In this document: positions 1 through 64,000 of the stretch, one piece after another
How positions within the stretch are numbered: position 1 is the first letter of the stretch
Layout: every line of letters begins with the position of its first letter
Assembly (NCBI RefSeq): GCF_019968605.1
Contig: NZ_CP082966.1
Location: forward strand, 3,709,501 to 3,773,500
Direction: 5' to 3'
Origin: Polaribacter litorisediminis
GTDB lineage: Bacteria; Bacteroidota; Bacteroidia; Flavobacteriales; Flavobacteriaceae
Length of the DNA stretch: 64,000 nucleotides
Translations under genes and position numbers: made by a program
The notes under the pieces: model-generated
Told to the model about the DNA's origin: nothing
The model's input: only the letters and a program-made list of their open reading frames with translations
Databases searched by the model: none

Positions 1-1
1 G

Positions 2-838
2 TATACCTTAGATTTTGAACTCGCAAAAAAAGCACTAGAAAATGGTGTTACTATCCTTCAAGATGAAGTGATAAACATTGATTTTAATCATGATTTTTTT
101 CAAGTTGAAACCAAAGAAAATAAAAGTTTTACCTCAAAATTTGCAATTGGTTCTTTTGGCAAACGTTCTTTATTAGATGTAAAAATGGAGCGTAGTTTTA
201 TCCAAAAAAAATCACCATATTTAGGTGTAAAAATACATGTAAAAGGAAATTTTTCTAAAAATTTGGTGGCACTTCATAATTTTAAAGGAGGTTATTGTGG
301 CGTTTCTAAAGTAGAAAATGACACGATTAATTTGTGTTATATCACCAGTTTTTCATCTTTTAAAAAATTTAAAAACATAGATGATTTTCAAGAAAATGTG
401 GTGTTTAAAAATAGCTTTTTAAAAGAAATATTTCAAAATTCAAAAGCTGTTTGGGAGAAACCATTATCGATTAGTCAGATTTCTTTTGAAACCAAAAAAC
501 CAATAGAAAATCACATGATTATGTGTGGCGATGCTGCAGGAATGATTCATCCGTTGTGTGGTAACGGAATGAGTATGGCAATTCAGTCTGCACAAATAGC
601 ATCTAAACTGATTCTAAATTATTATGATGGTAAAATTACAACACGAATTGAAGTAGAAAAGCAGTACATTAGATTGTGGAACAAACAATTTAAATGGCGC
701 TTAAAGGCAGGTCATTTTATTGCAATGCTGTTTAGAAATGCAAAAATTTCGAATGTGTTATTACAAGTTTTAAGAAGAATGCCGTTTTTATTACCTATAA
801 TTATTAAGCAAACCCATGGTAAATCAATAAAATTATAA
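2..838 (+). CDS. FAD-dependent oxidoreductase, 5' end outside window
   Basis: The reading frame is open from the left edge, so the N-terminus with the dinucleotide-binding motif is not visible. About 278 residues remain. They include the motif CGDAAGMIHPLCGNG (nt 521-565), the second FAD-binding element of flavoprotein hydroxylases and geranylgeranyl-reductase-like enzymes. The stop codon overlaps the next ATG (TAATG), so it is translationally coupled to the methyltransferase. With the type III PKS downstream, the trio resembles the Streptomyces srsABC phenolic-lipid genes (PKS, methyltransferase, flavoprotein). The likely role is therefore oxidation of the polyketide product; the substrate is inferred, not shown. 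Confidence 0.8.
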   Translation, partial: YTLDFELAKKALENGVTILQDEVINIDFNHDFFQVETKENKSFTSKFAIGSFGKRSLLDVKMERSFIQKKSPYLGVKIHVKGNFSKNLVALHNFKGGYCGVSKVENDTINLCYITSFSSFKKFKNIDDFQENVVFKNSFLKEIFQNSKAVWEKPLSISQISFETKKPIENHMIMCGDAAGMIHPLCGNGMSMAIQSAQIASKLILNYYDGKITTRIEVEKQYIRLWNKQFKWRLKAGHFIAMLFRNAKISNVLLQVLRRMPFLLPIIIKQTHGKSIKL

Positions 839-1557
839 TGGATTTTTTCATCAGCACAAAACAAAGAACAGACAAAGAAGAATTGATGGATGATTTTTCT
901 ATCGGAGGAGATTTGTTGCGAGATACGTTAGATAAATTAGAGAATATAAATCGTTGGTTAGGTGGTAATAAAGTAACGGTTAATGGATTAAAAACAATAT
1001 TAAAAAAGCACCCAAAAGAGCAAGAAATCACAATTGTTGATGTGGGTTGCGGTCATGGAGATATTTTGCGAGATGTAGCCAAATTTGGACGAAAGAATCA
1101 TTATAAATTCAAATTAATTGGTATAGATGCCAATCCGACTGCGATTGCATATGCGATTGAATTATCAATAGAGTTTCCTGAATTGAGTTTTGAAACGCAA
1201 GATATTTTTTCGGATGAATTTAAAAATAGAAAGTTTGATGTAGTTTTAGCAACGTTATTTTTACATCATTTTAAAGAACCAGAACTAGTTTCTTATTTAA
1301 AGAATACTTTAAAACAAACAAAAATCGGAATCGTTGTAAATGATTTGCATAGAAACAAAATAGCCTATTATTTGTTTATGCTATTGTCTATATTTATCAC
1401 TAATAAAATGATTATCGAAGACGGATTAACATCTGTTTTAAGAGGTTTTAAAAGAAAAGATTTAGAACAGATGACAACAAAAATAAATATTCAATCCAAT
1501 ATTTCCTGGAAATGGGCTTTTCGCTTTTTGTGGATTCTAAAGAGTAAGAAAGCATAA
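838..1557 (+). CDS. class I SAM-dependent methyltransferase
   Basis: A 239-residue protein with the SAM-binding motif I VDVGCGHGD at residues 67-75 and the following acidic strand LIGIDANP near residue 97. The C-terminal part is mildly hydrophobic and basic. The ATG overlaps the stop of the flavoprotein gene; a second Met at residue 17 is a possible alternative start. The position between an FAD oxidoreductase and a type III PKS suggests methylation of a phenolic or pyrone product, as SrsB does in Streptomyces. That substrate assignment is by context only. Confidence 0.82.
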   Translation: MDFFISTKQRTDKEELMDDFSIGGDLLRDTLDKLENINRWLGGNKVTVNGLKTILKKHPKEQEITIVDVGCGHGDILRDVAKFGRKNHYKFKLIGIDANPTAIAYAIELSIEFPELSFETQDIFSDEFKNRKFDVVLATLFLHHFKEPELVSYLKNTLKQTKIGIVVNDLHRNKIAYYLFMLLSIFITNKMIIEDGLTSVLRGFKRKDLEQMTTKINIQSNISWKWAFRFLWILKSKKA

Positions 1558-1607
1558 AAATAGTGCCAGTAATTAGTGCAAATTAGTGAAATTAGTTTGA
1601 TGAAAAT

Positions 1608-2660
1608 ATGAAAGTAAAAATAACATCTGTTGCAAAGCAACTTCCCAAATATTTTAGAGAAACAAAAAATATCATTCCGTTTGTAAAATTGTGGATGCAA
1701 GATCAAGATAGTCGTTTTCAAAGAAAAGTCATCAAACTTTTTGAAGGCGCTGGTGTTGATAAACGGTATTCAATTATGGATCCTGAAGAAGTTTTTACAG
1801 CAACTTCTTTTGAAGATAAAAACAATATTTACACAAGAGAAGTTGTGCAATTAGCGGAACAATCACTTAAAAAATCATTAAAAAAAGCAGCGCTAAAAGC
1901 CACAGATTTAGATTATATTATTACCGTGAGTTGCACAGGAATTATGATTCCGTCTATGGACGCTTATTTGATAAATTCTCTAGGAATGAAACAAGATATT
2001 GTTCGTTTGCCAGTGACAGAAATGGGTTGTGCAGCCGGAGTTTCCGGAATTATTTATGCAAAGAATTTTTTAAAATCGAATCCTAATAAAAGAGCAGCCG
2101 TTGTTGCGGTAGAAGCACCAACAGCCACGTTTCAATTAGAAGATTATTCGATGGCAAATATTGTAAGTGCTGCCATTTTTGGAGATGGGGCTTCTGCTGT
2201 AATTTTGTCTTCTTATCAAGAAGATTTGGGACCAGAAATTATTGATGAAGCCATGTATCATTTTTATGATGCCACACACATGATGGGCTTTAATTTGGTG
2301 AATTCTGGGTTACAGATGATTTTAGATAAGGAAGTTCCTAAGAAAATATCAGATCATTTTCCGGCTATTATTCATCCTTTTTTAGAGAAAAATAACCTTA
2401 CTATTGACGATATAGATCACCTAATTTTTCATCCAGGAGGAAAGAAAATTGTACAAACTGTAGAAGATTTATTCGGAGCTTTAGGTAAAAATATCGACGA
2501 TACCAAAGAAGTTTTACGTTTGTATGGTAACATGTCTAGTGCCACTGTTTTGTATGTTTTAGAACGATTTATGGATCGGAATCCTGCGAAAGGAGAAAGA
2601 GGAATTATGTTAAGTTTTGGTCCAGGGTTTTCTGCACAACGAATATTGTTAGAGTGGTAA
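1608..2660 (+). CDS. type III polyketide synthase (chalcone/stilbene synthase family)
   Basis: At 350 residues this has the usual length of the family. The catalytic triad is visible: Cys141 in TEMGCAAG, His275 in FHPGGKK and Asn308 in LYGNMSS. The C-terminal family signature appears as SFGPGFSAQ at about residues 336-344. Such enzymes extend an acyl starter with malonyl-CoA and cyclise the chain to alkylresorcinols, alkylpyrones or phloroglucinols. The genes downstream (dehydratase, ketosynthase, ACP, PPTase) could supply a dedicated acyl-ACP starter, analogous in logic to the ArsA/ArsD-ArsB system of Azotobacter. The product is unknown. Confidence 0.93.
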   Translation: MKVKITSVAKQLPKYFRETKNIIPFVKLWMQDQDSRFQRKVIKLFEGAGVDKRYSIMDPEEVFTATSFEDKNNIYTREVVQLAEQSLKKSLKKAALKATDLDYIITVSCTGIMIPSMDAYLINSLGMKQDIVRLPVTEMGCAAGVSGIIYAKNFLKSNPNKRAAVVAVEAPTATFQLEDYSMANIVSAAIFGDGASAVILSSYQEDLGPEIIDEAMYHFYDATHMMGFNLVNSGLQMILDKEVPKKISDHFPAIIHPFLEKNNLTIDDIDHLIFHPGGKKIVQTVEDLFGALGKNIDDTKEVLRLYGNMSSATVLYVLERFMDRNPAKGERGIMLSFGPGFSAQRILLEW

Positions 2661-2674
2661 TTTTGAGTCATAAT

Positions 2675-2705
2675 ACCTCACAGGTTTTTAAAACCTGTTA
2701 GGTCT
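2675..2705. repeat. REP-like palindrome, copy 1
   Basis: An imperfect palindrome with core CACAGGTTTTTAAAACCTGT, lying between the PKS stop and the transposase start. One arm carries TTAGGTCT where other copies have TGAGGTCT. It is one of four copies in this operon and the most diverged on that arm. Confidence 0.85.
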
Positions 2706-2721
2706 GAAAAAAGTAATTTTT

Positions 2722-3282
2722 ATGAAATACGAGGTTTTAGTTGAAGATTCTTTTTATCATATTTATAATTGTGGAAACAATAAAGAAGATATTTTTATTG
2801 AAGAACAGAATTATAGTTATTTTTTAAGATTAGTAAAGAAACACCTTTCTAAAACTTCTGATATATTGGCTTATTGTTTATTAAAAAATCACTTTCATTT
2901 CATTGTAAAAACGAAAGAAGAAGTTTTACCAAAACAAATATCACAATCATTTTCAAACCTATTTAATGCATATTCAAAAAGTATAAATAAAAAATATGGA
3001 AGAACAGGAAGTTTATTTAAAGATCGATTTTCAAGAATTAAGTTAGATAGTGAAGAATATCTAAAAAATTTGATTTTATATATTCATTTAAATCCAACCC
3101 ATCATAATTTTATTGATGATTTTAGGAATTATAAATATTCTTCATATAATTCAATTTTATCTGATAAACCTACAAAGCTTTTGAGAGCAAATGTTATTAC
3201 TCTTTTTGATGATAAAAAAAATTTTATAGATGCTCATAAAATTAAAGAAGTGACTATTTTAGAATCTATAACATTAGAGTAA
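2722..3282 (+). CDS. REP-associated tyrosine transposase (RAYT, Y1/TnpA_REP family)
   Basis: A 186-residue protein. The HUH metal-binding motif is NHFHF (His57, His59) after YCLLK. The C-terminal half has the family stretch YLKNLILYIHLNP containing the candidate catalytic tyrosine, and GRTGSLFKDRF before it. RAYTs are single-copy Y1 nucleases that act on REP palindromes. Here the gene is bracketed by copies of one palindrome (2675-2705 and 3290-3322), with two more copies downstream in the same operon. It interrupts an otherwise metabolic operon in the same orientation. It appears intact. Confidence 0.9.
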   Translation: MKYEVLVEDSFYHIYNCGNNKEDIFIEEQNYSYFLRLVKKHLSKTSDILAYCLLKNHFHFIVKTKEEVLPKQISQSFSNLFNAYSKSINKKYGRTGSLFKDRFSRIKLDSEEYLKNLILYIHLNPTHHNFIDDFRNYKYSSYNSILSDKPTKLLRANVITLFDDKKNFIDAHKIKEVTILESITLE

Positions 3283-3289
3283 TAAGGAA

Positions 3290-3322
3290 AGACCTCACAG
3301 GTTTTTAAAACCTGTGAGGTCT
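3290..3322. repeat. REP-like palindrome, copy 2
   Basis: A palindrome with arms AGACCTCACAGGTTTT and AAAACCTGTGAGGTCT around one central base, just after the transposase stop and 16 nt before the dehydratase ATG. It could fold in the operon mRNA. It has no T-run of its own, so it is not called as a terminator. Confidence 0.9.
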
Positions 3323-3338
3323 TGTTAAATCAACAAAA

Positions 3339-3779
3339 ATGAAGTCAAAACAAATCATAAAAAACTTACCCTACAAAAAACCATTTTTGTTTGTTGATGA
3401 ACTCACTGAAATATCAGAAAAAGGAGTTACCGGTAATTATACTTTTCAAGAAAATGAGTTTTTTTACGAAGGGCATTTTAAAGATAATCCAATTACTCCA
3501 GGTGTTATTTTAACGGAAACAATGGCACAAATTGGTGTGGTTTGTTTAGGTATTTATTTGTTAAAAAGTGAAATTTTATCAGATAGAAAACCACAAATTG
3601 CATTAACTTCTAATGAAGTTGATTTCTTTTTACCCGTTTTACCCAATGAAAAAGTAATAGTAATTTCAGAAAAAGAGTATTTTAGATTCAACAAATTAAA
3701 ATGTAAAGTAAAGATGATGAATGAGAAAAATGAGTTGGTGTGTAGAGGAATTATTTCTGGAATGATAAAGCCAATATAG
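3339..3779 (+). CDS. 3-hydroxyacyl-ACP dehydratase, FabZ/hotdog family
   Basis: A 146-residue hotdog-fold protein with the FabZ-type active-site region GHFKDNPITPGVILTE. His46 and Glu60 occupy the positions of the catalytic His and Glu, followed by TMAQIG. It would dehydrate a beta-hydroxyacyl-ACP during chain building. It lies between the transposase and a ketosynthase and reads in the same direction as the PKS. The TAG stop overlaps the first bases of a REP-like palindrome (3778-3810). Confidence 0.88.
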   Translation: MKSKQIIKNLPYKKPFLFVDELTEISEKGVTGNYTFQENEFFYEGHFKDNPITPGVILTETMAQIGVVCLGIYLLKSEILSDRKPQIALTSNEVDFFLPVLPNEKVIVISEKEYFRFNKLKCKVKMMNEKNELVCRGIISGMIKPI

Positions 3780-3810
3780 ACCTCACAGGTTTTAAAAACC
3801 TGTGAGGTCT
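3778..3810. repeat. REP-like palindrome, copy 3
   Basis: A palindrome with the same arms as the copy at 3290-3322 (AGACCTCACAGG...CCTGTGAGGTCT), starting within the stop codon of the dehydratase gene and lying upstream of the ketosynthase. The centre has one T to A shift (TTTTAAAAA instead of TTTTTAAAA). Confidence 0.9.
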
Positions 3811-3866
3811 AGAAAAGTTTTAGAGAATATTATATCAGTCAAAATCCGTGAAATCCATGTAAAAAA

Positions 3867-5138
3867 ATGAATAACAGAGTAGTCATAACAGGTTTAGGAG
3901 TGGTTGCCCCAAATGGGGTTGGTTTATCTGCATTTACGAAGGCAATAAAAGCAGGCAAATCAGGAATTACGTTTCATCAAGAATTAAAAGACAAAGGTTT
4001 TTCTTGTTGTATTGGCGGAATTCCAGAAATATCCGAAGAAAAAAAACTCGAATATTTATCACCTTTGCAGTTACGTGGATTCAATAGCACATCAATTTTA
4101 TATGGCTGTATGGCAGGAATTGATGCTTGGAAAGATGCTGGTTTTTCTGTGGATGAAAACTCTAAATTAGAGTATGATTCGGGATTGATTTTTGGCACAG
4201 GAACCTCTGGAATTGAAAAATTTAGGGAATCGATTTATAAAATTGATGATCAAAAAGTACGACGTTTAGGAAGCACTTCTGTAGTGCAAACGATGGCAAG
4301 TGGCATCTCTGCTTATTTGGGCGGAATTTTAGGCTTGGGCAATCAGGTAACGACAAACTCATCAGCTTGTACCACGGGAACTGAAGCGTTGTTATTGGGA
4401 TTTGAACGCATTAAAACGGGTAAGGCAAAACGAATGCTGGTCGGTAGTTCTAGTGATAGTAGTTTGTATACTTGGGGAGGCTTTGACGCTATGCGAGTAA
4501 TGTCTTATAAACACAATGAAACGCCCGAAAAAGGTTCAAGACCTATGAGTGAAACAGCTTCTGGATTTGTGCCTGGCAGTGGAGCAGGAGCGCTGGTTTT
4601 AGAATCTTTAGAAAGTGCTTTGGCAAGAAATGCAACGATTTATGCGGAGGTTTTAGGTGGAAATATCAATTCTGGCGGACAACGAAACGGCGGAAGTTTA
4701 ACCGCACCAAATGCAGAAGCTGTTCAAAGATGTATTACGGATGCTCTTAGAGATTCCGAAATAGCATCCGCAGAAATTGATGCGATTAATGGGCATTTAA
4801 CAGCGACCATCAAAGATAGTTTAGAGATAGAAAATTGGACCAAAGCTTTACAAAGAAAAGGAACTGATTTTCCTTACATCAACTCAATAAAATCGCAAAT
4901 TGGACATTGTTTGGCTGCTGCAGGTGCTATTGAAAGTGTTGCAGCTGTTTTGCAAATTAAAGAACAATTTGTGTTCCCAAATATAAATTGTGAGGATGTA
5001 CATCCAGAGATTTCTGAATTGATTGCTGTGGATAAAATTCCAACTACATTGATAGAAAAGAATATTAATATTGTCGCAAAAGCAAGTTTTGGTTTTGGTG
5101 ATGTAAATGCTTGTGTTATCTTTAAAAAATATAAATAG
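3867..5138 (+). CDS. beta-ketoacyl-[ACP] synthase (KAS II-like)
   Basis: A 423-residue thiolase-fold condensing enzyme. The catalytic Cys168 is in NSSACTTGTEA, the first His310 in NGHLTATIKDS (normally HGTGT, so this loop is unusual), and Lys342/His347 in SIKSQIGHCLAAAGA. The Cys-His-His set supports decarboxylative condensation with malonyl-ACP. With the dehydratase, ACP and PPTase around it, it probably elongates or builds an acyl-ACP for the type III PKS. The GHLTAT variant of the GTGT loop suggests a branch away from housekeeping FabF. Confidence 0.92.
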   Translation: MNNRVVITGLGVVAPNGVGLSAFTKAIKAGKSGITFHQELKDKGFSCCIGGIPEISEEKKLEYLSPLQLRGFNSTSILYGCMAGIDAWKDAGFSVDENSKLEYDSGLIFGTGTSGIEKFRESIYKIDDQKVRRLGSTSVVQTMASGISAYLGGILGLGNQVTTNSSACTTGTEALLLGFERIKTGKAKRMLVGSSSDSSLYTWGGFDAMRVMSYKHNETPEKGSRPMSETASGFVPGSGAGALVLESLESALARNATIYAEVLGGNINSGGQRNGGSLTAPNAEAVQRCITDALRDSEIASAEIDAINGHLTATIKDSLEIENWTKALQRKGTDFPYINSIKSQIGHCLAAAGAIESVAAVLQIKEQFVFPNINCEDVHPEISELIAVDKIPTTLIEKNINIVAKASFGFGDVNACVIFKKYK

Positions 5139-5150
5139 TTTATACTTAAA

Positions 5151-5183
5151 AGGCTTCACAGGTTTTTAAAACCTGTGAGGTCT
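5151..5183. repeat. REP-like palindrome, copy 4
   Basis: Core CACAGGTTTTTAAAACCTGTG with a mismatched outer arm (GGCTT against GAGGTCT). It lies between the ketosynthase stop and the ACP start and ends 18 nt before the ACP ATG, so a hairpin here would sit next to the ribosome-binding region. Confidence 0.88.
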
Positions 5184-5201
5184 GAAAATTATCATACAAA
5201 A

Positions 5202-5453
5202 ATGACAAAAGAAGAAATCATAAAGAAATTAACAACGATCGTAAAACCTTATATTCAAAATGAAGAAGGGTTTAAAAACATCTCTGAAAACACAGATTTT
5301 ATCAAAGACTTAGAGATAAATTCCGCAAATTTAGTGGATATTATTTTGGATGTAGAAGATGAGTTTGAGATTGAAATAGACAACCATTCTATGGAGCAAA
5401 TGTTGTCGGTAAAAGCAACTGTTGAGGTTATTCAAGCTAAAATAAATGCCTAA
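5202..5453 (+). CDS. acyl carrier protein
   Basis: An 83-residue acidic protein. Ser41 in the context LEINSANLVDI sits where ACPs carry 4'-phosphopantetheine (normally DSL/DSxxxV). I choose the ATG at 5202 because an upstream in-frame GTG at 5175 lies inside the REP palindrome and would add non-ACP residues. The stop overlaps the ATG of the PPTase gene (TAATG), so carrier and activating enzyme are translationally coupled. It is probably dedicated to the acyl chain made by the adjacent ketosynthase and dehydratase. Confidence 0.9.
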   Translation: MTKEEIIKKLTTIVKPYIQNEEGFKNISENTDFIKDLEINSANLVDIILDVEDEFEIEIDNHSMEQMLSVKATVEVIQAKINA

Positions 5454-6013
5454 TGATTGGCAATGATATTGTTGATTTAGACCTTGCAAAAACAGAAAGC
5501 AATTGGCAACGCAAAGGTTTTTTAGAAAAACAATTTACAGATTCAGAACAGAAAGAAATCTTAAATTCTGAAAATCCTTTTTTACAAGTTTGGTTGTTTT
5601 GGAGCATGAAAGAAGCGGCTTATAAATGCCATACACAGAAATGGAATAAAAGGTTTTTTTCACCTAAAAAAATTACTTGCAAAACAGTTTCAAAATTAAA
5701 AGTAGTTGTAGAGATTGAGAATTGTTTATATAGTATAAAGTATTTTATATCAAATAATTATATTCATTCTGTGGCTTTTGAGGATACGTCCGAAAAAATG
5801 GTTTCAGATTTATTTTTTATTGATAAAAATGAGAGTCAAACCAAAATTACAAACCAAAATTTATTGAGTCATTTCTCTTCTGAAATCGAGCTTCATAAAA
5901 ATGAATTTGGCATTCCTTATTTGTATCAAAATAACCAAAAATTACCAATTTCTATTTCTACTTCTCATCATGGAAATTATGGTGCATTTGCATTTACCTT
6001 AAATAATGAATAG
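5453..6013 (+). CDS. 4'-phosphopantetheinyl transferase superfamily protein
   Basis: A 186-residue protein with the two family motifs: GNDIVDL near the N-terminus (Asp5, Asp8) and WSMKEAAYK at residues 50-58 (Glu54, Lys58), which bind Mg2+ and CoA. It would attach phosphopantetheine to the ACP encoded immediately upstream, with which it shares a TAATG junction. It overlaps the following YceI-like gene by 8 nt. Co-localisation argues for a cluster-specific enzyme rather than the housekeeping AcpS. Confidence 0.9.
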   Translation: MIGNDIVDLDLAKTESNWQRKGFLEKQFTDSEQKEILNSENPFLQVWLFWSMKEAAYKCHTQKWNKRFFSPKKITCKTVSKLKVVVEIENCLYSIKYFISNNYIHSVAFEDTSEKMVSDLFFIDKNESQTKITNQNLLSHFSSEIELHKNEFGIPYLYQNNQKLPISISTSHHGNYGAFAFTLNNE

Positions 6014-6557
6014 ATTTATAAGAGTGAAAAATCTGTTTCTTGTATTGCTTATTTGTACGCTTACAAGCTTTTCTCAAGAGGCATCTAAAATTAATAATGA
6101 GTCTGAAATTACCTTTACAATCAAGAACTTTGGTTTTAATGTGGATGGTAATTTTAATGAATTCAAGGTTTTAAGCAATTTTAATTTCGCTGCGTTAAAA
6201 GAGTCTTTTTTAAATGTAGAGATTGATGTAAAGTCAATATTTACAGGAATTGAAAGTAGAGATCAGCATTTATTAGAGACGGCTTATTTTAATGCTAAAA
6301 CGTATCCAAAAATTATATTTAATGCTACGGAAATAGAAAAAATAGCAAATTTTAAATACCTAGTAAAAGGTTTTATAACGATTAAAGGAATTAAAAAACG
6401 ATTAGAAACACCCATAGAAATTATAGAATCAGGGGAAAATATTATTGTTAAGGCTAACTTTGAGCTCGATAGAAAAGATTTTGATGTTGGAGGAAACAGT
6501 TTGGTGCTTGCTAACAAAGTGAAAGTTAAAATGCGTTATGTCACAAATAAAAATTAA
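6006..6557 (+). CDS. YceI-family lipid-binding-like protein
   Basis: A 183-residue exported protein with an N-terminal hydrophobic signal (FLVLLICTLTSFSQ, residues 11-24). It has the YceI pattern: ITFTIKNFGFNVDG, then DVKSIFTGIESRDQHL, then an FEL-D-KDFDVGG segment. YceI proteins are lipocalin-like barrels that bind isoprenoid or long-chain lipids in the periplasm. Its 8-nt overlap with the PPTase gene and its own 20-nt overlap with the next gene place it in the same transcript. A role in carrying the cluster product is an inference. Confidence 0.82.
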   Translation: MNRFIRVKNLFLVLLICTLTSFSQEASKINNESEITFTIKNFGFNVDGNFNEFKVLSNFNFAALKESFLNVEIDVKSIFTGIESRDQHLLETAYFNAKTYPKIIFNATEIEKIANFKYLVKGFITIKGIKKRLETPIEIIESGENIIVKANFELDRKDFDVGGNSLVLANKVKVKMRYVTNKN

Positions 6558-6996
6558 AGAAGCCCTTTTTAGGCACTGTGAATTATTTGTAAAGAAGCGC
6601 ACAGAAACGGTTCAAGAAATAATTTCATCCAATCAAAAAGCTTTGCAATCAGAAACTAAAAGTTCTGCCGGAGATAAACACGAAACGGGGCGTGCCATGT
6701 TACAATTAGAAATGGAAAAAGCAAGTCAGCAATTAGAGGGAATTGCTATCATGAACCAAATTTTATCAAAAATAGTCATTGCAAAAAGTGGAGAAGTTGG
6801 TCATTTAGGAAGCATCATTATTACAGATAAAGCCAACTATTTTTTAAGTATTTCTGCAGGGCAACTTGTAGCTGAAGGAAAAAATTATTTTGCTATTTCT
6901 GTTTCTTCTCCTATTGGAAAGTTGCTATTAGGAAAGAGAAAAAATGAGGTGGTTGTTTTTAACGGAAATCAAATAAAAATTATTCAGATTTTGTAA
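6538..6996 (+). CDS. GreA/GreB-like small protein
   Basis: A 152-residue protein with an N-terminal helical, coiled-coil-like region containing SSAGDKHETGRAMLQLEMEK, followed by a beta-rich C-terminal domain (residues ~85-152). The layout resembles transcript-cleavage factors of the GreA/GreB family, and the SAGDKHETGRA stretch recurs in flavobacterial members. The acidic residues at the tip of the Gre coiled coil cannot be confirmed by eye. The start overlaps the YceI-like gene. The family is often misannotated as an oxoacyl-ACP synthase; I see no ketosynthase motif. Confidence 0.6.
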   Translation: MSQIKIKEALFRHCELFVKKRTETVQEIISSNQKALQSETKSSAGDKHETGRAMLQLEMEKASQQLEGIAIMNQILSKIVIAKSGEVGHLGSIIITDKANYFLSISAGQLVAEGKNYFAISVSSPIGKLLLGKRKNEVVVFNGNQIKIIQIL

Positions 6997-7033
6997 TCAT
7001 ATCCCATATTATTTTTCCGTGCTTTTTAAAAAA

Positions 7034-7957
7034 TTAGGGTATAGATATAGAAACGGTTGTTAATTTTTCTATATCACAAAAATGATTCAAAAATACTTTT
7101 TGATTTTTAATTTCAGCTTCAATCAACCAATAAGAACCTTTAAAATACGAATTTAAAACGGTAGCTTTTAATGGCGATGTTTCCACAATTTTTAGTTGAT
7201 GAGGATATAGCAGCTGTTTTTTATCTTGAATCGTAATCTCATTGACATCATCAAACAAAGCGGCTACATATTTTTCTTTTGGATTTTGGTATATTTTCTT
7301 CGGATTATCATGCGCTAAAATTGTATGATCTTTGATAATAAGTACGTGATCAGCAAAAGAGAGCGCATCGTTTTTATCATGCGTAGCAACAATACAAGCG
7401 ATTTCTTTTTCTTTTAAATAACGAAACAAGTTTCGGCGCAAAGAGTTTTTCTTAAAGTTATCGATTTGTCCAAAAGGTTCATCTAATAAAATTAAATCAG
7501 GCTCTTTTGCCAAGGCTCTAGCAATAGCAACGCGTTGTTTTTGGCCACCACTTAAGTTTTTCACTTTTGTGTTCTCAAAAGCATTCATTTCTATGACTTT
7601 TAGCAATTCTTGCGTACGTTTTTCACTTTCCTCGGGATAAAAGCGAGACAGAAATTTTTTAATATTTTCTGATACAGAAATATAAGGCATCAAATCAAAA
7701 TCTTGTGCCACATATTTAAAAAAATCCATGCCAGGAACTAAATGAAATTTAGGCCCTAAAACTTGATGCTCATTCCAAAAAATAGTGCCTTCTTTTAAAT
7801 CTAACAAACCATAAATTACTTTTAAAAGTGTTGATTTTCCGCAACCACTTTCGCCCATTACGCAAAGATGTTCGCCTTTTTGCAAAGTGAAATTGAAATT
7901 ATCTAAAACAGTTTTCTTTTTAGAATATCCAAAAGTGATGTTGTTTACTTGAAGCAT
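7034..7957 (-). CDS. ABC transporter ATP-binding protein with TOBE-like domain
   Basis: A 307-residue ATPase. Walker A is GESGCGKST (35-43), the signature LSGGQKQ (135-141), and Walker B LILLDE (155-160), with an H-loop in VATHDKND. Residues ~235-307 form a C-terminal extension containing LYPHQLKIVE and SYFKGSYWLIEAEI, resembling the TOBE domain of importer ATPases such as PotA. No permease or binding protein is adjacent, so the substrate is unknown. It lies 6 nt after the upstream gene (start near 8449) and is probably co-transcribed with it. Confidence 0.88.
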   Translation of the reverse strand: MLQVNNITFGYSKKKTVLDNFNFTLQKGEHLCVMGESGCGKSTLLKVIYGLLDLKEGTIFWNEHQVLGPKFHLVPGMDFFKYVAQDFDLMPYISVSENIKKFLSRFYPEESEKRTQELLKVIEMNAFENTKVKNLSGGQKQRVAIARALAKEPDLILLDEPFGQIDNFKKNSLRRNLFRYLKEKEIACIVATHDKNDALSFADHVLIIKDHTILAHDNPKKIYQNPKEKYVAALFDDVNEITIQDKKQLLYPHQLKIVETSPLKATVLNSYFKGSYWLIEAEIKNQKVFLNHFCDIEKLTTVSISIP

Positions 7958-7963
7958 AAAAAA

Positions 7964-8449
7964 TTATAAAAAACGGTTATACCAGCTTTCTTCAATAGGA
8001 ATTTCCCAAAAGTTTTTAAAATCGTTTTTATTGGTTATAAGATTGTCAAAAATGATGGTTTTGCCAGTAACAGCCCTCTTTTTTACTAGTTTTTTAAAGT
8101 CTTTCAGTTCCTTGTATTGTACAAATTCTCCTTGCTTAAAACAGGCATTCATTTTGTCTAACAACTCCACTTTATAGGTTTCTTGAAGTTCTAAAATAAA
8201 AGAGACAGAAGCATCAATATCTGTGTTTGTTAGCGTTGAATTTTCAGTATCAGCGATAAAAACGATAAACCGATTGTATAAAAATTGATAAGAGGCTTTA
8301 AAGTTTTCATCTTCTGGCTTCCAGTTTTCAACAAAAGCTTTTATTTTTTGTTCAATTTCGGCTATTTCAGTTGCATAAAACTTTCTGCTTGACGGATATA
8401 CCCAAACTTTCGCCTCATTAGAAATTTTACTGTAGTCAACAAACATCAT
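7964..8449 (-). CDS. conserved hypothetical protein upstream of ABC ATPase
   Basis: About 161 residues, no signal peptide, with repeated aromatic and basic patches (YPSSRKFYATEIAEIEQK near the N-terminus, FWEIPIEESWYNRFL at the C-terminus). I recognise it as a family common in Flavobacteriaceae, sometimes labelled ABC transporter ATPase, but it has no Walker motifs. I place the start at the tandem ATG codons 8449/8446, because a TAnnTTTG promoter box at 8465-8472 lies between these and the farther upstream start at 8476. The next gene follows after 6 nt. Confidence 0.7.
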   Translation of the reverse strand: MMFVDYSKISNEAKVWVYPSSRKFYATEIAEIEQKIKAFVENWKPEDENFKASYQFLYNRFIVFIADTENSTLTNTDIDASVSFILELQETYKVELLDKMNACFKQGEFVQYKELKDFKKLVKKRAVTGKTIIFDNLITNKNDFKNFWEIPIEESWYNRFL

Positions 8450-8464
8450 TTTAAATTTAGACAG

Positions 8465-8472
8465 CAAAGATA
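8465..8472 (-). promoter_or_regulatory. -7 promoter box TATCTTTG
   Basis: This matches the Bacteroidota -7 consensus TAnnTTTG and would place transcription start near 8458, about 10 nt before the ATG. A TTTG at 8488-8491 lies 15 nt upstream, closer than the usual -33 spacing, and is inside the preceding terminator stem. It decides the start codon of the downstream gene. Confidence 0.6.
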
Positions 8473-8480
8473 CCAAAAGA

Positions 8481-8514
8481 AAAACCGCAAACTTGAAAGT
8501 AAGTTTGCGGTTTT
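8481..8514 (-). terminator. rho-independent terminator of the thioredoxin-like gene
   Basis: A perfect hairpin with arms AAAACCGCAAACTT and AAGTTTGCGGTTTT and a 6-nt loop, followed on the - strand by TTTTTCTTTT. It lies 18 nt after the stop of the gene ending at 8533. Confidence 0.88.
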
Positions 8515-8532
8515 TTATAATTTAACGAGTCT

Positions 8533-9144
8533 TTAGACTTCTGAATAACTTTTTTGGCTAATTAATTTTAGGAGATCTTCTTGAAGACTTTTTCCTTTAT
8601 CTTTATTGTACCAAACTTGCAAATCTTGTTTTAATTGAGCATCTACAGCACCATGTTTTGCCTTGTAATCAGCAACCATTTTGGTGGCCACATTAGGTCT
8701 TGGTCCCCAAGTATTTAGTAAGTTATTTTCTGAGTCTAGAATAATTAATTTGGGAATGGCTCTACCGTTGTTGGTTAAAAATAAATCCATTAATTCTAGA
8801 TTCTCATCACGTAACACTAACTTTAACTCAATATTTTCATTAAGAATCGCCATTTTATGAATAATGGGTAAATTTTGTGCTGCATCTCCGCACCACCCTT
8901 CAGTAATTAACAACCAAGTTTGTTTTTCTTTTATTTTTTGAAGGCTAGAAGTGGTTTCGTCTGCTATTTTAATAGTTTTATCTAAACGCTTCATTCTTCG
9001 ATCATTCAACATACTAAAATTCGTAATTTCTTCAGATTGATTGGGTCCTGTTGATTTTCCTTCTGCAAGTAAATCACTGACTAGCGTTCTATATTCGGGG
9101 TATGAAAATGATCTTTTTAAACTTTCTTCAATAATATTTCTCAT
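8533..9144 (-). CDS. thioredoxin-family protein (WCGDAAQ type)
   Basis: A 203-residue cytoplasmic protein without a signal peptide. The thioredoxin-like active-site region is TEGWCGDAAQNLP (residues ~80-92). Only one cysteine is in the CxxC position (CGDA), so it is not a classical dithiol oxidoreductase. Later elements AIPKLIILDSE and WGPRP fit the cis-proline loop and following strand. The family is widespread in Flavobacteriaceae; its physiological partner is unknown. It is monocistronic by context, with a strong terminator downstream. Confidence 0.8.
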   Translation of the reverse strand: MRNIIEESLKRSFSYPEYRTLVSDLLAEGKSTGPNQSEEITNFSMLNDRRMKRLDKTIKIADETTSSLQKIKEKQTWLLITEGWCGDAAQNLPIIHKMAILNENIELKLVLRDENLELMDLFLTNNGRAIPKLIILDSENNLLNTWGPRPNVATKMVADYKAKHGAVDAQLKQDLQVWYNKDKGKSLQEDLLKLISQKSYSEV

Positions 9145-9266
9145 CGTATTTATTTTATGTAAAGGTATTTTTATTCATTCATTTTACTAGTAACCTTTGT
9201 TACAAAAGGATGTTTTCTAAGTTGATGAAGTAGACGAATTTAAAAGGAATCCTTACAATATTATTT

Positions 9267-10214
9267 TTACTGATTTTTTTCTAAATTTTCGAGAATATCT
9301 TTTGTCATCGATGTTAAATCGAATTGATGTTGCCAATTCCAATCTTTTCTTGTTTGAGAATCATCAATAGATTGTGGCCAGCTATCTGCAATTTGTTGTC
9401 TAAAATCTGTCTTATATGTAATTTCAAAGTCAGGAATCTGTTTTTTAATTTCTGAAGCAATTTCTTTCGGAGTAAAACTCATGGCTGCTAAATTATAACC
9501 ATTTCTAATTTTCACATCTTCAGAATTTGCTTGCATTAATTGTATGGTTGCGTTTACAGCATCATCCATATACATCATTGGTAACCGGGTATTTTCAGAT
9601 AAAAAACATTCAAATTTTTTATCTTTTAATGCTTTAAAATAAATATCAACAGCGTAATCTGTGGTACCTCCACCGGGTTTCGTTTTCCAAGAAATAATGC
9701 CAGGATAGCGCAAACTTCTTACATCAACACCAAATTTTTCATAATAATAATTACACCAAAATTCTCCAGAAACTTTGCTAATTCCATACACGGTAGAAGG
9801 CTCCATCACGGTTTTTTGAGGTGTATTCTCTTTAGGAGTTGTAGGGCCAAAAACTGCGATAGAACTAGGCCAATAAACCTTTTCTATGTGCTTATCTTTG
9901 GCTAAATCTAAAACAGCTAATAAGGAATTCATATTTAAATTCCATGCTTTTTGAGGATGTTGCTCGGCAGTAGCAGACAACATTGCCGCGAGCAAATATA
10001 CTTGGGTAACTTTATATTTTTTGATGATTTTTAAAATCGTTTCTTTGTCTGTGGCATCAATAATTTCAAAAGGACCAGAAGTCATCATTTCTGCATTTCC
10101 TTCTCTAATATCAGAGGCAATTACTAGGTCATTGCCATATACAAGGCGTAATTTCTGCGTAAGTTCTGTACCTATTTGTCCGCTTGCGCCTAAAACTAAA
10201 ATAACTGTGTTCAT
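9267..10214 (-). CDS. NAD-dependent epimerase/dehydratase, L-threonine 3-dehydrogenase-like
   Basis: A 315-residue short-chain dehydrogenase of the extended type. The Rossmann motif is VLGASGQIGTEL (residues 7-18), and the catalytic Ser plus YxxxK are in WPSSIAVFG and VYGISKVSGE. The sequence pattern GASGQIG...LYGSSDIRE-like plus PGIISW and LPMMYMDDA fits the short-chain L-threonine dehydrogenases (threonine to 2-amino-3-ketobutyrate). No kbl gene (the usual partner) is next to it here. Confidence 0.85.
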   Translation of the reverse strand: MNTVILVLGASGQIGTELTQKLRLVYGNDLVIASDIREGNAEMMTSGPFEIIDATDKETILKIIKKYKVTQVYLLAAMLSATAEQHPQKAWNLNMNSLLAVLDLAKDKHIEKVYWPSSIAVFGPTTPKENTPQKTVMEPSTVYGISKVSGEFWCNYYYEKFGVDVRSLRYPGIISWKTKPGGGTTDYAVDIYFKALKDKKFECFLSENTRLPMMYMDDAVNATIQLMQANSEDVKIRNGYNLAAMSFTPKEIASEIKKQIPDFEITYKTDFRQQIADSWPQSIDDSQTRKDWNWQHQFDLTSMTKDILENLEKNQ

Positions 10215-10241
10215 ATTTTGAAATTATAGTATTAACAGCAG

Positions 10242-10249
10242 CAAAGGTA
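10242..10249 (-). promoter_or_regulatory. -7 promoter box TACCTTTG
   Basis: This matches TAnnTTTG, 28 nt upstream of the epimerase ATG, in the intergenic space shared with the divergent lipoprotein gene. I see no convincing TTTG at the usual -33 distance. Confidence 0.5.
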
Positions 10250-10391
10250 CTTCTTTTTATTATTCGTAATTAACTTTACTTAAAACAAATATTTGGTACT
10301 GTATTCATAAATTAATTTGCCAATTTTTATCTATTTGTAAATTAGTTAACCTTTAAAAATTCCGTATTTTTACGTTCTAAATTAAAAAGTT

Positions 10392-10994
10392 TTGAAAAAT
10401 TTATTCATTTTTTTTTCACTTATATTGCTATTTTCTTGCGATAAAAAACAGGAGAATAACAAAGAGGAACAAGACGATTCTAAACCCATGTTGAGTGTTG
10501 TAAAAAAACATGCTGCGATTAAAAAGATTGATACAGCATTTAATAAAGAGATTAAAGACTGGGAAGAGTTTCAGACGGTAAATAATTTTTTGGCAAGATT
10601 TAAAAAAGTTTCTCCGAATGAAATTTTAAGCAATGCTTCAGAGTTGAATGATTTGGTAAAATCTTTAATAGAAAGTGTAAAACCGCAACTTTTTAATACT
10701 GACTCATTTAATGCTAGGTTAAATATTTTGTATACAGAAACGTTGAGGCTAGTCGATATGAATTCCATACCCGCTATAACAGCGGATGAAGTGAATCTAC
10801 AAATGGAAAAAATAATAGAAGCTTTTTCTGCAGTAAATTCTAAAATTAACTCAGTTTTAGCAAAAAAGAGATTTGAAGATGCCATCGATGTAGATGTAAA
10901 ATTTATAGGTTTAGATTCTACTAAAATAGATAGTATTTCAAAAAAATCGATTAAAAGAGAATTGCTAGAAAGACAAATAAAGAAAAAAAATTAA
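10392..10994 (+). CDS. hypothetical lipoprotein
   Basis: A 200-residue protein starting at TTG. The signal FIFFSLILLFSC ends in a lipobox-like LLFSC with Cys at residue 16, followed by a charged linker. The mature part is helical, with heptad-like spacing (residues ~60-150) and a lysine-rich C-terminus. No domain recognised. It is followed after only 2 nt by a second lipoprotein gene, so the two probably form an operon. Confidence 0.7.
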   Translation: MKNLFIFFSLILLFSCDKKQENNKEEQDDSKPMLSVVKKHAAIKKIDTAFNKEIKDWEEFQTVNNFLARFKKVSPNEILSNASELNDLVKSLIESVKPQLFNTDSFNARLNILYTETLRLVDMNSIPAITADEVNLQMEKIIEAFSAVNSKINSVLAKKRFEDAIDVDVKFIGLDSTKIDSISKKSIKRELLERQIKKKN

Positions 10995-10996
10995 TC

Positions 10997-11515
10997 ATGA
11001 AAAACCTATGTTCATTTTCTTTGCTAGTACTACTTTTTATCTCCTGTAATTCGGTTAAAGAGATTTCTTTAAAAGAAAATAGACAGATTCAAAACACGGT
11101 AAATACCACTTTAAATAATTGGCATTTGGCAGCTGCAGAAGCCAATTTTGATGCTTATTTTGATAAAATGGATCGTAATTCTGTTTTTATAGGAACAGAT
11201 GCCTCAGAAAACTGGAGCAAAGAAGAATTTGCAGCTTTTAGTAAACCTTATTTTGATAGAGGCAAGGCTTGGAATTTTAAAACATTAGAACGTAATATCT
11301 TTATAAATGCTTCTGGAGATTTTGTTTGGTTCGATGAACTTTTAGATACTTGGATGGGAACTTGTAGAGGTGCCGGAGTGTTAGAAAAGCAAGGAACTAC
11401 TTGGAAAATTAAACACTATGTGTTGTCAGTTGCAATACCGAATGAGGATGTTGAAGCAGTAATTGCTGCCAAGAAAAAGAGCGATGCTTTGTTTTTAGAG
11501 AAATTTAAAAATTAG
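10997..11515 (+). CDS. lipoprotein with SnoaL/NTF2-like domain
   Basis: A 172-residue protein. The lipoprotein signal is SLLVLLFISC (Cys17). Residues ~30-150 match the NTF2-like fold seen in DUF4440/SnoaL proteins: a helical start (LNNWHLAAAEANFDAYFDKM), then FIGTDASENWSKEEF, and paired strands ending GTTWKIKHYVLSVAIP. Such domains bind small ligands or act as small hydrolases; no catalytic residue can be named. It is co-oriented with and 2 nt after the preceding lipoprotein gene. Confidence 0.78.
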   Translation: MKNLCSFSLLVLLFISCNSVKEISLKENRQIQNTVNTTLNNWHLAAAEANFDAYFDKMDRNSVFIGTDASENWSKEEFAAFSKPYFDRGKAWNFKTLERNIFINASGDFVWFDELLDTWMGTCRGAGVLEKQGTTWKIKHYVLSVAIPNEDVEAVIAAKKKSDALFLEKFKN

Positions 11516-11893
11516 TTTTTTTGAAGTTAAAATTTAAACTTCTCGATACAATTTTGCGAAAAAGCAAAACCACTCGAAGTAACATTTTATGGATGTTAAC
11601 GTTTGAATTCGTCATTGTTAGTTCGAGTAAAATTTCTTTTTTCGGAAATTTTGTATCCAGAACCATGGTGGAAATTTTAATTTAAAAAGAATATTGATTC
11701 GTTTCTTTTTGTTTTGAAATAGAAAGGAAAAGAGGGCGGTTTATTGCGGTCATTTCAATACAGAATTGGTATAAAGTTTAAATTCCTAATTATCAGTTCG
11801 AGTGAAATTTCTTTTTCGGAAATTTTGTATCGAGAACCATCTTGGAAATTTTAACTTTAAAAGAATATGGATTCATTTCTTTAATGCAACAGC
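11516..11893. repeat. gene-free stretch with two ~100-bp direct repeats
   Basis: No credible gene. Two diverged direct repeats lie at about 11605-11707 and 11778-11883. Each contains TTCGAGT(A/G)AAATTTCTTT, then CGGAAATTTTGTATC and GAACCAT, then GGAAATTTTAA and AAGAATAT. A partial inverted relative with CTCGATACAATTTT and CACTCGAAGT sits at 11540-11580. Repeats of this kind look like dispersed non-coding elements. The segment separates convergent genes. Confidence 0.6.
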
Positions 11894-12373
11894 TCAAGCA
11901 ACAACTTCATTGACTACTTTATAAATTAGTTCATTTTCAAAACCTTTACGCATTAAAAAGTCAATAAGTTTTTTCTTTCTTTTATATATATTTGGTTCAG
12001 AAATAACTGCATTTCTGTTTTCGGTAATTCTGTAAATAGTAGCAATATATTCAGCTTCATCAATTTCTTTTAAAGCTGTTTTTATATTGTAAGCAGAAAT
12101 ATCTCTAAATTTTAATTCTCTAATAATACGAGGTTTTCCCCAGCTTTTAATTCTGAATTTTCCACGAGCAAAACTTTTAGAAAACCGTTCTTCATTTAAG
12201 AAATTATCCTTCATCAAACTTAAAAGGATCATTTCTCTGGCTTCCGGAATTAATTGATAATCGCGCATTTTTTGCTCCACTTCTTTATGACATCGATCTT
12301 GATACACGCAATAGTTTTCTAGCTTGCGCTTTATTTCATCAACCGTAAAAGATTTTTTCTTTTTTTCAAACAT
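11894..12373 (-). CDS. recX: regulatory protein RecX
   Basis: About 159 residues, basic, entirely helical. The RecX pattern is visible: an N-terminal LENYCVYQDRCHKEVEQKM segment, then a central MKDNFLNEERFSKSFARGK block, then KSWGKPRIIRELKFR. RecX inhibits RecA filament growth. I choose the ATG at 12373 rather than the in-frame ATG at 12385, because the latter lies inside a TAnnTTTG box (12379-12386). There is no recA next door. Confidence 0.88.
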   Translation of the reverse strand: MFEKKKKSFTVDEIKRKLENYCVYQDRCHKEVEQKMRDYQLIPEAREMILLSLMKDNFLNEERFSKSFARGKFRIKSWGKPRIIRELKFRDISAYNIKTALKEIDEAEYIATIYRITENRNAVISEPNIYKRKKKLIDFLMRKGFENELIYKVVNEVVA

Positions 12374-12378
12374 GATTT

Positions 12379-12386
12379 CAAACATA
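12379..12386 (-). promoter_or_regulatory. -7 promoter box TATGTTTG for recX
   Basis: This matches TAnnTTTG and lies directly downstream of the efflux-operon terminator, so recX would have its own promoter and a very short leader. No clear -33 TTTG is seen. Confidence 0.5.
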
Positions 12387-12387
12387 C

Positions 12388-12425
12388 AAAAAGGGTTGAA
12401 ACCGTCATAATTTCAACCCTTTTTT
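12388..12425 (-). terminator. rho-independent terminator of the efflux operon
   Basis: A hairpin with arms GGGTTGAAA (12393-12401) and TTTCAACCC (12411-12419), a 9-nt loop, and A/T runs on both sides. It lies 20 nt beyond the stop of the RND gene on the - strand. Confidence 0.85.
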
Positions 12426-12445
12426 AAACTAAATATTCTAAAAAT

Positions 12446-15400
12446 TTAGATTTGATTTTTCTCATCAATTCTCACATCCTCACTAAAGGCAAGTTCAGCT
12501 TGTTCTTGTTGATGCGGTAATTGTCCTTTTATTCTCATTTTAAACTTGGTCACTAAAAAGAATAAAACAGGCACTACAATTAAGGTTAAAAAGGTTGCAA
12601 TAAGCAATCCATAAATAACAGTTTTTGCCAAAGGTCCCCAGAAAACAACATTATCACCACCCATATAAATATTAGCATCAAACTCGCTAAATAATGTAAA
12701 GAAGTTAATGTTTAAACCAATTGCTAAAGGAATTAAGCCTAAAATAGTCGTAATTGCGGTTAACAAAACTGGGCGTAAACGCGCTGTTCCTGCTTTTACA
12801 ACACTCTCAAACAAACTGTCTAAAGGTAAAAAACCGTCATCATCAATGCCATCTTGTATTTTTCTTCTATCAATTAAAAGTTGTGCATAATCTAGCAACA
12901 CAACACCATTGTTTACTACAATTCCGGCTAAGGAAATAATACCTACCATCGTCATCATAATTACAAAAGGCGCTCCTGTAATCACTAAACCACCAAAGAC
13001 ACCAATAAAACTTAAAAAGATGGCTAACATAATAATTCCGGGTTTAGAAACCGAATTAAATTGGAAAATCAAAATAAAGAAAATAAGCATTAAACCAGTA
13101 AAGAAAGCACCCATTAAAAACGCCATTTGTTTATTTTGCTCTTCAATTTGACCTGTATAATCAATTTTAATACCTCTAGGTAAGTCTTTAAAACTCTTCA
13201 TAGAATTCTGAATTCTCGCCACCACAGCACCTGCATCTGTTTCTCCAGGAGAAAGCGCAGAATAGACGGTAACCACTCTTCTTACATCTTTATGCTTTAT
13301 AGCACTAAAACCAGAGCTATTGCTTTGAGAAGCCACTGCAGAAACCGGAATTTCTTTAATTTTACCAGATGCTTGATCTCTAAACGTTATTTTCTGATTA
13401 AAAACAGCACTCTTATCATATCGATCTTCTTTGTTAAAACGGACATAAATATCATAATCTTCGCCGTCTTTTTTATAAATTCCGGCTTTATTTCCAAAAA
13501 TAGCAGACCTTAATTGTTGGCCAACTTGACCAGTTGAAACTCCTAATTCACCCGCTTTTTTACGATCGACCAAAACCTCCATTCCTGGTTTCGATTTGTT
13601 TACATCAATCTTTAATTCATCAACACCAGAAATACTTTGCATGTTTAGATAATCGCGCATTCTTTCTGCGGTAAAAATTAATTCTTCGTAATCTTCACCA
13701 TTTAATTCGATGTTAATTGGAGAACCAGCAGGCGGACCATTAGCATCTTTTTCAACAGAAATTAAAACTCCAGGATAAATACCAACCAAGGCTTCTTGTA
13801 CCTTTTGACGTAAAATTTCACTGTCTTCTCCACGCCTATATTTATACTCACGCATCGAAGCGGTAATTTTTCCTTTATGTGGCATTTCTGCGGATGAACC
13901 TCCATCTGTTTGTGGATTTCCAGCACCTTCACCAACTTGAGAAACTGTGCTTTCTACTAAGAAATTATAATCACCATCGGTATATTGATCCTGATTTAAA
14001 ACACCAAAGACTTTTTGTTCAATTTCTTTGGTTATTTGGTTTGTCTTCTCAATATCGGTTCCTTCCGGATATTCGATATACACAATAATTTGATTGGGCT
14101 TGTTATCAGGAAAAAATTCAATTTTTGTTCTTTGTTCACCAACAGACCAACCAAAACCAGCAAAGGCAATGAATAATAAAATAAATGTACTTACAACCAA
14201 AATATAAGGTGTCCAGCCAGAAAGCGCATTTTTTAGGCGTCTTCCGTACCATTTCTCTAGAGAAACTAAGGTGTTTTTTTGAAAATAATTTGCGGCACCT
14301 CTCAAAACAAATCGATATACCCAAAGTGAAATTGCCGTAAATAAAATTAACGTTCCTAAAGCATTATATGCGCCGCCAAAAAAGAAAATTAGCAGACCAA
14401 TAACCGCCATAATACTGGTTAATTGAATGATACTTTTTAGTGGCATGTCTTTATCCTCGATACTCATAAATTGAGAAACCAGCACAGAGTTAAAGAAAAT
14501 AGCCACGAATAAAGAAGAGCCTAGAACAATAGACAAGGTAATGGGTAAAATAACCATGAATTGCCCCATAATGCCTGGCCAAAGCCCTAATGGAATAAAT
14601 GCAGCAACCGTAGTTGCGGTAGAAATAATAATAGGAAAAGCAATTTCTCCAATCCCTTTTTTGGCAGCTTCAACTCGGGTCATTCCTTCTTCGTCCATTA
14701 AACGATACACGTTTTCAACCACAACAATTCCGTTATCCACCAACATTCCAAGTCCCATAATTAAACCAAAGAGTACCATGGTATTTAAAGTATAACCCAT
14801 GGCGCCTAAAATCATTAAAGACATAAACATAGACATTGGTATGGCAAAACCAACAAAAATTGCGTTTTTAAATCCGAGGAAAAACATTAAAACAATCACT
14901 ACTAAAATAACCCCAAAAATGATGTTATTCACCAAATCATCTACTTGGCCAATGGTTTTTGGAGATTGATCGTTGGCAATCGTTACCTCTAAATCTGGTG
15001 GAAAATTATTCGCTTTTGCTTCTTGGACAATTACACCAATTTTATCGGCTGCAGCCACCATATTTTCGCCAGATCTTTTTTTCACGTCTAACATCACAAC
15101 GGCATTGCCATTCTCTCTGGCATACGTGGTTTTGTCTTTATCTCTAAAGCTTATAGATGCTACATCTTTTAAATAAATAGGGTTGCCTTTTTCAGCTTTG
15201 ATTACAAAATCTCCTAAATCAGAAGGCGCATCGATTTCACCAATAATTCTGATGGTTCTTCGTTGCTGACTTGTAATAAAGTTACCTGCAGACATGGTTA
15301 CATTACCACGATTGATGGCGTTTGTAATATCATCAAAACTAACTTTTGATGCCATCATTTTATAAATATCTACTGCAACTTCAACCTCTTTTTCTTGTGC

Positions 15401-15979
15401 ACCACGAATATCTACTTTTTTAATCTCTGATAAATCTTCAATTTCATCTTGTAAATATTCTCCGTACTCCTTTAATTTTGCAACCGGATAATTTCCAGAA
15501 ATATTAATGTTTAGAATTGGTACTTCTTCAGACATGCTCAACTCAAAAACATTGGGGCTTACTTTCGCACCATTAAATGTTGGCCAATCTTCGCCTGCTG
15601 TTTCTTGATCTATTTCATCTTTTACTTTCTGTTTTGCTTTATCAACATCTATTTTTTCATCAAATTCTACCGTAATAATAGAATAATCTTCTTGTGATGT
15701 TGAGGTAATTTCTACAACATTACTTACAGATTTTAATCGATCTTCTAGAGGATTTGTAATTAGTTTCTCGATATCTTCTGCGGTATTACCAGGATATACA
15801 GAACTAATGTAAATTTTAGTTTCGTTTATTTCAGGAAAATTTTCTCGGGGCATTGTAAAGTATGCCGAAATTCCTAAATAAAGAATTAAAAACATCAGCA
15901 CATAAATAGTAGTTTTGTTATGTATTGCCCAAGAAGAGAGTTTAAACTCTTTGTCTACTTGTTTATTTTTCTTTGCCAT
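12446..15979 (-). CDS. RND-family efflux permease
   Basis: A 1177-residue inner-membrane antiporter subunit, longer than AcrB (about 1050). The N-terminal TM1 (TTIYVLMFLILYLGISAYF) is followed by the first porter domain. The TM4 motif reads GLGMLVDNGIVVVENV, with Asp-Asn where HAE pumps usually have Asp-Asp. In the middle, about residues 510-560, two extra hydrophobic segments precede the usual second-half start (YILVVSTFILLFIAF). It is the last gene of a TetR-TolC-MFP-RND operon, 7 nt after the adaptor gene. The substrate is unknown. Confidence 0.93.
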   Translation of the reverse strand: MAKKNKQVDKEFKLSSWAIHNKTTIYVLMFLILYLGISAYFTMPRENFPEINETKIYISSVYPGNTAEDIEKLITNPLEDRLKSVSNVVEITSTSQEDYSIITVEFDEKIDVDKAKQKVKDEIDQETAGEDWPTFNGAKVSPNVFELSMSEEVPILNINISGNYPVAKLKEYGEYLQDEIEDLSEIKKVDIRGAQEKEVEVAVDIYKMMASKVSFDDITNAINRGNVTMSAGNFITSQQRRTIRIIGEIDAPSDLGDFVIKAEKGNPIYLKDVASISFRDKDKTTYARENGNAVVMLDVKKRSGENMVAAADKIGVIVQEAKANNFPPDLEVTIANDQSPKTIGQVDDLVNNIIFGVILVVIVLMFFLGFKNAIFVGFAIPMSMFMSLMILGAMGYTLNTMVLFGLIMGLGMLVDNGIVVVENVYRLMDEEGMTRVEAAKKGIGEIAFPIIISTATTVAAFIPLGLWPGIMGQFMVILPITLSIVLGSSLFVAIFFNSVLVSQFMSIEDKDMPLKSIIQLTSIMAVIGLLIFFFGGAYNALGTLILFTAISLWVYRFVLRGAANYFQKNTLVSLEKWYGRRLKNALSGWTPYILVVSTFILLFIAFAGFGWSVGEQRTKIEFFPDNKPNQIIVYIEYPEGTDIEKTNQITKEIEQKVFGVLNQDQYTDGDYNFLVESTVSQVGEGAGNPQTDGGSSAEMPHKGKITASMREYKYRRGEDSEILRQKVQEALVGIYPGVLISVEKDANGPPAGSPINIELNGEDYEELIFTAERMRDYLNMQSISGVDELKIDVNKSKPGMEVLVDRKKAGELGVSTGQVGQQLRSAIFGNKAGIYKKDGEDYDIYVRFNKEDRYDKSAVFNQKITFRDQASGKIKEIPVSAVASQSNSSGFSAIKHKDVRRVVTVYSALSPGETDAGAVVARIQNSMKSFKDLPRGIKIDYTGQIEEQNKQMAFLMGAFFTGLMLIFFILIFQFNSVSKPGIIMLAIFLSFIGVFGGLVITGAPFVIMMTMVGIISLAGIVVNNGVVLLDYAQLLIDRRKIQDGIDDDGFLPLDSLFESVVKAGTARLRPVLLTAITTILGLIPLAIGLNINFFTLFSEFDANIYMGGDNVVFWGPLAKTVIYGLLIATFLTLIVVPVLFFLVTKFKMRIKGQLPHQQEQAELAFSEDVRIDEKNQI

Positions 15980-15986
15980 TTTTTTA

Positions 15987-17159
15987 CTATTTATTAATCA
16001 CTTTTACAACCTGACCGTTATTTACACTTCTTGCGCCTTCCATAATAATTTCTGCATTTGGCAAAAGATGTTTGGTAACCTCAATCATATCTCCTTGCGT
16101 TTTACCTGTTTTAATAATTAATCTTTCTGTAACCGCTTCATTATTTTCATTTTTATCTTTTATGATATAAATAAACTGGTCTCCTTTTGCATTTTCAGAA
16201 ATAATACTTTGCGGAATTAAGATAGCATTTTCATTCGTATAATCGTTTAATTTTAATCTAGCCGTTAAGTTTGGTTTTACATTTCCGCTTAAATTAGGAA
16301 CGTCAATTTCTATTTTAAAAGAACGATTATTTGGGTTGATAAAATTACCAACTTGTCTTACCTTAGAGGTTAATGTTTCGCCAAGAACAGGGAAGTTTAC
16401 TTCTACCTTTTTATTTTTTGTGATACTACCAATATAGGTTTCAGGAACTTCCGTTTCGATATACATATTCGATAGATTTACAATTCTAAAAATTTCAGCG
16501 CCAGCACCAGGGGCAACGACAGTTCCTCTTTCTTTAAAAATCGCATCTATAATTCCAGAAAATGGCGCTTTGATTGTCGCTTTGCCTAACTGACTTTTTA
16601 ATTGTTCTACCGCACTTTGCTGCGTTTCAAAAGCAGTTTTAGTTTGTAAAAACTGAATTTCGGATCCAATTTTTTGTTCCCACAATCTTTTTTGACGCTC
16701 GTAAGTTGTTTTTGCTAATTGTGCACTGGCTTCTAATTGTGCCAATTGTTGAGACATGCCGCCATCGTCAATTTTTGCTAAAATTTGTCCTTTAACAACT
16801 TGTTGCCCTTCTTTTACAAGTACACTTTGTAAAATTCCTGGCATTTCTGGATATATTAAAATATTTTGTTTGGTTTGCACATTTCCTTGCAATTCTACGT
16901 AGTGTGTAAAAACCTGTTCTTTCACTTGGTACGTTGTAATTAAAGGCATATTTCGATTTGTATCTAGATCATTTATCTTGGCATTTAATTTTTTTAAGTC
17001 ATCTGATAATGCGATTTGCTTTGCATTAATTTCTGCCTTTTTGGCTTTTATTTGTACTAAGTCGTTGGTCTCTAAAACATCCGATACAGACATTTCTTTT
17101 TTATCTCCGCAAGAAATGAATAGAAGCACTGTTAAAAGGGATAGGTACATGTTTTTCAT
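15987..17159 (-). CDS. RND periplasmic adaptor (membrane fusion protein)
   Basis: A 390-residue lipoprotein. The signal LLTVLLFISC gives a lipid-anchored Cys17. After it come a helical stretch, the lipoyl half-motif LVKEGQQVVKGQILAKID, the alpha-hairpin (about residues 135-190), the second lipoyl half with ATIKAPFSGIIDA and the beta-barrel. It connects the inner-membrane RND pump to the TolC-like channel. It starts 10 nt after the TolC-family gene in the same transcript. Confidence 0.92.
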   Translation of the reverse strand: MKNMYLSLLTVLLFISCGDKKEMSVSDVLETNDLVQIKAKKAEINAKQIALSDDLKKLNAKINDLDTNRNMPLITTYQVKEQVFTHYVELQGNVQTKQNILIYPEMPGILQSVLVKEGQQVVKGQILAKIDDGGMSQQLAQLEASAQLAKTTYERQKRLWEQKIGSEIQFLQTKTAFETQQSAVEQLKSQLGKATIKAPFSGIIDAIFKERGTVVAPGAGAEIFRIVNLSNMYIETEVPETYIGSITKNKKVEVNFPVLGETLTSKVRQVGNFINPNNRSFKIEIDVPNLSGNVKPNLTARLKLNDYTNENAILIPQSIISENAKGDQFIYIIKDKNENNEAVTERLIIKTGKTQGDMIEVTKHLLPNAEIIMEGARSVNNGQVVKVINK

Positions 17160-17169
17160 GATAATTCTC

Positions 17170-18576
17170 TTATTTGATTGGTAAGTTTAAGGCGTTTTCT
17201 AAAGTTGCTTTGCTAGAAATAACATCTAACATAGATTGTATGTAATTTTGCTGCTGACTGTATAATTGATTTTGTGCTTGCAATAAATCGAAGCTAGAAG
17301 AAATACCTTCAAAAAATTTAATTCGTTGTTTTTTTTCTATTCTTTTTGCTAAACCAACATTCTTTTTTGCCGTTTGATAATTTTCTATGCTAAATTGGTA
17401 ATCGTTTTTTGCCTTTTTAGCCTGCAAACTTAAACGCTGTTTGGTTTCTTCTAAACGTAAATCTGCAGTTTCTAAGGCTATTTTAGCTTGTGCTGTTGTA
17501 GATTTCCTTCCAAAACTACTAAAGATGGGCACATTAAGACTCACCCCTAACAAAGAAGATTGAAACCAACGTTGATCGCGGTCAAAAAGCGAAAATGTAT
17601 CTGAAAAAGCCTGTGAACCATAGTTTACAAAAGCGCTTAAACTTGGTAAGGCTTTACTCTGTTCTAACTTTACCATTAAACGATTCCCTTCTCTATTATT
17701 TTCAGCAATTTTAAAATCGATATGATTGTTTACATTAAACGCTTCAGAAATTAAACCCAAATTAATATTATTGATTGCTAAAGCGTCTAAAGAATCGGTT
17801 AAAATTAGGTTAGTTTCAATAGGACTTCCCAATGCAAGATTTAGCATTTGATATGCTATTTCTTTCATCCTTTTTGCACTATTTAGTTGACTTTTTAAGT
17901 TGCCTAAAGTGATTTCTAATTGCTCAACATCTTCTTCTTCATTTAAACCATTTTCGTAAATCTTTTTAGCATCTTGGTAGTTTTTTTCAAGAATTGTAAT
18001 GTTACTTTTTAAAATGTCGATACTACTTTCCGTCACTAATACATTTCCGTATGCATTGATCACAGCCTCTCTGGTTACAAGCGCTGTTTTTTCTTGGGCT
18101 TGCTTAGAAATTTTCAGAAATGTTTTCGCAGATTGTAATCCTACAAGATAAGAGCCATCAAAAAGCAATTGTGTTAGTGTTACAGAGGCATTTACATTTT
18201 GTTTTGTGCCAAAAACTACAGGAATAAAACCATCTGGCGGTGTCGGTTGGCTGTTTGCTTGTAAATTAAAATACTCTTCTACAGTTTCTATCGTAGAAGT
18301 AGTATTATCAAAAGCAGCTGCCGGTAAAAGGGATACAGGTTGTTTTAAAAAGTTTTGATAATCTACTTTTGCGTTTATTTGCGGTAAACCAATCGTGGTG
18401 GTTTCCCAAACTTTTTCTTTGGCTGAACTAATGTCATTGACAGCAGCTTTGTTATTATAGCTGTTTTCTAAAGCAAAACTAATAGCTTCCTCCAAAGAAA
18501 GTTTCATGGTTTTCTCTTGTGCTTTTAAAGAAATTGTAAAAGCAAAAAAAGAAAATATGTATAGATACTTTTTCAT
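17170..18576 (-). CDS. TolC-family outer membrane efflux protein
   Basis: A 468-residue protein with signal peptide (FSFFAFTISLKAQ, cleavage near 20). It has two long helical repeats typical of outer membrane efflux proteins, with LSLEEAISFALENSYN at the start and a final SFDLLQAQNQLYSQQQNYI segment. It forms the outer-membrane duct of the efflux system. Its ATG directly abuts the stop of the TetR gene, so translation is probably coupled. Confidence 0.92.
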   Translation of the reverse strand: MKKYLYIFSFFAFTISLKAQEKTMKLSLEEAISFALENSYNNKAAVNDISSAKEKVWETTTIGLPQINAKVDYQNFLKQPVSLLPAAAFDNTTSTIETVEEYFNLQANSQPTPPDGFIPVVFGTKQNVNASVTLTQLLFDGSYLVGLQSAKTFLKISKQAQEKTALVTREAVINAYGNVLVTESSIDILKSNITILEKNYQDAKKIYENGLNEEEDVEQLEITLGNLKSQLNSAKRMKEIAYQMLNLALGSPIETNLILTDSLDALAINNINLGLISEAFNVNNHIDFKIAENNREGNRLMVKLEQSKALPSLSAFVNYGSQAFSDTFSLFDRDQRWFQSSLLGVSLNVPIFSSFGRKSTTAQAKIALETADLRLEETKQRLSLQAKKAKNDYQFSIENYQTAKKNVGLAKRIEKKQRIKFFEGISSSFDLLQAQNQLYSQQQNYIQSMLDVISSKATLENALNLPIK

Positions 18577-19182
18577 TTATAATTGATTGTTTTTTAGTTG
18601 ATGTTCTAATTGTGTTAATCCTTTTAAGGTGCTTATGGAACGTAAGTGGTATTCTAAATAATAGTTCATTAACGTATTCATAGCGTATTTTTGTAACGGA
18701 AATAATTGCTGGTCTTTAATACCAATCATTCCATTAAAGTAAATTCTGCTTATAAAATCTACATCGATCTGAGATCTAAACAAACCCCCTTCTATTCCTC
18801 TTTGTAAATTATCTTGAATTGTTTTTTGCACCATATGAAACTGTTTCTTTTTCAGGGAGGCATAAATGGCAGGATAATATTTTTGAAGTTGATATAAAGG
18901 TGAAGATTTTTCATCTTTTAAATGTTCCATGACTACTTTCTTAATATGAAACATTTCATCGATTGGATTCATTTTTTGCTCACAAACCTGATCTATACTG
19001 CAGCAAATTGTATCAAACATATGATGTGTAACCGCATCAATTAAAGCCGTTTTATTATTAAAATGTTTATAAAGTGTTTTTTTAGAAATACCCAAAGAGT
19101 TGGCTATTTCATCCATGGTAACACTCTTAAAACCTAGGTTTAAGAATAATTCATTCGATTTTTCTATGATTTTATCTTTCAT
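18577..19182 (-). CDS. TetR/AcrR-family repressor of the efflux operon
   Basis: About 201 residues. The N-terminal HTH is MDEIANSLGISKKTLYKHF, preceded by a helix with LFLNLGFKSVT; the rest is the ligand-binding helical domain. I place the start at ATG 19182 (MKDKIIEK), because an upstream in-frame start at 19203 lies upstream of the -7 box. It is the first gene of the operon, followed without a gap by the TolC-family gene. A 28-bp palindrome overlapping its promoter is the obvious autoregulatory operator. Confidence 0.92.
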   Translation of the reverse strand: MKDKIIEKSNELFLNLGFKSVTMDEIANSLGISKKTLYKHFNNKTALIDAVTHHMFDTICCSIDQVCEQKMNPIDEMFHIKKVVMEHLKDEKSSPLYQLQKYYPAIYASLKKKQFHMVQKTIQDNLQRGIEGGLFRSQIDVDFISRIYFNGMIGIKDQQLFPLQKYAMNTLMNYYLEYHLRSISTLKGLTQLEHQLKNNQL

Positions 19183-19192
19183 ATTTCTGGGG

Positions 19193-19223
19193 CAAAAGTA
19201 CAATAGGAAACTTTAGAAACAAA
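19193..19223 (-). promoter_or_regulatory. promoter of the TetR-efflux operon
   Basis: -33 TTTG (19220-19223), a 19-nt spacer, then -7 TACTTTTG (19193-19200): a full match to the Bacteroidota sigma-A promoter TTTG-N19-TAnnTTTG. Transcription would start near 19186, only a few bases before the repressor ATG. Confidence 0.8.
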
Positions 19224-19233
19224 AAAAGTTTCC
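19206..19233. promoter_or_regulatory. putative TetR operator palindrome
   Basis: A perfect 9-bp inverted repeat, GGAAACTTT and AAAGTTTCC, with a 10-bp spacer. It covers the -33 element and spacer of the efflux-operon promoter. Size and position fit a TetR-family operator. It also lies about 75 bp upstream of the divergent polyprenyl synthetase gene. Confidence 0.7.
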
Positions 19234-19309
19234 AAAGTTTTAATGATTTTTTAACATTTGATATAAAAAGAAAGATTTCTTTACATTATTTTTACATAAA
19301 AATACAGAT

Positions 19310-20281
19310 TTGGAGATTTTACATTATCAAAAAGCATTTTTATCATATTTAGAGTCTAAAGATTGGGTACAAGAGCCGAAGAATTTATACGAACCGATCG
19401 ATTATATTCTACAATTGGGAGGCAAAAGGATTCGTCCCGTGTTAACTTTAATGGCAGCAGATATTTTTTCTGATGATTATCAAAAAGCATTGCCAGCAGC
19501 TTTGGCGGTAGAGGTTTTTCATAATTTTACTTTAGTACATGATGATATTATGGACGATGCTCCTTTGCGAAGAGGAAAGGCAACCGTTCATGAAAAATGG
19601 GATATCAATACAGGAATCCTTTCTGGAGATGCGATGCTTATTTTAGCGTATCAATATTTTGAAAATTACGAAGCGGTTACGTTTCAAAAATTAGCAAAAT
19701 TGTTTAGTAAAACAGCTTTAGAAGTTTGTGATGGCCAGCAATTAGATGTAGATTTTGAAACCAGAACTGATGTTTCAATTGATGAATATATAGATATGAT
19801 TCGTTTAAAAACATCGGTTTTAGTTGCGGCAGCCTTAAAAATGGGCGCCATTGTTGCCAATACGAATGATGAAAATGCAGATTTAATTTACGATTTCGGA
19901 TTAAATTTAGGCTTGGCTTTTCAATTACAAGACGATTATTTAGACACTTTTGGTGATCCAGAAACTTTCGGAAAACAGATAGGTGGAGACATCATCGAAA
20001 ATAAAAAAACATTTCTGTATTTAAAAACATTGGAGGTTGCAGATATAGAAACAAAAAAGAAGTTGAAATATTATTACCGAAGAAAGTTAAAAGAGAATAC
20101 TATTAAAATTACGGATGTAACGAGAATTTATCAAATAAATGATATTCCTTTTTTAATGAAGCAAGAAATTGAAATGTACACCGAAAAAGCTTTTGAGACG
20201 TTGACCAAAATGAGCATAAGCGAAGAGAACAAGCAAAATTTAAAAGATTTCGGATTGTGGTTGATGAAAAGAACGGTTTAA
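19310..20281 (+). CDS. polyprenyl synthetase (trans-isoprenyl diphosphate synthase)
   Basis: 323 residues, TTG start (no nearer ATG fits the family N-terminus). The conserved GGKRIRP is at 37-43, the first aspartate-rich motif DDIMD at 78-82, with LRRGK after it, and the second DDYLD at 208-212. It condenses isopentenyl diphosphate with allylic diphosphates; the product chain length cannot be read reliably. It is divergent from the TetR-efflux operon. Confidence 0.9.
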   Translation: MEILHYQKAFLSYLESKDWVQEPKNLYEPIDYILQLGGKRIRPVLTLMAADIFSDDYQKALPAALAVEVFHNFTLVHDDIMDDAPLRRGKATVHEKWDINTGILSGDAMLILAYQYFENYEAVTFQKLAKLFSKTALEVCDGQQLDVDFETRTDVSIDEYIDMIRLKTSVLVAAALKMGAIVANTNDENADLIYDFGLNLGLAFQLQDDYLDTFGDPETFGKQIGGDIIENKKTFLYLKTLEVADIETKKKLKYYYRRKLKENTIKITDVTRIYQINDIPFLMKQEIEMYTEKAFETLTKMSISEENKQNLKDFGLWLMKRTV

Positions 20282-20462
20282 TTGAAAAACATCTCCTTTT
20301 AGGGCCACATAAAGGTTGCTGTTTAAATTCTTACCCCAGAATCCAGGGGATTCTAAATAAAGAATTTACTGCTTTGATTGTTTTAACATAAAGAAATACT
20401 TTTATAGCTGTGCGTATTCATTAGCATTGTATCATAAATTCTTTATTTATTCTTCAATTTTA

Positions 20463-20495
20463 TTTGCAAATAATTTAAAAATAATAGTACATTTG
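20463..20495 (+). promoter_or_regulatory. tRNA promoter
   Basis: -33 TTTG (20463-20466), 21-nt spacer, -7 TACATTTG (20488-20495). The tRNA begins 15 nt downstream. The 228 nt between the polyprenyl synthetase stop and the tRNA hold nothing else I can identify. Confidence 0.7.
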
Positions 20496-20509
20496 CACCC
20501 TAAATTATA

Positions 20510-20583
20510 GGTCCTATAGCTCAGTTGGTTAGAGCACCTGACTCATAATCAGGTGGTCCATGGTTCGAGTCCATGTGGGACCA
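20510..20583 (+). tRNA. tRNA with anticodon CAT (Met, or Ile if lysidine-modified)
   Basis: The cloverleaf can be followed: acceptor arms GGTCCTA and TGGGACC, D-arm AGCTCAGTTGGTTAGAGC, anticodon stem CCTGA/TCAGG with loop CTCATAA, and T-arm GGTTCGAGTCC. A discriminator A follows, and the CCA end is not encoded. The anticodon CAT reads AUG; initiator, elongator and Ile2 identity cannot be separated safely by eye. Confidence 0.93.
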
Positions 20584-20765
20584 CGAAACAAAACCTTAAC
20601 TATCTTTTAATAAGGAAGTTGGGGTTTTTTGGTTTTGTGATTTGTACGATTTTTGCATTGTTAGTAAGTTTATTTGTGTTTTCAGTTCATTTTTATCAAA
20701 AACCCACATCGTTTAGAGCGGTAAGTTGTATAATAAAATAAATATACTTTTTCTTTAAAATAGTG

Positions 20766-21422
20766 CTAATATAATATTGAATAAATTAAAACGGTAAAAG
20801 AAATAATTATTGACAATAGGCTAAATGCACAACCTTTAGGCTCTTTAAATTCATTTGTCTTTTTAGTGTTTAACTCTCTAATTAAGTCTCCGTTTTTATC
20901 TCTTTTAGCCACTTTTGTAATACTACAACCACAACCGCTATTTAGAGTGCATACTTCTGACGCAATTTTACATTCATCAAAAAAATTATTAATTGAATAT
21001 CTTTTTTTACTTAAAGAATTAGCATATTCGCATCTTGGATGAGGGATTAAAGCTATTTCCTGTTTTATACCAATTTTATCATTTTTTGCTTCCTCTATAT
21101 AAACTTTGTGAGACAATCTATGAAACTTGTTTATTTCTTCTATTGAACCACCTTCTTCTCTTCTAAAATGAGCCATACAATTATAAAGAAAAAATGCGTT
21201 TTGATAAAAAAGGCTCTCATCATTCGATGCTTGAAAAATATCTCCATTTTTTAAAATGGCTTTATTAAAAAGTAACCATAAATAATCGTGAAAAAAAACA
21301 CCATTATTTGTGTGCCAGTTTTCATAAAGTCTCAAAACCTCTTTTTTAGAGTATATTTCTAAAATAATAGGATAGTTTGTTAGAAAAGAATCAAGTTTCT
21401 CTAGGCTGTACTTACTTTTCAT
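20766..21422 (-). CDS. hypothetical protein with C-terminal membrane anchor
   Basis: A 218-residue protein of no recognised family. Residues 1-130 are soluble and helical. A cysteine cluster follows (CKIASEVCTLNSGCGCS, around residues 148-166) that could bind a metal. A single hydrophobic segment (FSLLSIIISFTVLIYSIL) forms the extreme C-terminus, as in tail-anchored proteins. A TACCTTTG promoter box lies 14 nt upstream of the ATG. It is divergent from the next secreted-protein gene. Confidence 0.6.
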   Translation of the reverse strand: MKSKYSLEKLDSFLTNYPIILEIYSKKEVLRLYENWHTNNGVFFHDYLWLLFNKAILKNGDIFQASNDESLFYQNAFFLYNCMAHFRREEGGSIEEINKFHRLSHKVYIEEAKNDKIGIKQEIALIPHPRCEYANSLSKKRYSINNFFDECKIASEVCTLNSGCGCSITKVAKRDKNGDLIRELNTKKTNEFKEPKGCAFSLLSIIISFTVLIYSILY

Positions 21423-21435
21423 AATAGCTTTTTTT

Positions 21436-21443
21436 CAAAGGTA
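21436..21443 (-). promoter_or_regulatory. -7 promoter box TACCTTTG
   Basis: This matches TAnnTTTG, 14 nt upstream of the ATG of the gene ending at 20766. An imperfect -33 (TTTA) lies about 19 nt farther upstream. Confidence 0.5.
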
Positions 21444-21509
21444 TAAAATAAAGTTGTTTTTAAAGCTTCATTTTGTAAATTACGTTCAGAAACTAATAAA
21501 AATAAGCCT

Positions 21510-22055
21510 ATGAAAATTTTCACTACATTACTAATCTTTGCTGTTTACTTAAATTCTTTTTCTCAAAACTCTAAAACTGAATACAAAAACTTTAAACTTC
21601 AAGAAAATAAAACACTAATTTGGCAAAAAGTATTTGAATTTGATGCATCAAAAGATTCCATAGTTAAACTTTTGAAAGCTTTTAAATCTTCCAATAGCTT
21701 TATAAATAAATTAGATTACAATAACTATTCTTTTAGTGGTACATCTAATTACAGTAAAATTTCTGATATGAATGGAATGCCCTTAGGTGTTCAAACAGAA
21801 TTTAATTGCTTTATCAAAATTGATGTTAAAGAACAAAAACATCGAATTACTATTTCTGATTTAAAGTTTAAACCAATAACTATAGATTTTGGCGGAATTG
21901 AAACGAATAATAGTTTTAGCATTGAAGATATTGCTGTACGAAATAATTATCACGAAATTCGGAAAAATAATACTGCTCGTAAAGTGCTTACCAATCTAAA
22001 TAATGATTTACTTAATTTATTAACTCTAAAAGAAAATAAAAATGAAGATTGGTAA
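21510..22055 (+). CDS. hypothetical exported protein, possibly DUF4468-like
   Basis: A 181-residue protein with signal peptide (TLLIFAVYLNSFSQ). The mature part has the strand pattern of the DUF4468/TBP-like group (LIWQKVFEFDASKDSIVKLL...FSGTSNYSKI...EFNCFIKIDVKEQKHRITISDLK). Like the second downstream gene it ends in an acidic DW dipeptide (NEDW here, KDEW there), so the two may be distant paralogues. Function unknown. Confidence 0.6.
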   Translation: MKIFTTLLIFAVYLNSFSQNSKTEYKNFKLQENKTLIWQKVFEFDASKDSIVKLLKAFKSSNSFINKLDYNNYSFSGTSNYSKISDMNGMPLGVQTEFNCFIKIDVKEQKHRITISDLKFKPITIDFGGIETNNSFSIEDIAVRNNYHEIRKNNTARKVLTNLNNDLLNLLTLKENKNEDW

Positions 22056-22067
22056 AAAACATCTATT

Positions 22068-22202
22068 ATGATAAAGAAAATTATTGAAAATATTTTCGAA
22101 GTGTTCGAGGTGTACTATTGCAAATTTAACAGCTTAAAAGAAGTAAGAAACATTAATAGCTTTAATTATGTTTTGACTAATCAAAAACAAATCAATTATT
22201 AA
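22068..22202 (+). CDS. short ORF (44 residues)
   Basis: A small open frame starting MIKKIIENIFEVFEVYYCKF, between two secreted-protein genes and in the same direction. No ribosome-binding signal or homology can be judged. It may be a small protein or chance. Confidence 0.25.
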   Translation: MIKKIIENIFEVFEVYYCKFNSLKEVRNINSFNYVLTNQKQINY

Positions 22203-22238
22203 TTTTAAATTTGATAACTATTTAAAATTTACTTCAAT

Positions 22239-22904
22239 ATGAAAAAGTTAATAATAATTACAACTTGGATATTTGTAACCTCAACAATAAATTGTTATTC
22301 GCAAGAATATGAATATCAAGATAAAATTATTATTGGCGTTTTTGATGTTAATAAAAAGAATAAGACAGAAATTTTCAATTCAATTAGTAGATGGATTGCC
22401 TTAAATTATAATTCTGCAAAGGATGTTGTTCAATTAAAAAATACCGAATCTGGAGTTATTGTCGTAAAAGGGATTAATGAGTCTACTTTTAAAAATGCAA
22501 GAAAGGAGTTTTATAAAGATGAGTATCAGAATGAACTGGGAATAATTAAGTTTAACCATACAATGGAAATAAATGTAAAAGATAACAAGTTCAGAATAAT
22601 TTATACTTTAACGGATGCTTATACACCAAATGGGTTTAATGATATTAATGCTAACGCAGAAGTAATGCTTGGTTTTGATATGGTTGAATTTACAGGATTA
22701 AAACAAGAAAAAGTTGATAGGTTCAATAGCTGGGTTGAAGAGATTTGGAAGATTGCTTGGATTAGTAAAAAGAAAAGAAAAAAATTCAAAACAACAACAC
22801 ATCCATTTTATGAGGGTGTCATTAAAGGCGTTAAATTAGATATAAAATCAACAATGACTTCGATTTACAAAAATGTAATTTCAACAAAAAAAGACGAATG
22901 GTAA
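22239..22904 (+). CDS. DUF4468-type exported protein
   Basis: A 221-residue protein with a signal peptide ending near CYSQ (residue 22). The central domain reads FNSISRWIALNYNSAKDVVQ then GVIVVKG, followed by MEINVKDNKFRIIYTLTD. That is the arrangement of DUF4468, a TBP-like fold found in Bacteroidota secreted proteins. The C-terminal 60 residues are basic and ordered differently from the preceding gene. Function unknown. Confidence 0.7.
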   Translation: MKKLIIITTWIFVTSTINCYSQEYEYQDKIIIGVFDVNKKNKTEIFNSISRWIALNYNSAKDVVQLKNTESGVIVVKGINESTFKNARKEFYKDEYQNELGIIKFNHTMEINVKDNKFRIIYTLTDAYTPNGFNDINANAEVMLGFDMVEFTGLKQEKVDRFNSWVEEIWKIAWISKKKRKKFKTTTHPFYEGVIKGVKLDIKSTMTSIYKNVISTKKDEW

Positions 22905-23040
22905 TTTAAATAGAATTTCCGCCTTTGTCATTAGGAATAAATAGAACTTATAAACATTTTATGTTTTAGCTTAAAAGCCCGTATAAATTTGGTTTCTTTA
23001 TTCTTTTGATAGGCTTCGAGATCTGAAAAATTAAAAATTA

Positions 23041-24150
23041 CTAAATACTTTTAATATTTTTAGAATTTGCTAATTCCTTTATTAAAAGAATTTTCTTATT
23101 TAAATAATCTTTCACTTTTTTAGGAGTTAGGTCTGCTCTAGCAAATCCATATTTATCTTTTTTGCAATAATGACATTTAGCTAAATCCATTTCATTCGGT
23201 TTTTGGCATTCGCCACATATCCAAACTTCTTTTTCGATAGATTTTAAAAATTGTTTTACAGTGGTTGTTTGTATTTGTATTCGTTCTATAAAACTTACGT
23301 CAATTTTTGAAATTAGATTTTCAATTTTTTCAATATCATCTATTGTGTAATATGACTTTTCAAGTGTAGATAAATGAAGTCCTATTTTTTGTGCATCCAA
23401 CTTGCTACTCTCTATTATTTTTATTGTTTTGTCATAATCTAATAAATAAAGTTTTTTAATGATTTCAACAATATTTAATCCAGTTTTAAAATTGGTTTGT
23501 TCAATATAATCGTACAAATAAGAAGTACTTATCTCTGCATCCAGAAGACTAAAATAATCGTAAAGTTGTTCTAAATAAACTTTTAAATTTTCTTCGGAAT
23601 ATGCGAACCGCTTTTCAAGTCTATCTAATAAAAAGGGTATTACTTCAACTATTTTATTGTCAATTATAAATTTCCAATTATTATCAGTTAATTTTAAAGA
23701 TTTATCTTCTAACATTTCTAACAACATCAACCTGTTTTCTAAAAATTCAATGTCTTCGGGATATATTTTGCCGTCTTGTTTTTTAATTACTTTCTTTTCT
23801 GCTGTAATACTTTCCCCTAAAACAGCAGTTCCAATTGCAGTAATCATAAACATTGATTTTCCTTTGCCTGATATTTCATCAATATCTACTTTTAAACCGA
23901 TAACACAATTTCCACCAACCTCATAACAAGATTGTTTAATCTCACTTATTGCATCATTATAAATAGACTTTAATCTTTTTTGATAGGATTCTGACTTTCC
24001 ACCAATTAAATCAGTAATTCCTCCTAAGAAATCACTAAAAACATTAGTTCCAAGGACTGTATGTGCTGAAATAGGTTTAATGTGCTGAAGTATTTTTATG
24101 CCACTTATATTTTCCGTAGTTGATACTTTAATATCTTTATATCTTTTCAT
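23041..24150 (-). CDS. YbjQ-like domain protein with C-terminal zinc ribbon
   Basis: A 369-residue cytoplasmic protein. Residues ~1-115 resemble the YbjQ/DUF74 heavy-metal-binding fold (VSTTENISGIKILQHIKP, later GGNCVIGLKVDIDEISGKG). A long helical region spans ~130-310. The C-terminus carries a CxxC...CxxC ribbon (CGECQKPNEMDLAKCHYC, residues ~320-337) of RanBP2-like spacing. The fusion suggests a metal- or nucleic-acid-binding scaffold; no function is known to me. Confidence 0.65.
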   Translation of the reverse strand: MKRYKDIKVSTTENISGIKILQHIKPISAHTVLGTNVFSDFLGGITDLIGGKSESYQKRLKSIYNDAISEIKQSCYEVGGNCVIGLKVDIDEISGKGKSMFMITAIGTAVLGESITAEKKVIKKQDGKIYPEDIEFLENRLMLLEMLEDKSLKLTDNNWKFIIDNKIVEVIPFLLDRLEKRFAYSEENLKVYLEQLYDYFSLLDAEISTSYLYDYIEQTNFKTGLNIVEIIKKLYLLDYDKTIKIIESSKLDAQKIGLHLSTLEKSYYTIDDIEKIENLISKIDVSFIERIQIQTTTVKQFLKSIEKEVWICGECQKPNEMDLAKCHYCKKDKYGFARADLTPKKVKDYLNKKILLIKELANSKNIKSI

Positions 24151-24330
24151 ATTTTTTTTTATAAAGATATAGATTAAAAATAATATTTAGTATTGAATTC
24201 TGAAATATGGTAAATGTTTATACGCCAAAAACTAAAATCCTTTCAATATCTTCAGTTGAAAAATGATCACTTTCTTTTATCTTTTGCTTCTTCTATACTG
24301 TTCGACATAGTTATTGGTTTTGGCATCGTT

Positions 24331-24468
24331 TCAAATCTGTATAACCAAATAGTTAAGATGCTTAAAATAGCTTTGATCCATTAAGGATTCATTTACTGCT
24401 TCATTCTTTGCAGTGTCTACACACGAACATAAAGTAAGCAGTAGGAGGATAGCTAAATGTTTTTTCAT
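24331..24468 (-). CDS. short lipoprotein ORF or gene remnant
   Basis: 45 residues starting MKKHLAILLLLTLCSCVDT, with a good lipobox (LCSC). It ends early after a region without repeats. Downstream to 24151 I find no continuing frame, so it may be the surviving 5' end of a decayed lipoprotein gene. The remaining ~180 nt to 24151 hold nothing identifiable. Confidence 0.4.
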   Translation of the reverse strand: MKKHLAILLLLTLCSCVDTAKNEAVNESLMDQSYFKHLNYLVIQI

Positions 24469-24478
24469 TTTGTTTGAT

Positions 24479-24630
24479 TTAATTGATTACAACAAATTCT
24501 TTACCCGGATTTGCTGAATTTGTTTTAAAATATTTTGAGCCATTGCTTTGTTCCGTATGTTTCAATAGTCTTCGTTTATTTTGGAGAATTCTACTAATTC
24601 TTTATGCTCTGGTTTTTGTTCAGCAAGGCA
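24479..24630 (-). pseudogene. C-terminal gene fragment with frameshift
   Basis: Two adjoining frames on the - strand give sensible protein sequence: CLAEQKPEHKELVEFSKINED in one, then KHTEQSNGSKYFKTNSANPG ending FVVIN-stop in another. A one-base shift near 24550 joins them. No start is visible before the neighbouring gene, so this looks like the tail of a lost gene. Family not recognised. Confidence 0.4.
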
Positions 24631-24635
24631 TTACT

Positions 24636-25451
24636 TTAATTGTAGTATTCTGAAAGTATTATTTCAGGAGACTGTTTTTCAATCTTATTTTTAATGTAAT
24701 ACCTGTGGTGGTACCCTACAATCAGTACAAATTTTTGTTTCGGCATACTGTTCATTGTCCTGATCGTATTCGCAACCATGGCATTATTCCTCTCATAATG
24801 TTCGAACTGTTCCCATTTGTTAAAATAGTCTTTTAATGAGATAGAATCACCTCTCGCATCCAACATGAGCTTATTATACTCATCTCTGGCGTTTACAAGT
24901 TTTTTCATTTCTGTATACTGAATTTGTTTTGCCTTCTCAAGGAGTTTGTCGGTGTACTTAGTGTTCAAGGCTTTCAGGCTCTCTGAAGATAAACTGTCCA
25001 TCTGCATCCAATATTGAGCAAATTGATCCCAAATTTCTTGTTGTTGATTAGAAAACTGACCTGATCGTGCCATTTCATTTAACTTCTGGTAGACTTCATT
25101 AGCCTGAGGGAATAATCCAATTTCCACTCTGTATGAATTTCTACCTTCAAATTCAATTGGCCGTATCGATACATCAGGATGTTCTTTCAAATACCTTTTA
25201 ATGGCCAGAGATTCATTTTCCTGGTCGTCAAATAGCGGTTTGAAATTGTCATCAAATGCTGTTGAATCTCGTTCCAGTAATATGACATCCGGTTTTGCCA
25301 TTTTAATCGCCTGATAAATGGAGTCTGCGTTAACACCAGGTGTAGGAAAATGAACAGTTCCTATAATAGACAGTCCTTTAGATAATTCATTATCGCTGGA
25401 TTGGCATCCAATTAAAACGAATATTAAGATAACAGTTATAAAAATTCTCAT
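24636..25451 (-). CDS. TraB/GumN-like lipoprotein
   Basis: A 271-residue lipoprotein (signal FITVILIFVLIGC, Cys16). TraB/TIKI-type landmarks are present: IIGTVHFPTPG near residue 30, VILLERD near 57, and the C-terminal pair YERNNAMVANTIRTM and VLIVGYHHRYYI. Members of this superfamily are predicted membrane or periplasmic metallo-hydrolases using His/Glu residues. The middle (residues 100-200) is helical and specific to this protein. The substrate is unknown. Confidence 0.65.
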   Translation of the reverse strand: MRIFITVILIFVLIGCQSSDNELSKGLSIIGTVHFPTPGVNADSIYQAIKMAKPDVILLERDSTAFDDNFKPLFDDQENESLAIKRYLKEHPDVSIRPIEFEGRNSYRVEIGLFPQANEVYQKLNEMARSGQFSNQQQEIWDQFAQYWMQMDSLSSESLKALNTKYTDKLLEKAKQIQYTEMKKLVNARDEYNKLMLDARGDSISLKDYFNKWEQFEHYERNNAMVANTIRTMNSMPKQKFVLIVGYHHRYYIKNKIEKQSPEIILSEYYN

Positions 25452-25542
25452 AGTAATTATTTAATCAGGTTTATATAATAATTGCTTGTAATTCTTTATT
25501 GTAAATAAAAGTGGAAAGTGAAGTATATCAAATGTCCAAGTC

Positions 25543-26532
25543 TTATTCTTTTAGTGCATAACGCAGATTAGGTACATCTAGAATTAATGTTTTGTCCAGA
25601 AATAATTTGTTTCCAGTCATTCCCCCTAAGTCACCACCTATGTTTGCTGCCTTCAAAACAAAAGCTTGTAACTTATTAGGCCATTCCATATATGTAACCG
25701 TAGTAAGAGGTATTTTTATAGAACCAAATTGAAACTCTCCATCGCTTTTAATATTATGCGCAGGAACCTGTGCCCCCCAAGAGGATATCATAAAAGATTC
25801 CATTTCTGCCCCTGGGGCTGCCAAGTCCCAAAATGTACTTTCTTCTACAATCAATTCAAACATACTTGAGCCAGAGTCGTACCATAATTCTACCGGCCGT
25901 TTATTTAATTGAGCATTGAGAAATATTTTACGGCCATCAAAGGTAAATGGCAAATAGTCGTTTTCTGTTTTTACTTTTTGGTCTTCAGAATTAGTAAGTG
26001 TAATCTGTTGATTTTTAAAATCCATAATCAACGGGTTTTTCTCTATAAAATCGTTTCCCACAGTACCGATAATTACAAATGAATCCTCTTCCCAATTAAT
26101 TTTATTACCTAATCCCCTAAAACCTAAAGACTTTGCATTTACATCTACGGTGCCCACTTTTAGCTTGGCATTCATTGCCCTTACTTTTCCATCTATGGTA
26201 TCTATTTTGAAAATATTACCATATTTCTCATTTATGGAAAGGATAGGATTATAGTACAATACTGTTGAAACCGCCCCAGTATCAAACTGCATATAAAATG
26301 TATGATCTGCTCCTGGAATACTTATTGGAACATACATGGAGCCATGAGGTTCAATTTTATCTTCAAGCTTGTGACTTCTCCAAATAAAATCAATAGGTTC
26401 ACCCAAGTTGGAAACGCTTAGCTCATTTGGTGGAGCAGTCAAGAATTTATTTTTAAAGTAAAAGAAGCTGATGATCCCACCAGAAAGGATAAGGATTAAT
26501 AAACCAAAGAGTATTCGTTTAAGTAGTTTCAT
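25543..26532 (-). CDS. retropepsin/pepsin-like aspartyl protease homologue, membrane-anchored
   Basis: About 329 residues from the ATG at 26532; a farther upstream start would overlap the neighbouring gene by 35 nt. An N-terminal TM (ILFGLLILILSGGIISFFYF) is followed by a two-lobed domain. Each lobe has an aspartyl-protease motif: QFDTGAVST in the first and WYDSGSSMFEL in the second, so both catalytic Asp are present. It lies next to a clear paralogue (26588-27520). It is probably a periplasmic-side protease-like protein; activity is untested. Confidence 0.72.
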   Translation of the reverse strand: MKLLKRILFGLLILILSGGIISFFYFKNKFLTAPPNELSVSNLGEPIDFIWRSHKLEDKIEPHGSMYVPISIPGADHTFYMQFDTGAVSTVLYYNPILSINEKYGNIFKIDTIDGKVRAMNAKLKVGTVDVNAKSLGFRGLGNKINWEEDSFVIIGTVGNDFIEKNPLIMDFKNQQITLTNSEDQKVKTENDYLPFTFDGRKIFLNAQLNKRPVELWYDSGSSMFELIVEESTFWDLAAPGAEMESFMISSWGAQVPAHNIKSDGEFQFGSIKIPLTTVTYMEWPNKLQAFVLKAANIGGDLGGMTGNKLFLDKTLILDVPNLRYALKE

Positions 26533-26587
26533 TTTTCTTGGATTAAAAATTATGTAGGTTATGCCATTAGGCATCAAGATATCCATA

Positions 26588-27520
26588 TTATTGAACACCA
26601 AACTTTTGATTTTTATAATCAATAATGATGGTATTATTTGTAAAGTAAGCGTTTCCAGTTATCCCCCAAATGCCGAGTTGTTTAAAACCATTTTCAAATT
26701 GAGCATTATCTAAAAAATGAACATTTGTTTCAGGTAATTTTATCCCTGCAAATTTTACATCAGTATTCACTTTACTGGAATAAACAGCCATTAGATTTCC
26801 CCAACTATTAACACTAATCGAATCAATGATTTTACCATCAGATATGAGTTTAGCATTGTTTCTAACAGTGAGTAAAGAAAACATGCTAGACCCCGTATCG
26901 AACATTAGCATCTCTTTGTTCCCATCGATATCAAAAGGAATCAATATTCTTCCATATTGCATTTTAAAGTTTTCGAAGTTCGATTTGCTGTATGCATTCG
27001 GTAGTTCTTTATAAATACAGATTTTTTTATTAGGATAATCAATTACCAATACTTTGTCCTGAAACAAATCAGGACCAATTGTACCAATATGTTTAGAGGA
27101 TTTTGTCTGCAAGGAATCTACGGTGTAGACATCACCATAATTAGCAAATAAACCGATATCAATAGTTTTGAATTGTACATCACCCATCTTTAAATTTACT
27201 CCGCTTAACTTTATGTTTTTTTTGTTTTGGATAACAAATGTTTTAGTTGAGTCAATTTTGTTTTTTAATGATGGATATTTAACCATATAGGGTTGAATCG
27301 AATTTCCATAAAGAGTGGTATTCACAGCCCCAAGATCAAGTTGCATTGTAAATTCATACGGTAGAGCATCAATACTAACAGGAATGTTCAAGGTTACATT
27401 GGGAATGTACCTTCCATCAACCGTAGCACCATTCATGGTAAAGTTAAAACATCCGTATTCTTGACTAAAACTATAATTAGTAATTAGTGTGAAGATTATG
27501 GCAATGATTATTTTTTTCAT
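26588..27520 (-). CDS. retropepsin/pepsin-like aspartyl protease homologue, exported
   Basis: A 310-residue protein with signal peptide (IIIAIIFTLITNYSFSQ). The lobe motifs are QLDLGAVNTTLYG (DLG instead of DTG/DSG) and MFDTGSSMFSLL. It shares with its neighbour the segments after each motif, so it is a tandem paralogue. The altered first triad might still carry catalytic Asp but lacks the usual Thr/Ser. The proteolytic role is uncertain. Confidence 0.7.
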   Translation of the reverse strand: MKKIIIAIIFTLITNYSFSQEYGCFNFTMNGATVDGRYIPNVTLNIPVSIDALPYEFTMQLDLGAVNTTLYGNSIQPYMVKYPSLKNKIDSTKTFVIQNKKNIKLSGVNLKMGDVQFKTIDIGLFANYGDVYTVDSLQTKSSKHIGTIGPDLFQDKVLVIDYPNKKICIYKELPNAYSKSNFENFKMQYGRILIPFDIDGNKEMLMFDTGSSMFSLLTVRNNAKLISDGKIIDSISVNSWGNLMAVYSSKVNTDVKFAGIKLPETNVHFLDNAQFENGFKQLGIWGITGNAYFTNNTIIIDYKNQKFGVQ

Positions 27521-27562
27521 AAGATTGAGGTTTAAGAGTATTTATTAACAGGGCACTTGTAT

Positions 27563-28723
27563 TTAATTACCCATTCGATCACTATAGGTTTCAATTTCAA
27601 AAGAATACGTCTGCCCTTCTTTTGGTCGGATTACACTATTGAAATTATTAAAACCATTTGCCGATTTCACCCAGGCATCTTTATCCCAACTTCCACGAGT
27701 GAACTTAAATTCAGCCATATCTTTTAATGAAAGCTTAATTTCTCTTTGAAACGCTGATATTTTATTCATCTTTAATACTTCAGGTATCCAGTTGCCTAAA
27801 ACCTCTTGATTACCCGTTATAAAAAGCTCATCATTTTCATTTGGCACTTTGGCTCTTATGGTAATTGAATAAGATTCATCACTAAACTCAGCATGTTGTT
27901 GCGGTAGAATTGTAGCGAAGTATTTTCTTAAGGCTGAGTTTACACTTGTGCCAAAATTTGACAAATGATCTTCATTAGGAAATTGCTCTACCAAAACCTG
28001 AACATTTGAATTTTCAGGAATTTCATTCAGCACTTTATACGCTCTTTGATTAGCAGATTTCCATCCTTTCCACTTTTGTTCGTCATTTTCTTCTGAATGA
28101 CTCAAATAGATAAACTTGCTGCCCTTGAATTGATTAAAATCGAAGTCTTCTAAGCTTTTGGCCAAACGTTCCTCTTTGTAAGAGAGGTTAGGGGAAATTG
28201 CTATATAATTATCAAAAAGTGTTGGGTCATTTACTAAGGAATGTATAACAAATGAACCTCCTAAAGAATGTCCAATAGCTGTTCTATGTCTTCTAGTACG
28301 ATAGTTATCTTCTACATAAGGAATGACTTCATTTTTCACGTAGGCTAAAAATTTATTCTGATTTCCGTAAGAACCTTGGTCAGTGATATCAAAATCTTCT
28401 GGAAGAAAATCATGATTTCTGGCATATACAGGATTTTCAATATAAGTTGCTGATATGCCCACTACAAGTGCACCTTTATGACTATCGCCCTGTAAGATTT
28501 CTGAAAGTGCACTTACATATTTTGGGAATGCTGAAGCCTGTGCGTCAAAAACATAGAATACATCATAATATCGATTTAAGTATTCTTCATACCCCAGAGG
28601 TTTGTAGATAGATATCTCTCGGGTTTGAGACAACTCTTTGGAAAATACCTTGATTTTCTCCACTTCTTGAGAAGTCATTGAGATGCTTAGTAAGCATAAA
28701 GCTATGATTAATAGATTTTTCAT
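27563..28723 (-). CDS. alpha/beta-hydrolase esterase with C-terminal CBM20-like domain
   Basis: A 386-residue protein with signal peptide (residues 1-18). An esterase-D-like catalytic domain has the nucleophile elbow GHSLGG (Ser153). After residue ~285 comes a starch-binding-like domain with LFITGNQEVLGNW and AEFKFTRGSWDKDA. The order is hydrolase then CBM. The adjacent gene upstream in the transcript has the same two domains in the opposite order. It may act on glycosylated or polysaccharide-linked esters outside the cell. Confidence 0.8.
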   Translation of the reverse strand: MKNLLIIALCLLSISMTSQEVEKIKVFSKELSQTREISIYKPLGYEEYLNRYYDVFYVFDAQASAFPKYVSALSEILQGDSHKGALVVGISATYIENPVYARNHDFLPEDFDITDQGSYGNQNKFLAYVKNEVIPYVEDNYRTRRHRTAIGHSLGGSFVIHSLVNDPTLFDNYIAISPNLSYKEERLAKSLEDFDFNQFKGSKFIYLSHSEENDEQKWKGWKSANQRAYKVLNEIPENSNVQVLVEQFPNEDHLSNFGTSVNSALRKYFATILPQQHAEFSDESYSITIRAKVPNENDELFITGNQEVLGNWIPEVLKMNKISAFQREIKLSLKDMAEFKFTRGSWDKDAWVKSANGFNNFNSVIRPKEGQTYSFEIETYSDRMGN

Positions 28724-28750
28724 TGTAAAATGTTTTTAGTTTAAAGTAAT

Positions 28751-30469
28751 TTAAATGCTCAATTGCTTCATTTCATCCAAATCAAAAAGCTTGTTTTTGA
28801 AGTACTTGTCAATACAATATTGTTTTGCTTTTTTACCTTCTTTTTTGAAGATGTTATGCTCTGCAGATAAAGTTGCAATGAGAAAGTTCAGTTTTAACAA
28901 GGTAGTTTTATTGCCTTTTTCCCAAATTGTGTTTTTTGTTGCGTAATCTCTGCTTTTTATCAATAGTGTTACCAATTTTTTGTACTCTTTCAATTGCTTG
29001 TATCCATTAACTATGTTATTAAAATTTCCAAAATATACTTCATTTTCAACAGTAATATCTAATTGATTAAATGCTTTTTCATATTGCTCCATAGCTTTAC
29101 TAGTAGATTTTGAGTGATAATAAAAATTTCCCTTGTTCATAGCATCAAAACCTCCTGGTTCTTTTTTTACTTTATTTTTCCATAGTTTATGAGTTTCTAC
29201 AAATTTTAATAACGCATCTAATTCATTTACTTTTTTATTGCTTATGATGTTCATCAAATGACTTTCTAGGTGACGTGAACTATATTTTATATCTAAACCG
29301 TATAGATTTCTCATATCAGCTATATAGTTATCTCTGTAATCGTAGAAAGTTTTATATTTTTCTAAAACCTTGTAGTCTTTATAAACAAATCGTATTCCAT
29401 CAAATAAACTTTCAGGAACTAATGAATTATGGTCCTTGGAATACAAATTCTTTTGAAATTGAATCTTGGGATTTGCATTTGTATTGTACATTTTTTCATA
29501 CTGATCACCAGCCTCAATTCTGTCAGTTGAATCGTAAGAGGCATTGGCTACAAAATAATAGAAAGGATTACCATTGTAGTTTTTAAATGCTTCGGCCATT
29601 CTTGTGTCCACATCTTTATTTTTTCTTTTACCGAAGAAATTGGTAGATATTGATAGAAATCCTCGAAACGGATTGTCTTCCTCTAGAAATAAGTAGTGAT
29701 TGTATTCAGCGCCATTAGAATGGCCTATCATGACATTAAATCCAGAAGTACTGTATTGTTGGTTTATGTAAGGAATCAACTCTTTGAATAAGAAGTTTTT
29801 AAACTGTTGTCCAGTCTCTTCATATAAAACATCCAGATCTTTATTTCTATTGGATTCTCCATTGCTGTTTCCGTGAATTATTCCTATCAATATGGTTTCT
29901 GGAACAATTCCATAAGGATCACCTGCCATGCTTTCTAAATAGTTCTTAGCTACTTCAAAGTTTCTCCATTCACCATCGGTGATATAAAATACAGGGTATT
30001 TTTTCTTTGGGTCGTAGTTGTTGGGTAGTGCAATTTTAATTTGTCTACCACCACCCAAAACATATTGAGAAGGTAAAAATTCAATTTTATAATCTAAACC
30101 TAAAGCATCTCCGTCAAGAGCATTGGACCATCCTTTAATGGTGAAGATGTTTTTTGATTCTGATGATTCTAGTTTCTGGTTTGGATTGTTATTTAAAGTC
30201 TTTATGATTCCTTCAGAATTCCAATCTCCTTTTGTAAATTTAAATTCAGCTGGATAGGTAAGATCTATAGAAATGCTTCTCTCATAATCAGATATTTTTT
30301 CCATTTTCACGTGATTAGGATTCCAATTTCCGAATGCCTCCTGATTACCCGTTATATAAACGTCGTCAGTTTTGTTCGGTACAATTACTTTGATTGTTTG
30401 TGTCGCTTGACCAAAAACCATTGCTGTTAAAAACAACATGATTTTTAGTGTGATTAATTTTTTGTCCAT
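28751..30469 (-). CDS. CBM20-like domain followed by esterase and helical repeats
   Basis: A 572-residue exported protein (signal to residue 20). Residues ~24-110 are a CBM20-like module (VYITGNQEAFGNW, AEFKFTKGDWNSEG). The esterase domain has nucleophile elbow MIGHSNGAEY (Ser251). A C-terminal region of about 200 residues looks like tetratricopeptide-type helices (GNFYYHSKSTSKAMEQYEKA). It lies 27 nt upstream of the esterase-CBM gene and is transcribed with it. A TAAATTTG promoter box lies 18 nt before the ATG. Confidence 0.8.
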   Translation of the reverse strand: MDKKLITLKIMLFLTAMVFGQATQTIKVIVPNKTDDVYITGNQEAFGNWNPNHVKMEKISDYERSISIDLTYPAEFKFTKGDWNSEGIIKTLNNNPNQKLESSESKNIFTIKGWSNALDGDALGLDYKIEFLPSQYVLGGGRQIKIALPNNYDPKKKYPVFYITDGEWRNFEVAKNYLESMAGDPYGIVPETILIGIIHGNSNGESNRNKDLDVLYEETGQQFKNFLFKELIPYINQQYSTSGFNVMIGHSNGAEYNHYLFLEEDNPFRGFLSISTNFFGKRKNKDVDTRMAEAFKNYNGNPFYYFVANASYDSTDRIEAGDQYEKMYNTNANPKIQFQKNLYSKDHNSLVPESLFDGIRFVYKDYKVLEKYKTFYDYRDNYIADMRNLYGLDIKYSSRHLESHLMNIISNKKVNELDALLKFVETHKLWKNKVKKEPGGFDAMNKGNFYYHSKSTSKAMEQYEKAFNQLDITVENEVYFGNFNNIVNGYKQLKEYKKLVTLLIKSRDYATKNTIWEKGNKTTLLKLNFLIATLSAEHNIFKKEGKKAKQYCIDKYFKNKLFDLDEMKQLSI

Positions 30470-30486
30470 TTTGATTGTTTTTTGAA

Positions 30487-30494
30487 CAAATTTA
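30487..30494 (-). promoter_or_regulatory. -7 promoter box TAAATTTG
   Basis: This matches TAnnTTTG upstream of the two-gene esterase unit. No clean TTTG is seen at -33, so an activator may be needed; the LuxR-type regulator next door is a candidate by position only. Confidence 0.45.
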
Positions 30495-30540
30495 AATGGC
30501 GATGTAAGAAAATTCAGGAAAACCGCGGATGATTTGGGGG

Positions 30541-31596
30541 CTAATCCTGGGGGTGATTTTTAAATTTGGCTACAAATTCCGCACGATTGCTCACTTCTAA
30601 TTTGGCGTATAGATTGCGAATATGCGTTTTTACTGTATTTAAGGAAATGAAGAGTTCCGCAGCAATTTCTTTATTGGTTTTATCAGCAACCATAAGCTCG
30701 GCTACCTTTTCTTCCTGAGTGGTGAGACTAAAATCTACTGGAGTCTGTTGTATAGTTCTAGCTTGTTTTAATTTTAGGAACATTAATAGAATACCAGCAA
30801 AAAACAAAAGACATAAAATAGCTAAACCATAACTCAACTTTTTAAAGAAGGCCAATTCTTCTCTGGTTTCAGACTTATACAGATCATCCAAAAAGGATTT
30901 ATACTGTTGTGCATAAAATGAATTATCATAATAGTTATTAAGTTGACCTAGAAGTTGAACGTAGAATTCTGGGTCATTGTTCAAGTCTTTTTTAAATGAA
31001 TTTTTTGGTATGCTTCCTAGCAAAATTAAAGTAGTTAAGGGATGTGTTTTTTTCTCAATTACAAAAGACTTTAATTCCCTTAGATATTGCTCAGTAGTTT
31101 GACTGTTTATTTTCTGATTGTTAAAATCTGAGAATTCTTGGCGTAGTTTTTCAGTATACGATCCATAGGCTTTCCATTCTTTGTTAATGGGGTTGGTATT
31201 GCGATTACTGGAAAACCAGAATTTACTATTCCTTTCAAAGACGATGGTATCTTTATTGGAGAAAATAAAATTATCAAAGTTCTTAAGGTCCTCCATATCG
31301 TATTTTTGTACACCCTCAACATCTTCATCTAAATTGGCATATATACGGTAAAGTGCATGCTTGTCTGATAGTAAACTTCCTTCAAAAGAAAAATAGCCCA
31401 AACTATCAGTTAGTGTTGAAGTAATAATTTGGTCAGGTGAAATGCTGTTTACCTCATCAAATTGTAATAAACATAGATATACTCGTTTGTTTTTCTCTGG
31501 AGTATCTAGATATCCAGAGATAGAATATTGCCCATAACAGTAATTCCCTAATAAGAATATAATGAAAGGTAAAATTCGCTTAAGGTAAATACTCAT
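30541..31596 (-). CDS. membrane-anchored LuxR-family transcriptional regulator
   Basis: About 351 residues from ATG 31596; a TTG 24 nt upstream is possible. A signal peptide (FIIFLLGNYCYGQ) is followed by a periplasmic domain starting YSISGYLDTPEKN (DUF4369-like), then a TM (LAILCLLFFAGILLMFL), then a cytoplasmic LuxR HTH with EEKVAELMVADKTNKEIAAE and LFISLNTVKTHIRNLYAKL. This one-protein outside-in layout is typical of Bacteroidota. It is next to the exported esterases and could sense their substrate; inferred. Confidence 0.82.
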   Translation of the reverse strand: MSIYLKRILPFIIFLLGNYCYGQYSISGYLDTPEKNKRVYLCLLQFDEVNSISPDQIITSTLTDSLGYFSFEGSLLSDKHALYRIYANLDEDVEGVQKYDMEDLKNFDNFIFSNKDTIVFERNSKFWFSSNRNTNPINKEWKAYGSYTEKLRQEFSDFNNQKINSQTTEQYLRELKSFVIEKKTHPLTTLILLGSIPKNSFKKDLNNDPEFYVQLLGQLNNYYDNSFYAQQYKSFLDDLYKSETREELAFFKKLSYGLAILCLLFFAGILLMFLKLKQARTIQQTPVDFSLTTQEEKVAELMVADKTNKEIAAELFISLNTVKTHIRNLYAKLEVSNRAEFVAKFKNHPQD

Positions 31597-31656
31597 AAAG
31601 AATAAAATCTGTTTTTTCAAATGACGGTTAAAAATAGTTAAATCATTTGATAAAAA

Positions 31657-31680
31657 AAAATCGAGCGAGAGCTCGATTTT
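31657..31680 (-). terminator. rho-independent terminator facing the cassette region
   Basis: A perfect hairpin, AAAATCGAGC, loop GAGA, GCTCGATTTT, with nine consecutive T on the - strand. It would stop leftward transcripts arriving from the cassette-like region before they reach the LuxR gene. Confidence 0.85.
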
Positions 31681-31703
31681 AATTCAAAATTCGTGTGTAA
31701 ATT

Positions 31704-31830
31704 TTGCCAACGGTTAGTATATGAAAAGTAGACGATTTTGAAGCACCAAACTTTCGGCTAAGCACAAAGTTCGATACGAGCGAATACCCTTGATATTATT
31801 GATATTTCGCCTATTTTTTATAGCCATTGT
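31704..31830. repeat. attC-like palindrome P1 (split by intron)
   Basis: The left core TTGCCAACGG begins the element. It continues in the 3' exon at 33704 (TAGCAGTAGGC), giving a rejoined right core ATTGTTAGCAGTAGGC. Rejoined length is about 140 bp with only imperfect pairing between its own arms. It is the leftmost member of the array; no partner for its left core is visible to the left. Confidence 0.7.
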
Positions 31831-32008
31831 GTTTGCCCAGCATGGGCGTCTTTAATTTATCGAAAGATAAATAATTAATCTAGAGGGTGCAAGTCCCTTA
31901 TGGGCAAGGGTAACGCTTTGAACCATTAGTAAGTCGCAAGGTTGTTAACCGCGAGGTTAGAACTGAAGGAAGCGGAACTACAAAACTCGGTACTGACGAA
32001 CAGAAACC

Positions 32009-32034
32009 GTACCTGCCTGCCGGCAGGCAGGTAC
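32009..32034. repeat. 26-bp palindrome inside intron copy 1
   Basis: A perfect palindrome built on CTGCCTGCCGGCAGGCAG flanked by GTAC, within the 5' ribozyme part of the intron. The same element is at 36367-36392 in copy 2. Confidence 0.85.
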
Positions 32035-32343
32035 AGAGGCATAAGTATTTGGGTAAGCAAGCACATCATTGTAACGCCCCACGAACACCAAAAAGGTACT
32101 TATGCAGATACGGCAGGAATTGAGAGAAAGAAGATGCCATTACCTGAGGAGGTCTCTAGAGCCACGAGTTGGTTGTATAGAGAAGTCAGCAGAAGTCATA
32201 GTACTTACAGGAAATGAGGAGGGAAAAACCCTCACGGTCTCACAAGTAAGGAAGGACAGAACATTAAATTACGTTGCAATTCGACTAGGAGGCATTGCTA
32301 GCCTAGTCTTAGCGCAACAGGAGTAAACAAATTATTTAAAACT

Positions 32344-33624
32344 ATGATTGCCCAAGTATTAGAAGCTACGAATCTTTATAAAGCAGCACGTCAAGTTATG
32401 CGCAATAAAGGAGCAAGCGGAATAGACAGTATGTCTCATCAAAAACTCCCTGAATACATTAGGGAAAATAGGTCAGAACTACTGCTATCCATTTGTAATA
32501 ATAGCTATGTACCACAAGCAATTTTAGGAGTAACGATCCCTAAAGGAAAAGGTAAAACTTGACTTTTAGGAATACCAACGGTAGTAGACAGATGGTTACA
32601 ACAGGCAGTAAGTCAGCAATTAATGACTAAGTTCGAATACGAATTTGAAACCTTTAGTTACGGATTTCGCCCACATAAGAACATCCAAAAAGCAGTACTA
32701 CAAGCCCAGCAATACATCAATGATGGCTATCAGGATATTGTAGATATTGACTTAAAAGGATTCTTCGATGAAGTCGACCATTGCATCCTACTACAACTTA
32801 TTTACAACAAAGTACAATGCTCAACCACCTTGCGTTTAATCCGGAAATGGCTTAGAGTTCCCATATCAATACATGGAAAACTCCATAAACGCCGAAAAGG
32901 AATTCCGCAAGGCAGTCCAATAAGTCCCTTACTGTCTAATATTATATTAGACGTTCTGGATAAAGAGATGCAAAATCAAGGTTTACGATACGTTCGCTAT
33001 GCGGATGATTTTAGTATATATGCTAAAAGCAAAAGCGAGGCAAAACGAATAGGAAATAGCATTTATTTGTTTCTTAGAGACAAATTAAAACTACCTATAA
33101 ACAAAGCCAAGAGTGGTATACGCAGACCTGTAAATTTTAAATTGCTAGGACACGGTTTTGTGCCAATCTATAAGAAAGGTATAAAAGGGCAGTATCAACT
33201 AGTAGTAAAACAGGCAAGTTGGGAAAAGTTTAAGCGCAATCTTAAAAGTTTAACCAAGAAAACCAAACCAATGTCTTTATTAGAAAGACTCGAGCGACTA
33301 AATCAAGTTTGCAGGGGTTGGATGAATAATTACCGATTAACAAACATTTATGCTAAACTTAAAAAGTTGGATGAATGGTTGCGAAATAGGTTACGATATT
33401 GCATTTGGCACGATTGGAAAAAGCTAGAGAGGAAACGTAAAAACGGCATTCAATTAGGCATCGAAGAAGGACAAGCGTATGCTTGGAGTAGAACAAGAAT
33501 GGGAGGTTGGGCAGTAGCCCAAAGCCCTATACTTAAAACTACAATTACCCTTTCTAGGCTTAAAAGAAAAGGTTATAAACCAATGATAGATTACATAAAT
33601 AAGCAGCAAACTTCAATTTGGTGA
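32344..33624 (+). pseudogene. group II intron reverse transcriptase/maturase with nonsense codon
   Basis: The frame starts MIAQVLEATNLYKAARQV and runs to QQTSIW-stop. It is interrupted once by TGA at 32560-32562 in the context KGKGKT(stop)LLGIPTVVDR, where relatives have Arg (CGA to TGA). The RT catalytic motif YVRYADDFSIY is intact, and the maturase X region has RLNQVCRGWMNNYR. No HNH endonuclease domain follows. The true stop of this gene is itself TGA, so reassignment of TGA is not the explanation. Confidence 0.85.
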
Positions 33625-33718
33625 ACCGCCGTATACGAGACCCGTACGTACGGTGGTGTGAGAGGCGCACTGGCTACCTTTGGTAGTCAGCCGTCTACTC
33701 GATTAGCAGTAGGCTTTT

Positions 33719-34627
33719 TTAATTTAAGTTTCTATATTCCAGTGGTGTTTTACCTGTTTTTTGTTTGAATAGTTTATTAAAATATTGTGGATATTCAAAT
33801 CCTAAACTGTAAGCAATTTCATTGATGTTTTTTTCTGTATTTATCAAATAAGTTTTTGCTTGTTCTATTAGGTAAAAATGAATATGTTCTTGAGCGTTTT
33901 TACCTGTTTCTTTTTTTAATAGGTCGCTTAAATAACTAGGCGATAAATTTACCTGTTCAGCTAAAAACTTAACGCTTGGCAAACCTTGTTCTTTTACATT
34001 AGTTGTAGCAAAATAATTATTTAAAATGGTTTCTATTTGAGCCATAATCGACTTGTTTGTTTGGCTTCTTGTAATCATTTGTCTGCCATAAAATCTTGAA
34101 CAATAATTCAATAATAATTCAATGGTTGAAACAATAATGTGTTGGCTATGCACATCAATATTTTCTTGAAGTTCGGTCTGAATTTTTTGGACACATTCAA
34201 ATAAAATATTTTTCTCTTTGTCTGAAAGATGAAGTGCTTCTGATACCTCATAATTAAAAAAGCTATAGCTTTTCAATTTGTCATTTAATGAAGTTGCCCT
34301 AATTAAGTCAGGATGAAAAAACAAACCCCAACCCATCATATTCTCATTAGGTTCAATTTCATTATCAATTTCAATAGTTTGGTTAGGTGCAATACATATT
34401 AAATTACCGTCTTGAAAATCTATTGCTTTTCTGCCGTATTTGATATTGTTTTTGCAATAGTTTTTAAACATGACTGAATAAAAGTCAGTAGTGATTTTAG
34501 AATATTCCTCAACTTGCTCACTTACTTTACTAAAATCTAAAACGGCTACTAACGGATGATGACTATTGCCTAAATTGAATAATTTATATAAGTCTGCAAC
34601 GCTATGAAGATTGATTATTTCTTTCAT
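33719..34627 (-). CDS. AraC-family transcriptional regulator
   Basis: A 302-residue regulator. The C-terminal AraC DNA-binding domain has two HTHs, with VKFLAEQVNLSPSYLSDLLK and INEIAYSLGFEYPQYFNKLF, ending TPLEYRNLN. The N-terminal 190 residues form the effector domain. It overlaps by 4 nt (ATGA) the membrane-protein gene upstream, and the SDR gene precedes that, so the three form one cassette-like operon between palindromes P1 and P2. It may control the SDR gene. Confidence 0.88.
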   Translation of the reverse strand: MKEIINLHSVADLYKLFNLGNSHHPLVAVLDFSKVSEQVEEYSKITTDFYSVMFKNYCKNNIKYGRKAIDFQDGNLICIAPNQTIEIDNEIEPNENMMGWGLFFHPDLIRATSLNDKLKSYSFFNYEVSEALHLSDKEKNILFECVQKIQTELQENIDVHSQHIIVSTIELLLNYCSRFYGRQMITRSQTNKSIMAQIETILNNYFATTNVKEQGLPSVKFLAEQVNLSPSYLSDLLKKETGKNAQEHIHFYLIEQAKTYLINTEKNINEIAYSLGFEYPQYFNKLFKQKTGKTPLEYRNLN

Positions 34628-35121
34628 TTTTTCTCAACTAATTCTTTTAAATGTTCAATATAAAAGTGACCACGTTTTTCAGCAAAGAAGTCTAAAGATA
34701 GTAAAACAGTACATTGTATAAAAAGTCCCAAACCAAAGCCTTTCCAAAATCCATAACTTGATAAAGCATACATTAAAATGATGCCTAAAAAAATCATTGA
34801 AATTTCAAAATAGCGATAGTAAACAAAGTTTTTAATCACTTTCTCCATTCGTGGAATTTCCTCTGATTGAATTTTATGGGGTTCATTTTTTAAGATGGTC
34901 TCAACTCTTAAATTGTCTATTGGACTTCTCATAAAAATTGTTGTCCCAATAACTATTTGAATGATTGAAAAAAACACTAACGGAATGGCTAAACCTTTCC
35001 AAAAACTTTCTTTCATAAAAAAGAAAAAGTAGACCGATAAAATGATAGCGAAAACACCGAAACCCATAAATAATAGGCTTTCGGCTTTTTCGGCATTGAA
35101 ATATTTTACAATTGGATCCAT
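34624..35121 (-). CDS. hypothetical four-helix membrane protein
   Basis: 165 residues with four hydrophobic segments: LLFMGFGVFAIILSVYFFFF, LAIPLVFFSIIQIVIGTTIF, FEISMIFLGIILMYALSSYG and GLGLFIQCTVLLSLDFFA. No domain recognised. It is translated between the SDR gene (12 nt upstream) and the AraC regulator (4-nt overlap). Confidence 0.65.
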   Translation of the reverse strand: MDPIVKYFNAEKAESLLFMGFGVFAIILSVYFFFFMKESFWKGLAIPLVFFSIIQIVIGTTIFMRSPIDNLRVETILKNEPHKIQSEEIPRMEKVIKNFVYYRYFEISMIFLGIILMYALSSYGFWKGFGLGLFIQCTVLLSLDFFAEKRGHFYIEHLKELVEKK

Positions 35122-35133
35122 GTTTCTACTATT

Positions 35134-35949
35134 TTAAAGTCTAAATTGTGATTTGATACCGCCAATAAATGTAGCATCATCATATTGGTTACGGTTTGCC
35201 ATAAGCATTTTAGCATCTTCTCCAGCTGTATATCTTAATTGATTTTTTCCATCTGTTGCCGCTTCAAATATTACTTCTGCCACCACACTTGCTGGCGAAG
35301 CATTTTCTCCCATTGTGGGCATTGCTGTCATTAATGCACCTACAATTTTTTGATATTCAGCCATAGATTCATCATTACTAAAATCAAAAGACCTGCCAGA
35401 AAAATCGGTTGCAATCATACCTGGTTCAACAATTTTTACTTGTCCACCAAATTGTTCTACTTCATAGTTAAGCGACTCAGAAATACCCTCAACTGCAAAT
35501 TTTGTTCCGTGGTATAATGAACCCAATGGAAAAGTCATTTTGCCTCCTATAGAAGAAATATTAATAATAATGCCTTTTTTGTTTTTTCTAAAGTGTGGTA
35601 AAACGGTCTTGGTGACATCTAAAAGTCCAATAACATTGGTATTGAATTGTCTTAAAACTTGGTCTCGACTAAATGCTTCCAATGGTCCATATGCACCATA
35701 ACCAGCATTATTAAGCAATACGTCAATGTTGCCAAATTTTTGAAGCCCTTCTTTAAATGCATTTTGAATGGAAGCTACATCTAAAACATCAAGTTGGGAG
35801 ACCAAAACATTTGCTAATTGTTTTAATTCCTTTTCCTTATCAGGGTTTCTCATTGTAGCAATTACATTCCAGCCCTTAGATTGAAATAACTTTGCAGTTT
35901 CTTTTCCAATGCCACTACTTGCACCTGTAATTAAAATTGTCTGTTTCAT
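35134..35949 (-). CDS. short-chain dehydrogenase/reductase
   Basis: About 271 residues from the ATG at 35949; an in-frame start 30 nt upstream would add a non-family extension. The classical SDR motifs are present: TGASSGIGKET near the N-terminus, NNAGYG, the catalytic Ser in ISSIGGK, and YHGTKFAVEG (YxxxK). NAD(P)-dependent oxidoreductase with unknown substrate. It is the first gene of the three-gene unit flanked by palindromes P2 (upstream) and P1 (downstream). Confidence 0.88.
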   Translation of the reverse strand: MKQTILITGASSGIGKETAKLFQSKGWNVIATMRNPDKEKELKQLANVLVSQLDVLDVASIQNAFKEGLQKFGNIDVLLNNAGYGAYGPLEAFSRDQVLRQFNTNVIGLLDVTKTVLPHFRKNKKGIIINISSIGGKMTFPLGSLYHGTKFAVEGISESLNYEVEQFGGQVKIVEPGMIATDFSGRSFDFSNDESMAEYQKIVGALMTAMPTMGENASPASVVAEVIFEAATDGKNQLRYTAGEDAKMLMANRNQYDDATFIGGIKSQFRL

Positions 35950-36059
35950 TTTGTTGAATTTGAAATTATTAGGGTGCAAAGTTGTTTTTTTATATTGGTT
36001 GTTAGATAATACAAATTCAGGATGTTTGTATTCTTTTTGCGGATTTTTGGTCTCAGCTT

Positions 36060-36188
36060 ACTGCTAACGTGTTTGTGTATGATTTCGTTGCGTGTTTAAG
36101 CACTAAAGTTAGCAAATAAATCACAGATAGAAAGTCCGCGAGGACTTTCGTAAGTAGGCTTTAACTAGCAATGAATTATACACCGTGT
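36060..36188. repeat. attC-like palindrome P2 (split by intron)
   Basis: Left core CTGCTAACG, then GTGTATGATTTCGTTGCG. The right arm AGCAATGAATTATACACCGT continues at 36830 with TGTACCCAG. The arms pair over GTGTAT/ATACAC and TTGC/GCAA. An inner hairpin GAAAGTCC...GGACTTTC is present. Its left core complements the right core of P1 (12 of 13 bases). Confidence 0.8.
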
Positions 36189-36829
36189 GTGTGCCCAGCA
36201 TGGGCGTCTTTAATTTATCGAAAGATAAATAATTAATCTAGAGGGTGCAAGTCCCTTATGGGCAAGGGTAACGCTTTGAACCATTAGTAAGTCGCAAGGT
36301 TGTTAACCGCGAGGTTAGAACTGAAGGAAGCGGAACTACAAAACTCGGTACTGACGAACAGAAACCGTACCTGCCTGCCGGCAGGCAGGTACAGAGGCAT
36401 AAGTATTTGGGTAAGCAAGCACATCATTGTAACGCCCCACGAACATCAAAAAGGTACTTATGTAGATACGGCAGGGATTGAGTAAAAGAAGATGCCATTA
36501 CCTGGGGAGGTCTCTAGAGCTACGAGTTGGCTGTATAGAGAAGTCAGCAGAAGTCATAGTACTTACAGGAAACGAGCTGTGAATAGAAATCACAGAGGAC
36601 TCAAAAATAAGGAAGGACTGAACGTAATTCTCTTCAAAATTCGTATAGGAGCACTAGTGGTAGCCTATGCCTAAACTAGAAGATAGTGCCGAGGGTGCAA
36701 AGAGCTTTGGTGTGATGATTTACGAACCGCCGTATACGAGACCCGTTTGGTTTATCCTGAGCTCAGTCGAAGGGTACGGTGGTATGAGAGGCGCACTGGC
36801 TACCTTTGGTAGTCAGCCGTCTACTCAAT
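36189..36829 (+). mobile_element. group II intron, copy 2, ORF-less (641 nt)
   Basis: It begins GTGTGCCCAGC and shares its 5' 350 nt with copy 1. It then has only a short domain IV region with no RT frame, followed by a domain V-like segment and the common 3' end ending CTACTCAAT. The domain V-like segment carries a 29-nt tract (with CCTGAGCTCAGTCGAAGGG) in place of 4 nt in copy 1. It sits in palindrome P2 at the same GT/T point as copy 1, antisense to the Fic gene. If active it would need a maturase supplied in trans. Confidence 0.8.
36367..36392. repeat. 26-bp palindrome inside intron copy 2
   Basis: The same GTAC-flanked CTGCCTGCCGGCAGGCAG palindrome as at 32009-32034, at the equivalent intron position. 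Confidence 0.85.
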
Positions 36830-36838
36830 TGTACCCAG

Positions 36839-37807
36839 TTATTTTAAACGGTAAATTGTTTTATTTTTTTCTCCAATTTTTTCAAATAAGCCTAATTCAG
36901 CTCCTTTTTTTAAATCTCTACTTGCTGTCGCTGAAGAGATGTCTTTAAAAATATCCATATAATCTTTTCTTGTAAATTCAGTTTTATTCAATGAAACATA
37001 ATATTCTAATCTGTCTTTTTCATTTAGTGTTCGATTATTAAAATCTAATAATTCACTAATTGAAATGTCAATTACATTTAGCATATATTCAATAAACTTA
37101 GTCGATTTCCCCGATTTATCAGATTCAGCCAAAGCTTTATAATATTTGTCTTGGTCTTTACTAATTAAAGTTTCAAAAGGCAAAAACTCAAAGATTGGAT
37201 ATTTTTCCATTAAAATTAAAGTTTGCCATAATCTTCCCATTCTACCATTTCCATCTAAAAATGGATGTATGAATTCCATTTCGTAATGGAAAACACAACT
37301 TTTAATTAATTCAATTTCATTAGACTTTTTTAAATATTCAAAAAGGTTTTTCATTAAGTATGGAACATTTCCAAAAGGTGGTGCTAAATGCTCAACTTTT
37401 GAGCCTTTTACAATTCCGACACTTTGATTTCTATATTTTCCGGAATTTTCAATTAAACCTTCCATTAAGTTTTGATGTGCTTTTAAAAAGGACTTTTCAT
37501 TAGAAGGATTGTATTCTACTAAATTTTCATAGATTTTAATTGCATTTAAAACTTCTAGAACATCTTTTTTGGGACCAATAACTCTTTTGTTTTCTAAAAG
37601 AGCTGTTATTTGTTCTTCAGTAAGTTTATTTCCCTCTATTTTTAAAGAAGAATGGATTGTTTTGATTCTATTCTGCTTTCTTAATTTAGGTGAAGGTTTA
37701 TTTAATAAATTAGCATTTATTTCCCCTATTTTTTCCGAAATTGAAGTTATTAACTTTAAAATAGAAGACGTTATTTCGTATGGTGGTTTCATTTTTGATA
37801 CTATCAT
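36839..37807 (-). CDS. Fic-family protein (class II type)
   Basis: A 322-residue protein. The Fic catalytic loop HPFLDGNGRMGR is at residues 181-192. An inhibitory-helix motif [S/T]xxxE[G/N] is in SSLKIEGN (53-60), N-terminal to the Fic core, as in class II enzymes. The C-terminus looks like a winged helix (YYVSLNKTEFTRKDYMDIF). Fic proteins usually transfer AMP to target proteins. It is a single-gene cassette between palindromes P2 and P4. Tandem palindromes GATACTATC over its start suggest autoregulation. Confidence 0.92.
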   Translation of the reverse strand: MIVSKMKPPYEITSSILKLITSISEKIGEINANLLNKPSPKLRKQNRIKTIHSSLKIEGNKLTEEQITALLENKRVIGPKKDVLEVLNAIKIYENLVEYNPSNEKSFLKAHQNLMEGLIENSGKYRNQSVGIVKGSKVEHLAPPFGNVPYLMKNLFEYLKKSNEIELIKSCVFHYEMEFIHPFLDGNGRMGRLWQTLILMEKYPIFEFLPFETLISKDQDKYYKALAESDKSGKSTKFIEYMLNVIDISISELLDFNNRTLNEKDRLEYYVSLNKTEFTRKDYMDIFKDISSATASRDLKKGAELGLFEKIGEKNKTIYRLK

Positions 37808-37818
37808 TTGATACTATC
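37797..37818. promoter_or_regulatory. tandem palindromic operator candidate at fic start
   Basis: Two copies of the 9-bp palindrome GATACTATC (37797-37805 and 37810-37818), 13 bp apart, cover the ATG and expected transcription start. A protein bound here would block the gene; its own winged-helix-like tail is a candidate binder. Confidence 0.5.
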
Positions 37819-37825
37819 AAATATA
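37818..37825 (-). promoter_or_regulatory. -7 promoter box TATATTTG of the fic gene
   Basis: This matches TAnnTTTG. Transcription would start near 37811, a few bases before the ATG at 37807, inside the tandem palindrome. Confidence 0.5.
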
Positions 37826-37865
37826 CAATCATTAATCTAAATTATCTTATGTAAGGGAATTTTTT

Positions 37866-37878
37866 AATTGGGCACAAC
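37866..37878. repeat. attC-like palindrome P4, left half (IS1182 insertion)
   Basis: AATTGGGCACAAC joins in sequence logic to GGTTACCATTGTTGTAGGC at 43411. Rejoined, it gives a core CACAACGG...CATTGTTGTAGGC like the other array elements. The rc of its left core, CCGTTGTGCCCAATTA, matches the right core of P2 at 14 of 16 bases. Confidence 0.65.
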
Positions 37879-37969
37879 GTGAGTCTGTGCAGAAACCTGT
37901 TTTAAAACTAAAATAAGTGATATTTACTAAATAAACTGTTTTTAAGCGACTTTAATTTTGCTTTTTGCT

Positions 37970-38698
37970 TTAGAGAATAGTTAATCCAACATGTTTTTTT
38001 GAGCTTAAAACAGCTTTAAAAAGTCGATATAGGTTAAAAAAGTAGTGTAAAATCCCTTTTAGATTGGTTTTTAGGTCTTCTGGCGAAAAAATAGACATGA
38101 GTCTTCTAAGGTTGTAGCAAATCATCATGATGTTTACTTCGGACAAGACATTGTTGTTGCCTTTCATAAGTGTATAAGTGAATCCCCACTGTCTTTTTAA
38201 CGTTCCAAATTGATGTTCGGTAACTTGTTGTCTTAGTCGGTAATAGTTTGGGTTCTCATTGACTCTTTTTTCGTTTTCTTCAAGGTCTTCTTGGTAGATA
38301 GATCGCTCAATGAATCGTCCGTTTTTATTCTTTGTACATAGTGCTCTTAACTCACAGTTTTTGCAAGCTTGCCTGTTTTTATAATGCTTTACTTTATGAT
38401 TTGCTTTTTTGTAGACCGTGCCATTGGTTCGTAAAGTTTGGTTTGCAGGACAAGTGTAATAATCGTCTTGTTTATTATAGCGAAATATTTGCATGTCAAA
38501 CAAGCCATTTTTTTGCGAAGAATGTGCTTTTGGTGATGAAAACGTACTGATGTTGTTTTGAGAGCAAATAGCAATATGTTTTCCCGTTGTATATCCTTTA
38601 TCGGTGAGGACATTCATGGTATCCAGTTGCAATAGTTCCTTGGCGTCAAGTGCCATTGGAGATAATGCATGTGTATCGTTTACCGTACCAGTACTGTC
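37970..38698 (-). pseudogene. IS1182 transposase, C-terminal half
   Basis: An open frame from near the IS110 boundary gives DSTGTVNDTHALSP, then LTDKGYTTG, a cysteine cluster (CPANQT...CKNCELRALC) and the final DDE-type helix VTEHQFGTLKRQWGFTY. It lacks the N-terminal part, which is at 42547-43323 in the same orientation. A short middle segment appears missing. Confidence 0.85.
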
Positions 38699-38701
38699 TT
38701 A

Positions 38702-38920
38702 AGTTAGCATTTTAATAAAAACACTAAATTAGACATATAAATTAGAAAGAACAAAAGAGGGGATTAAGGTTATTATATACGCAGAAGCTTTAGACTTCGT
38801 CAACATTGAAAATCACCTCTCTTTTCTACACAGATTTCGTACAGTTCTATGAGGCTTTTTAGACCTCGATTTTAAGTCGTTGAAACTCGCGTAGTATGTC
38901 CTTTCAAAAAACATTTTCTT
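38702..38920 (+). ncRNA. candidate bridge RNA region of the IS110 element
   Basis: The non-coding 5' region of the IS holds two small hairpins with similar loops: GAAG-CTTTAGA-CTTC (38784-38798) and GAGG-CTTTTTAGA-CCTC (38851-38867). This two-loop arrangement is what is expected of a bridge RNA with donor and target loops. The exact RNA ends and guide bases cannot be read by eye. Confidence 0.4.
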
Positions 38921-39892
38921 ATGAATAAATATATAAAATATTTTGGAATTGACATCAGCCATTTAGTTTTTGATGTTACAGATTCTGATGGTAATTACTA
39001 TCAGTTTAAAAACAGTTTAATTGGATTTAAAAAATTCATAAAACTCTTGGATTTTAATAGTCATTGTGTGATGGAAGCTACCGGTTATTATCATTATCAA
39101 TTAGCGTATTATTTACAGGAGAATAGCGTTGTATTATCCGTAGAAAATCCATTGTCAGTAAAACGTTTTATTCAGATGAAACTATCTAAAATAAAGACAG
39201 ATAAAAGTGATTCTAAACTTATTTGTGAATACGCAAAACAAGTAGATTTAAAGCTTTGGCAAGGAAATTCAAAACATCAATTAGAATGTCTTCAAATGAC
39301 TAGATTACTTTCTGTATATACAAAGCAGAGCACTATGTTAAAAAATAAATTACACGGAGAAGCTGTTTTAGGGCAACCTAGTAAATTAGTTGTTACTTCA
39401 TTAAAAAGGAGTTTAAGACAACTCAAAAAAGAAATAGATACTATAGAAGAAAAGCTTTTATTGTTGGTAAATGAAGTGTATAAAGATGTTTTAACACGTT
39501 TGAAAAGTATTCCAGGAATAGGAAAGAAAACATCCTTAATGTTAGTGGTTTTAACTGATGGATTCGATCGTTTTAAAAGTGGCAGTGAGTTATGTAGTTA
39601 TGCAGGATTAACCCCTATGATTAGGCAAAGTGGATCTAGTGTAAATGGTCCAGCAAGAATTAGTAAAATAGGTAATCAAAAGCTGCGAAACTTATTATTT
39701 ATGTGCAGCTTTAATGCCTGTAAATATAATAAAGCTTGTAAGGCAATTTATGATAGAATAGTCGCAAAAGGTAAGAGTAAAAAATTAGCTTTAATTGCAG
39801 TTTGTAATAAGCTATTAAAACAGGCATTTGCCATCGCAAAATCAGGATTAATTTATGATGATGGTTATAAAAGCGTGTTAGTGAAAAATTAA
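38921..39892 (+). CDS. IS110-family transposase (DEDD/RuvC type)
   Basis: A 323-residue intact protein. The N-terminal RuvC-like domain has FGIDISHLVFDV and later VMEATGYYHY and KTDKSDSKLICEYA (acidic DEDD residues). The C-terminal transposase_20 domain has LKSIPGIGKKTSLMLV and ELCSYAGLTPMIRQSGSS, with the conserved Ser. It works with a structured RNA from the element end. It is on the opposite strand to the resident genes. Confidence 0.93.
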   Translation: MNKYIKYFGIDISHLVFDVTDSDGNYYQFKNSLIGFKKFIKLLDFNSHCVMEATGYYHYQLAYYLQENSVVLSVENPLSVKRFIQMKLSKIKTDKSDSKLICEYAKQVDLKLWQGNSKHQLECLQMTRLLSVYTKQSTMLKNKLHGEAVLGQPSKLVVTSLKRSLRQLKKEIDTIEEKLLLLVNEVYKDVLTRLKSIPGIGKKTSLMLVVLTDGFDRFKSGSELCSYAGLTPMIRQSGSSVNGPARISKIGNQKLRNLLFMCSFNACKYNKACKAIYDRIVAKGKSKKLALIAVCNKLLKQAFAIAKSGLIYDDGYKSVLVKN

Positions 39893-39924
39893 CGAGATTT
39901 TACTTGTTTTTTACCACAGTACTT

Positions 39925-40902
39925 CTTAAAAGGATTCTTCGATGAAGTCGACCATTGCATCCTACTACAACTTATTTACAACAAAGTACAATGCTCAACC
40001 ACCTTGCGTTTAATCCGGAAATGGCTTAGAGTTCCCATATCAATACATGGAAAACTCCATAAACGCCGAAAAGGAATTCCGCAAGGCAGTCCAATAAGTC
40101 CCTTACTGTCTAATATTATATTAGACGTTCTGGATAAAGAGATGCAAAATCAAGGTTTACGATACGTTCGCTATGCGGATGATTTTAGTATTTATGCTAA
40201 AAGCAAAAGCGAGGCAAAACGAATAGGAAATAGCATTTATTTGTTTCTTAGAGACAAATTAAAACTACCTATAAACAAAGCCAAGAGTGGTATACGCAGA
40301 CCTGTAAATTTTAAATTGCTAGGACACAGTTTTGTGCCAATCTATAAGAAAGGTATAAAAGGGCAGTATCAACTAGTAGTAAAACAGGCAAGTTGGGAAA
40401 AGTTTAAGCGCAATCTTAAAAGTTTAACCAAGAAAACCAAACCAATGTCTTTATTAGAAAGACTCGAGCGACTAAATCAAGTTTGCAGGGGTTGGATGAA
40501 TAATTACCGATTAACAAACATTTATGCTAAACTTAAAAAGTTGGATGAATGGTTGCGAAATAGGTTACGATATTGCATTTGGCACAATTGGAAAAAGCTA
40601 GAGAGGAAACGTAAAAATGGCATTCAATTAGGCATCGAAGAAGGACAAGCGTATGCTTGGAGTAGAACAAGAATGGGAGGTTGGGCAGTAGCCCAAAGCC
40701 CTATACTTAAAACTACAATTACCCTTTCTAGGCTTAAAAGAAAAGGTTATAAACCAATGATAGATTACATAAATAAGCAGCAAACTTCAATTTGGTGAAC
40801 CGCCGTATACGAGACCCGCTTGGTTTATCCTGAGCGCAGTCGAAGGGTACGGTGGTGTGAGAGGCGCACTGGCTACCTTTGGTAGTCAGCCGTCTACTCG
40901 AT
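39925..40902 (+). mobile_element. group II intron, copy 3, 5'-truncated
   Basis: It begins abruptly at CTTAAAAGGATTC, the equivalent of 32751 in copy 1, and runs to the common 3' end CTACTCGAT. The 5' ribozyme domains and the first third of the RT gene are gone at the IS110 junction. The domain V-like segment has a 29-nt tract (with CCTGAGCGCAGTCGAAGGG) like copy 2. The following 3' exon is TAGCAAACG, the same core position as the other copies. Confidence 0.85.
39926..40798 (+). pseudogene. group II intron reverse transcriptase/maturase, N-terminally truncated
   Basis: About 290 residues from LKGFFDEVDH to QQTSIW, nearly identical to the corresponding part of copy 1, including YVRYADDFSIY. 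No start codon remains in the proper place because the IS110 end replaces the 5' third. Not functional as it stands. Confidence 0.88.
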
Positions 40903-40916
40903 TAGCAAACGTTATT
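40903..40916. repeat. attC-like right core P3 (remnant)
   Basis: TAGCAAACG directly follows intron copy 3 and precedes the stop of the lipoprotein gene. With the expected GT before the intron it reads GTTAGCAAACG. The rest of this palindrome and the matching left core beyond the gene start are missing. Confidence 0.45.
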
Positions 40917-42522
40917 TTTTTATAAATTTTCTACTTTCATCTCCTGCTGTAAACTTGCTCTCTGTTATAATTTCAGATATTGGATTATCTAAAGGAAAAC
41001 TGATTTGATTTCCATAACCACCTCTGTGCCAAAATCCATAATCTGTGAAATAATAATTTCCGTTTTCGCAATATACACTCCAAGTCATTTCATATTTTTT
41101 TCCATCCACTGTATATTCTCCAGTCCCATTTTCAAACATTTCTAAATCATACCAAGGGTAATTGGTTGGGTCATTTTGAGCTTCTTGTGTTATAATATTA
41201 ACACTCCAACTACCAATAATTTGCGATTTAATATTATCCAAATCACTACACGCTTTAAAAATTTGTATAGGAAAACTACCACTAATTTCATTAAAATCAT
41301 CTTTGTAGCTATAATTCAATTTCGTTTCAACGAACTCGTTTACTATGCTTTCGTCCATAATTTTTGCTTTTATATTTAGTTTTCCATCTTTAAATGCAAT
41401 ATTTTCTAAATTAATATTACTGCTTTCAATTGTAAAAGTCGCTTTACTAAAAAATAAATCATTAACATTTTTTGTTATTTCAGGATTAGAATCTGTTAAT
41501 TCAGAAATTTCAAGTAAACTAATATTTGAGAAAAATAATTTATCATTTACAAAACTTATTGCCGAGTTTATTTTTTCAATAGCTAAATTATAAACATTTT
41601 GGTTAGAGAAAAATTTAGAAACATTACTATTGTTGTTATCTGTATCAGAATTAATTAATGCTCTAGATTTCGATTGCAAAGCAAAAGATTTTTCTATCTC
41701 ATTATATAGAATTAATTCAGATTTCTTTGAACTTTTTGAAGCAAGGTCAGAATTTATTCCGTCTATGATAACATTTAGTTTTAAAATATTTCTATTAGCA
41801 AAATCTCTTTTTAAATCTTTTGCGACATCAAAAGCAACTATTGCTATTCCAGCTGCTATTGCTTTCGTTACTGGTTCAGGGTTTAGAATGGCTACAGCAG
41901 TTCCAACACCACAAGCTAATACAGCTGAAACATATTTTAAAAGTATTTTGATATCTCCTGCATCTACAGAACTTTTACCCGAACTTTTATTTAAAAAATC
42001 TCTGTTTAAAATTGCATCAAATTGATTTTGATTTGCTTTGTAAAATTTAGCCATTATAATTTTTTCATCTTCTGATGTATTTTGAAAATAGTTACTCAAA
42101 TTTTCAAAATAGTTTTTGACATTATTTGAATTGTTAGCAGTTAATAAGTAATTATCAACATTTGTAAAATAAGTTGAAATATTTTCTTCGGGAGTTCCTA
42201 ATAATTCTGTATCTATAATTTCATACTTAATTTTTAAATTATTTAAGTTTGGAATTTCTAAAATATTTTCTCCAATTTCGGAAGAATTGGGTACTGTAAA
42301 AGTTAATTCTTTTTCATCAGTTTTGTAAAAGAGAACATTAATGTTTCCAATCTTACCAGAATACTGTTCTTGAATGATATTGTCATTAGTAATTTTAACT
42401 AACGATAGTATTTTTATAGTACCTCCTTCAATAAAACTTTCTTCAGGTTCAATTATTGGGTCATCTTTACTACAGCTGTTAAATAAAGTTATGATTGTTA
42501 GAATGTATAAAAGTCTTTTCAT
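40912..42522 (-). CDS. large hypothetical lipoprotein
   Basis: A 536-residue protein. Lipoprotein signal ILTIITLFNSC, Cys17. A weakly hydrophobic glycine/alanine-rich segment (AVLACGVGTAVAILNP and AIAAGIAIVAFDVA, about residues 198-232) could enter a membrane. Residues ~430-535 resemble a lipocalin-like domain (IGSWSVNIITQEAQ ... MFENGTGEYTVDGKKYEMTW). No overall family recognised. It sits between intron copy 3 and the IS1182 N-half, and a TAAATTTG box lies 20 nt upstream. Confidence 0.7.
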   Translation of the reverse strand: MKRLLYILTIITLFNSCSKDDPIIEPEESFIEGGTIKILSLVKITNDNIIQEQYSGKIGNINVLFYKTDEKELTFTVPNSSEIGENILEIPNLNNLKIKYEIIDTELLGTPEENISTYFTNVDNYLLTANNSNNVKNYFENLSNYFQNTSEDEKIIMAKFYKANQNQFDAILNRDFLNKSSGKSSVDAGDIKILLKYVSAVLACGVGTAVAILNPEPVTKAIAAGIAIVAFDVAKDLKRDFANRNILKLNVIIDGINSDLASKSSKKSELILYNEIEKSFALQSKSRALINSDTDNNNSNVSKFFSNQNVYNLAIEKINSAISFVNDKLFFSNISLLEISELTDSNPEITKNVNDLFFSKATFTIESSNINLENIAFKDGKLNIKAKIMDESIVNEFVETKLNYSYKDDFNEISGSFPIQIFKACSDLDNIKSQIIGSWSVNIITQEAQNDPTNYPWYDLEMFENGTGEYTVDGKKYEMTWSVYCENGNYYFTDYGFWHRGGYGNQISFPLDNPISEIITESKFTAGDESRKFIKK

Positions 42523-42541
42523 TTTAATAGGTTTTAATTTT

Positions 42542-42549
42542 CAAATTTA
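42542..42549 (-). promoter_or_regulatory. -7 promoter box TAAATTTG of the lipoprotein gene
   Basis: This matches TAnnTTTG, at the junction where the IS1182 transposase frame loses its homology. The promoter therefore belongs to the inserted segment. Confidence 0.45.
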
Positions 42550-43323
42550 CTTTTTGTTTTTTTTAATTACAATACCTAATTCTACTGTAGTTTGGGCAGT
42601 ATAGCATACTTCTGTTATTGATCCTCTTACAATTTGATGTTTACTTTCTGGGTCACTGGTTGAAATTTGAGGATTCTCTGTAGTTTTGTCTTTTTCTAGT
42701 TCTTTTTGAAGAGCCTCATATTTCTGGCGTTGATTCTTATGCTTATTAATTTGCTTTTCTATTTCTTCTTTCTTATCACCATCAGCTTTGGAAAGATCTG
42801 CATTATGCTCTTCTAACTTCTTGTCGATATAATCCAAATGACGTTTTATCTTCTTTTTATTGTAGTTGTTTTTCTTGCTATTCTGTGCTCTGAGCTTCGT
42901 GCTATCACCAGCTATCAAAACACCGCCAATTAAATTAAAGTTCTTGGCCAACTCAACACTAAATCTAAATACACGTTTTATAGCTTTAGGATTATCTTTT
43001 CTAAAGCGGGCAATGGTATTGTGGTCTGGTTTTAAGGTTTTCATTAACCATATAACCTCAATATTACGTCGACATTCCTTTTCTAACACTCTAGAACTTC
43101 TCATCCGGTTCATATAACCATAGATATAAAGTTTCAGTAAATCTGCGGGATTATAAGGCGGTCTGCCTTTAGATGCTAGAACATTAAACCCCATTTCTTC
43201 TAGGTTTAATGAATCGACAAACTGATCTATTAGACGTACAGTATTATCTTCTGGTACCATATCGTCTATGCAAGTTTTAAAAAGTACAGTTTGTCCTCTG
43301 AGTTCTCCTTGTAAATATTCCAT
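42547..43323 (-). pseudogene. IS1182 transposase, N-terminal half
   Basis: 258 residues beginning MEYLQGELRGQTVLF with the IS1182 pattern KGRPPYNPADLLKLYIYGY and AGDSTKLRAQNSK, a lysine/glutamate-rich coiled segment, then SDPESKHQIVRGSITEVCYT. After AQTTVEL the sequence becomes AT-rich and unrelated, then stops. The missing C-terminus is at 37970-38698. Confidence 0.85.
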
Positions 43324-43410
43324 GTATAAATATACTGAATATCAATTATTTAATCGAATATTTAGACACTTTTTTTAAGGTGAATTAGGTGCTTTTTGAG
43401 ACAGTCTGAC

Positions 43411-43432
43411 GGTTACCATTGTTGTAGGCAAG
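43411..43432. repeat. attC-like palindrome P4, right half
   Basis: GGTTACCATTGTTGTAGGCAAG follows the IS1182 end. Its right core TTGTAGGCAA pairs across the hydrolase gene with the left core of P5 (rc TTGTAGACAA). Confidence 0.6.
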
Positions 43433-43453
43433 CTTTATTGTTTTATTCGATTT

Positions 43454-44365
43454 CTATTTATTGTTCATAATTTCTAAAGACTTTTGTTTTATCCAATTAA
43501 CCGAAATTTCTATTGGTTCAGTTTTATTGGTATTGTGTCCTAATGATGGGAATAGGACATATTCAAAAGGTTTGTTCTGTGTCTTAAAGGTGTTAATATG
43601 TTCAATACACATTTTCACAGGAATTTGAATATCTTTTTCCCCAAAAACCCAAAGACCAGGAATTGAAAGAGTTTTGAGACTCTCTTTTGGGTCAGTAGCT
43701 TCAAATTGATATTTGTCAGGGTCATTTTTGATGTGTTCACGTGCGTCTTGTTCTGTATGATTATCCCAAAAATCGGTTCTCCCATTTGTATAAAACTGAA
43801 ATCTCAATTGTTCAAGTGTGGTTATTGTAGGACTACTCAATAAAACCATAAATTCTACTAATGCATTTTTATTAGCAGTAATAGGAATTATCCATCCTGC
43901 TTGACTCGCACCTATAAGGCCAATAGGTAAATTTTCGTTTTTTTTATGGATTACATTAACAGCAGAACTTGCATCTTTGGCCAATAAATTTAGATTTTCA
44001 ATCCTGATGTTATTGGTACCCACTTCAGGTCCAGCATAAACTCCTCCAGATTCCCCAACTCCACGTTTATCATAAGTTAACACCAAAATATCATTTTGAG
44101 CTAATAGTACAGCTAATTTTGTCATTCGAGGCACTTGGTCAGAACCGTGAACAATGACAACTGCTGAATGTGGATTTTTAGGACTATAAATTGTACCTGC
44201 TAATTTAATTCCTTCACTTTCGAAAGTGACATTTTCCGTTTTTATAGAATCTACGGATTGTGCTCCTTCTTGAGTAGATAGGGATTTTTTTTGTCCAATC
44301 GATTTATTGCAACCAATCATGGTTATGAAATGTGACAATAATAAAAGTTGACTTATTAATTTCAT
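43454..44365 (-). CDS. alpha/beta-hydrolase lipoprotein
   Basis: 303 residues, lipoprotein signal (LLLSHFITMIGC, Cys19). The alpha/beta-hydrolase fold is clear: oxyanion-side VIVHGSDQVPR, the nucleophile elbow LIGASQAGWI, the acid loop VFGEKDIQIPV and the catalytic His in SLGHNTN. Serine esterase or peptidase of the dienelactone-hydrolase type, substrate unknown. It is the single gene of the unit between P4 and P5. Confidence 0.85.
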   Translation of the reverse strand: MKLISQLLLLSHFITMIGCNKSIGQKKSLSTQEGAQSVDSIKTENVTFESEGIKLAGTIYSPKNPHSAVVIVHGSDQVPRMTKLAVLLAQNDILVLTYDKRGVGESGGVYAGPEVGTNNIRIENLNLLAKDASSAVNVIHKKNENLPIGLIGASQAGWIIPITANKNALVEFMVLLSSPTITTLEQLRFQFYTNGRTDFWDNHTEQDAREHIKNDPDKYQFEATDPKESLKTLSIPGLWVFGEKDIQIPVKMCIEHINTFKTQNKPFEYVLFPSLGHNTNKTEPIEISVNWIKQKSLEIMNNK

Positions 44366-44411
44366 TTGTTGATTTGTAATTAAATTATTCTTTAAAGGAA
44401 TTTTCGTTGCA

Positions 44412-44546
44412 TTGTCTACAATGTTTTTGTGTATGGATTGTTGCGATTATTTGTATTAAAGTTGGTAAAAAAGGCTTAACAATTTATAGCCAATTATTTT
44501 TCAGATGGAAAACACTTAAGCAATAAACTTTACACGTTGTTTTGCT
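44412..44546. repeat. attC-like palindrome P5
   Basis: Left arm GTCTACAATG, then TGTGTATGGATTGTTGCG; right arm GCAATAAACTTTACACGTTG followed by TTTTGC. The arms pair over ACAAT/GTTGT and GTGTA/TTACAC with a bulge. Confidence 0.7.
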
Positions 44547-44549
44547 TAG

Positions 44550-45529
44550 TTATCTTTCCGTTTGCTTATTTATCCAATCCATTAATTCATCTTTATTTAT
44601 TTCATTCCAAGTTGTCTGTGTATTCCGATTTTCGGATTGAGTATATTCTGTTTGTAAAACAATTAATTCCGTATTTTCATTTCCGGCAAGTTCTAATTCA
44701 GCTAAAAATCCAACAATGTCAGTCGAATTGTTTTCATATAAGGTTCTGTAGTACTTTTTTAATCTATATTTTATTTTAGGCTCAATATAAGCTCTAACAG
44801 CATAATTTTTGTAAAACTTAACATTTTCATTATTTTCATCAGAGTAGCTATAAGTCGAGAAATTGTGGTAATTATCTTGGGCTGTTTTAGGCGTGCCTTT
44901 CAAATTGGTTTCCAACATAAAATTCATAAATATTGGCTCCCAAAGGTCAATTCGATTGATTTTTATATCTCGTTTGTGTTGTTGCCATTTTCTTGTCCAA
45001 TCCAATGTGAAATCACAAATAACAACTCCTTTTATGTTAACCTGAAAATCATAATCTCCCTTTTTATAAATTCAATATATTTCATCGCTCTATGTCCTAC
45101 TAAACTTGCACCTAAAAAGAAAATGTTTTCATTAGGTAAATTATATTTATTAAACACCTCTTGAATTAAATTATGAGTAGAATTCATAGATGAATTAGAA
45201 AAGTAAAAGTCTAAAGGGATTTCAGTTGAAATTGACAATACCGCAAAGTTATTTTCAGATGCTTGACTATACATCTGCTTTGAGCTAAAATTCTTTTTGT
45301 CATACTTTGAATCTTCGAGAAAAATAAGTACACCTTTAATTTCTTTATTTTCAGGAAGCATTAGAGTATAACCTTTTTGAATAAAAGGCAAAAAGTCATT
45401 TTCTCTTATTCCAACTTTTAGACTAACATTTTTTAAAGGTTCGTAATATTCAACCATTTTCTGTGAAAAAGATTTAGTGCTAAAAATAGTAAGGAAGATT
45501 ATAAATAATATCTTAAAAGGTGTTTTCAT
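44550..45529 (-). pseudogene. exported alpha/beta-hydrolase-like gene split by a frameshift
   Basis: Two frames join into one plausible protein of about 326 residues. The first (45529 leftward) has a signal peptide (LFIIFLTIFSTKSFSQ) and the elbow-like FFLGASLVGHRAM. Near 45058-45065 a run of five A should be six to continue as IEFIKKGDYDFQVNIKGVV, then LDWTRKWQQHKRDI to the stop at 44550. It could be a real mutation or a homopolymer sequencing error. It is the only gene of the unit between P5 and P6. Confidence 0.7.
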
Positions 45530-45548
45530 TATCGTTTTTTTGTTATAT

Positions 45549-45604
45549 GCGAGACAACGGTTTGTATATTAGCCGTTAAAATGGCTTATGAGTTGTTAGC
45601 AACT
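45549..45604. repeat. attC-like palindrome P6 (short form)
   Basis: ACAACGG TTTGTATATTAGCC GTTAAAAT GGCTTATGAG TTGTTAGC: a short hairpin-type member. It is nearly identical to P7 at 47874-47933, as is the sequence to its right. Confidence 0.8.
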
Positions 45605-45785
45605 GACTTTTTTTAATTTTCAAGGTTAGGTAAAATATATTCTTCAAAAATCTTTTCTGGTTGCTGTGTTTTTCCATTTCTATAATTTCCAGATGTAATA
45701 ACTGCAACTGTTTTTAAACAAGGAATTACAAAAATATATTGTCCGCCATTTCCTCTTGCTTCAATAGATTCTATACTTTCTCATT
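45605..45785 (-). pseudogene. C-terminal fragment of a beta-lactamase-type serine hydrolase
   Basis: On the - strand this encodes the last ~55 residues of a close relative of the protein at 47940-49595 (ESIEARGNGGQYIFVIP ... EKIFEEYILPNLEN, stop at 45613). The similarity begins with the palindrome P6/P7 itself and stops abruptly at 45785. It is fused to the 5' end of a different gene. Confidence 0.8.
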
Positions 45786-45789
45786 CTTC

Positions 45790-45990
45790 TTATGATAAAT
45801 GGGAATAATTTTCGGGTGAATATGCATTGGAGGCGGCCAATTGGTCGATAACAGACATTTTCTCAAGTTTATCGATTAAATCTTGATTAAAAATTTCTGT
45901 TTCTTGTTCATCGATTTTTTCATTTTTTTTTTCATTTTTACACCCTAACATTATTAAGGTACTTAATAGAATTCCTAATACATTTTTCAT
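45790..45990 (-). pseudogene. N-terminal fragment of a DUF6624-like lipoprotein
   Basis: 66 residues: lipoprotein signal ILLSTLIMLGC, a charged linker, then LIDKLEKMSVIDQLAASNAY, which resembles the start of DUF6624 domains. It ends at an early stop (NYSHLS) exactly where the serine-hydrolase tail begins, so this unit is a chimera of two broken genes. Confidence 0.65.
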
Positions 45991-46007
45991 TTTAATACAA
46001 TTTTCTC

Positions 46008-46080
46008 TTAGATTTAAGCTGACAGCTTGGGCAATGAGTAATTGCCTGTCCCTCTAGCATGTTGCCACACGTTTTTCATT
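46008..46080. repeat. attC-like palindrome P14
   Basis: AGCTGACAGCTTGGGCAAT, loop GAGTA, ATTGCC, then AGCATGTTGCCACACG. Its right core GTTGCCACACG is complementary to the left core of P7, 1.8 kb away across two genes (12 of 13 bases). Confidence 0.7.
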
Positions 46081-46094
46081 TATAGTTTTGAAAA

Positions 46095-46973
46095 CTAGAA
46101 CTCACTGTTAATTTTTCTATTTGGCATTAGATAAACTTCTTTGTTTTTAAAATCTAAGATAATATGAAATCGTTTTAGCAGGTTACCTCCAAACAAAGCA
46201 GGTATATCTGAGTCAACTTTTGTCTTTGCAAAATCACCTGGCATATTATATATTTCAAAGCCTCCAATATCAATTCTTGGAATTAAAATGTAATCCGATT
46301 TTGCAACTGTACCATCTGTACCAAAACTAGTAGATTTGCCAATAACTTGATATTCATTTGCGAGTTTATTTTTGATTACTGTGTTGTAATACACCTTTAA
46401 AGTAGAGTTATAACCAGTATCTAACATTGTCCAAATCTTTACTTTTTTCTTTCCATTATATAATATCATTTTTATATATGGAAGACCACTTATAAATTTC
46501 AACTTAGATTTTCTAAACCTATCCGAATACTCTGGTAGCTTATCAGATATTAACAGTTCTTTACTTTCAAAATCAATTTCCACTATTTTATCTTCGAAAA
46601 AATCCCAACCAATTAACCCATCTAATTTTTCACTTTCGGGGTATGATATTCCAAGTACATCCTTTCCTGTGTAATCTTTTGTCCCTATTTTGACTAGATT
46701 ATTAAAACTTTTACTTTCTTTTGAAGTACCATTACCACCTCCATTGTTTACTATGGTATCAAATTTAATATTTACATTTTTAGCCTCCATTTTTGTTTTA
46801 TTAATCACCGTAATATTTGCCCCTAAATCAAACACCAAATTTAAGGTGTCAGACTGATTAATGAGTCCTTTTAAATATATGCGATTGTCATCACCTAATT
46901 CAAAAGCAATAACTTCTTGAGCATTTGAAATAGCAATTGAGAGAATAAATAGTAAGGTTAAGATTTGTTTCAT
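46095..46973 (-). CDS. retropepsin-like aspartyl protease homologue
   Basis: A 292-residue exported protein (signal TLLFILSIAISNAQ). Lobe motifs: VFDLGANITVI (residues 48-58, DLG) and MLDTGYNSTL (DTG, Asp185). Between them GLIGWDFFEDKIVEIDF, a segment also seen in the other homologues in this window (25543, 26588, 56137). Whether it cleaves protein is unknown. It shares a cassette unit with an AraC regulator gene 67 nt upstream. Confidence 0.72.
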   Translation of the reverse strand: MKQILTLLFILSIAISNAQEVIAFELGDDNRIYLKGLINQSDTLNLVFDLGANITVINKTKMEAKNVNIKFDTIVNNGGGNGTSKESKSFNNLVKIGTKDYTGKDVLGISYPESEKLDGLIGWDFFEDKIVEIDFESKELLISDKLPEYSDRFRKSKLKFISGLPYIKMILYNGKKKVKIWTMLDTGYNSTLKVYYNTVIKNKLANEYQVIGKSTSFGTDGTVAKSDYILIPRIDIGGFEIYNMPGDFAKTKVDSDIPALFGGNLLKRFHIILDFKNKEVYLMPNRKINSEF

Positions 46974-47040
46974 TATTGACGTTTTTTAGTTTTTAGCAAA
47001 ATTAGAATACCCTTAATAAACACTATTGTAAAATCTTGCA

Positions 47041-47832
47041 CTAACCAATAAATAAAGCATTTTTAAAATCTAATGGATTGACACCTGTAAATCGTTTGAA
47101 ATTTTTATAAAAGTGAGAAAGGTCGTAAAACCCACAATCAATTGCTGTATTAAATATTGGCCTTCCTTCTTTTAACATATTCTTGCTCTCTTGAATTCGA
47201 GATAACAGGACATAATTATTTGGTGTTAAGCCTGTTTCCTGCTTAAAAAGTCTTATGAATTTATACTTGTTCAACCCAAATTGACTTGCAGTTTTATCCA
47301 ATGAAAAAGATTCAAAGTTTGTTTCATTGATGAAAGATTGAAATAATTTACTTGTTGCAAATTTTATAGGTTGAACGGAAGTACAATTTGTAACAAGTAA
47401 TTTTAATACAGCAATGAGTCGATTTTCAAAATCGACTTCATTATTTTTAAAATGCATTGACAAAAAATAGAGTTCATTAAAAACATATTGGTCATAGATA
47501 ATTTTATCTTCAAAAAACACAGGTTTCCCATTATTAAAATCTTTAATAGCTTCTGGTGAAACATAAAATGTAAAAAATGAGTTTCCTAAATCTTTGTCAC
47601 AAGGTGTGGCGTGTACTTCATTTGGATGAACTATTGATAGTACTCCTTTAGGTACCAATATATCTTTATCATTAAGTTTAATATTAAAAGTGTTTTCTAA
47701 AATTAAAGCAATATTGAAAGTGTCGTGTGTATGATAAGGAAAATCTAATGTATGTGATTTTGCATTTAGTAATTCTAAACCATCAAGAATTGGTAGATGG
47801 TGATATTCACTTATGTTTCTTTTACTCGTCAA
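47041..47832 (-). CDS. AraC-family regulator with cupin-like sensor
   Basis: 263 residues. The N-terminal AraC-binding cupin (residues ~10-110) has DFPYHTHDTFNIALI and VHPNEVHATP. The C-terminal AraC domain has LDKTASQFGLNKYKFIRLFK and IDCGFYDLSHFYKNFKRFTG. It is paired with an aspartyl-protease-like gene within one unit bounded by P14 and P7; it may regulate it. Confidence 0.88.
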   Translation of the reverse strand: MTSKRNISEYHHLPILDGLELLNAKSHTLDFPYHTHDTFNIALILENTFNIKLNDKDILVPKGVLSIVHPNEVHATPCDKDLGNSFFTFYVSPEAIKDFNNGKPVFFEDKIIYDQYVFNELYFLSMHFKNNEVDFENRLIAVLKLLVTNCTSVQPIKFATSKLFQSFINETNFESFSLDKTASQFGLNKYKFIRLFKQETGLTPNNYVLLSRIQESKNMLKEGRPIFNTAIDCGFYDLSHFYKNFKRFTGVNPLDFKNALFIG

Positions 47833-47873
47833 TTTTAATTTTTTCTTAAATTATAGCTCGATTTTTTTAAATG

Positions 47874-47933
47874 TGTGGCAACAACGGTTTGTATATGAGC
47901 CGTTACAATGGCTTATGAGTTGTTAGCAACTGA
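47874..47933. repeat. attC-like palindrome P7 (short form)
   Basis: Left core GTGTGGCAACAACGG, stem TGAGCC GTTACAAT GGCTTA, right core GTTGTTAGCAACTGAC. Its own two cores differ beyond GTT, while the left core matches P14 and the right core matches P8. Confidence 0.85.
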
Positions 47934-47939
47934 CTTTTT

Positions 47940-49595
47940 TTAATTTTCAAGGTTAGGTAAAATATATTCTTCAAAAATCTTTTCTGGTTGCTGTGTTTTT
48001 CCATTTCTATAATTTCCAGATGTAACAACAACAACAGTTTTTAAATTAGGAATTACAAATATATATTGCCCACCATTTCCTCTTGCTTCAATAGATTCTA
48101 TAATTTCTCCGTTTACTTGATATGTGTTGTGCCACCACAAATAACCATATCCATTTTTTTCAGGTACATTCTCTAAGGTTAAGTGATTTTTAAATGAGTT
48201 TTTAACCCATTTTTTAGATAAAATACGTTTGGATTTCCATTTTCCTTTGTTTAGGTATAATTCCCCAAATCTCAACATATCTTTTGGTGTGAGGTACATC
48301 CCACCTCCAAAATATGGGTTGCCTTTCAAATCCGTTTGAATGATATAATTTGAGATTTCAAGTTTTTGAAAAAGGTATTTGTCCATAAACAACTCCAAAG
48401 GTTCAGAAACAACTGAATCCATTGCAACGCCAAGTAAAAATGGATTTGCTGAACCATAATTTGCCTTTGTATTGGGTTCATTTATCATTTTCGCTTTCAG
48501 AATCGTTTCTGTCCAATCTCCAGTAGGTTGGTAATTATTTTCAGATGCCGATGATTTTCTCTCTCTCGTATAATCGTCAGCATCTAGCCCAGAACTCATT
48601 GTTAAAAGGCTTTGAATATCAATTTCTGATTTTAAACTGTCTTTTAGAATTTGATATTTATTCGGTAAAAAGTCAAAAATGGATTGCTCAACTCTTTTAA
48701 ATAATGATTTATCCCTTGCAATTCCAACGATAGCAGATGAAATACTTTTTGATGCCGAACGCATATCGTGTGGGATACTTGCGTTGTAGCCATCAAAATA
48801 ATTTTCGTAAACTACTTTTCCTTTTTTTGAAATTAAAACAGAATGTGTGTTTGGTAACGAATCCTTTGAGATCAGGAATTCCATTTTAGTAAGTTGTAAA
48901 ATAGACGCTTTATTCTCATATTGGAACCCGCCAATTTCCCAATCTGTTGTTGACTTTTTTAGTGCTACTTCTGTAAGTAAATTTTTTCCAAGATAGATAC
49001 CTAATTGAATACTATTGGGTAGTAATTTCCCTCTAAACTGCAATCCAGTTTTAAAATCAGTAAACGAAATCAAATCATTTTCTTTTTGAAAATTGTCGCA
49101 CCAGGTTCCTGTAAATCTATTGTCACCAAAAATAGGATAAGCTTGATAGTTATTTCCTTCTCCATTTTCAACACTCAAATAAAAATTAAGTGATTTCAAC
49201 TCATCTACCATTAGTAGATTCCAAGTTCCTCTAAAAGTGTTGTTATTTGATTGAGTTAGTTTTAAATGGTAAAGAAGCATCCCAGACTTAATAAATCCAT
49301 TAATCTCTTTGCCATTTTCAGATAATTGACCTTTAAAAGAATAATTTTCAGCAAAAGCTATTTCTAATATTGAAGTGCTTCTTGAATTAAAAGGATAATC
49401 GATTATATTTTGATAGTTAGAAATTTTGAATTTGGCATTTTCAAGTCCTAAATTTTCTATTTCTACCTGTAAGCTGAAGGTCTTTGTATTTTCTATTTTT
49501 CCTTCCCAACCACTCGTATATTCTGCCATATTTTGGGCGTAGGTTGAAAATGAATAAAAAAGAAAAAGAAGTGCTATTATGTTTTTAATTCTCAA
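47940..49595 (-). CDS. beta-lactamase-family serine hydrolase (class C/DD-peptidase-like)
   Basis: A 551-residue exported protein. Signal to ~residue 20. Residues ~30-230 form a beta-rich N-terminal domain. The catalytic half starts near HSVLISKKGK. The SxxK motif is SASK (280-283), then NYGSANPF in the place of YxN, and a C-terminal EARGNGGQYIF. It probably acts on peptidoglycan or ester/amide substrates in the periplasm. It is in one unit with an AraC gene upstream. A diverged copy of its tail is at 45605-45785. Confidence 0.85.
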   Translation of the reverse strand: MRIKNIIALLFLFYSFSTYAQNMAEYTSGWEGKIENTKTFSLQVEIENLGLENAKFKISNYQNIIDYPFNSRSTSILEIAFAENYSFKGQLSENGKEINGFIKSGMLLYHLKLTQSNNNTFRGTWNLLMVDELKSLNFYLSVENGEGNNYQAYPIFGDNRFTGTWCDNFQKENDLISFTDFKTGLQFRGKLLPNSIQLGIYLGKNLLTEVALKKSTTDWEIGGFQYENKASILQLTKMEFLISKDSLPNTHSVLISKKGKVVYENYFDGYNASIPHDMRSASKSISSAIVGIARDKSLFKRVEQSIFDFLPNKYQILKDSLKSEIDIQSLLTMSSGLDADDYTRERKSSASENNYQPTGDWTETILKAKMINEPNTKANYGSANPFLLGVAMDSVVSEPLELFMDKYLFQKLEISNYIIQTDLKGNPYFGGGMYLTPKDMLRFGELYLNKGKWKSKRILSKKWVKNSFKNHLTLENVPEKNGYGYLWWHNTYQVNGEIIESIEARGNGGQYIFVIPNLKTVVVVTSGNYRNGKTQQPEKIFEEYILPNLEN

Positions 49596-49665
49596 TTTTT
49601 GGTTATTTTATGATGAACAGCAAAGTTGAGATTAATTAAGTCCTCAAAATTGTATAAAATTAACA

Positions 49666-50466
49666 TTATGAAATGTTCTTCAAAAGTTTTGAAGGTGTTG
49701 TCTTGTAGATTCGCTTAAAGTTCGTAATGAAATGACTTTGGTCGTAAAAACCACATTGATAACAAATTTCTGTCAATGAATATTTATTAGAAGTAAGCAA
49801 GCAAAGTGCTTTGTTCAATTTAATCAATCGAATGTAATTGCTAAGACTTGTTCCAAAATGTCGATTGAACTCTCTAGATAGGTGGACGGGATGGATTTCT
49901 AGTTTTGAACTTAAATTATTTAAGGAATGGTCTATTTGTTCTTCAATCAACAATTCTTTTAGTTGGTTTACCCAAGTAGGCTTTCTTGAATTACTACTTT
50001 TTGCTTCAGTTAGCGAATTAAATATATGAATCAAATTACTCTCAATACTCAAATTTGAATACGGGTCATTGATTTTAGTCTCAATAAATATCTGGTTCAT
50101 TAAGTTTTTTATTATTGGACTTTTCAAATTAATACTTCCTTCAAAATCTGTTATTTGAATATCAAAAGTTGAAAACCAATTCTCATTCAGTTCAATATGA
50201 AAACCTCTTGTAAATTCAGGCGGTTTTATGTTGTAGTGTGAGTCTTGCCAATTATGAAACAGTAAACTTCCTGGCTCTAAATAATAGGACTCTTTTTTGT
50301 TAGATTCAAAGAGTTTTCCTTGAAGTAAATACGTGAAATATGGATTTTCGTGATAATGCCAATCAACTTTCCTGTGTGTGTATTCTGTATCGGTAATTAT
50401 TAGATTTTCAAAAGCAGACTTTTGGTAATGCTTTCCGTAAAATTCGCCTGTTTTTAGTTTATTCAT
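49666..50466 (-). CDS. AraC-family transcriptional regulator
   Basis: 266 residues. N-terminal cupin-type sensor (VDWHYHENPYFTYLLQG), C-terminal AraC domain with LNNLSSKLEIHPVHLSREFN and TEICYQCGFYDQSHFITNFK. Divergent in sequence from the other AraC genes here. It lies 70 nt upstream of the serine hydrolase gene and shares the unit between P7 and P8, so it is a plausible regulator of that gene. Confidence 0.88.
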   Translation of the reverse strand: MNKLKTGEFYGKHYQKSAFENLIITDTEYTHRKVDWHYHENPYFTYLLQGKLFESNKKESYYLEPGSLLFHNWQDSHYNIKPPEFTRGFHIELNENWFSTFDIQITDFEGSINLKSPIIKNLMNQIFIETKINDPYSNLSIESNLIHIFNSLTEAKSSNSRKPTWVNQLKELLIEEQIDHSLNNLSSKLEIHPVHLSREFNRHFGTSLSNYIRLIKLNKALCLLTSNKYSLTEICYQCGFYDQSHFITNFKRIYKTTPSKLLKNIS

Positions 50467-50479
50467 TCTGTTTTTTCAA

Positions 50480-50551
50480 ATTACTGACAATGGTAAGCGT
50501 AGTGCGGGATTAGAAGCACTTACCTTTCGGTTTAACCATATGTTTGTTAAT
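50480..50551. repeat. attC-like palindrome P8
   Basis: TTACTGACAATGGTAAG ... AACCATATGTTTGTTAATA. The interior GGGATTAGAAGCACTTACC and TTTCGGTTTA is shared with P13. The left flank (TTTTTCAAATTACTG) also precedes P9. Confidence 0.65.
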
Positions 50552-50615
50552 ATTCAAATCGTTCAAATATAGCATTTTTGCCCGGATTACTTTTATACGA
50601 TTTTACCAGTAGTTT

Positions 50616-52103
50616 TTATTCTTTGCTTTTCCTTATAAATTCGACTGGCTCTGATTGTAAATTTATTGTCAGTGATGAAATTTCTCCATTGTTATTTGTT
50701 CTAAAATTGATAGCAAATTCTGGATTGAATAAATCAGAAACATTTTTTAATGGCTTCATAACAAAAACGTTATAATGCAAATGTTCCAAAAAGAACTTAT
50801 AAGATGGATAAATAGCATATAGATTACCGTCCTTAAGGTCTACTTCAATTGTTCCATAACCTTTATTTTCATATTTACCTATGAATGATGATAAGTTATG
50901 TGTTGGCTTCTTTTCAGAGTTTAATCCTTGCTTGATTTCACTTGGGACGTAAATATCACTTACGATTACAGGATAGTCTTTCAAATCAGTTTTTGGTAAA
51001 TCCAACATTCTGTTTTTAATAATGTCTCCTATTATGTATGGTAGAATTGAATTAGTCTGATTGGTTAATACAGTAACACCTAACTTTTCAAAAGGATAGG
51101 TTAATACTAAAGAGCTAAATCCAGATGTGTTTCCTCCGTGGTAAACTTTATAATTTCCGTCTTGTGATTCCATTCGCCACCCAAAACCATCTCCAAAGAG
51201 AAAAACACTCTCTTCGTTTTTATTAGGCCTTATATTATGTATAGTAGTCGCATTGCGAACAAAATCTGTTGGCAAAACTTGCTTTTCTTTAAATTTTCCT
51301 TCGTTTAACCAAGCTATCATCCAATTTACCAAATCCTTTGCGGAACTTCTAATTCCACCAGCAGGTTTGTAATTTTGGTATTCTTCGTAAAGTACTTTTT
51401 TGACTTCACCTTTTACCAAACCATAACCGTATGAAAAATTATTAGTCATTTTCATACTTTTTAAATCTGTATAAGAATTTGACATCTCTAGTGGGTTAAA
51501 GATATTGTTATTCAAATTCTCCTCCCAAGATTCACCTGTCACTTCTTCAACAATTGTACCTGCTATAGTGTATCCCATATTACTGTAAATCCAACTATCC
51601 TTCGGTTTGCCTTCAGGTTTTATGTATTTTAATTTTTTTATGACTTCGAGTTTGCTTCGCTCAGGAAAAAGAACAAGTGTCCCATTGATTTCTCCAATTC
51701 CACTTTTATGTGAAAGTAAATCTTCAATGGTGATTAAATTGTCCATTTCAGAATTATAAAATTCAAGTTTTGGAATATATAAACTGGGTTTGTCTTTCAA
51801 AGAAATTTTATCTTCAAAATCTAGTAGTCCTAATAAGGAAGCCGTAAAAGCTTTAGAACTAGATGCAATTGGGAAAATTGTATTTTCATTTACAGGTAGA
51901 TTTTTTTCTAAATCTCTGTATCCAAATCCTTTAGAGTATACTATTTGATTGTTTTTAACAACGGAAATTGACAAGCCAACAGCGTTATAAGATTTCATTA
52001 AAGTTTCTATTTCTTGGTCTAGTCCATCTAAAAGTGGTTCATTTTGCTGACCATAGCTCCATAATGAGATGGCTAATAATGATAAAGTGAATATTTTTCT
52101 CAT
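50616..52103 (-). CDS. beta-lactamase-family serine hydrolase
   Basis: A 495-residue exported protein (signal SLLAISLWSYGQ). Motifs: PIASSSKAF with SxxK = SSSK (81-84), then WIYSNMGYTIAG with YSN, then YHGGNTSGF in the HxG/KTG position. The set is complete. The C-terminal ~120 residues form a beta-rich appended domain. A periplasmic esterase, amidase or DD-peptidase; substrate unknown. First of a 9-kb run of - strand genes lacking array palindromes. Confidence 0.88.
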   Translation of the reverse strand: MRKIFTLSLLAISLWSYGQQNEPLLDGLDQEIETLMKSYNAVGLSISVVKNNQIVYSKGFGYRDLEKNLPVNENTIFPIASSSKAFTASLLGLLDFEDKISLKDKPSLYIPKLEFYNSEMDNLITIEDLLSHKSGIGEINGTLVLFPERSKLEVIKKLKYIKPEGKPKDSWIYSNMGYTIAGTIVEEVTGESWEENLNNNIFNPLEMSNSYTDLKSMKMTNNFSYGYGLVKGEVKKVLYEEYQNYKPAGGIRSSAKDLVNWMIAWLNEGKFKEKQVLPTDFVRNATTIHNIRPNKNEESVFLFGDGFGWRMESQDGNYKVYHGGNTSGFSSLVLTYPFEKLGVTVLTNQTNSILPYIIGDIIKNRMLDLPKTDLKDYPVIVSDIYVPSEIKQGLNSEKKPTHNLSSFIGKYENKGYGTIEVDLKDGNLYAIYPSYKFFLEHLHYNVFVMKPLKNVSDLFNPEFAINFRTNNNGEISSLTINLQSEPVEFIRKSKE

Positions 52104-52171
52104 ATTACTATTTTAAATTCTGTGATTATTTTTTATTGTATTATTTTAATTTACTTTTAACAGGTTGGTAT

Positions 52172-53944
52172 CTATTCTTTTTGGTTAAAAACATATCCAT
52201 TGCTTTTAACATATTCTTCTATAGGTTCTAACCCTAGTTGAATTCTTCGTTGATTAACAGTCTTTACATCCACAATAGGCCATATTTTGTTCTTTTTTAA
52301 ATCATTATCCCAAACGGCCTGAGTACCATAAATTTGCTTTTTTTTATTACGCATTAAAATACGGTCTTCAAGAAATGCAAGATGCCAGCCTTCTGATTCT
52401 CCTTTTTTTACGGACTCTTTTAAAAGTGGTAAGTATGTTTCCTGGGTTTCAAGGTCTGCATGCTGTATGATAAGCCAAAGGGCTTGATTGGCTTTTTCAC
52501 CAACTGTATTTTTGCCTACCCAGCCAAACGTATCTATGATTGAAATAACTTGATTTAGTACAATAGAATCTTGTTGATGAATAAGTGTCCAAAAATAATC
52601 GTATTCTTCTGTGCCTCTTCCGAATTTCTCTTCTGCACCAGGAAGCAGAAGCCGCAAAGTTTGGTCTTTTGCACCCAATAATTCTAGCTGTTCTCTAATC
52701 TGGATTTTGGAGACTTGATAATTACTTAAAATTAAATCCAGACCTTTCTGCAAGAATTCATCTTTCTCAGCAGTTGTTTGCTTTATGTTATTTGTAGGTA
52801 CATATTTTTCCCGAGCTGTTCCATTAATGTGATAAAGTTTTGCAGTAGAAAGTTTGTATCCATAATTCTGATATTTAAAACCAAAATCATAAACTTCTCC
52901 TGCCAGCCTTCTCATTTCAGAACCAACAATTTCAGCTCTTCCAATTCCTTCAAAACCAATGGCTAATCCTTCACCCATACTTCCTGTCCAACGTCCAACT
53001 AACACAATAACAGGTTTTGTGTAAGTTTCTCCTCTTGGAATTACATACTCAATCCAATTTCTTTCAACATCTGGATTACCTTCAGATTTTTCAATAAATG
53101 AATGCCGTTGATATGGTTTTTTTTCGGTAATAAACCTGCTCATAATACCACGGGCTTCATAAGAATCACCACCATTGGGGGTATTTCTTAAATCAAGGAT
53201 TATACCATTGGTGTTCATTAAGTGATTTAAAGCTTTGTCAAATTCTGTTACTAAATTATCATTGCCGAGTGAATTGTTAATTCTAATGACTCCTATTCCG
53301 TTTACAATTTTTGAAGTTAAAAGACCATTATCTTTTTTGATTTTAATTTTGTCTAAATCAAATTCAATTACTTTGTTGTCGAGTAATTTTAAAGTTAAAA
53401 TGCGAGGTTCATTATATCGACCTGCTAAGATTTTGTTTGCAATCCATTCTCTGGTTTCTTGATTGTTTTTGTCGTTGCAATGTGTCGGGAAATCAATAAT
53501 TGCTTCCTGAAAGTCAGTTCCATTGAACTTTAGAATTTCAGCTCCAACTATATTTTGATTAAGGCTATCAACTTGTGTTTGCCAAACATTTGCTACTATT
53601 AATTTGTTATTTTCTATTGTTGTATAAATTGGTGCAAACAAACGAAATGAGGATTTTCGGTTTGTGTTTAATAGTAGGTGGCTATCATAAAATTCATTCA
53701 AAAAGTATTCAAAAAACAAAACAGTTTCCTCTTCAGTTTTTATATTTTTTATTTCATTGGAATAATACTCCTTTACACAGTTTATGTCAACATTTTTAGC
53801 CTCTAGATAAACATAATTTCGTATTACATCATTGATGATTTCCTCTAAATCTTCTTCAATTTTTGTGTGGTCAATTCTATTTTCCTGACCAAAAGTCAAA
53901 TTTGTAATTAATAAAAGGAGAAGTATTAAGATTGATTTTTCCAT
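52172..53944 (-). CDS. S41-family peptidase fused to a DUF6624 domain
   Basis: A 590-residue exported protein (signal ILLLLLITNLTFGQ). The S41 (tail-specific protease) core covers about residues 200-380: GIILDLRNTPNGGDS and the nucleophile region GRWTGSMGEGLAIGFEG. No PDZ is obvious. Residues ~420-585 form a DUF6624 domain (GAKDQTLRLLL ... WLIIQHADLETQ). The same domain type occurs as a broken fragment at 45790-45990. The fusion is unusual as far as I know. Confidence 0.78.
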   Translation of the reverse strand: MEKSILILLLLLITNLTFGQENRIDHTKIEEDLEEIINDVIRNYVYLEAKNVDINCVKEYYSNEIKNIKTEEETVLFFEYFLNEFYDSHLLLNTNRKSSFRLFAPIYTTIENNKLIVANVWQTQVDSLNQNIVGAEILKFNGTDFQEAIIDFPTHCNDKNNQETREWIANKILAGRYNEPRILTLKLLDNKVIEFDLDKIKIKKDNGLLTSKIVNGIGVIRINNSLGNDNLVTEFDKALNHLMNTNGIILDLRNTPNGGDSYEARGIMSRFITEKKPYQRHSFIEKSEGNPDVERNWIEYVIPRGETYTKPVIVLVGRWTGSMGEGLAIGFEGIGRAEIVGSEMRRLAGEVYDFGFKYQNYGYKLSTAKLYHINGTAREKYVPTNNIKQTTAEKDEFLQKGLDLILSNYQVSKIQIREQLELLGAKDQTLRLLLPGAEEKFGRGTEEYDYFWTLIHQQDSIVLNQVISIIDTFGWVGKNTVGEKANQALWLIIQHADLETQETYLPLLKESVKKGESEGWHLAFLEDRILMRNKKKQIYGTQAVWDNDLKKNKIWPIVDVKTVNQRRIQLGLEPIEEYVKSNGYVFNQKE

Positions 53945-53982
53945 AAATTTAGTTTTAGTTATTCAATTTTTGATATGAATAG

Positions 53983-54750
53983 TTAGGTAATTTTATTTTG
54001 TATTACAAAAGCGTTTTCTTTTTCCCATTTTTTGATAATCACAAACCATAGAACGACAGACACTCCAAAGATTACTAGTTTTTCGGTTCCGTTAATTCCA
54101 TTTTTGATTAACGCATTGAACATCATAATTTGGATAATTAGATGAAAACACGCACTAGCTAATATTGACTTTGTTGATTCCGCTACTTGTCCAATTCCCC
54201 AACTTCCAACAACCATCATTGCAAAAAAGAAAAGATTATCACCAACAGAAGCTTTCGTTAAGAACGTTAAATGCCACAAGTACCAAATAAATCCGATTAG
54301 CAGATATTTACACCAAGGTTTTAATGATTTTAATTCTTCTTGTAAGTAACCTCTCCATCCATATTCCTCCATTATACAATAGAGTAAGGTGCCTGACATT
54401 GCAATAAAACCATAAATATGTTGATTTAACTCATAATCATTCTTTACCCCAATTATTGTTAAAATAATAATTGGAATAAATGCCATGATAAGGCTTTTTG
54501 ATTTTGATGTTCCGAAAAGTGATATTTCTGTTTTTCTATTTTTATTCAATAATGAAATAGCTATCAGTGCAGCTATAACAACTCCACTTCCTTCAAAAAA
54601 AACAGAAGTTAGTACAAAAAGCCAGGAAGGCAATTTTTCTAATTCTGATTCGAATTCAAAAATATTAAATCGAAAAATATTGGAAATTACAGTTGCAATG
54701 ATAAAAAATATCAATACTCTTTTCCAGTTTATATTAATTGTTTTAAACAT
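53983..54750 (-). CDS. CPBP-family intramembrane glutamic protease
   Basis: A 255-residue polytopic membrane protein (about seven TMs). The CPBP/Abi motifs are present: EEYGWRGYL (Glu128, Glu129, Arg133), FIWYLWHLTF (His160) and ASACFHLIIQI (His203). Related enzymes process prenylated proteins or bacteriocin-related peptides. It is an isolated gene between a peptidase gene and an uncharacterised exported protein gene; no bacteriocin gene is seen. Confidence 0.88.
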   Translation of the reverse strand: MFKTININWKRVLIFFIIATVISNIFRFNIFEFESELEKLPSWLFVLTSVFFEGSGVVIAALIAISLLNKNRKTEISLFGTSKSKSLIMAFIPIIILTIIGVKNDYELNQHIYGFIAMSGTLLYCIMEEYGWRGYLQEELKSLKPWCKYLLIGFIWYLWHLTFLTKASVGDNLFFFAMMVVGSWGIGQVAESTKSILASACFHLIIQIMMFNALIKNGINGTEKLVIFGVSVVLWFVIIKKWEKENAFVIQNKIT

Positions 54751-54851
54751 TGGTTTAACTTATGAAATTATGGACACAATAAGGTTCAGAAAAAGAATGC
54801 TAATTTTCTTCATATTAGAATGTCATTTAAGCTTGAATCTAACATAGGCGA

Positions 54852-56012
54852 TTATCTATTAATTAATTTTAAAATTGTTTGATGAAAATTATTTTCGTCA
54901 ACACCTATGGTGGTCTTTAAATTTTCGAAAAAAAACTCTCCATCTTTTCCAGAATAAACCAGTTTCAATACACCATCAAAGCCATTTTTTTTTATAACTT
55001 CTTCACAAAGAAAGGCACTCATTACATAGTAAGAAAAATGCCTGTTTACCGAGGAATTCCGTCCTTTTTTGAATTCCTCTAAAAAATCAATAGTTGGGTT
55101 TCTTTCAATTTCATCCCGAAATTGTTCTTTTAATTCTTCTAAAGTATCATAACTAAGGCCATAACCACCGTAATAGGTTGAAATGCCGTTTACAAATGGC
55201 GAGTAAATTTCATCTTGATTTGGAAGATTGTAGTATAAATAATCACCAACGTAACCAAATATATAATTTTCATTATCTGTACCTGTTATATAAATTTCAC
55301 CTTCGCTATCTGTAAAGCCTAAATCATAACATAAAAAATTACAATTATTAGCACTATAAATAAGGCCGTATGATTTCAATAGTTCGTCTATACTTTCAAA
55401 CTTATAATAATCTAAAGGTATTATTTCTGTCTTGGTAAGTGCTGATAGTTCATTTTTCAATTCTGAGAATTCAACAGCTTTCTGATGATTTAAAGTGTTA
55501 CTATAGTAATATGTTACACTATTGTATTTTTCAGATTTAAAGTTTGCTGTTCTTTCTTCAAAAGGGCTATAGAACCTGTAATGATCTTTATAGGGTACAG
55601 CCTTTATTTCAACAATTCTATAAATAAAAGGCTTACCATTTTGAGATCCAGATAAAGAAAAAGTCATAAAATATATTTCACCTTCATCTTTTGCTGAGTA
55701 TGATTTAATCACAATTGGATTATTAAAAATTCTATCTGGACTATTTTTCCCAAAGCCTAATAGCTTATTGAAAAAGAACTCATACTTTTTTTGATGAATA
55801 GAATCAACATATTCGTCTGAAAAACGGCCATTTTGAGCTTCAGTTAAAAAGGCATTTAGTGATTTTTCTAGTTTTAAAGATTTTATACTATCTTTTTCAG
55901 CTAATTCAAGATTGAAGTTTTTTTCAATTGTAATTTGACCATAAGAGAAATTACAGATAACAGTGCATAAGGAAATTATTCCTATAATATTAATTTTTAC
56001 ACTTCCTGACAT
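54852..56012 (-). CDS. hypothetical exported protein
   Basis: 386 residues with a signal peptide (IIGIISLCTVICNFSYGQ). The middle is rich in aromatic beta-segments (YIFGYVGDYLYYNLPNQDE). The C-terminal 70 residues (HFSYYVMSAFLCEEVIKKNG ... GKDGEFFFENLKTTIGV) resemble the end of M1/MA-type metallopeptidase domains, but no HExxH is present. No family assigned. Confidence 0.55.
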   Translation of the reverse strand: MSGSVKINIIGIISLCTVICNFSYGQITIEKNFNLELAEKDSIKSLKLEKSLNAFLTEAQNGRFSDEYVDSIHQKKYEFFFNKLLGFGKNSPDRIFNNPIVIKSYSAKDEGEIYFMTFSLSGSQNGKPFIYRIVEIKAVPYKDHYRFYSPFEERTANFKSEKYNSVTYYYSNTLNHQKAVEFSELKNELSALTKTEIIPLDYYKFESIDELLKSYGLIYSANNCNFLCYDLGFTDSEGEIYITGTDNENYIFGYVGDYLYYNLPNQDEIYSPFVNGISTYYGGYGLSYDTLEELKEQFRDEIERNPTIDFLEEFKKGRNSSVNRHFSYYVMSAFLCEEVIKKNGFDGVLKLVYSGKDGEFFFENLKTTIGVDENNFHQTILKLINR

Positions 56013-56136
56013 TGGCTTTTTCTAGTTTTTTAATTATAAAATGATTGATATTATTCCCAAGTATATAGTCTATGTGATATTTTTATAAAGTCTTTATACT
56101 TAAATATTTTTCAGTCTAATTTTGATTTTACTGTAA

Positions 56137-57051
56137 CTATCCCTTTTTATCATCTTTCCTTAATTTCAAATAAATTTCTCCCCTGTTTTTATCAAAAATC
56201 AGGTTAAACTGCTTGATGAAACCACCTCCCATTACACTCATTTGCTGACGCCCAATCGTCCCCTCAAAAAAGCCAACAGGCACATCGTAAAATTGCATCT
56301 CACCAAGACTAAATTGAGGCAATACGCCTTTTTTGGTCCTTAAAATATTGCCGAAAGAATCTTTCAATTCCTCCTCTGAAGTAATTTCAATATGTTGACC
56401 AATTTGTGTTTGGTTGGAAAATTTATCGTCAAAAAGCAAAGCACCCGAGTAGCCAGAATGAAGTAAAAAAGGATTCTCAAAATCTAAGCTGTCAATGCGG
56501 CTTGTTCCTGTAATAAAGAGTAAACCATCTTTATTGTCCAGATTCATTTTAATGTAATCTTCAGTAATAGGAAGGGTATGATGAAGCTTTATTAAACTTT
56601 CATCAAAATTGATCTCCACGATATAATCATCAAAGAAGTTTAAACCAAATTTACCATCTGTCTCAGGGCCAGATTTTTCATTTTCCCAAATGCTAAGGCT
56701 ATCAAAAACCATAGTGCCAATTTTTAAAGTATTGGCTTTACTATATCTTGAAGTGCCTTTACCTCCCCAGGCAGATGATTCCGATGTTTCTTTATTCCAT
56801 TTTATGCTTTTAAGGCGTGCTGAAGATGATTTTATTACAGATGCAGAATTAGCTGCTGTATGAAACATCAAATCGAGTGTATCAGTTGTATTCAAAATTG
56901 CTTCAACAATGATGTTGTTGTGTTTACTTAGTTTGAATGGAATAGTATCTACAACGGTAATATCCTTATTTTTCGGAACGGTATGCTTACACCCAAAAAA
57001 GCAACTTACAATAAAAAACATTAGAAGTTTTGGATAGATTTTCTTATTCAT
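56137..57051 (-). CDS. aspartyl-protease-like protein with both catalytic Asp replaced
   Basis: 304 residues, lipoprotein-type signal (LLMFFIVSCFFGC). It aligns with the retropepsin-like proteins of this window (FGLNFFDDYIVEINFDESL matches their inter-lobe segment). The two catalytic motifs read MFHTAANSASVI and LLHSGYSGALLF: Asp to His in both, and one Gly to Ala. It should therefore be a non-proteolytic member, perhaps a binding protein. No array palindrome flanks it. Confidence 0.68.
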   Translation of the reverse strand: MNKKIYPKLLMFFIVSCFFGCKHTVPKNKDITVVDTIPFKLSKHNNIIVEAILNTTDTLDLMFHTAANSASVIKSSSARLKSIKWNKETSESSAWGGKGTSRYSKANTLKIGTMVFDSLSIWENEKSGPETDGKFGLNFFDDYIVEINFDESLIKLHHTLPITEDYIKMNLDNKDGLLFITGTSRIDSLDFENPFLLHSGYSGALLFDDKFSNQTQIGQHIEITSEEELKDSFGNILRTKKGVLPQFSLGEMQFYDVPVGFFEGTIGRQQMSVMGGGFIKQFNLIFDKNRGEIYLKLRKDDKKG

Positions 57052-57090
57052 TTCATATTAATTATTGACTATATCGAATAATTCATTACA

Positions 57091-57465
57091 TCAAAAAGTA
57101 CATTTTGAGTTCTCTGGCTTCCATATCACCTCAATTTTTGAAAGTCTGTCATAAAGCTCATTTGTAATTCCCAAATTATCTCCGGCACAGTTCAGTATAA
57201 ATGATGCGTAATTTGCTGTGGGATCACAGTTGCCATAAAAGAAAACCCTTTCACCTTGACACAATGCCGTGGAATAATAGGAATATTCATCATTACGTAC
57301 CTCATCAATGGCTTCTTTTAGCCAAGCTAATTCCTCTATCGGGTTCTGTACTTCACAAAGATTTGTTGGTAAAATGTCGTCTTTTTCGCATGAAATAAGT
57401 ACGAGTGAAAATACCAAAATGACTGATTTTGTTAGATTTAAAATAGTTTTCATTTTATTCATCAT
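57091..57465 (-). CDS. small hypothetical lipoprotein
   Basis: 124 residues, signal VILVFSLVLISC. The start may be this ATG or the Met 12 nt downstream. The mature part has four further cysteines (LCEVQ, LCQGE, NCDPT, NCAGD plus SKC at the end). It has the look of short Bacteroidota secreted proteins with WLKEAIDE segments. It lies 39 nt from the aspartyl-protease-like gene and may be co-transcribed. Confidence 0.65.
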   Translation of the reverse strand: MMNKMKTILNLTKSVILVFSLVLISCEKDDILPTNLCEVQNPIEELAWLKEAIDEVRNDEYSYYSTALCQGERVFFYGNCDPTANYASFILNCAGDNLGITNELYDRLSKIEVIWKPENSKCTF

Positions 57466-57487
57466 TTAAATGTAGGGTATTGTTTTA

Positions 57488-58408
57488 TTAGTTCGTTACT
57501 CTTATCACGACATTCCCCTTCTTTCTTCCTGTGGCTACATAGGCATGGGCGTGCTGCATTTCTTCCAGTGAATATGTTCTATCGATTATTGCTTTCATCT
57601 CTCCCTTTTCAAAAAGAGTTTTAATAAATTCCAATTGGACTTTTGTTTCGGTCGCGTAGGATAATCCGTCGACAGAAACAAATTTTCCCTCAGGATTTAA
57701 GAGGTGTCTACAAGATTTTCCCTTGGTGCAGCCAACGGCATCAAACAGGATATCGTAGCGGTTGGGTTGCTTTATAAAATCGTCCCTATCATAAAAAATC
57801 ATACGTTCAACCTTCAGGGTTTTCATCAATGCTTCACTTGATGAACTGCAAACAACCGTTATTTCCGCCTTATAATATTGAGCGATTTGAATGGCGGCTA
57901 TGCCCACCGAACCTGTGGAACCTATGATTAAGACCTTGGGCTTGGACCTTTGGGAAAGTCGGGCCTTTTCAAGAAAGAAGTGTGCTGATTGTCCACCAAA
58001 GATTAAGGCGGCTGCTTCTTCAAAGCTTGCGCTCTCTGGCATTAAGCATACAGGACTATGCTCCTTTACGGAAAGGTATTCAGCATATGTTCCAAAATGG
58101 AAACCTGTACTCCCGAAAACCTTATCTTGTGGTTTAAATTGGGTAACACTATCCCCAACTTCTTCCACAATACCGGAATAGACCGTTCCCATGACGGGTT
58201 TTCTTGGCTTTTTTAATCCTAGAACTACTCGCATCAGTGGCTTTAAAAAGCCTTTAATCGCAAGGCTTCTAACTTTCACATCAGCAGAGTTTACTGCGGT
58301 AGCCATTACCTTTATCAAAAGATCATGACTGCCGCATTTGGGCTTTTGTGCTTCTTGTAACTGAAGCACTTCGGGACTTCCATATTTGGTACAAATAACA
58401 GCTTTCAT
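57488..58408 (-). CDS. MDR-family NAD(P)-dependent alcohol dehydrogenase / quinone reductase-like
   Basis: 306 residues. The GroES-like N-domain begins MKAVICTKYGSPEVLQLQE and has FGTYAEYLSVKE. The Rossmann motif is LIIGSTGSVGIAAIQIA (near residue 165). No catalytic or structural zinc cysteine pattern, so it is of the zinc-independent quinone-oxidoreductase type. The C-terminal YSLEEMQHAHAYVATGRKKG is family-typical. It is followed closely by the beta-barrel-like gene (4 nt apart). Confidence 0.88.
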   Translation of the reverse strand: MKAVICTKYGSPEVLQLQEAQKPKCGSHDLLIKVMATAVNSADVKVRSLAIKGFLKPLMRVVLGLKKPRKPVMGTVYSGIVEEVGDSVTQFKPQDKVFGSTGFHFGTYAEYLSVKEHSPVCLMPESASFEEAAALIFGGQSAHFFLEKARLSQRSKPKVLIIGSTGSVGIAAIQIAQYYKAEITVVCSSSSEALMKTLKVERMIFYDRDDFIKQPNRYDILFDAVGCTKGKSCRHLLNPEGKFVSVDGLSYATETKVQLEFIKTLFEKGEMKAIIDRTYSLEEMQHAHAYVATGRKKGNVVIRVTN

Positions 58409-58411
58409 TGC

Positions 58412-59032
58412 CTAAAAATTAAATCCAAAATGCAGCCCGGGCTCTCCATAGAAAAACTTTGACCATTTGTCATCTTGCTGCTTAAATCCATCTGGCATTT
58501 CTGTATGGTATATCCGATGGGTAACAGCAAGAGATGGTTCAATGAAAAACCTGTTTTTGAACAGTTTAATATGGTAGCCTAGACGGTAGGTGTTGAAAAT
58601 TTGAAAACCATTGTCGATTTTCTGATTATTCTCATCCATAAAACTTTGCCAGGCATTCATTACATGAATTCCCGTATAAAGACCTTTCCACCAAAATCGC
58701 TGATAAACCAGCGCAAAACCATACTCTCTAATGTATCCAGGAAACTTTTCTTCTGGGGCTTCAAAAGAAGCTCCGTACGGAATCCCGAGTGGCCAGGAGT
58801 ATTTCCAAGTTTTTAGCTCTAAGGATACCACATCCTTTTCTGTGATGCGGTAACCGAAATTTAGCTGTGCAAAATCAGGTTTATTGGTCTGTGCGAAATT
58901 TCCCAACACGAAAAAGGTGCTTCCAATAAAATATCTTTTAGAAGTGCTATCTTGTAGGATGTATTGTGCATTGACGTGGAAGCAATTTGCCATCAAAATG
59001 ACAAAACCCATCCTCATTATATTTTTTTGCAT
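58412..59032 (-). CDS. hypothetical outer-membrane beta-barrel-like protein
   Basis: About 206 residues from ATG 59032 (an upstream in-frame ATG at 59062 adds a poor signal). Signal FVILMANCFHVNAQ. Alternating aromatic and polar strands (YGFALVYQRFWWKGLYTGIHV, YRLGYHIKLFKNRFFIEPSL) and a terminal GLHFGFNF with final Phe, typical of outer-membrane barrels. Function unknown. Adjacent to the dehydrogenase gene. Confidence 0.65.
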   Translation of the reverse strand: MQKNIMRMGFVILMANCFHVNAQYILQDSTSKRYFIGSTFFVLGNFAQTNKPDFAQLNFGYRITEKDVVSLELKTWKYSWPLGIPYGASFEAPEEKFPGYIREYGFALVYQRFWWKGLYTGIHVMNAWQSFMDENNQKIDNGFQIFNTYRLGYHIKLFKNRFFIEPSLAVTHRIYHTEMPDGFKQQDDKWSKFFYGEPGLHFGFNF

Positions 59033-59113
59033 ATCTTTCTTTTGTGTAAAATGATAATACAAAAGTAGATTAGTGAGCTGCTATAACTCGTTCACTTAAG
59101 TTAAGAAAGCAGA

Positions 59114-59695
59114 CTAACCCTTATTTTTTTCATTGACTCTTGCTCTTAACCTACTTAAAGATTGTGGCTTGATTCCTAAAAAACTGGCTAATTGATATTG
59201 TGGGACCCGTTGGATTAAATCTGGTCGTTTTTCCAAAAGGTTGTGGTAACGTTGCTCAGGCGATGAGGTTTTGAAGGCATCAAAGTCCAATTGTTGTTTA
59301 ATCAATAGTTCTTCAGACAATACCCTGCACATCGTTTCAAACTTTGGGAATTTCTGAAAAACTTCAACTTCCATGCTGGGGTCAGAAACCGTAAGGATGG
59401 AGTCTTCAACGCAAGAAATAGAATATGCTGAAGGCTTTCCATTTAAAACACAGGGAGGAGTTAAGCCTTCCATTTCTGTATAGAAAGCGGTTGTTTTTTC
59501 TTCTCCATCTATGACATAGTATGACCGAATACAACCTTTTAATACAAAAAATCCTTTATTCGATTTTTGTCCTTCTTCCAATAAAACAGCGCCTTTATTG
59601 AAGGAGTGAAATATATCTAGATCAATCAGTGTGTTTTTTTCTTCTTCTGTCAACGAAATGTATCTTGATATGAAGTCAAAGAGTAAGTTTTTCAT
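59114..59695 (-). CDS. Crp/Fnr-family transcriptional regulator
   Basis: A 193-residue protein. Cyclic-nucleotide-binding-like beta barrel (FNKGAVLLEEGQKSNKGFFV) followed by a C-terminal HTH (YQLASFLGIKPQSLSRLRARV). The phosphate-binding cassette of true CRP is not conserved. It probably regulates the two downstream genes (barrel-like and dehydrogenase). Its ATG is 19 nt from the start of palindrome P9. Confidence 0.85.
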   Translation of the reverse strand: MKNLLFDFISRYISLTEEEKNTLIDLDIFHSFNKGAVLLEEGQKSNKGFFVLKGCIRSYYVIDGEEKTTAFYTEMEGLTPPCVLNGKPSAYSISCVEDSILTVSDPSMEVEVFQKFPKFETMCRVLSEELLIKQQLDFDAFKTSSPEQRYHNLLEKRPDLIQRVPQYQLASFLGIKPQSLSRLRARVNEKNKG

Positions 59696-59713
59696 TTATC
59701 GTCATGTTTTTCA

Positions 59714-59858
59714 AATTACTGGCAACGTATTTGTTTATGGAAAGTTGCGATTTTGTGAACGAGGAATTTCCGTAGGAAATTCAGAAGTTGATAAAATAGC
59801 AACAAACTTTGATAAAGCTAAAAATAGCAATTTTTTATAAACGGTGTTGTAAAAAGCG
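59714..59858. repeat. attC-like palindrome P9
   Basis: Left arm GGCAACGTATTTGTTTATGG then AAAGTTGCG; right arm AGCAATTTTTTATAAACGG then TGTTGTAAAAAGC. Inner hairpin GAATTTCCGTAGGAAATTC. One of the best-formed members. Confidence 0.85.
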
Positions 59859-60228
59859 TGATTAATTTTTCCATTTTTGAGTTTGTTTTTTTCAAGTAAT
59901 TTCGTTTTGCTCAAATTTCCAGAGTTTAGATTTTCTCAATTTTTTCAGTTCCGCAAACGTGCTAATTCAGATTTTGAGTAAGAACTCCAAATTTCTGCTT
60001 TTTCCACTTTGAGTAAATTTCCACGTTTCAAAATTCCGCAAACAGAGAAAATTTTTACTAGAATTTTCATTCGCGAGAGATTGTTCAGCATTTTTTTAAT
60101 TTCCATTTTTCACAATTTTGGATTGAAAAATTTTTCAACATATTCTGTTCAAAAAAGTTAAAGGTAAAATGCACTTTTAAAAGGACTTATGCTTTTCTGA
60201 GGCATTTCAACCAGTTTTTTACAACGTG
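59859..60228. other. cassette-like unit without a clear gene
   Basis: 370 nt between P9 and P10. Only a 53-codon frame on the - strand is present (59945-60106, starting MEIKKMLNNLSRMKILVKIF), basic and of unknown worth. The unit has the same matching ends as gene-bearing units (right core of P9 GTTGTAAAAA, rc of the P10 left core GTTGTAAAAA). Confidence 0.5.
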
Positions 60229-60354
60229 CTAGGTATATGGTAAGCAAGGGTTAGAATAACTTACTATTTCGGGCATTGAAAAAATAAATAAATATTAACT
60301 AATTTAAAAAAGCAACCTGTACCCCTTGTTTATTATATACTATGTTGTGTACAG
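60229..60354. repeat. attC-like palindrome P10
   Basis: Left core TTACAACG, then TAGGTATATGG; right part TTATATACTATGTTGTGTACAG. The right core GTTGTGTACAGTAC pairs with the left core of P11 at 13 of 14 bases across two genes. Confidence 0.75.
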
Positions 60355-60472
60355 TACTATTCAGATGCCAAATGATGTTTCAGACGAATTTAAGGAATAT
60401 TGTAAAGAAAATAACATTACTTTAAAAAAAACGGACGTGTTATGGTTTTTCCTCCGATGTTTATGGGTATAA

Positions 60473-60895
60473 CTAAAAATCTTGACTCTTTAAGTGACTA
60501 AATATATTTAAAGAAAAAGAATCAATTTCGTGTTGAAAATTTATATTACTTATTTTTAATTCTTTTGGTTTGTTTTCATTAAAATATTTTTCATGAGTTG
60601 AAAATGTTTTTTCTACAAATTCTCTTATTTTTAACAAAGAACTAATTTCTTGACTATAGATAATTTTACACATTAGTTCAGATTTATAAATAAGTACTTT
60701 TTTGTTGTTTATTTTATTAGTAACTAATGTCCTTGACCTTATTCCGTAATCAAATTCATTATTATTACTGTATTTATTATTAAAATAAATTTCTGATTCA
60801 CAAAAAGTAGTTGTAATTAATTCAGTTGAGTTTTCTAATTCATTTAGATTGAATTCAAATTCTAATACTTTAAAATGGTTGTTAAATATCTGCAT
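60473..60895 (-). CDS. hypothetical protein
   Basis: 140 residues, soluble, rich in Asn, Glu and Lys, no signal peptide or known motif. It lies 14 nt downstream of the gene ending at 60910, so the two are a pair within one unit between P10 and P11. Its base composition is more AT-rich than the core genes at the left of the window, as judged by eye. Confidence 0.55.
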   Translation of the reverse strand: MQIFNNHFKVLEFEFNLNELENSTELITTTFCESEIYFNNKYSNNNEFDYGIRSRTLVTNKINNKKVLIYKSELMCKIIYSQEISSLLKIREFVEKTFSTHEKYFNENKPKELKISNINFQHEIDSFSLNIFSHLKSQDF

Positions 60896-60909
60896 AATAC
60901 TATTTTATA

Positions 60910-61425
60910 TTATATGTATTTATTCCATAAATTAATTAATTCATTTTCGTATAATCTCCATATAATAAGCAATATAATACCACCAAAAACTGTAACAAAT
61001 ATTGAAAATAATAGTTTACCTAACCATTTTGATGTAGTTGAATTAATTATTTTATGTTTTATTTTTTTTATGCTTGGTATGCTTTTTTTTATTTTTTTAA
61101 TAAAAGATAAATTAGAATAATCTTTCCTTTTAAGTATTTTAGTTTGCAAATACTCTTGATAAAATTCTTTTGAAACAATACCTTTTTCAATTTTAACACT
61201 AATTCCATTCACACCATTAAATTGGTTTTTGTGTTTTTCAGCAACTCCTTTACTCATTAAAGTTTTAGATACTTTTCCATCTTTTTTAAGAAATATTACT
61301 TTTACTACATTTTCAAGATTTAACACTTCCCAATCTTTATATAAATCTTTTCTTACATATTCACTTATCCAATCCCCAAAAGACAAACTTATTTCAATAT
61401 TTGTTTCCCTGTGTTTTATTTTCAT
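60910..61425 (-). CDS. hypothetical protein with one C-terminal transmembrane segment
   Basis: A 171-residue protein. Cytosolic-looking N-terminal 125 residues with basic helices (FIKKIKKSIPSIKKIKHKI), then one TM (LLFSIFVTVFGGIILLIIW, about 138-156) and a short tail. No domain recognised. First gene of a two-gene unit; the downstream gene follows after 14 nt. Confidence 0.6.
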   Translation of the reverse strand: MKIKHRETNIEISLSFGDWISEYVRKDLYKDWEVLNLENVVKVIFLKKDGKVSKTLMSKGVAEKHKNQFNGVNGISVKIEKGIVSKEFYQEYLQTKILKRKDYSNLSFIKKIKKSIPSIKKIKHKIINSTTSKWLGKLLFSIFVTVFGGIILLIIWRLYENELINLWNKYI

Positions 61426-61465
61426 TCATTCAATTTCGGTCTACCGACCTCTATATTATAGTTTG

Positions 61466-61614
61466 TATTGTACACAACGTTGTTGTGTTATGGAAAGTTG
61501 CGATTTTGTGTGCGAGGATTTTCCAACGGAAAATCAAAGTGCATAAAAATGCAACTGCCTTTGGTTGAGCACTAAATATAGCAATTTACCATACACGGTG
61601 TTGTAAAATGCGGG
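61466..61614. repeat. attC-like palindrome P11
   Basis: Left core GTACACAACG, TGTTATGGAAAGTTGCG; right arm AGCAATTTACCATACACGG then TGTTGTAAAATGC. Inner hairpin GATTTTCCAACGGAAAATC. Body nearly as in P9. Confidence 0.88.
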
Positions 61615-61797
61615 TTTAAATTTCCTATTTATTTTTTCAGTCTGATTAATTTTCTTTTTTTGTAATAATTTTTGTTTCCAATTTTTTGGTTTTCTAAATT
61701 GCTAATTTGAGTAAATATTCCACAAATAAAATAATTCCGAAAGTTGCTCAATTCCGTAATTTTGGTTCTTCAGAGTTTGAGTTATGGAGTTAATTAT
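61615..61797. other. AT-rich non-coding stretch
   Basis: Lies between P11 and the stop of the MORN-type gene. I see no gene, only T-rich sequence on the + strand. Its texture is like the gene-free unit at 59859-60228. Confidence 0.4.
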
Positions 61798-62235
61798 TCA
61801 ATCTTCTACACCTTCTTTACAATCTTCAATCGTTAACTTTCCTTCTTTAGAGTAATGGTACCAGATTCCAACTCTGATGCCTTTTTTAAAGTTTCCCTTG
61901 TTCATTAATTTTCCGTTTCCGTAATAATAAACCCACAAGCCTTCGTATAAATCATTTTCTATATTCCCTTTCATTAAAATTTGTCCACTTTCATAAAAAC
62001 CAATAAACATTGTTGACTTGACATTTTTAAAGTAAGAAATGGTATTCAAGTTCCCGTTTGGGTAAAATTGGGTTTTTAAACCATACATTTTATCTGTTTT
62101 ATTATATAGAATTTCTCTTATGTCTCCATTTGTATAATAACTGATTTTTTCTTTAATATTATTATCACTACAAGATGAAGAAAAAAATATTAAAGATATT
62201 ATTAATATTAAATTAATAATTTTTATTCCCCTCAT
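61798..62235 (-). CDS. MORN/YwqK-like repeat lipoprotein
   Basis: 145 residues, lipoprotein signal (IILIISLIFFSSSC). Three to four MORN-type repeats: GLKTQFYPNGNLNTISYF, GFYESGQILMKGNI, GLWVYYYGNGKLMNKGNF, GIWYHYSKEGKLT. Proteins of this type are labelled YwqK-family antitoxins by analogy with Bacillus YwqK, but no toxin gene is adjacent. Single-gene unit between P11 and P12. Confidence 0.75.
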   Translation of the reverse strand: MRGIKIINLILIISLIFFSSSCSDNNIKEKISYYTNGDIREILYNKTDKMYGLKTQFYPNGNLNTISYFKNVKSTMFIGFYESGQILMKGNIENDLYEGLWVYYYGNGKLMNKGNFKKGIRVGIWYHYSKEGKLTIEDCKEGVED

Positions 62236-62357
62236 ATTTGCTTGAATTTTTTTTAGGTTTAATTTCCTCTTTTGGACTAATTCTCAATTTTTTCTAACTT
62301 TAAAAGCAAAAAGTATATTTAAAGAACTTTCGTTTTAGATTAACTTTTCCGCTAGTT

Positions 62358-62496
62358 TTTTACAACGTTGTTGTATATGGTTTGTTGCGTGGTTTAAGCA
62401 CCTAATATAGCAAATACAAACCGAATAGAAAATCCGCGAGGATTTTCGTAAGTAGGCTAGAACTAGCAATAAATTATATACGGTGTTACCACACGT
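62358..62496. repeat. attC-like palindrome P12
   Basis: Left core TTTACAACG, TATATGGTTTGTTGCG; interior TTTAAGCAC and hairpin GAAAATCCGCGAGGATTTTC; right arm AGCAATAAATTATATACGG then TGTTACCACACG. The right core matches the left core of P13, not its own left core. Confidence 0.88.
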
Positions 62497-62500
62497 TTTT

Positions 62501-63088
62501 TTATTCAATTTTATTAATTTCCGAAATATATTTCAATCTTAAATTTTCAATTCGATTCGATAAATTTAATTTGGCATTTAATGATTCGATTTTCGTTTTG
62601 TCGTTTTTAAAAAACTCAATTTTTTGTTCGTGTTTTTTTGTCACATCATCACTTAATGCTTTTAACTTATCAAGAAATTTTGATTGTAATAATGATTCTT
62701 TTGTTGTTCTGTCAGATTCTCGATAATATAGGTCGAGTAAACTTTGGAAATTTTTAGTCCAATCTTCTTTGCTTAATTCTGAAATATTTTCGTCAAACTT
62801 TTCTATTTTAAACTCTCCAATTTGATAATTATCAGACCAAAAATCCAAGTTGTTATTTTCAGTTTTTTCTATGTCTAAATAATTGTTTAAATATTCAGCC
62901 AATTTAACTTTCAGTTCCGCTTTTTTTTCAATTCCGATTAATTCAAGTTCAAACCTTTTGTATTTATTTGGTTCTAACTTTCTTGGATAACTTTCCATAT
63001 TTGAAAGAACTAATTTTAAATCACTGCTGTTTTGCTCGTCAATAATTTCGAGTAAAATAAAATTTATATTTGTTCCTACGATGTTCAT
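62501..63088 (-). CDS. hypothetical protein with coiled-coil C-terminus
   Basis: About 195 residues from ATG 63088; longer starts fall inside palindrome P13. The N-terminal part is beta-rich (MNIVGTNINFILLEIIDEQN), the C-terminal ~90 residues helical and charged (SLLQSKFLDKLKALSDDVTK), ending near LKYISEINKIE. No family recognised. Single-gene unit between P12 and P13, whose cores match across this gene. Confidence 0.6.
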   Translation of the reverse strand: MNIVGTNINFILLEIIDEQNSSDLKLVLSNMESYPRKLEPNKYKRFELELIGIEKKAELKVKLAEYLNNYLDIEKTENNNLDFWSDNYQIGEFKIEKFDENISELSKEDWTKNFQSLLDLYYRESDRTTKESLLQSKFLDKLKALSDDVTKKHEQKIEFFKNDKTKIESLNAKLNLSNRIENLRLKYISEINKIE

Positions 63089-63095
63089 TTCAAAT

Positions 63096-63298
63096 GTGTG
63101 GTAACGGTTAGTATAAGAATAGTAAGGGATTAAAAACGCACTTACTTTTCGGTTTAGCACTTAGCCAAATTTACAATTTTACCGTTATTTTTCTTTTAAC
63201 CGTCAAATTGTAAATTTGGCGGACTTTGTTAATATGTACCAACTTTGGGTTCGGCACTTAACCCTTATTATTTTTATACATTGTTAGCCACTGGCTTT
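63096..63298. repeat. attC-like palindrome P13 (long form)
   Basis: Left core TGTGGTAACGG, right core CATTGTTAGCCACTGGC. Interior has GGGATTAAAA, ACTTACTTTTCGG and a long inner stem with arms GCCAAATTTACAATTT and AAATTGTAAATTTGGC. The longest member, about 200 bp. Confidence 0.8.
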
Positions 63299-64000
63299 TC
63301 TATTCGGTCATTATTTATAGCACAAACAATCGCTTGATTCATTGTGTTATACAATTCTGTTGAAAGTTCATTATATTTTTTATTCGTTTCTTCATTCTCA
63401 AATCCCATATCATTCCAAGAGCCCATTCCGCCAAAAACAAAAGCCTTACTTGCGGATAAAAGTAACTGACGATTTTGTAAGTCATAATTCTTTATACTTA
63501 TTAAATCGTTGTGATAAAAGTCGACTTCTGGTTTTTCTGAATTCAAGGTTTCTTTGGCTTTCTCAAATATATTTCCCCAATTTTCAGTTGTTTCTTTAAA
63601 CGCAAAATCTGTTATTTTTTCAAGAATGCTATTTAGTTCGTTACGTGTCGTTTTTAAGTCAAATTGTTGATTTCGAGTTGGCTGTTTTTCGACTGCTTTC
63701 CCATATGTCACTTGCCAAGGTTTTTCAGTCAAATTTTTGTCGTGATTCCAATTACCAATCCAAAAATCAGAGTGGTTTGGATATACAGTTTCTATAAACC
63801 AATTTCCACCTCCGCCAACAAATCCGGCCAATTGATGGTCGTTTTCCTTTTCAGTTTGATGAAATAGACGAAGTTTAGTGCAACCATTTTTTTTAAGATT
63901 TCCAAACCAATCTAATGGATTTTTTGCTGTGATTATTTCCTTCTTTGCTGTGAAAAAATTCTTTTTCTTAATTTCTCTAAAATCTACAAAATCGCAAAAT
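63274..64000 (-). CDS. hypothetical protein, N-terminus outside window
   Basis: At least 241 residues, the frame open to the right edge. Contains LDWFGNLKKNGCTKLRLF, then LAGFVGGGGNWFIE and DFWIGNWNHDKNL, and near the C-terminus AFVFGGMGSWNDMGF. Function not recognised. The last residues (PVANNV, stop) are encoded by the right core and stem of palindrome P13, so the reading frame runs into the repeat. Confidence 0.65.
   Translation of the reverse strand, partial: FCDFVDFREIKKKNFFTAKKEIITAKNPLDWFGNLKKNGCTKLRLFHQTEKENDHQLAGFVGGGGNWFIETVYPNHSDFWIGNWNHDKNLTEKPWQVTYGKAVEKQPTRNQQFDLKTTRNELNSILEKITDFAFKETTENWGNIFEKAKETLNSEKPEVDFYHNDLISIKNYDLQNRQLLLSASKAFVFGGMGSWNDMGFENEETNKKYNELSTELYNTMNQAIVCAINNDRIEKPVANNV

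Follow-up and report, generated by a model that had tools for sequence, protein, structure and literature searches.

A probable integron-like gene-capture platform in Polaribacter litorisediminis with a recombinase lineage separate from IntI

The window that we analysed, a stretch of 64,000 nucleotides from the marine-type bacterium Polaribacter litorisediminis, contains the left part of a ~51-kb cassette array. The array comprises 31 attC-like sites, detected with a covariance model, R1, that was built from 18 hand-picked sites out of 30 printed by a palindrome scan. The array is a system that works like an integron yet fails the tests that define the integron integrase IntI, and we consider it very probably an integron-like gene-capture platform whose recombinase belongs to a lineage separate from IntI. 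A first-pass annotation of the window had proposed such an array at 31704..63298, with no visible integrase. The array is real, though it continues to about C1:3792624; the lack of an integrase holds inside the window and is an effect of where the window ends, as the search for an adjacent recombinase that the annotation had suggested located one 19 kb past the edge, just beyond the array head (Table 1). The window alone would look like a cluster of attC sites lacking an integrase (CALIN), a classification ruled out by the recombinase at the array head.

Table 1. Features of the cassette array. Positions outside the window carry the prefix C1; R1 scores are given where reported.
Feature	Position	Strand	Remarks
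Left part of cassette array	31704..64000	-	R1 sites, cassette-end rule
attC-like site P1	31709..33716 (R1 match 31709-31833)	-	Group II intron inserted after GT of + strand GTT
P1 group II intron with reverse transcriptase gene	about 31831-33703	+	Junction read by eye
Cassette: AraC-type regulator, 165-aa ORF, short-chain dehydrogenase	33704..36068	-	Ends GTT-AGCAGT-AA-GCT / GTT-AGCAGT-AG-GCT; intron omitted, sequence read by eye
attC-like site P2	36066..36840 (R1 match 36066-36189, 71.8 bits)	-	Intron-split
P2 group II intron, ORF-less	about 36189-36829	+	Junction read by eye
Cassette with Fic-like gene (under NCBIfam cut-offs)	36830..37880	-	Ends GTT-GTGCCC-AA-TTA / GTT-GTACCC-AG-TTA, read by eye
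attC-like site	44420..44541	-	R1 48.3 bits
Short attC-like palindrome missed by R1	45556..45597	-	Read by eye
Cassette: aspartyl-protease-like gene, 263-aa ORF	46060..47882	-	Ends GTT-GCCACA-CA-TTT / GTT-GCCACA-CG-TTT
Short attC-like palindrome missed by R1	47880..47928	-	Read by eye
Degenerate attC-like site	50478..50604	-	R1 29.3 bits, E 0.0015
attC-like site	59724..59848	-	R1 113.4 bits
attC-like site	60223..60346	-	R1 81.7 bits
attC-like site	61476..61602	-	R1 105.6 bits
attC-like site	62364..62487	-	R1 98.2 bits
attC-like site, 183 bp, extra inner palindrome	63103..63285	-	R1 37.5 bits
First attC of array	C1:3791837-3791960	-	Outside window
Array end/head	near C1:3792624, not at 63298	-	Recombinase gene just past
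Own attI-like site, GCATATAAACAA followed by GTT	about C1:3792624		Outside window
388-aa tyrosine recombinase gene	C1:3792729-3793895	-	Co-oriented with cassettes; array head

Palindromes separate minus-strand genes over most of the annotated region, the exception being a multi-gene stretch at about 50.6 to 59.7 kb of the window; its two ends do not match, so the 31.6 kb are not all clean cassettes. The palindromes P1 and P2 are attC-like sites, each split in its GTT core by a group II intron (Rfam match RF02001) lying antisense to the cassette genes. Group II introns are also found in the hairpin cores of integrons, and Group IIC-attC introns likewise sit in the attC core, antisense to the cassette gene; unlike these, the P1 and P2 introns are passengers. 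PADLOC returned no match for 10 array proteins.

The central claim of the annotation, that core sequences match across a gene from one palindrome to the next, is borne out. Over the 10 nt outside GTT, 75/96 successive pairs matched at 8/10 or better, compared with a mean of 2.0 and a maximum of 8 of 96 in 2000 shuffled pairings. The two flanks of one palindrome reached this level in only 3/130, the cores of a single palindrome agreeing only over GTT. The scoring covered 28 own-array sites and 106 plus-strand R1 matches (E ≤ 0.01) in the best 80 of 551 confirmed homologous loci, leaving aside six minus-strand matches (three in L086 and one each in L091, L053 and L081) and weaker matches. AAC lies no more than 5 bases from the model border in 132/134 sites, and GTT in 129/134. 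The matches follow a cassette-end rule: a cassette starts with GTT-b6-N-A-c3, b6 being a 6-nt barcode, and its end is complementary except opposite the A. Among the 84 of 96 pairs with at least a 5/6 barcode match, a choice that partly selects positions 1–6, position 8 never matches and carries A on the start side in 84/84; positions 9–11 match in 93, 94 and 76%, with background levels thereafter. Because the mismatch at position 8 is fixed, pair scores of 12/13 and 13/14, including those annotated for P1/P2 and P14/P7, reflect the rule rather than noise. Twelve of the 96 pairs showed no match, possibly owing to missed sites or fused cassettes. As had been remarked from the sequence, the cores do not conform to the R boxes of canonical attC, given as RYYYAAC / GTTRRRY in passages of PMC3053210; where integrons have GTTRRRY, the array has GTT followed by the free barcode, as in GTTGTGT and GTTACCA.

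The sites share a single-strand hairpin fold that is conserved in structure. In an alignment of 116 sites fitted to R1, 97.6% of cells are paired and 332 show double changes in the stems, whereas slid controls reach no more than 74. For 75 cassettes whose sites do not exceed 141 bases, the bottom strand folds more stably than the top in 75/75 modelled circles and 74/75 array contexts, and the circle form is more stable than the array form in 73/75. Position 8 forms A·C on the top strand and a T·G wobble on the bottom in 77/84 pairs; being a mismatch on one strand but a wobble on the other, it suggests a strand-polarity code, and such a fixed position in the R arm sets these sites apart from those of integrons. 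Recombination could instead take place between double-stranded sites, with the barcode as the second binding arm of an Xer-type site and the hairpin in another role, for example as a terminator. The attI-like sequence resembles, by eye, the right half of attC, as this would have it, but the barcode differs between partner sites, which would leave a shared double-stranded site with one arm missing. Since the L stem also covaries and the bottom strand folds better, we regard such a mechanism as unlikely.

The recombinase matches the integron integrase family TIGR02249 with 191.6 bits, in two stretches and under the cut-off of 265, and its best NCBIfam match, NF040815, at 204.1 bits does not reach the cut-off of 220. 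It shares its catalytic domain family with XerA, XerC and XerD (NF040815, TIGR02225, TIGR02224) and differs from them in having an extra N-terminal region, an attC-like array and an attI-like site. That region, about 100 residues that integron integrases do not have, gave weak Pfam matches to DUF5710 in 4/38 family members (best E 0.028) and to HARP in 2/38 (best E 0.024). Passages of PMC9668308 define the integron integrase by an IntI-specific additional domain around patch III. From GLR to HxLRH we counted a distance of 92 in the own recombinase and 134 in 24/25 scorable canonical IntI (four more were unscorable); by this count and by alignment, the ~42-residue IntI-specific insertion is missing. 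Relatives without it are already known as sequences, as PMC8138268, in the part concerned with an 'integron-like' recombinase subgroup, states that the insertion is not fully conserved there. In a FastTree phylogeny of 110 sequences, which left out family members shorter than 260 aa and IntI outside 300–420 aa and drew IntI only from the phylum sample, 28/28 IntI form one clade with support 1.0 and zero family members inside. Monophyly of the array-associated family has a support of only 0.40, so its deep relations are not settled by the tree. On distance and tree together we reject a true IntI.

These results bear on whether the array might be an ordinary integron, a divergent true IntI with ordinary attC sites that tuned tools would score. 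The TIGR02249 match speaks for this, as do the cross-gene end matches over 7–8 nt that canonical IntI arrays also show, and R1 also matches Polaribacter phage P12002L, for which passages of PMC9892861 report attC sites predicted by HattCI, one of them recombining with attI1 via IntI1. Against it stand the sub-threshold score, the missing insertion and the IntI clade that excludes the family, and R1 gives no match with an E below 0.18 in 11 canonical IntI loci. Six of these loci (five gave none) yielded 28 canonical cassettes, one sequence being included twice, which all start with GTTA and have no fixed mismatch; as the search selects identity at positions 1–6, only positions 7 and beyond are informative. 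As stated, an ordinary integron is largely refuted and, in our estimate, very unlikely.

The association of array and enzyme recurs in homologous loci. In the best 80 of 551, a search by the cassette-end rule without the model returned 141 cassettes downstream of the recombinase on the same strand, in 44 loci, compared with 0 same-strand upstream, 1 opposite-strand downstream and 15 opposite-strand upstream, all 15 in five loci. Swapping the fixed A to C, G or T left 0, 1 and 1 downstream cassettes. The recombinase is co-oriented with the cassettes in 44 of these 80 loci and divergent in 5, a layout in which the array differs from integrons. Neither expected layout yielded a rule-conforming cassette in 31/80; of the 44 loci lacking R1 sites, 23 have <1.5 kb downstream; and one of 17 own-array rule matches looks like chance. 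Twenty further loci, hand-picked from family-survey genomes for contig room (three have <250 bp downstream; L224 is on the same contig as L074, and other genome overlaps between the sets are possible), gave 42 same-strand downstream cassettes and 0 in the three other classes, with 14/20 loci positive. The array is thus a tandem one of single orientation in both sets. The covariance search that the annotation had proposed points the same way: R1 made 112 matches at E ≤ 0.01 in the best 80 of 551 loci, 106 of them downstream on the recombinase strand, the remaining 6 upstream and on the other strand; one weak same-strand upstream match (L021:3559) has an E of 0.027. After the recombinase stop codon we found an attI-like consensus, ATATAAACAA followed by GTT; counted by eye, it is exact in 16/34 loci listed and present as variants in most others. 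The first cassette found begins 34–137 bp past the stop in 34 of the 44 loci (best 80 of 551), and the attI-like sequence is the probable insertion point. Among short loci, 3/27 contain the attI-like regular expression, compared with 15/1160 random windows, and only 4/27 hold a complete cassette.

Real cassettes might still be moved by another enzyme, whether XerC/XerD, the second family member at C1:2983710, which has its own small array, or an outside source, leaving the adjacent gene a bystander. Several tyrosine recombinases are indeed present in the host genome (14 Phage_integrase matches), and a family member at E ≤ 1e-80 is missing from 10/46 R1-positive Bacteroidia genomes, in a survey that scored at most 11 R1 candidates per genome under stricter filters. 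The tight positional link in the best 80 of 551 and the 20 further loci argues against this, as does the conserved attI-like sequence after the stop codon. The family is moreover present in 36/46 R1-positive versus 110/249 other genomes (Fisher p 2e-5, kinship of the genomes ignored). We hold the bystander explanation to be very improbable and, from the sequence evidence, propose this enzyme as the likely catalyst of cassette recombination.

The cassettes are probably mobile as units bounded between the G and the TT of GTT. One cassette is found in three different contexts, spread over two genomes; the two copies in the other genome are 99.1% and 99.9% identical to it. The identity stops at GTT in one of these comparisons and no more than 12 bases away in the other. 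What recurs, beside different neighbours, is a unit running from GTT to GTT and made up of a gene and a single hairpin; whole-cassette duplications also occur within the own array. Gain and loss of units, which the annotation had wished to see compared between relatives, is apparent between species: among the matches listed from 97 genomes, the own genome included, the species differ in which cassettes they carry, and individual units reappear in other company. The end rule, the covariation, the shared cassette and the duplications together support the earlier suggestion of units that form circles by joining their ends, in the manner of integron cassettes. Terminal-inverted-repeat transposons are rejected because the recurring unit extends to the hairpin beyond the right inverted end. 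R1-like sites are scattered over the host genome and its relatives, among the matches listed; of 25 outside the array, 6 have no AAC, and the other 19 include only 4 whose upstream start is perfect (9/9) and 4 that score 8/9, where 42/722 control draws reach 8 or 9. A reading of the palindromes as terminators or as dispersed structured repeats of the REP/MITE kind, with matching ends a by-product of inverted repeats, is barely credible despite this scatter, since the shared cassette recurs as a GTT-to-GTT unit, it is across the gene rather than inside a palindrome that barcodes match, and orientation is fixed relative to the recombinase, although some lone degenerate sites may be of this kind.

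We propose that the recombinase gene at the array head is followed by the attI-like site, mostly within 34–137 bp of the stop, and then by co-oriented cassettes, each taken as the DNA from the GTT of one attC to the GTT of the next. In the free circle, the joined ends would pair through their own sequences into a 9-bp arm of GTT plus the cassette-specific barcode, then a brief, invariant interruption and roughly 3 further bp; in the array the barcode would adjoin a foreign one, so the arm would comprise only AAC/GTT. The recombinase would act on the folded bottom strand of attC, as its presumed substrate, together with attI or another attC, with crossover between G and TT. The strand used would be marked by the fixed R-arm position that reads A·C on top and T·G on the bottom, which has a similar counterpart in most L arms.

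In its recombinase gene, adjoining attI-like site and tandem one-way array, and in its hairpin sites with AAC/GTT cores, inferred crossover between G and TT and cross-gene end match, the system resembles integrons such as VchIntIA-VCR and class 1. The alpha-I2-bearing IntI insertion reportedly touches an extrahelical base in the VchIntIA-VCR structure. It is somewhat more probable than its opposite, taken as a whole, that there are two recombinase lineages of integrons, the second of them, with its family in about half of sampled Bacteroidia genomes, lacking that insertion and reading strand polarity from the fixed A·C/T·G pair in the hairpin arms. Since self-pairing of the barcode is restricted to the circle, the enzyme would then prefer the folded circle as its substrate, and integration would be favoured over excision.

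The recombinase family occurs in 146/295 sampled Bacteroidia genomes, and canonical IntI over the cut-off in 1/295. Integron surveys, as described in sections of PMC9668308 and PMC9024848, work by finding the IntI-specific domain and by applying a canonical attC model; in the passages of the latter, on IntegronFinder 2.0, an earlier survey found only In0 in Bacteroidetes, and one complete integron is named, in Salinibacter ruber. In the open PMC literature, the scope of our search (preprints lying outside it), we found no description of a non-IntI integron in Bacteroidia. Because the enzyme and its joining sites represent a different, widespread lineage without the IntI hallmark, gene-capture systems in Bacteroidia appear to have been largely overlooked. 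If this is true, Bacteroidia harbour a large pool of mobile cassettes that has so far escaped notice. It would then become testable whether cassettes can recombine through hairpins in the absence of the IntI insertion, and by what means an enzyme lacking it selects the correct strand.

The window spans C1:3709501–3773500. From 31.7 kb to its end, most genes lie on the minus strand, with palindromes of mostly about 120–127 bp between them. The first-pass annotation placed an integron-like array here, at 31704..63298, with no visible integrase. Its palindromes and cassettes hold, but its limits do not: in the 4.34-Mb genome, which is a single contig (C1), the array is a 51-kb stretch that runs beyond the window to about C1:3792624. 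The search for a tyrosine recombinase gene next to the array that it recommended was successful, as one adjoins the head of the array. Using R1, a covariance model of the attC-like sites, we found 31 sites in the 51 kb at E ≤ 0.1, with 9 inside the window and 22 in the stretch beyond it; at least two short palindromes visible by eye, at 45556–45597 and 47880–47928, were missed by the model. A co-oriented gene run of about 9 kb inside the array lacks clear cassette boundaries.

Features in and around the cassette array, and R1-recognised sites in a phage
Feature	Location	Strand	Remarks
Tyrosine recombinase, 388 aa	C1:3792729–3793895	minus (cassette strand)	immediately upstream of the array's first cassette; beyond the window
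Group II intron	window 31831–33703	plus (opposite to cassette genes)	in the core of palindrome P1, after GT of GTT; with reverse transcriptase gene
Group II intron, ORF-less	window 36189–36829	plus (opposite to cassette genes)	in the core of palindrome P2, after GT of GTT
Third group II intron copy, 3′ end	window 40902		by eye
IS1182-type transposase gene, two halves	window 37970–38656 and 42547–43323
IS110-family gene, partial intron reverse transcriptase, 536-aa gene	between the IS1182-type halves
Serine hydrolase (beta-lactamase family PF00144), S41 peptidase, aspartyl-protease-like and zinc dehydrogenase genes	window 50616–59695	co-oriented	part of the gene run inside the array
R1-recognised sites	lytic Polaribacter phage P12002L (L156) 14503–14624, 38036–38089, 39123–39244

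The 18-site alignment from which R1 was built gives a consensus of approximately AAC-ACC-GTATAT.. / ..ATATAC-AAACAC-GTT. Across 116 sites, three helices were paired in 97.6% of cells, with 332 cells changed on both sides, and the covariation score was 0.517 versus at most 0.070 with the partners slid; this larger alignment was fitted to R1 and is thus biased in favour of the structure. For the 18 sites, the structure that RNAalifold itself predicts has 11 pairs, with double changes in 10. R1 had no match under E 0.18 in the 220 kb that surround 11 canonical IntI genes, so the sites are not canonical attC sequences.

Each cassette starts with GTT-b6-N-A-c3, where b6 is a cassette-specific barcode, and ends with the reverse complement of this start, except for the partner of the A. 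Position 8 matched in none of 84 cassettes, the start side being A in all 84, and positions 9–11 matched in 93, 94 and 76%; the 84 are those of 96 pairs with a barcode match of at least 5/6, so positions 1–6 are partly selected. Canonical IntI arrays likewise have ends that match across the gene (6 of 11 loci gave 28 chained cassettes), but they differ in having no fixed mismatch: the match falls off at positions 8–9 (71%, 36%), and the first barcode base is A throughout. In 77 of the 84 cassettes, position 8 is A·C on the top strand and T·G on the bottom strand; the remaining seven look like one-base bulges. At least 77 of 116 sites show A·C (bottom G·T) as the first loop opposition of the left hairpin arm. 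By folding with DNA parameters, the bottom strand was more stable than the top in 75/75 modelled circles (free cassettes with joined ends) and in 74/75 array contexts, where the ends lie beside foreign neighbours, and 73/75 circles were more stable than their array contexts. Folding the array's own palindromes as single strands, a check suggested at the outset, favoured the bottom strand in 19 of 21 sites. We infer that wobble (T·G) versus mismatch (A·C) acts as a strand mark.

Applied without the model to 80 homologous recombinase loci (the best 80 of 551 confirmed), this end rule found 141 cassettes on the same strand as the recombinase, all of them downstream and none upstream. On the opposite strand of the same loci it found 1 downstream and 15 upstream, the latter all in five loci of divergent layout (L081, L085, L086, L087 and L090). 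The recombinases of these five loci are shorter, with frames of 276–311 aa. When the fixed A was swapped to C, G or T, 0, 1 and 1 downstream cassettes remained in the 80 loci. Twenty further Bacteroidia loci, among which L224 repeats L074, yielded 42 downstream same-strand cassettes, in 14 of the 20, and 0/0/0 in the other classes. The array itself gave 17 cassettes (one probably by chance) and 220 kb of canonical integron loci gave 2; there were none in window 1–31000 or in two further stretches, L010 and L011. The first cassette found begins 34–137 bp past the recombinase stop in 34 of the 44 loci with downstream cassettes. Among 34 loci listed for the attI-like sequence, 16 carry ATATAAACAA exactly, followed by GTT. 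In 14 of 44 loci without R1 sites the contig ends less than 400 bases past the stop, as expected if arrays break assemblies. A family match alone is no proof of an array: 31 of the best 80 loci showed none, many being short of sequence.

One cassette recurs at two places of another genome, with 99.1% identity over 805 aligned bp at the first and 99.9% over 782 bp at the second, and its neighbours differ in all three contexts. For the array, this speaks against ordinary dispersed repeats with random-like matching of their ends, the alternative named in the first-pass annotation. In the second comparison, identity extends from GTT to one base beyond GTT; in the first, it overruns GTT by about 12 bases on both sides. 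At the second place an attI-like sequence precedes the cassette, and by eye none of the surrounding ORFs listed was recombinase-like. Sequences resembling attI, AAAA(G/C)TTAG(G)CTTAT..TA followed by GTT, lie before cassettes at G690:C1:3374127 (locus L178) and G694:C1:3641856 (locus L180). Since no recombinase-like ORF was seen beside the L178 cassette, its attI-like sequence may be a secondary insertion site. Within the array, duplications of 681 bp (100% identity), 917 bp (96.8%) and 820 bp (94.8%) end at GTT or AAC, or at most 14 bases away. Array DNA was matched in 83 of 97 same-genus genomes, own included, at E ≤ 1e-30, many of the matches listed being 120–180 bp over hairpins. Polaribacter sp. 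MSW5 has the recombinase in common, and the array DNA in common in the compared stretch is hairpin sequence only (E ≤ 1e-20).

The MSW5 protein is the best-matching named relative of the recombinase (79% identity), which points to a host in the Flavobacteriaceae, probably a Polaribacter. A protein search in which 8000 candidates were scored returned 829 relatives at E ≤ 1e-80; the names among the 120 listed are generic (tyrosine-type recombinase, XerD and similar), and one reads 'site-specific tyrosine recombinase/integron integrase'. An extra N-terminal region (residues 1–110; L002:1456–2622, minus strand) has weak Pfam matches, to DUF5710 in 4 of 38 members and to HARP in 2 of 38, and a ResT-TelK telomere-resolvase catalytic domain matches weakly in 3 of 38 family members (best E 2e-4). 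The best NCBIfam match, NF040815, scored 204.1 bits, below its cut-off of 220. Against TIGR02249, the integron integrase model, the score was 191.6 bits, below the cut-off of 265, with the alignment in two pieces that covered model positions 2–176 and 239–315 of 315 in the genome search. The recombinase lacks the IntI-specific insertion: its spacing from GLR to HxLRH is 92 residues, whereas 24 of the 25 canonical IntI that could be scored in the phylum sample have 134. PMC9668308 and PMC8138268 define IntI by this insertion and hold it necessary, and PMC3053210 has the alpha-I2 helix of the insertion touching an extrahelical base in VchIntIA. The N-terminal region of the recombinase could be a structured-DNA reader that replaces this insertion. 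A FastTree phylogeny with 110 sequences groups the 28 IntI, without exception, in a single clade (support 1.0) containing no member of the array-associated family, whose common node is supported at 0.40 only.

A 23-row profile of the recombinase family had matches at E ≤ 1e-80 in 146 of 295 Bacteroidia genomes; R1 sites (E ≤ 1e-5) were found in 46, with both in 36 (Fisher p 2e-5). Canonical IntI scored above cut-off in 1 of the 295, whereas in the wider phylum sample 105 of 395 genomes have it. The proposed whole-genome scan with a covariance model returned 52 R1 sites at E ≤ 0.001, with further ones outside the array. A second, smaller cluster (G000:C1:2983710–2990100, L130) lies behind a divergent family member of its own (C1:2983710). 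Six of 25 outside sites tested had no AAC; the other 19 included 4 perfect and 4 near-perfect starts, and 42 of 722 control draws attained the same start scores.

Mobile elements are nested at 37.9–43.4 kb (window 37900–43400). IIC-attC introns are placed on the bottom strand of attC. The introns in P1 and P2 resemble this class, described after attC sites in PMC8876359. For phage P12002L, PMC9892861 reports recombination of one attC with attI1 via IntI1.

The end rule, the covariation and the shared cassette with different neighbours all fit the integron-like array first proposed. By the features readable from sequence, the system appears to work like an integron, with the adjoining enzyme as putative catalyst and the bottom strand as putative substrate. 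By the defining tests it is not a canonical IntI integron, and we rate it as a second integron lineage.
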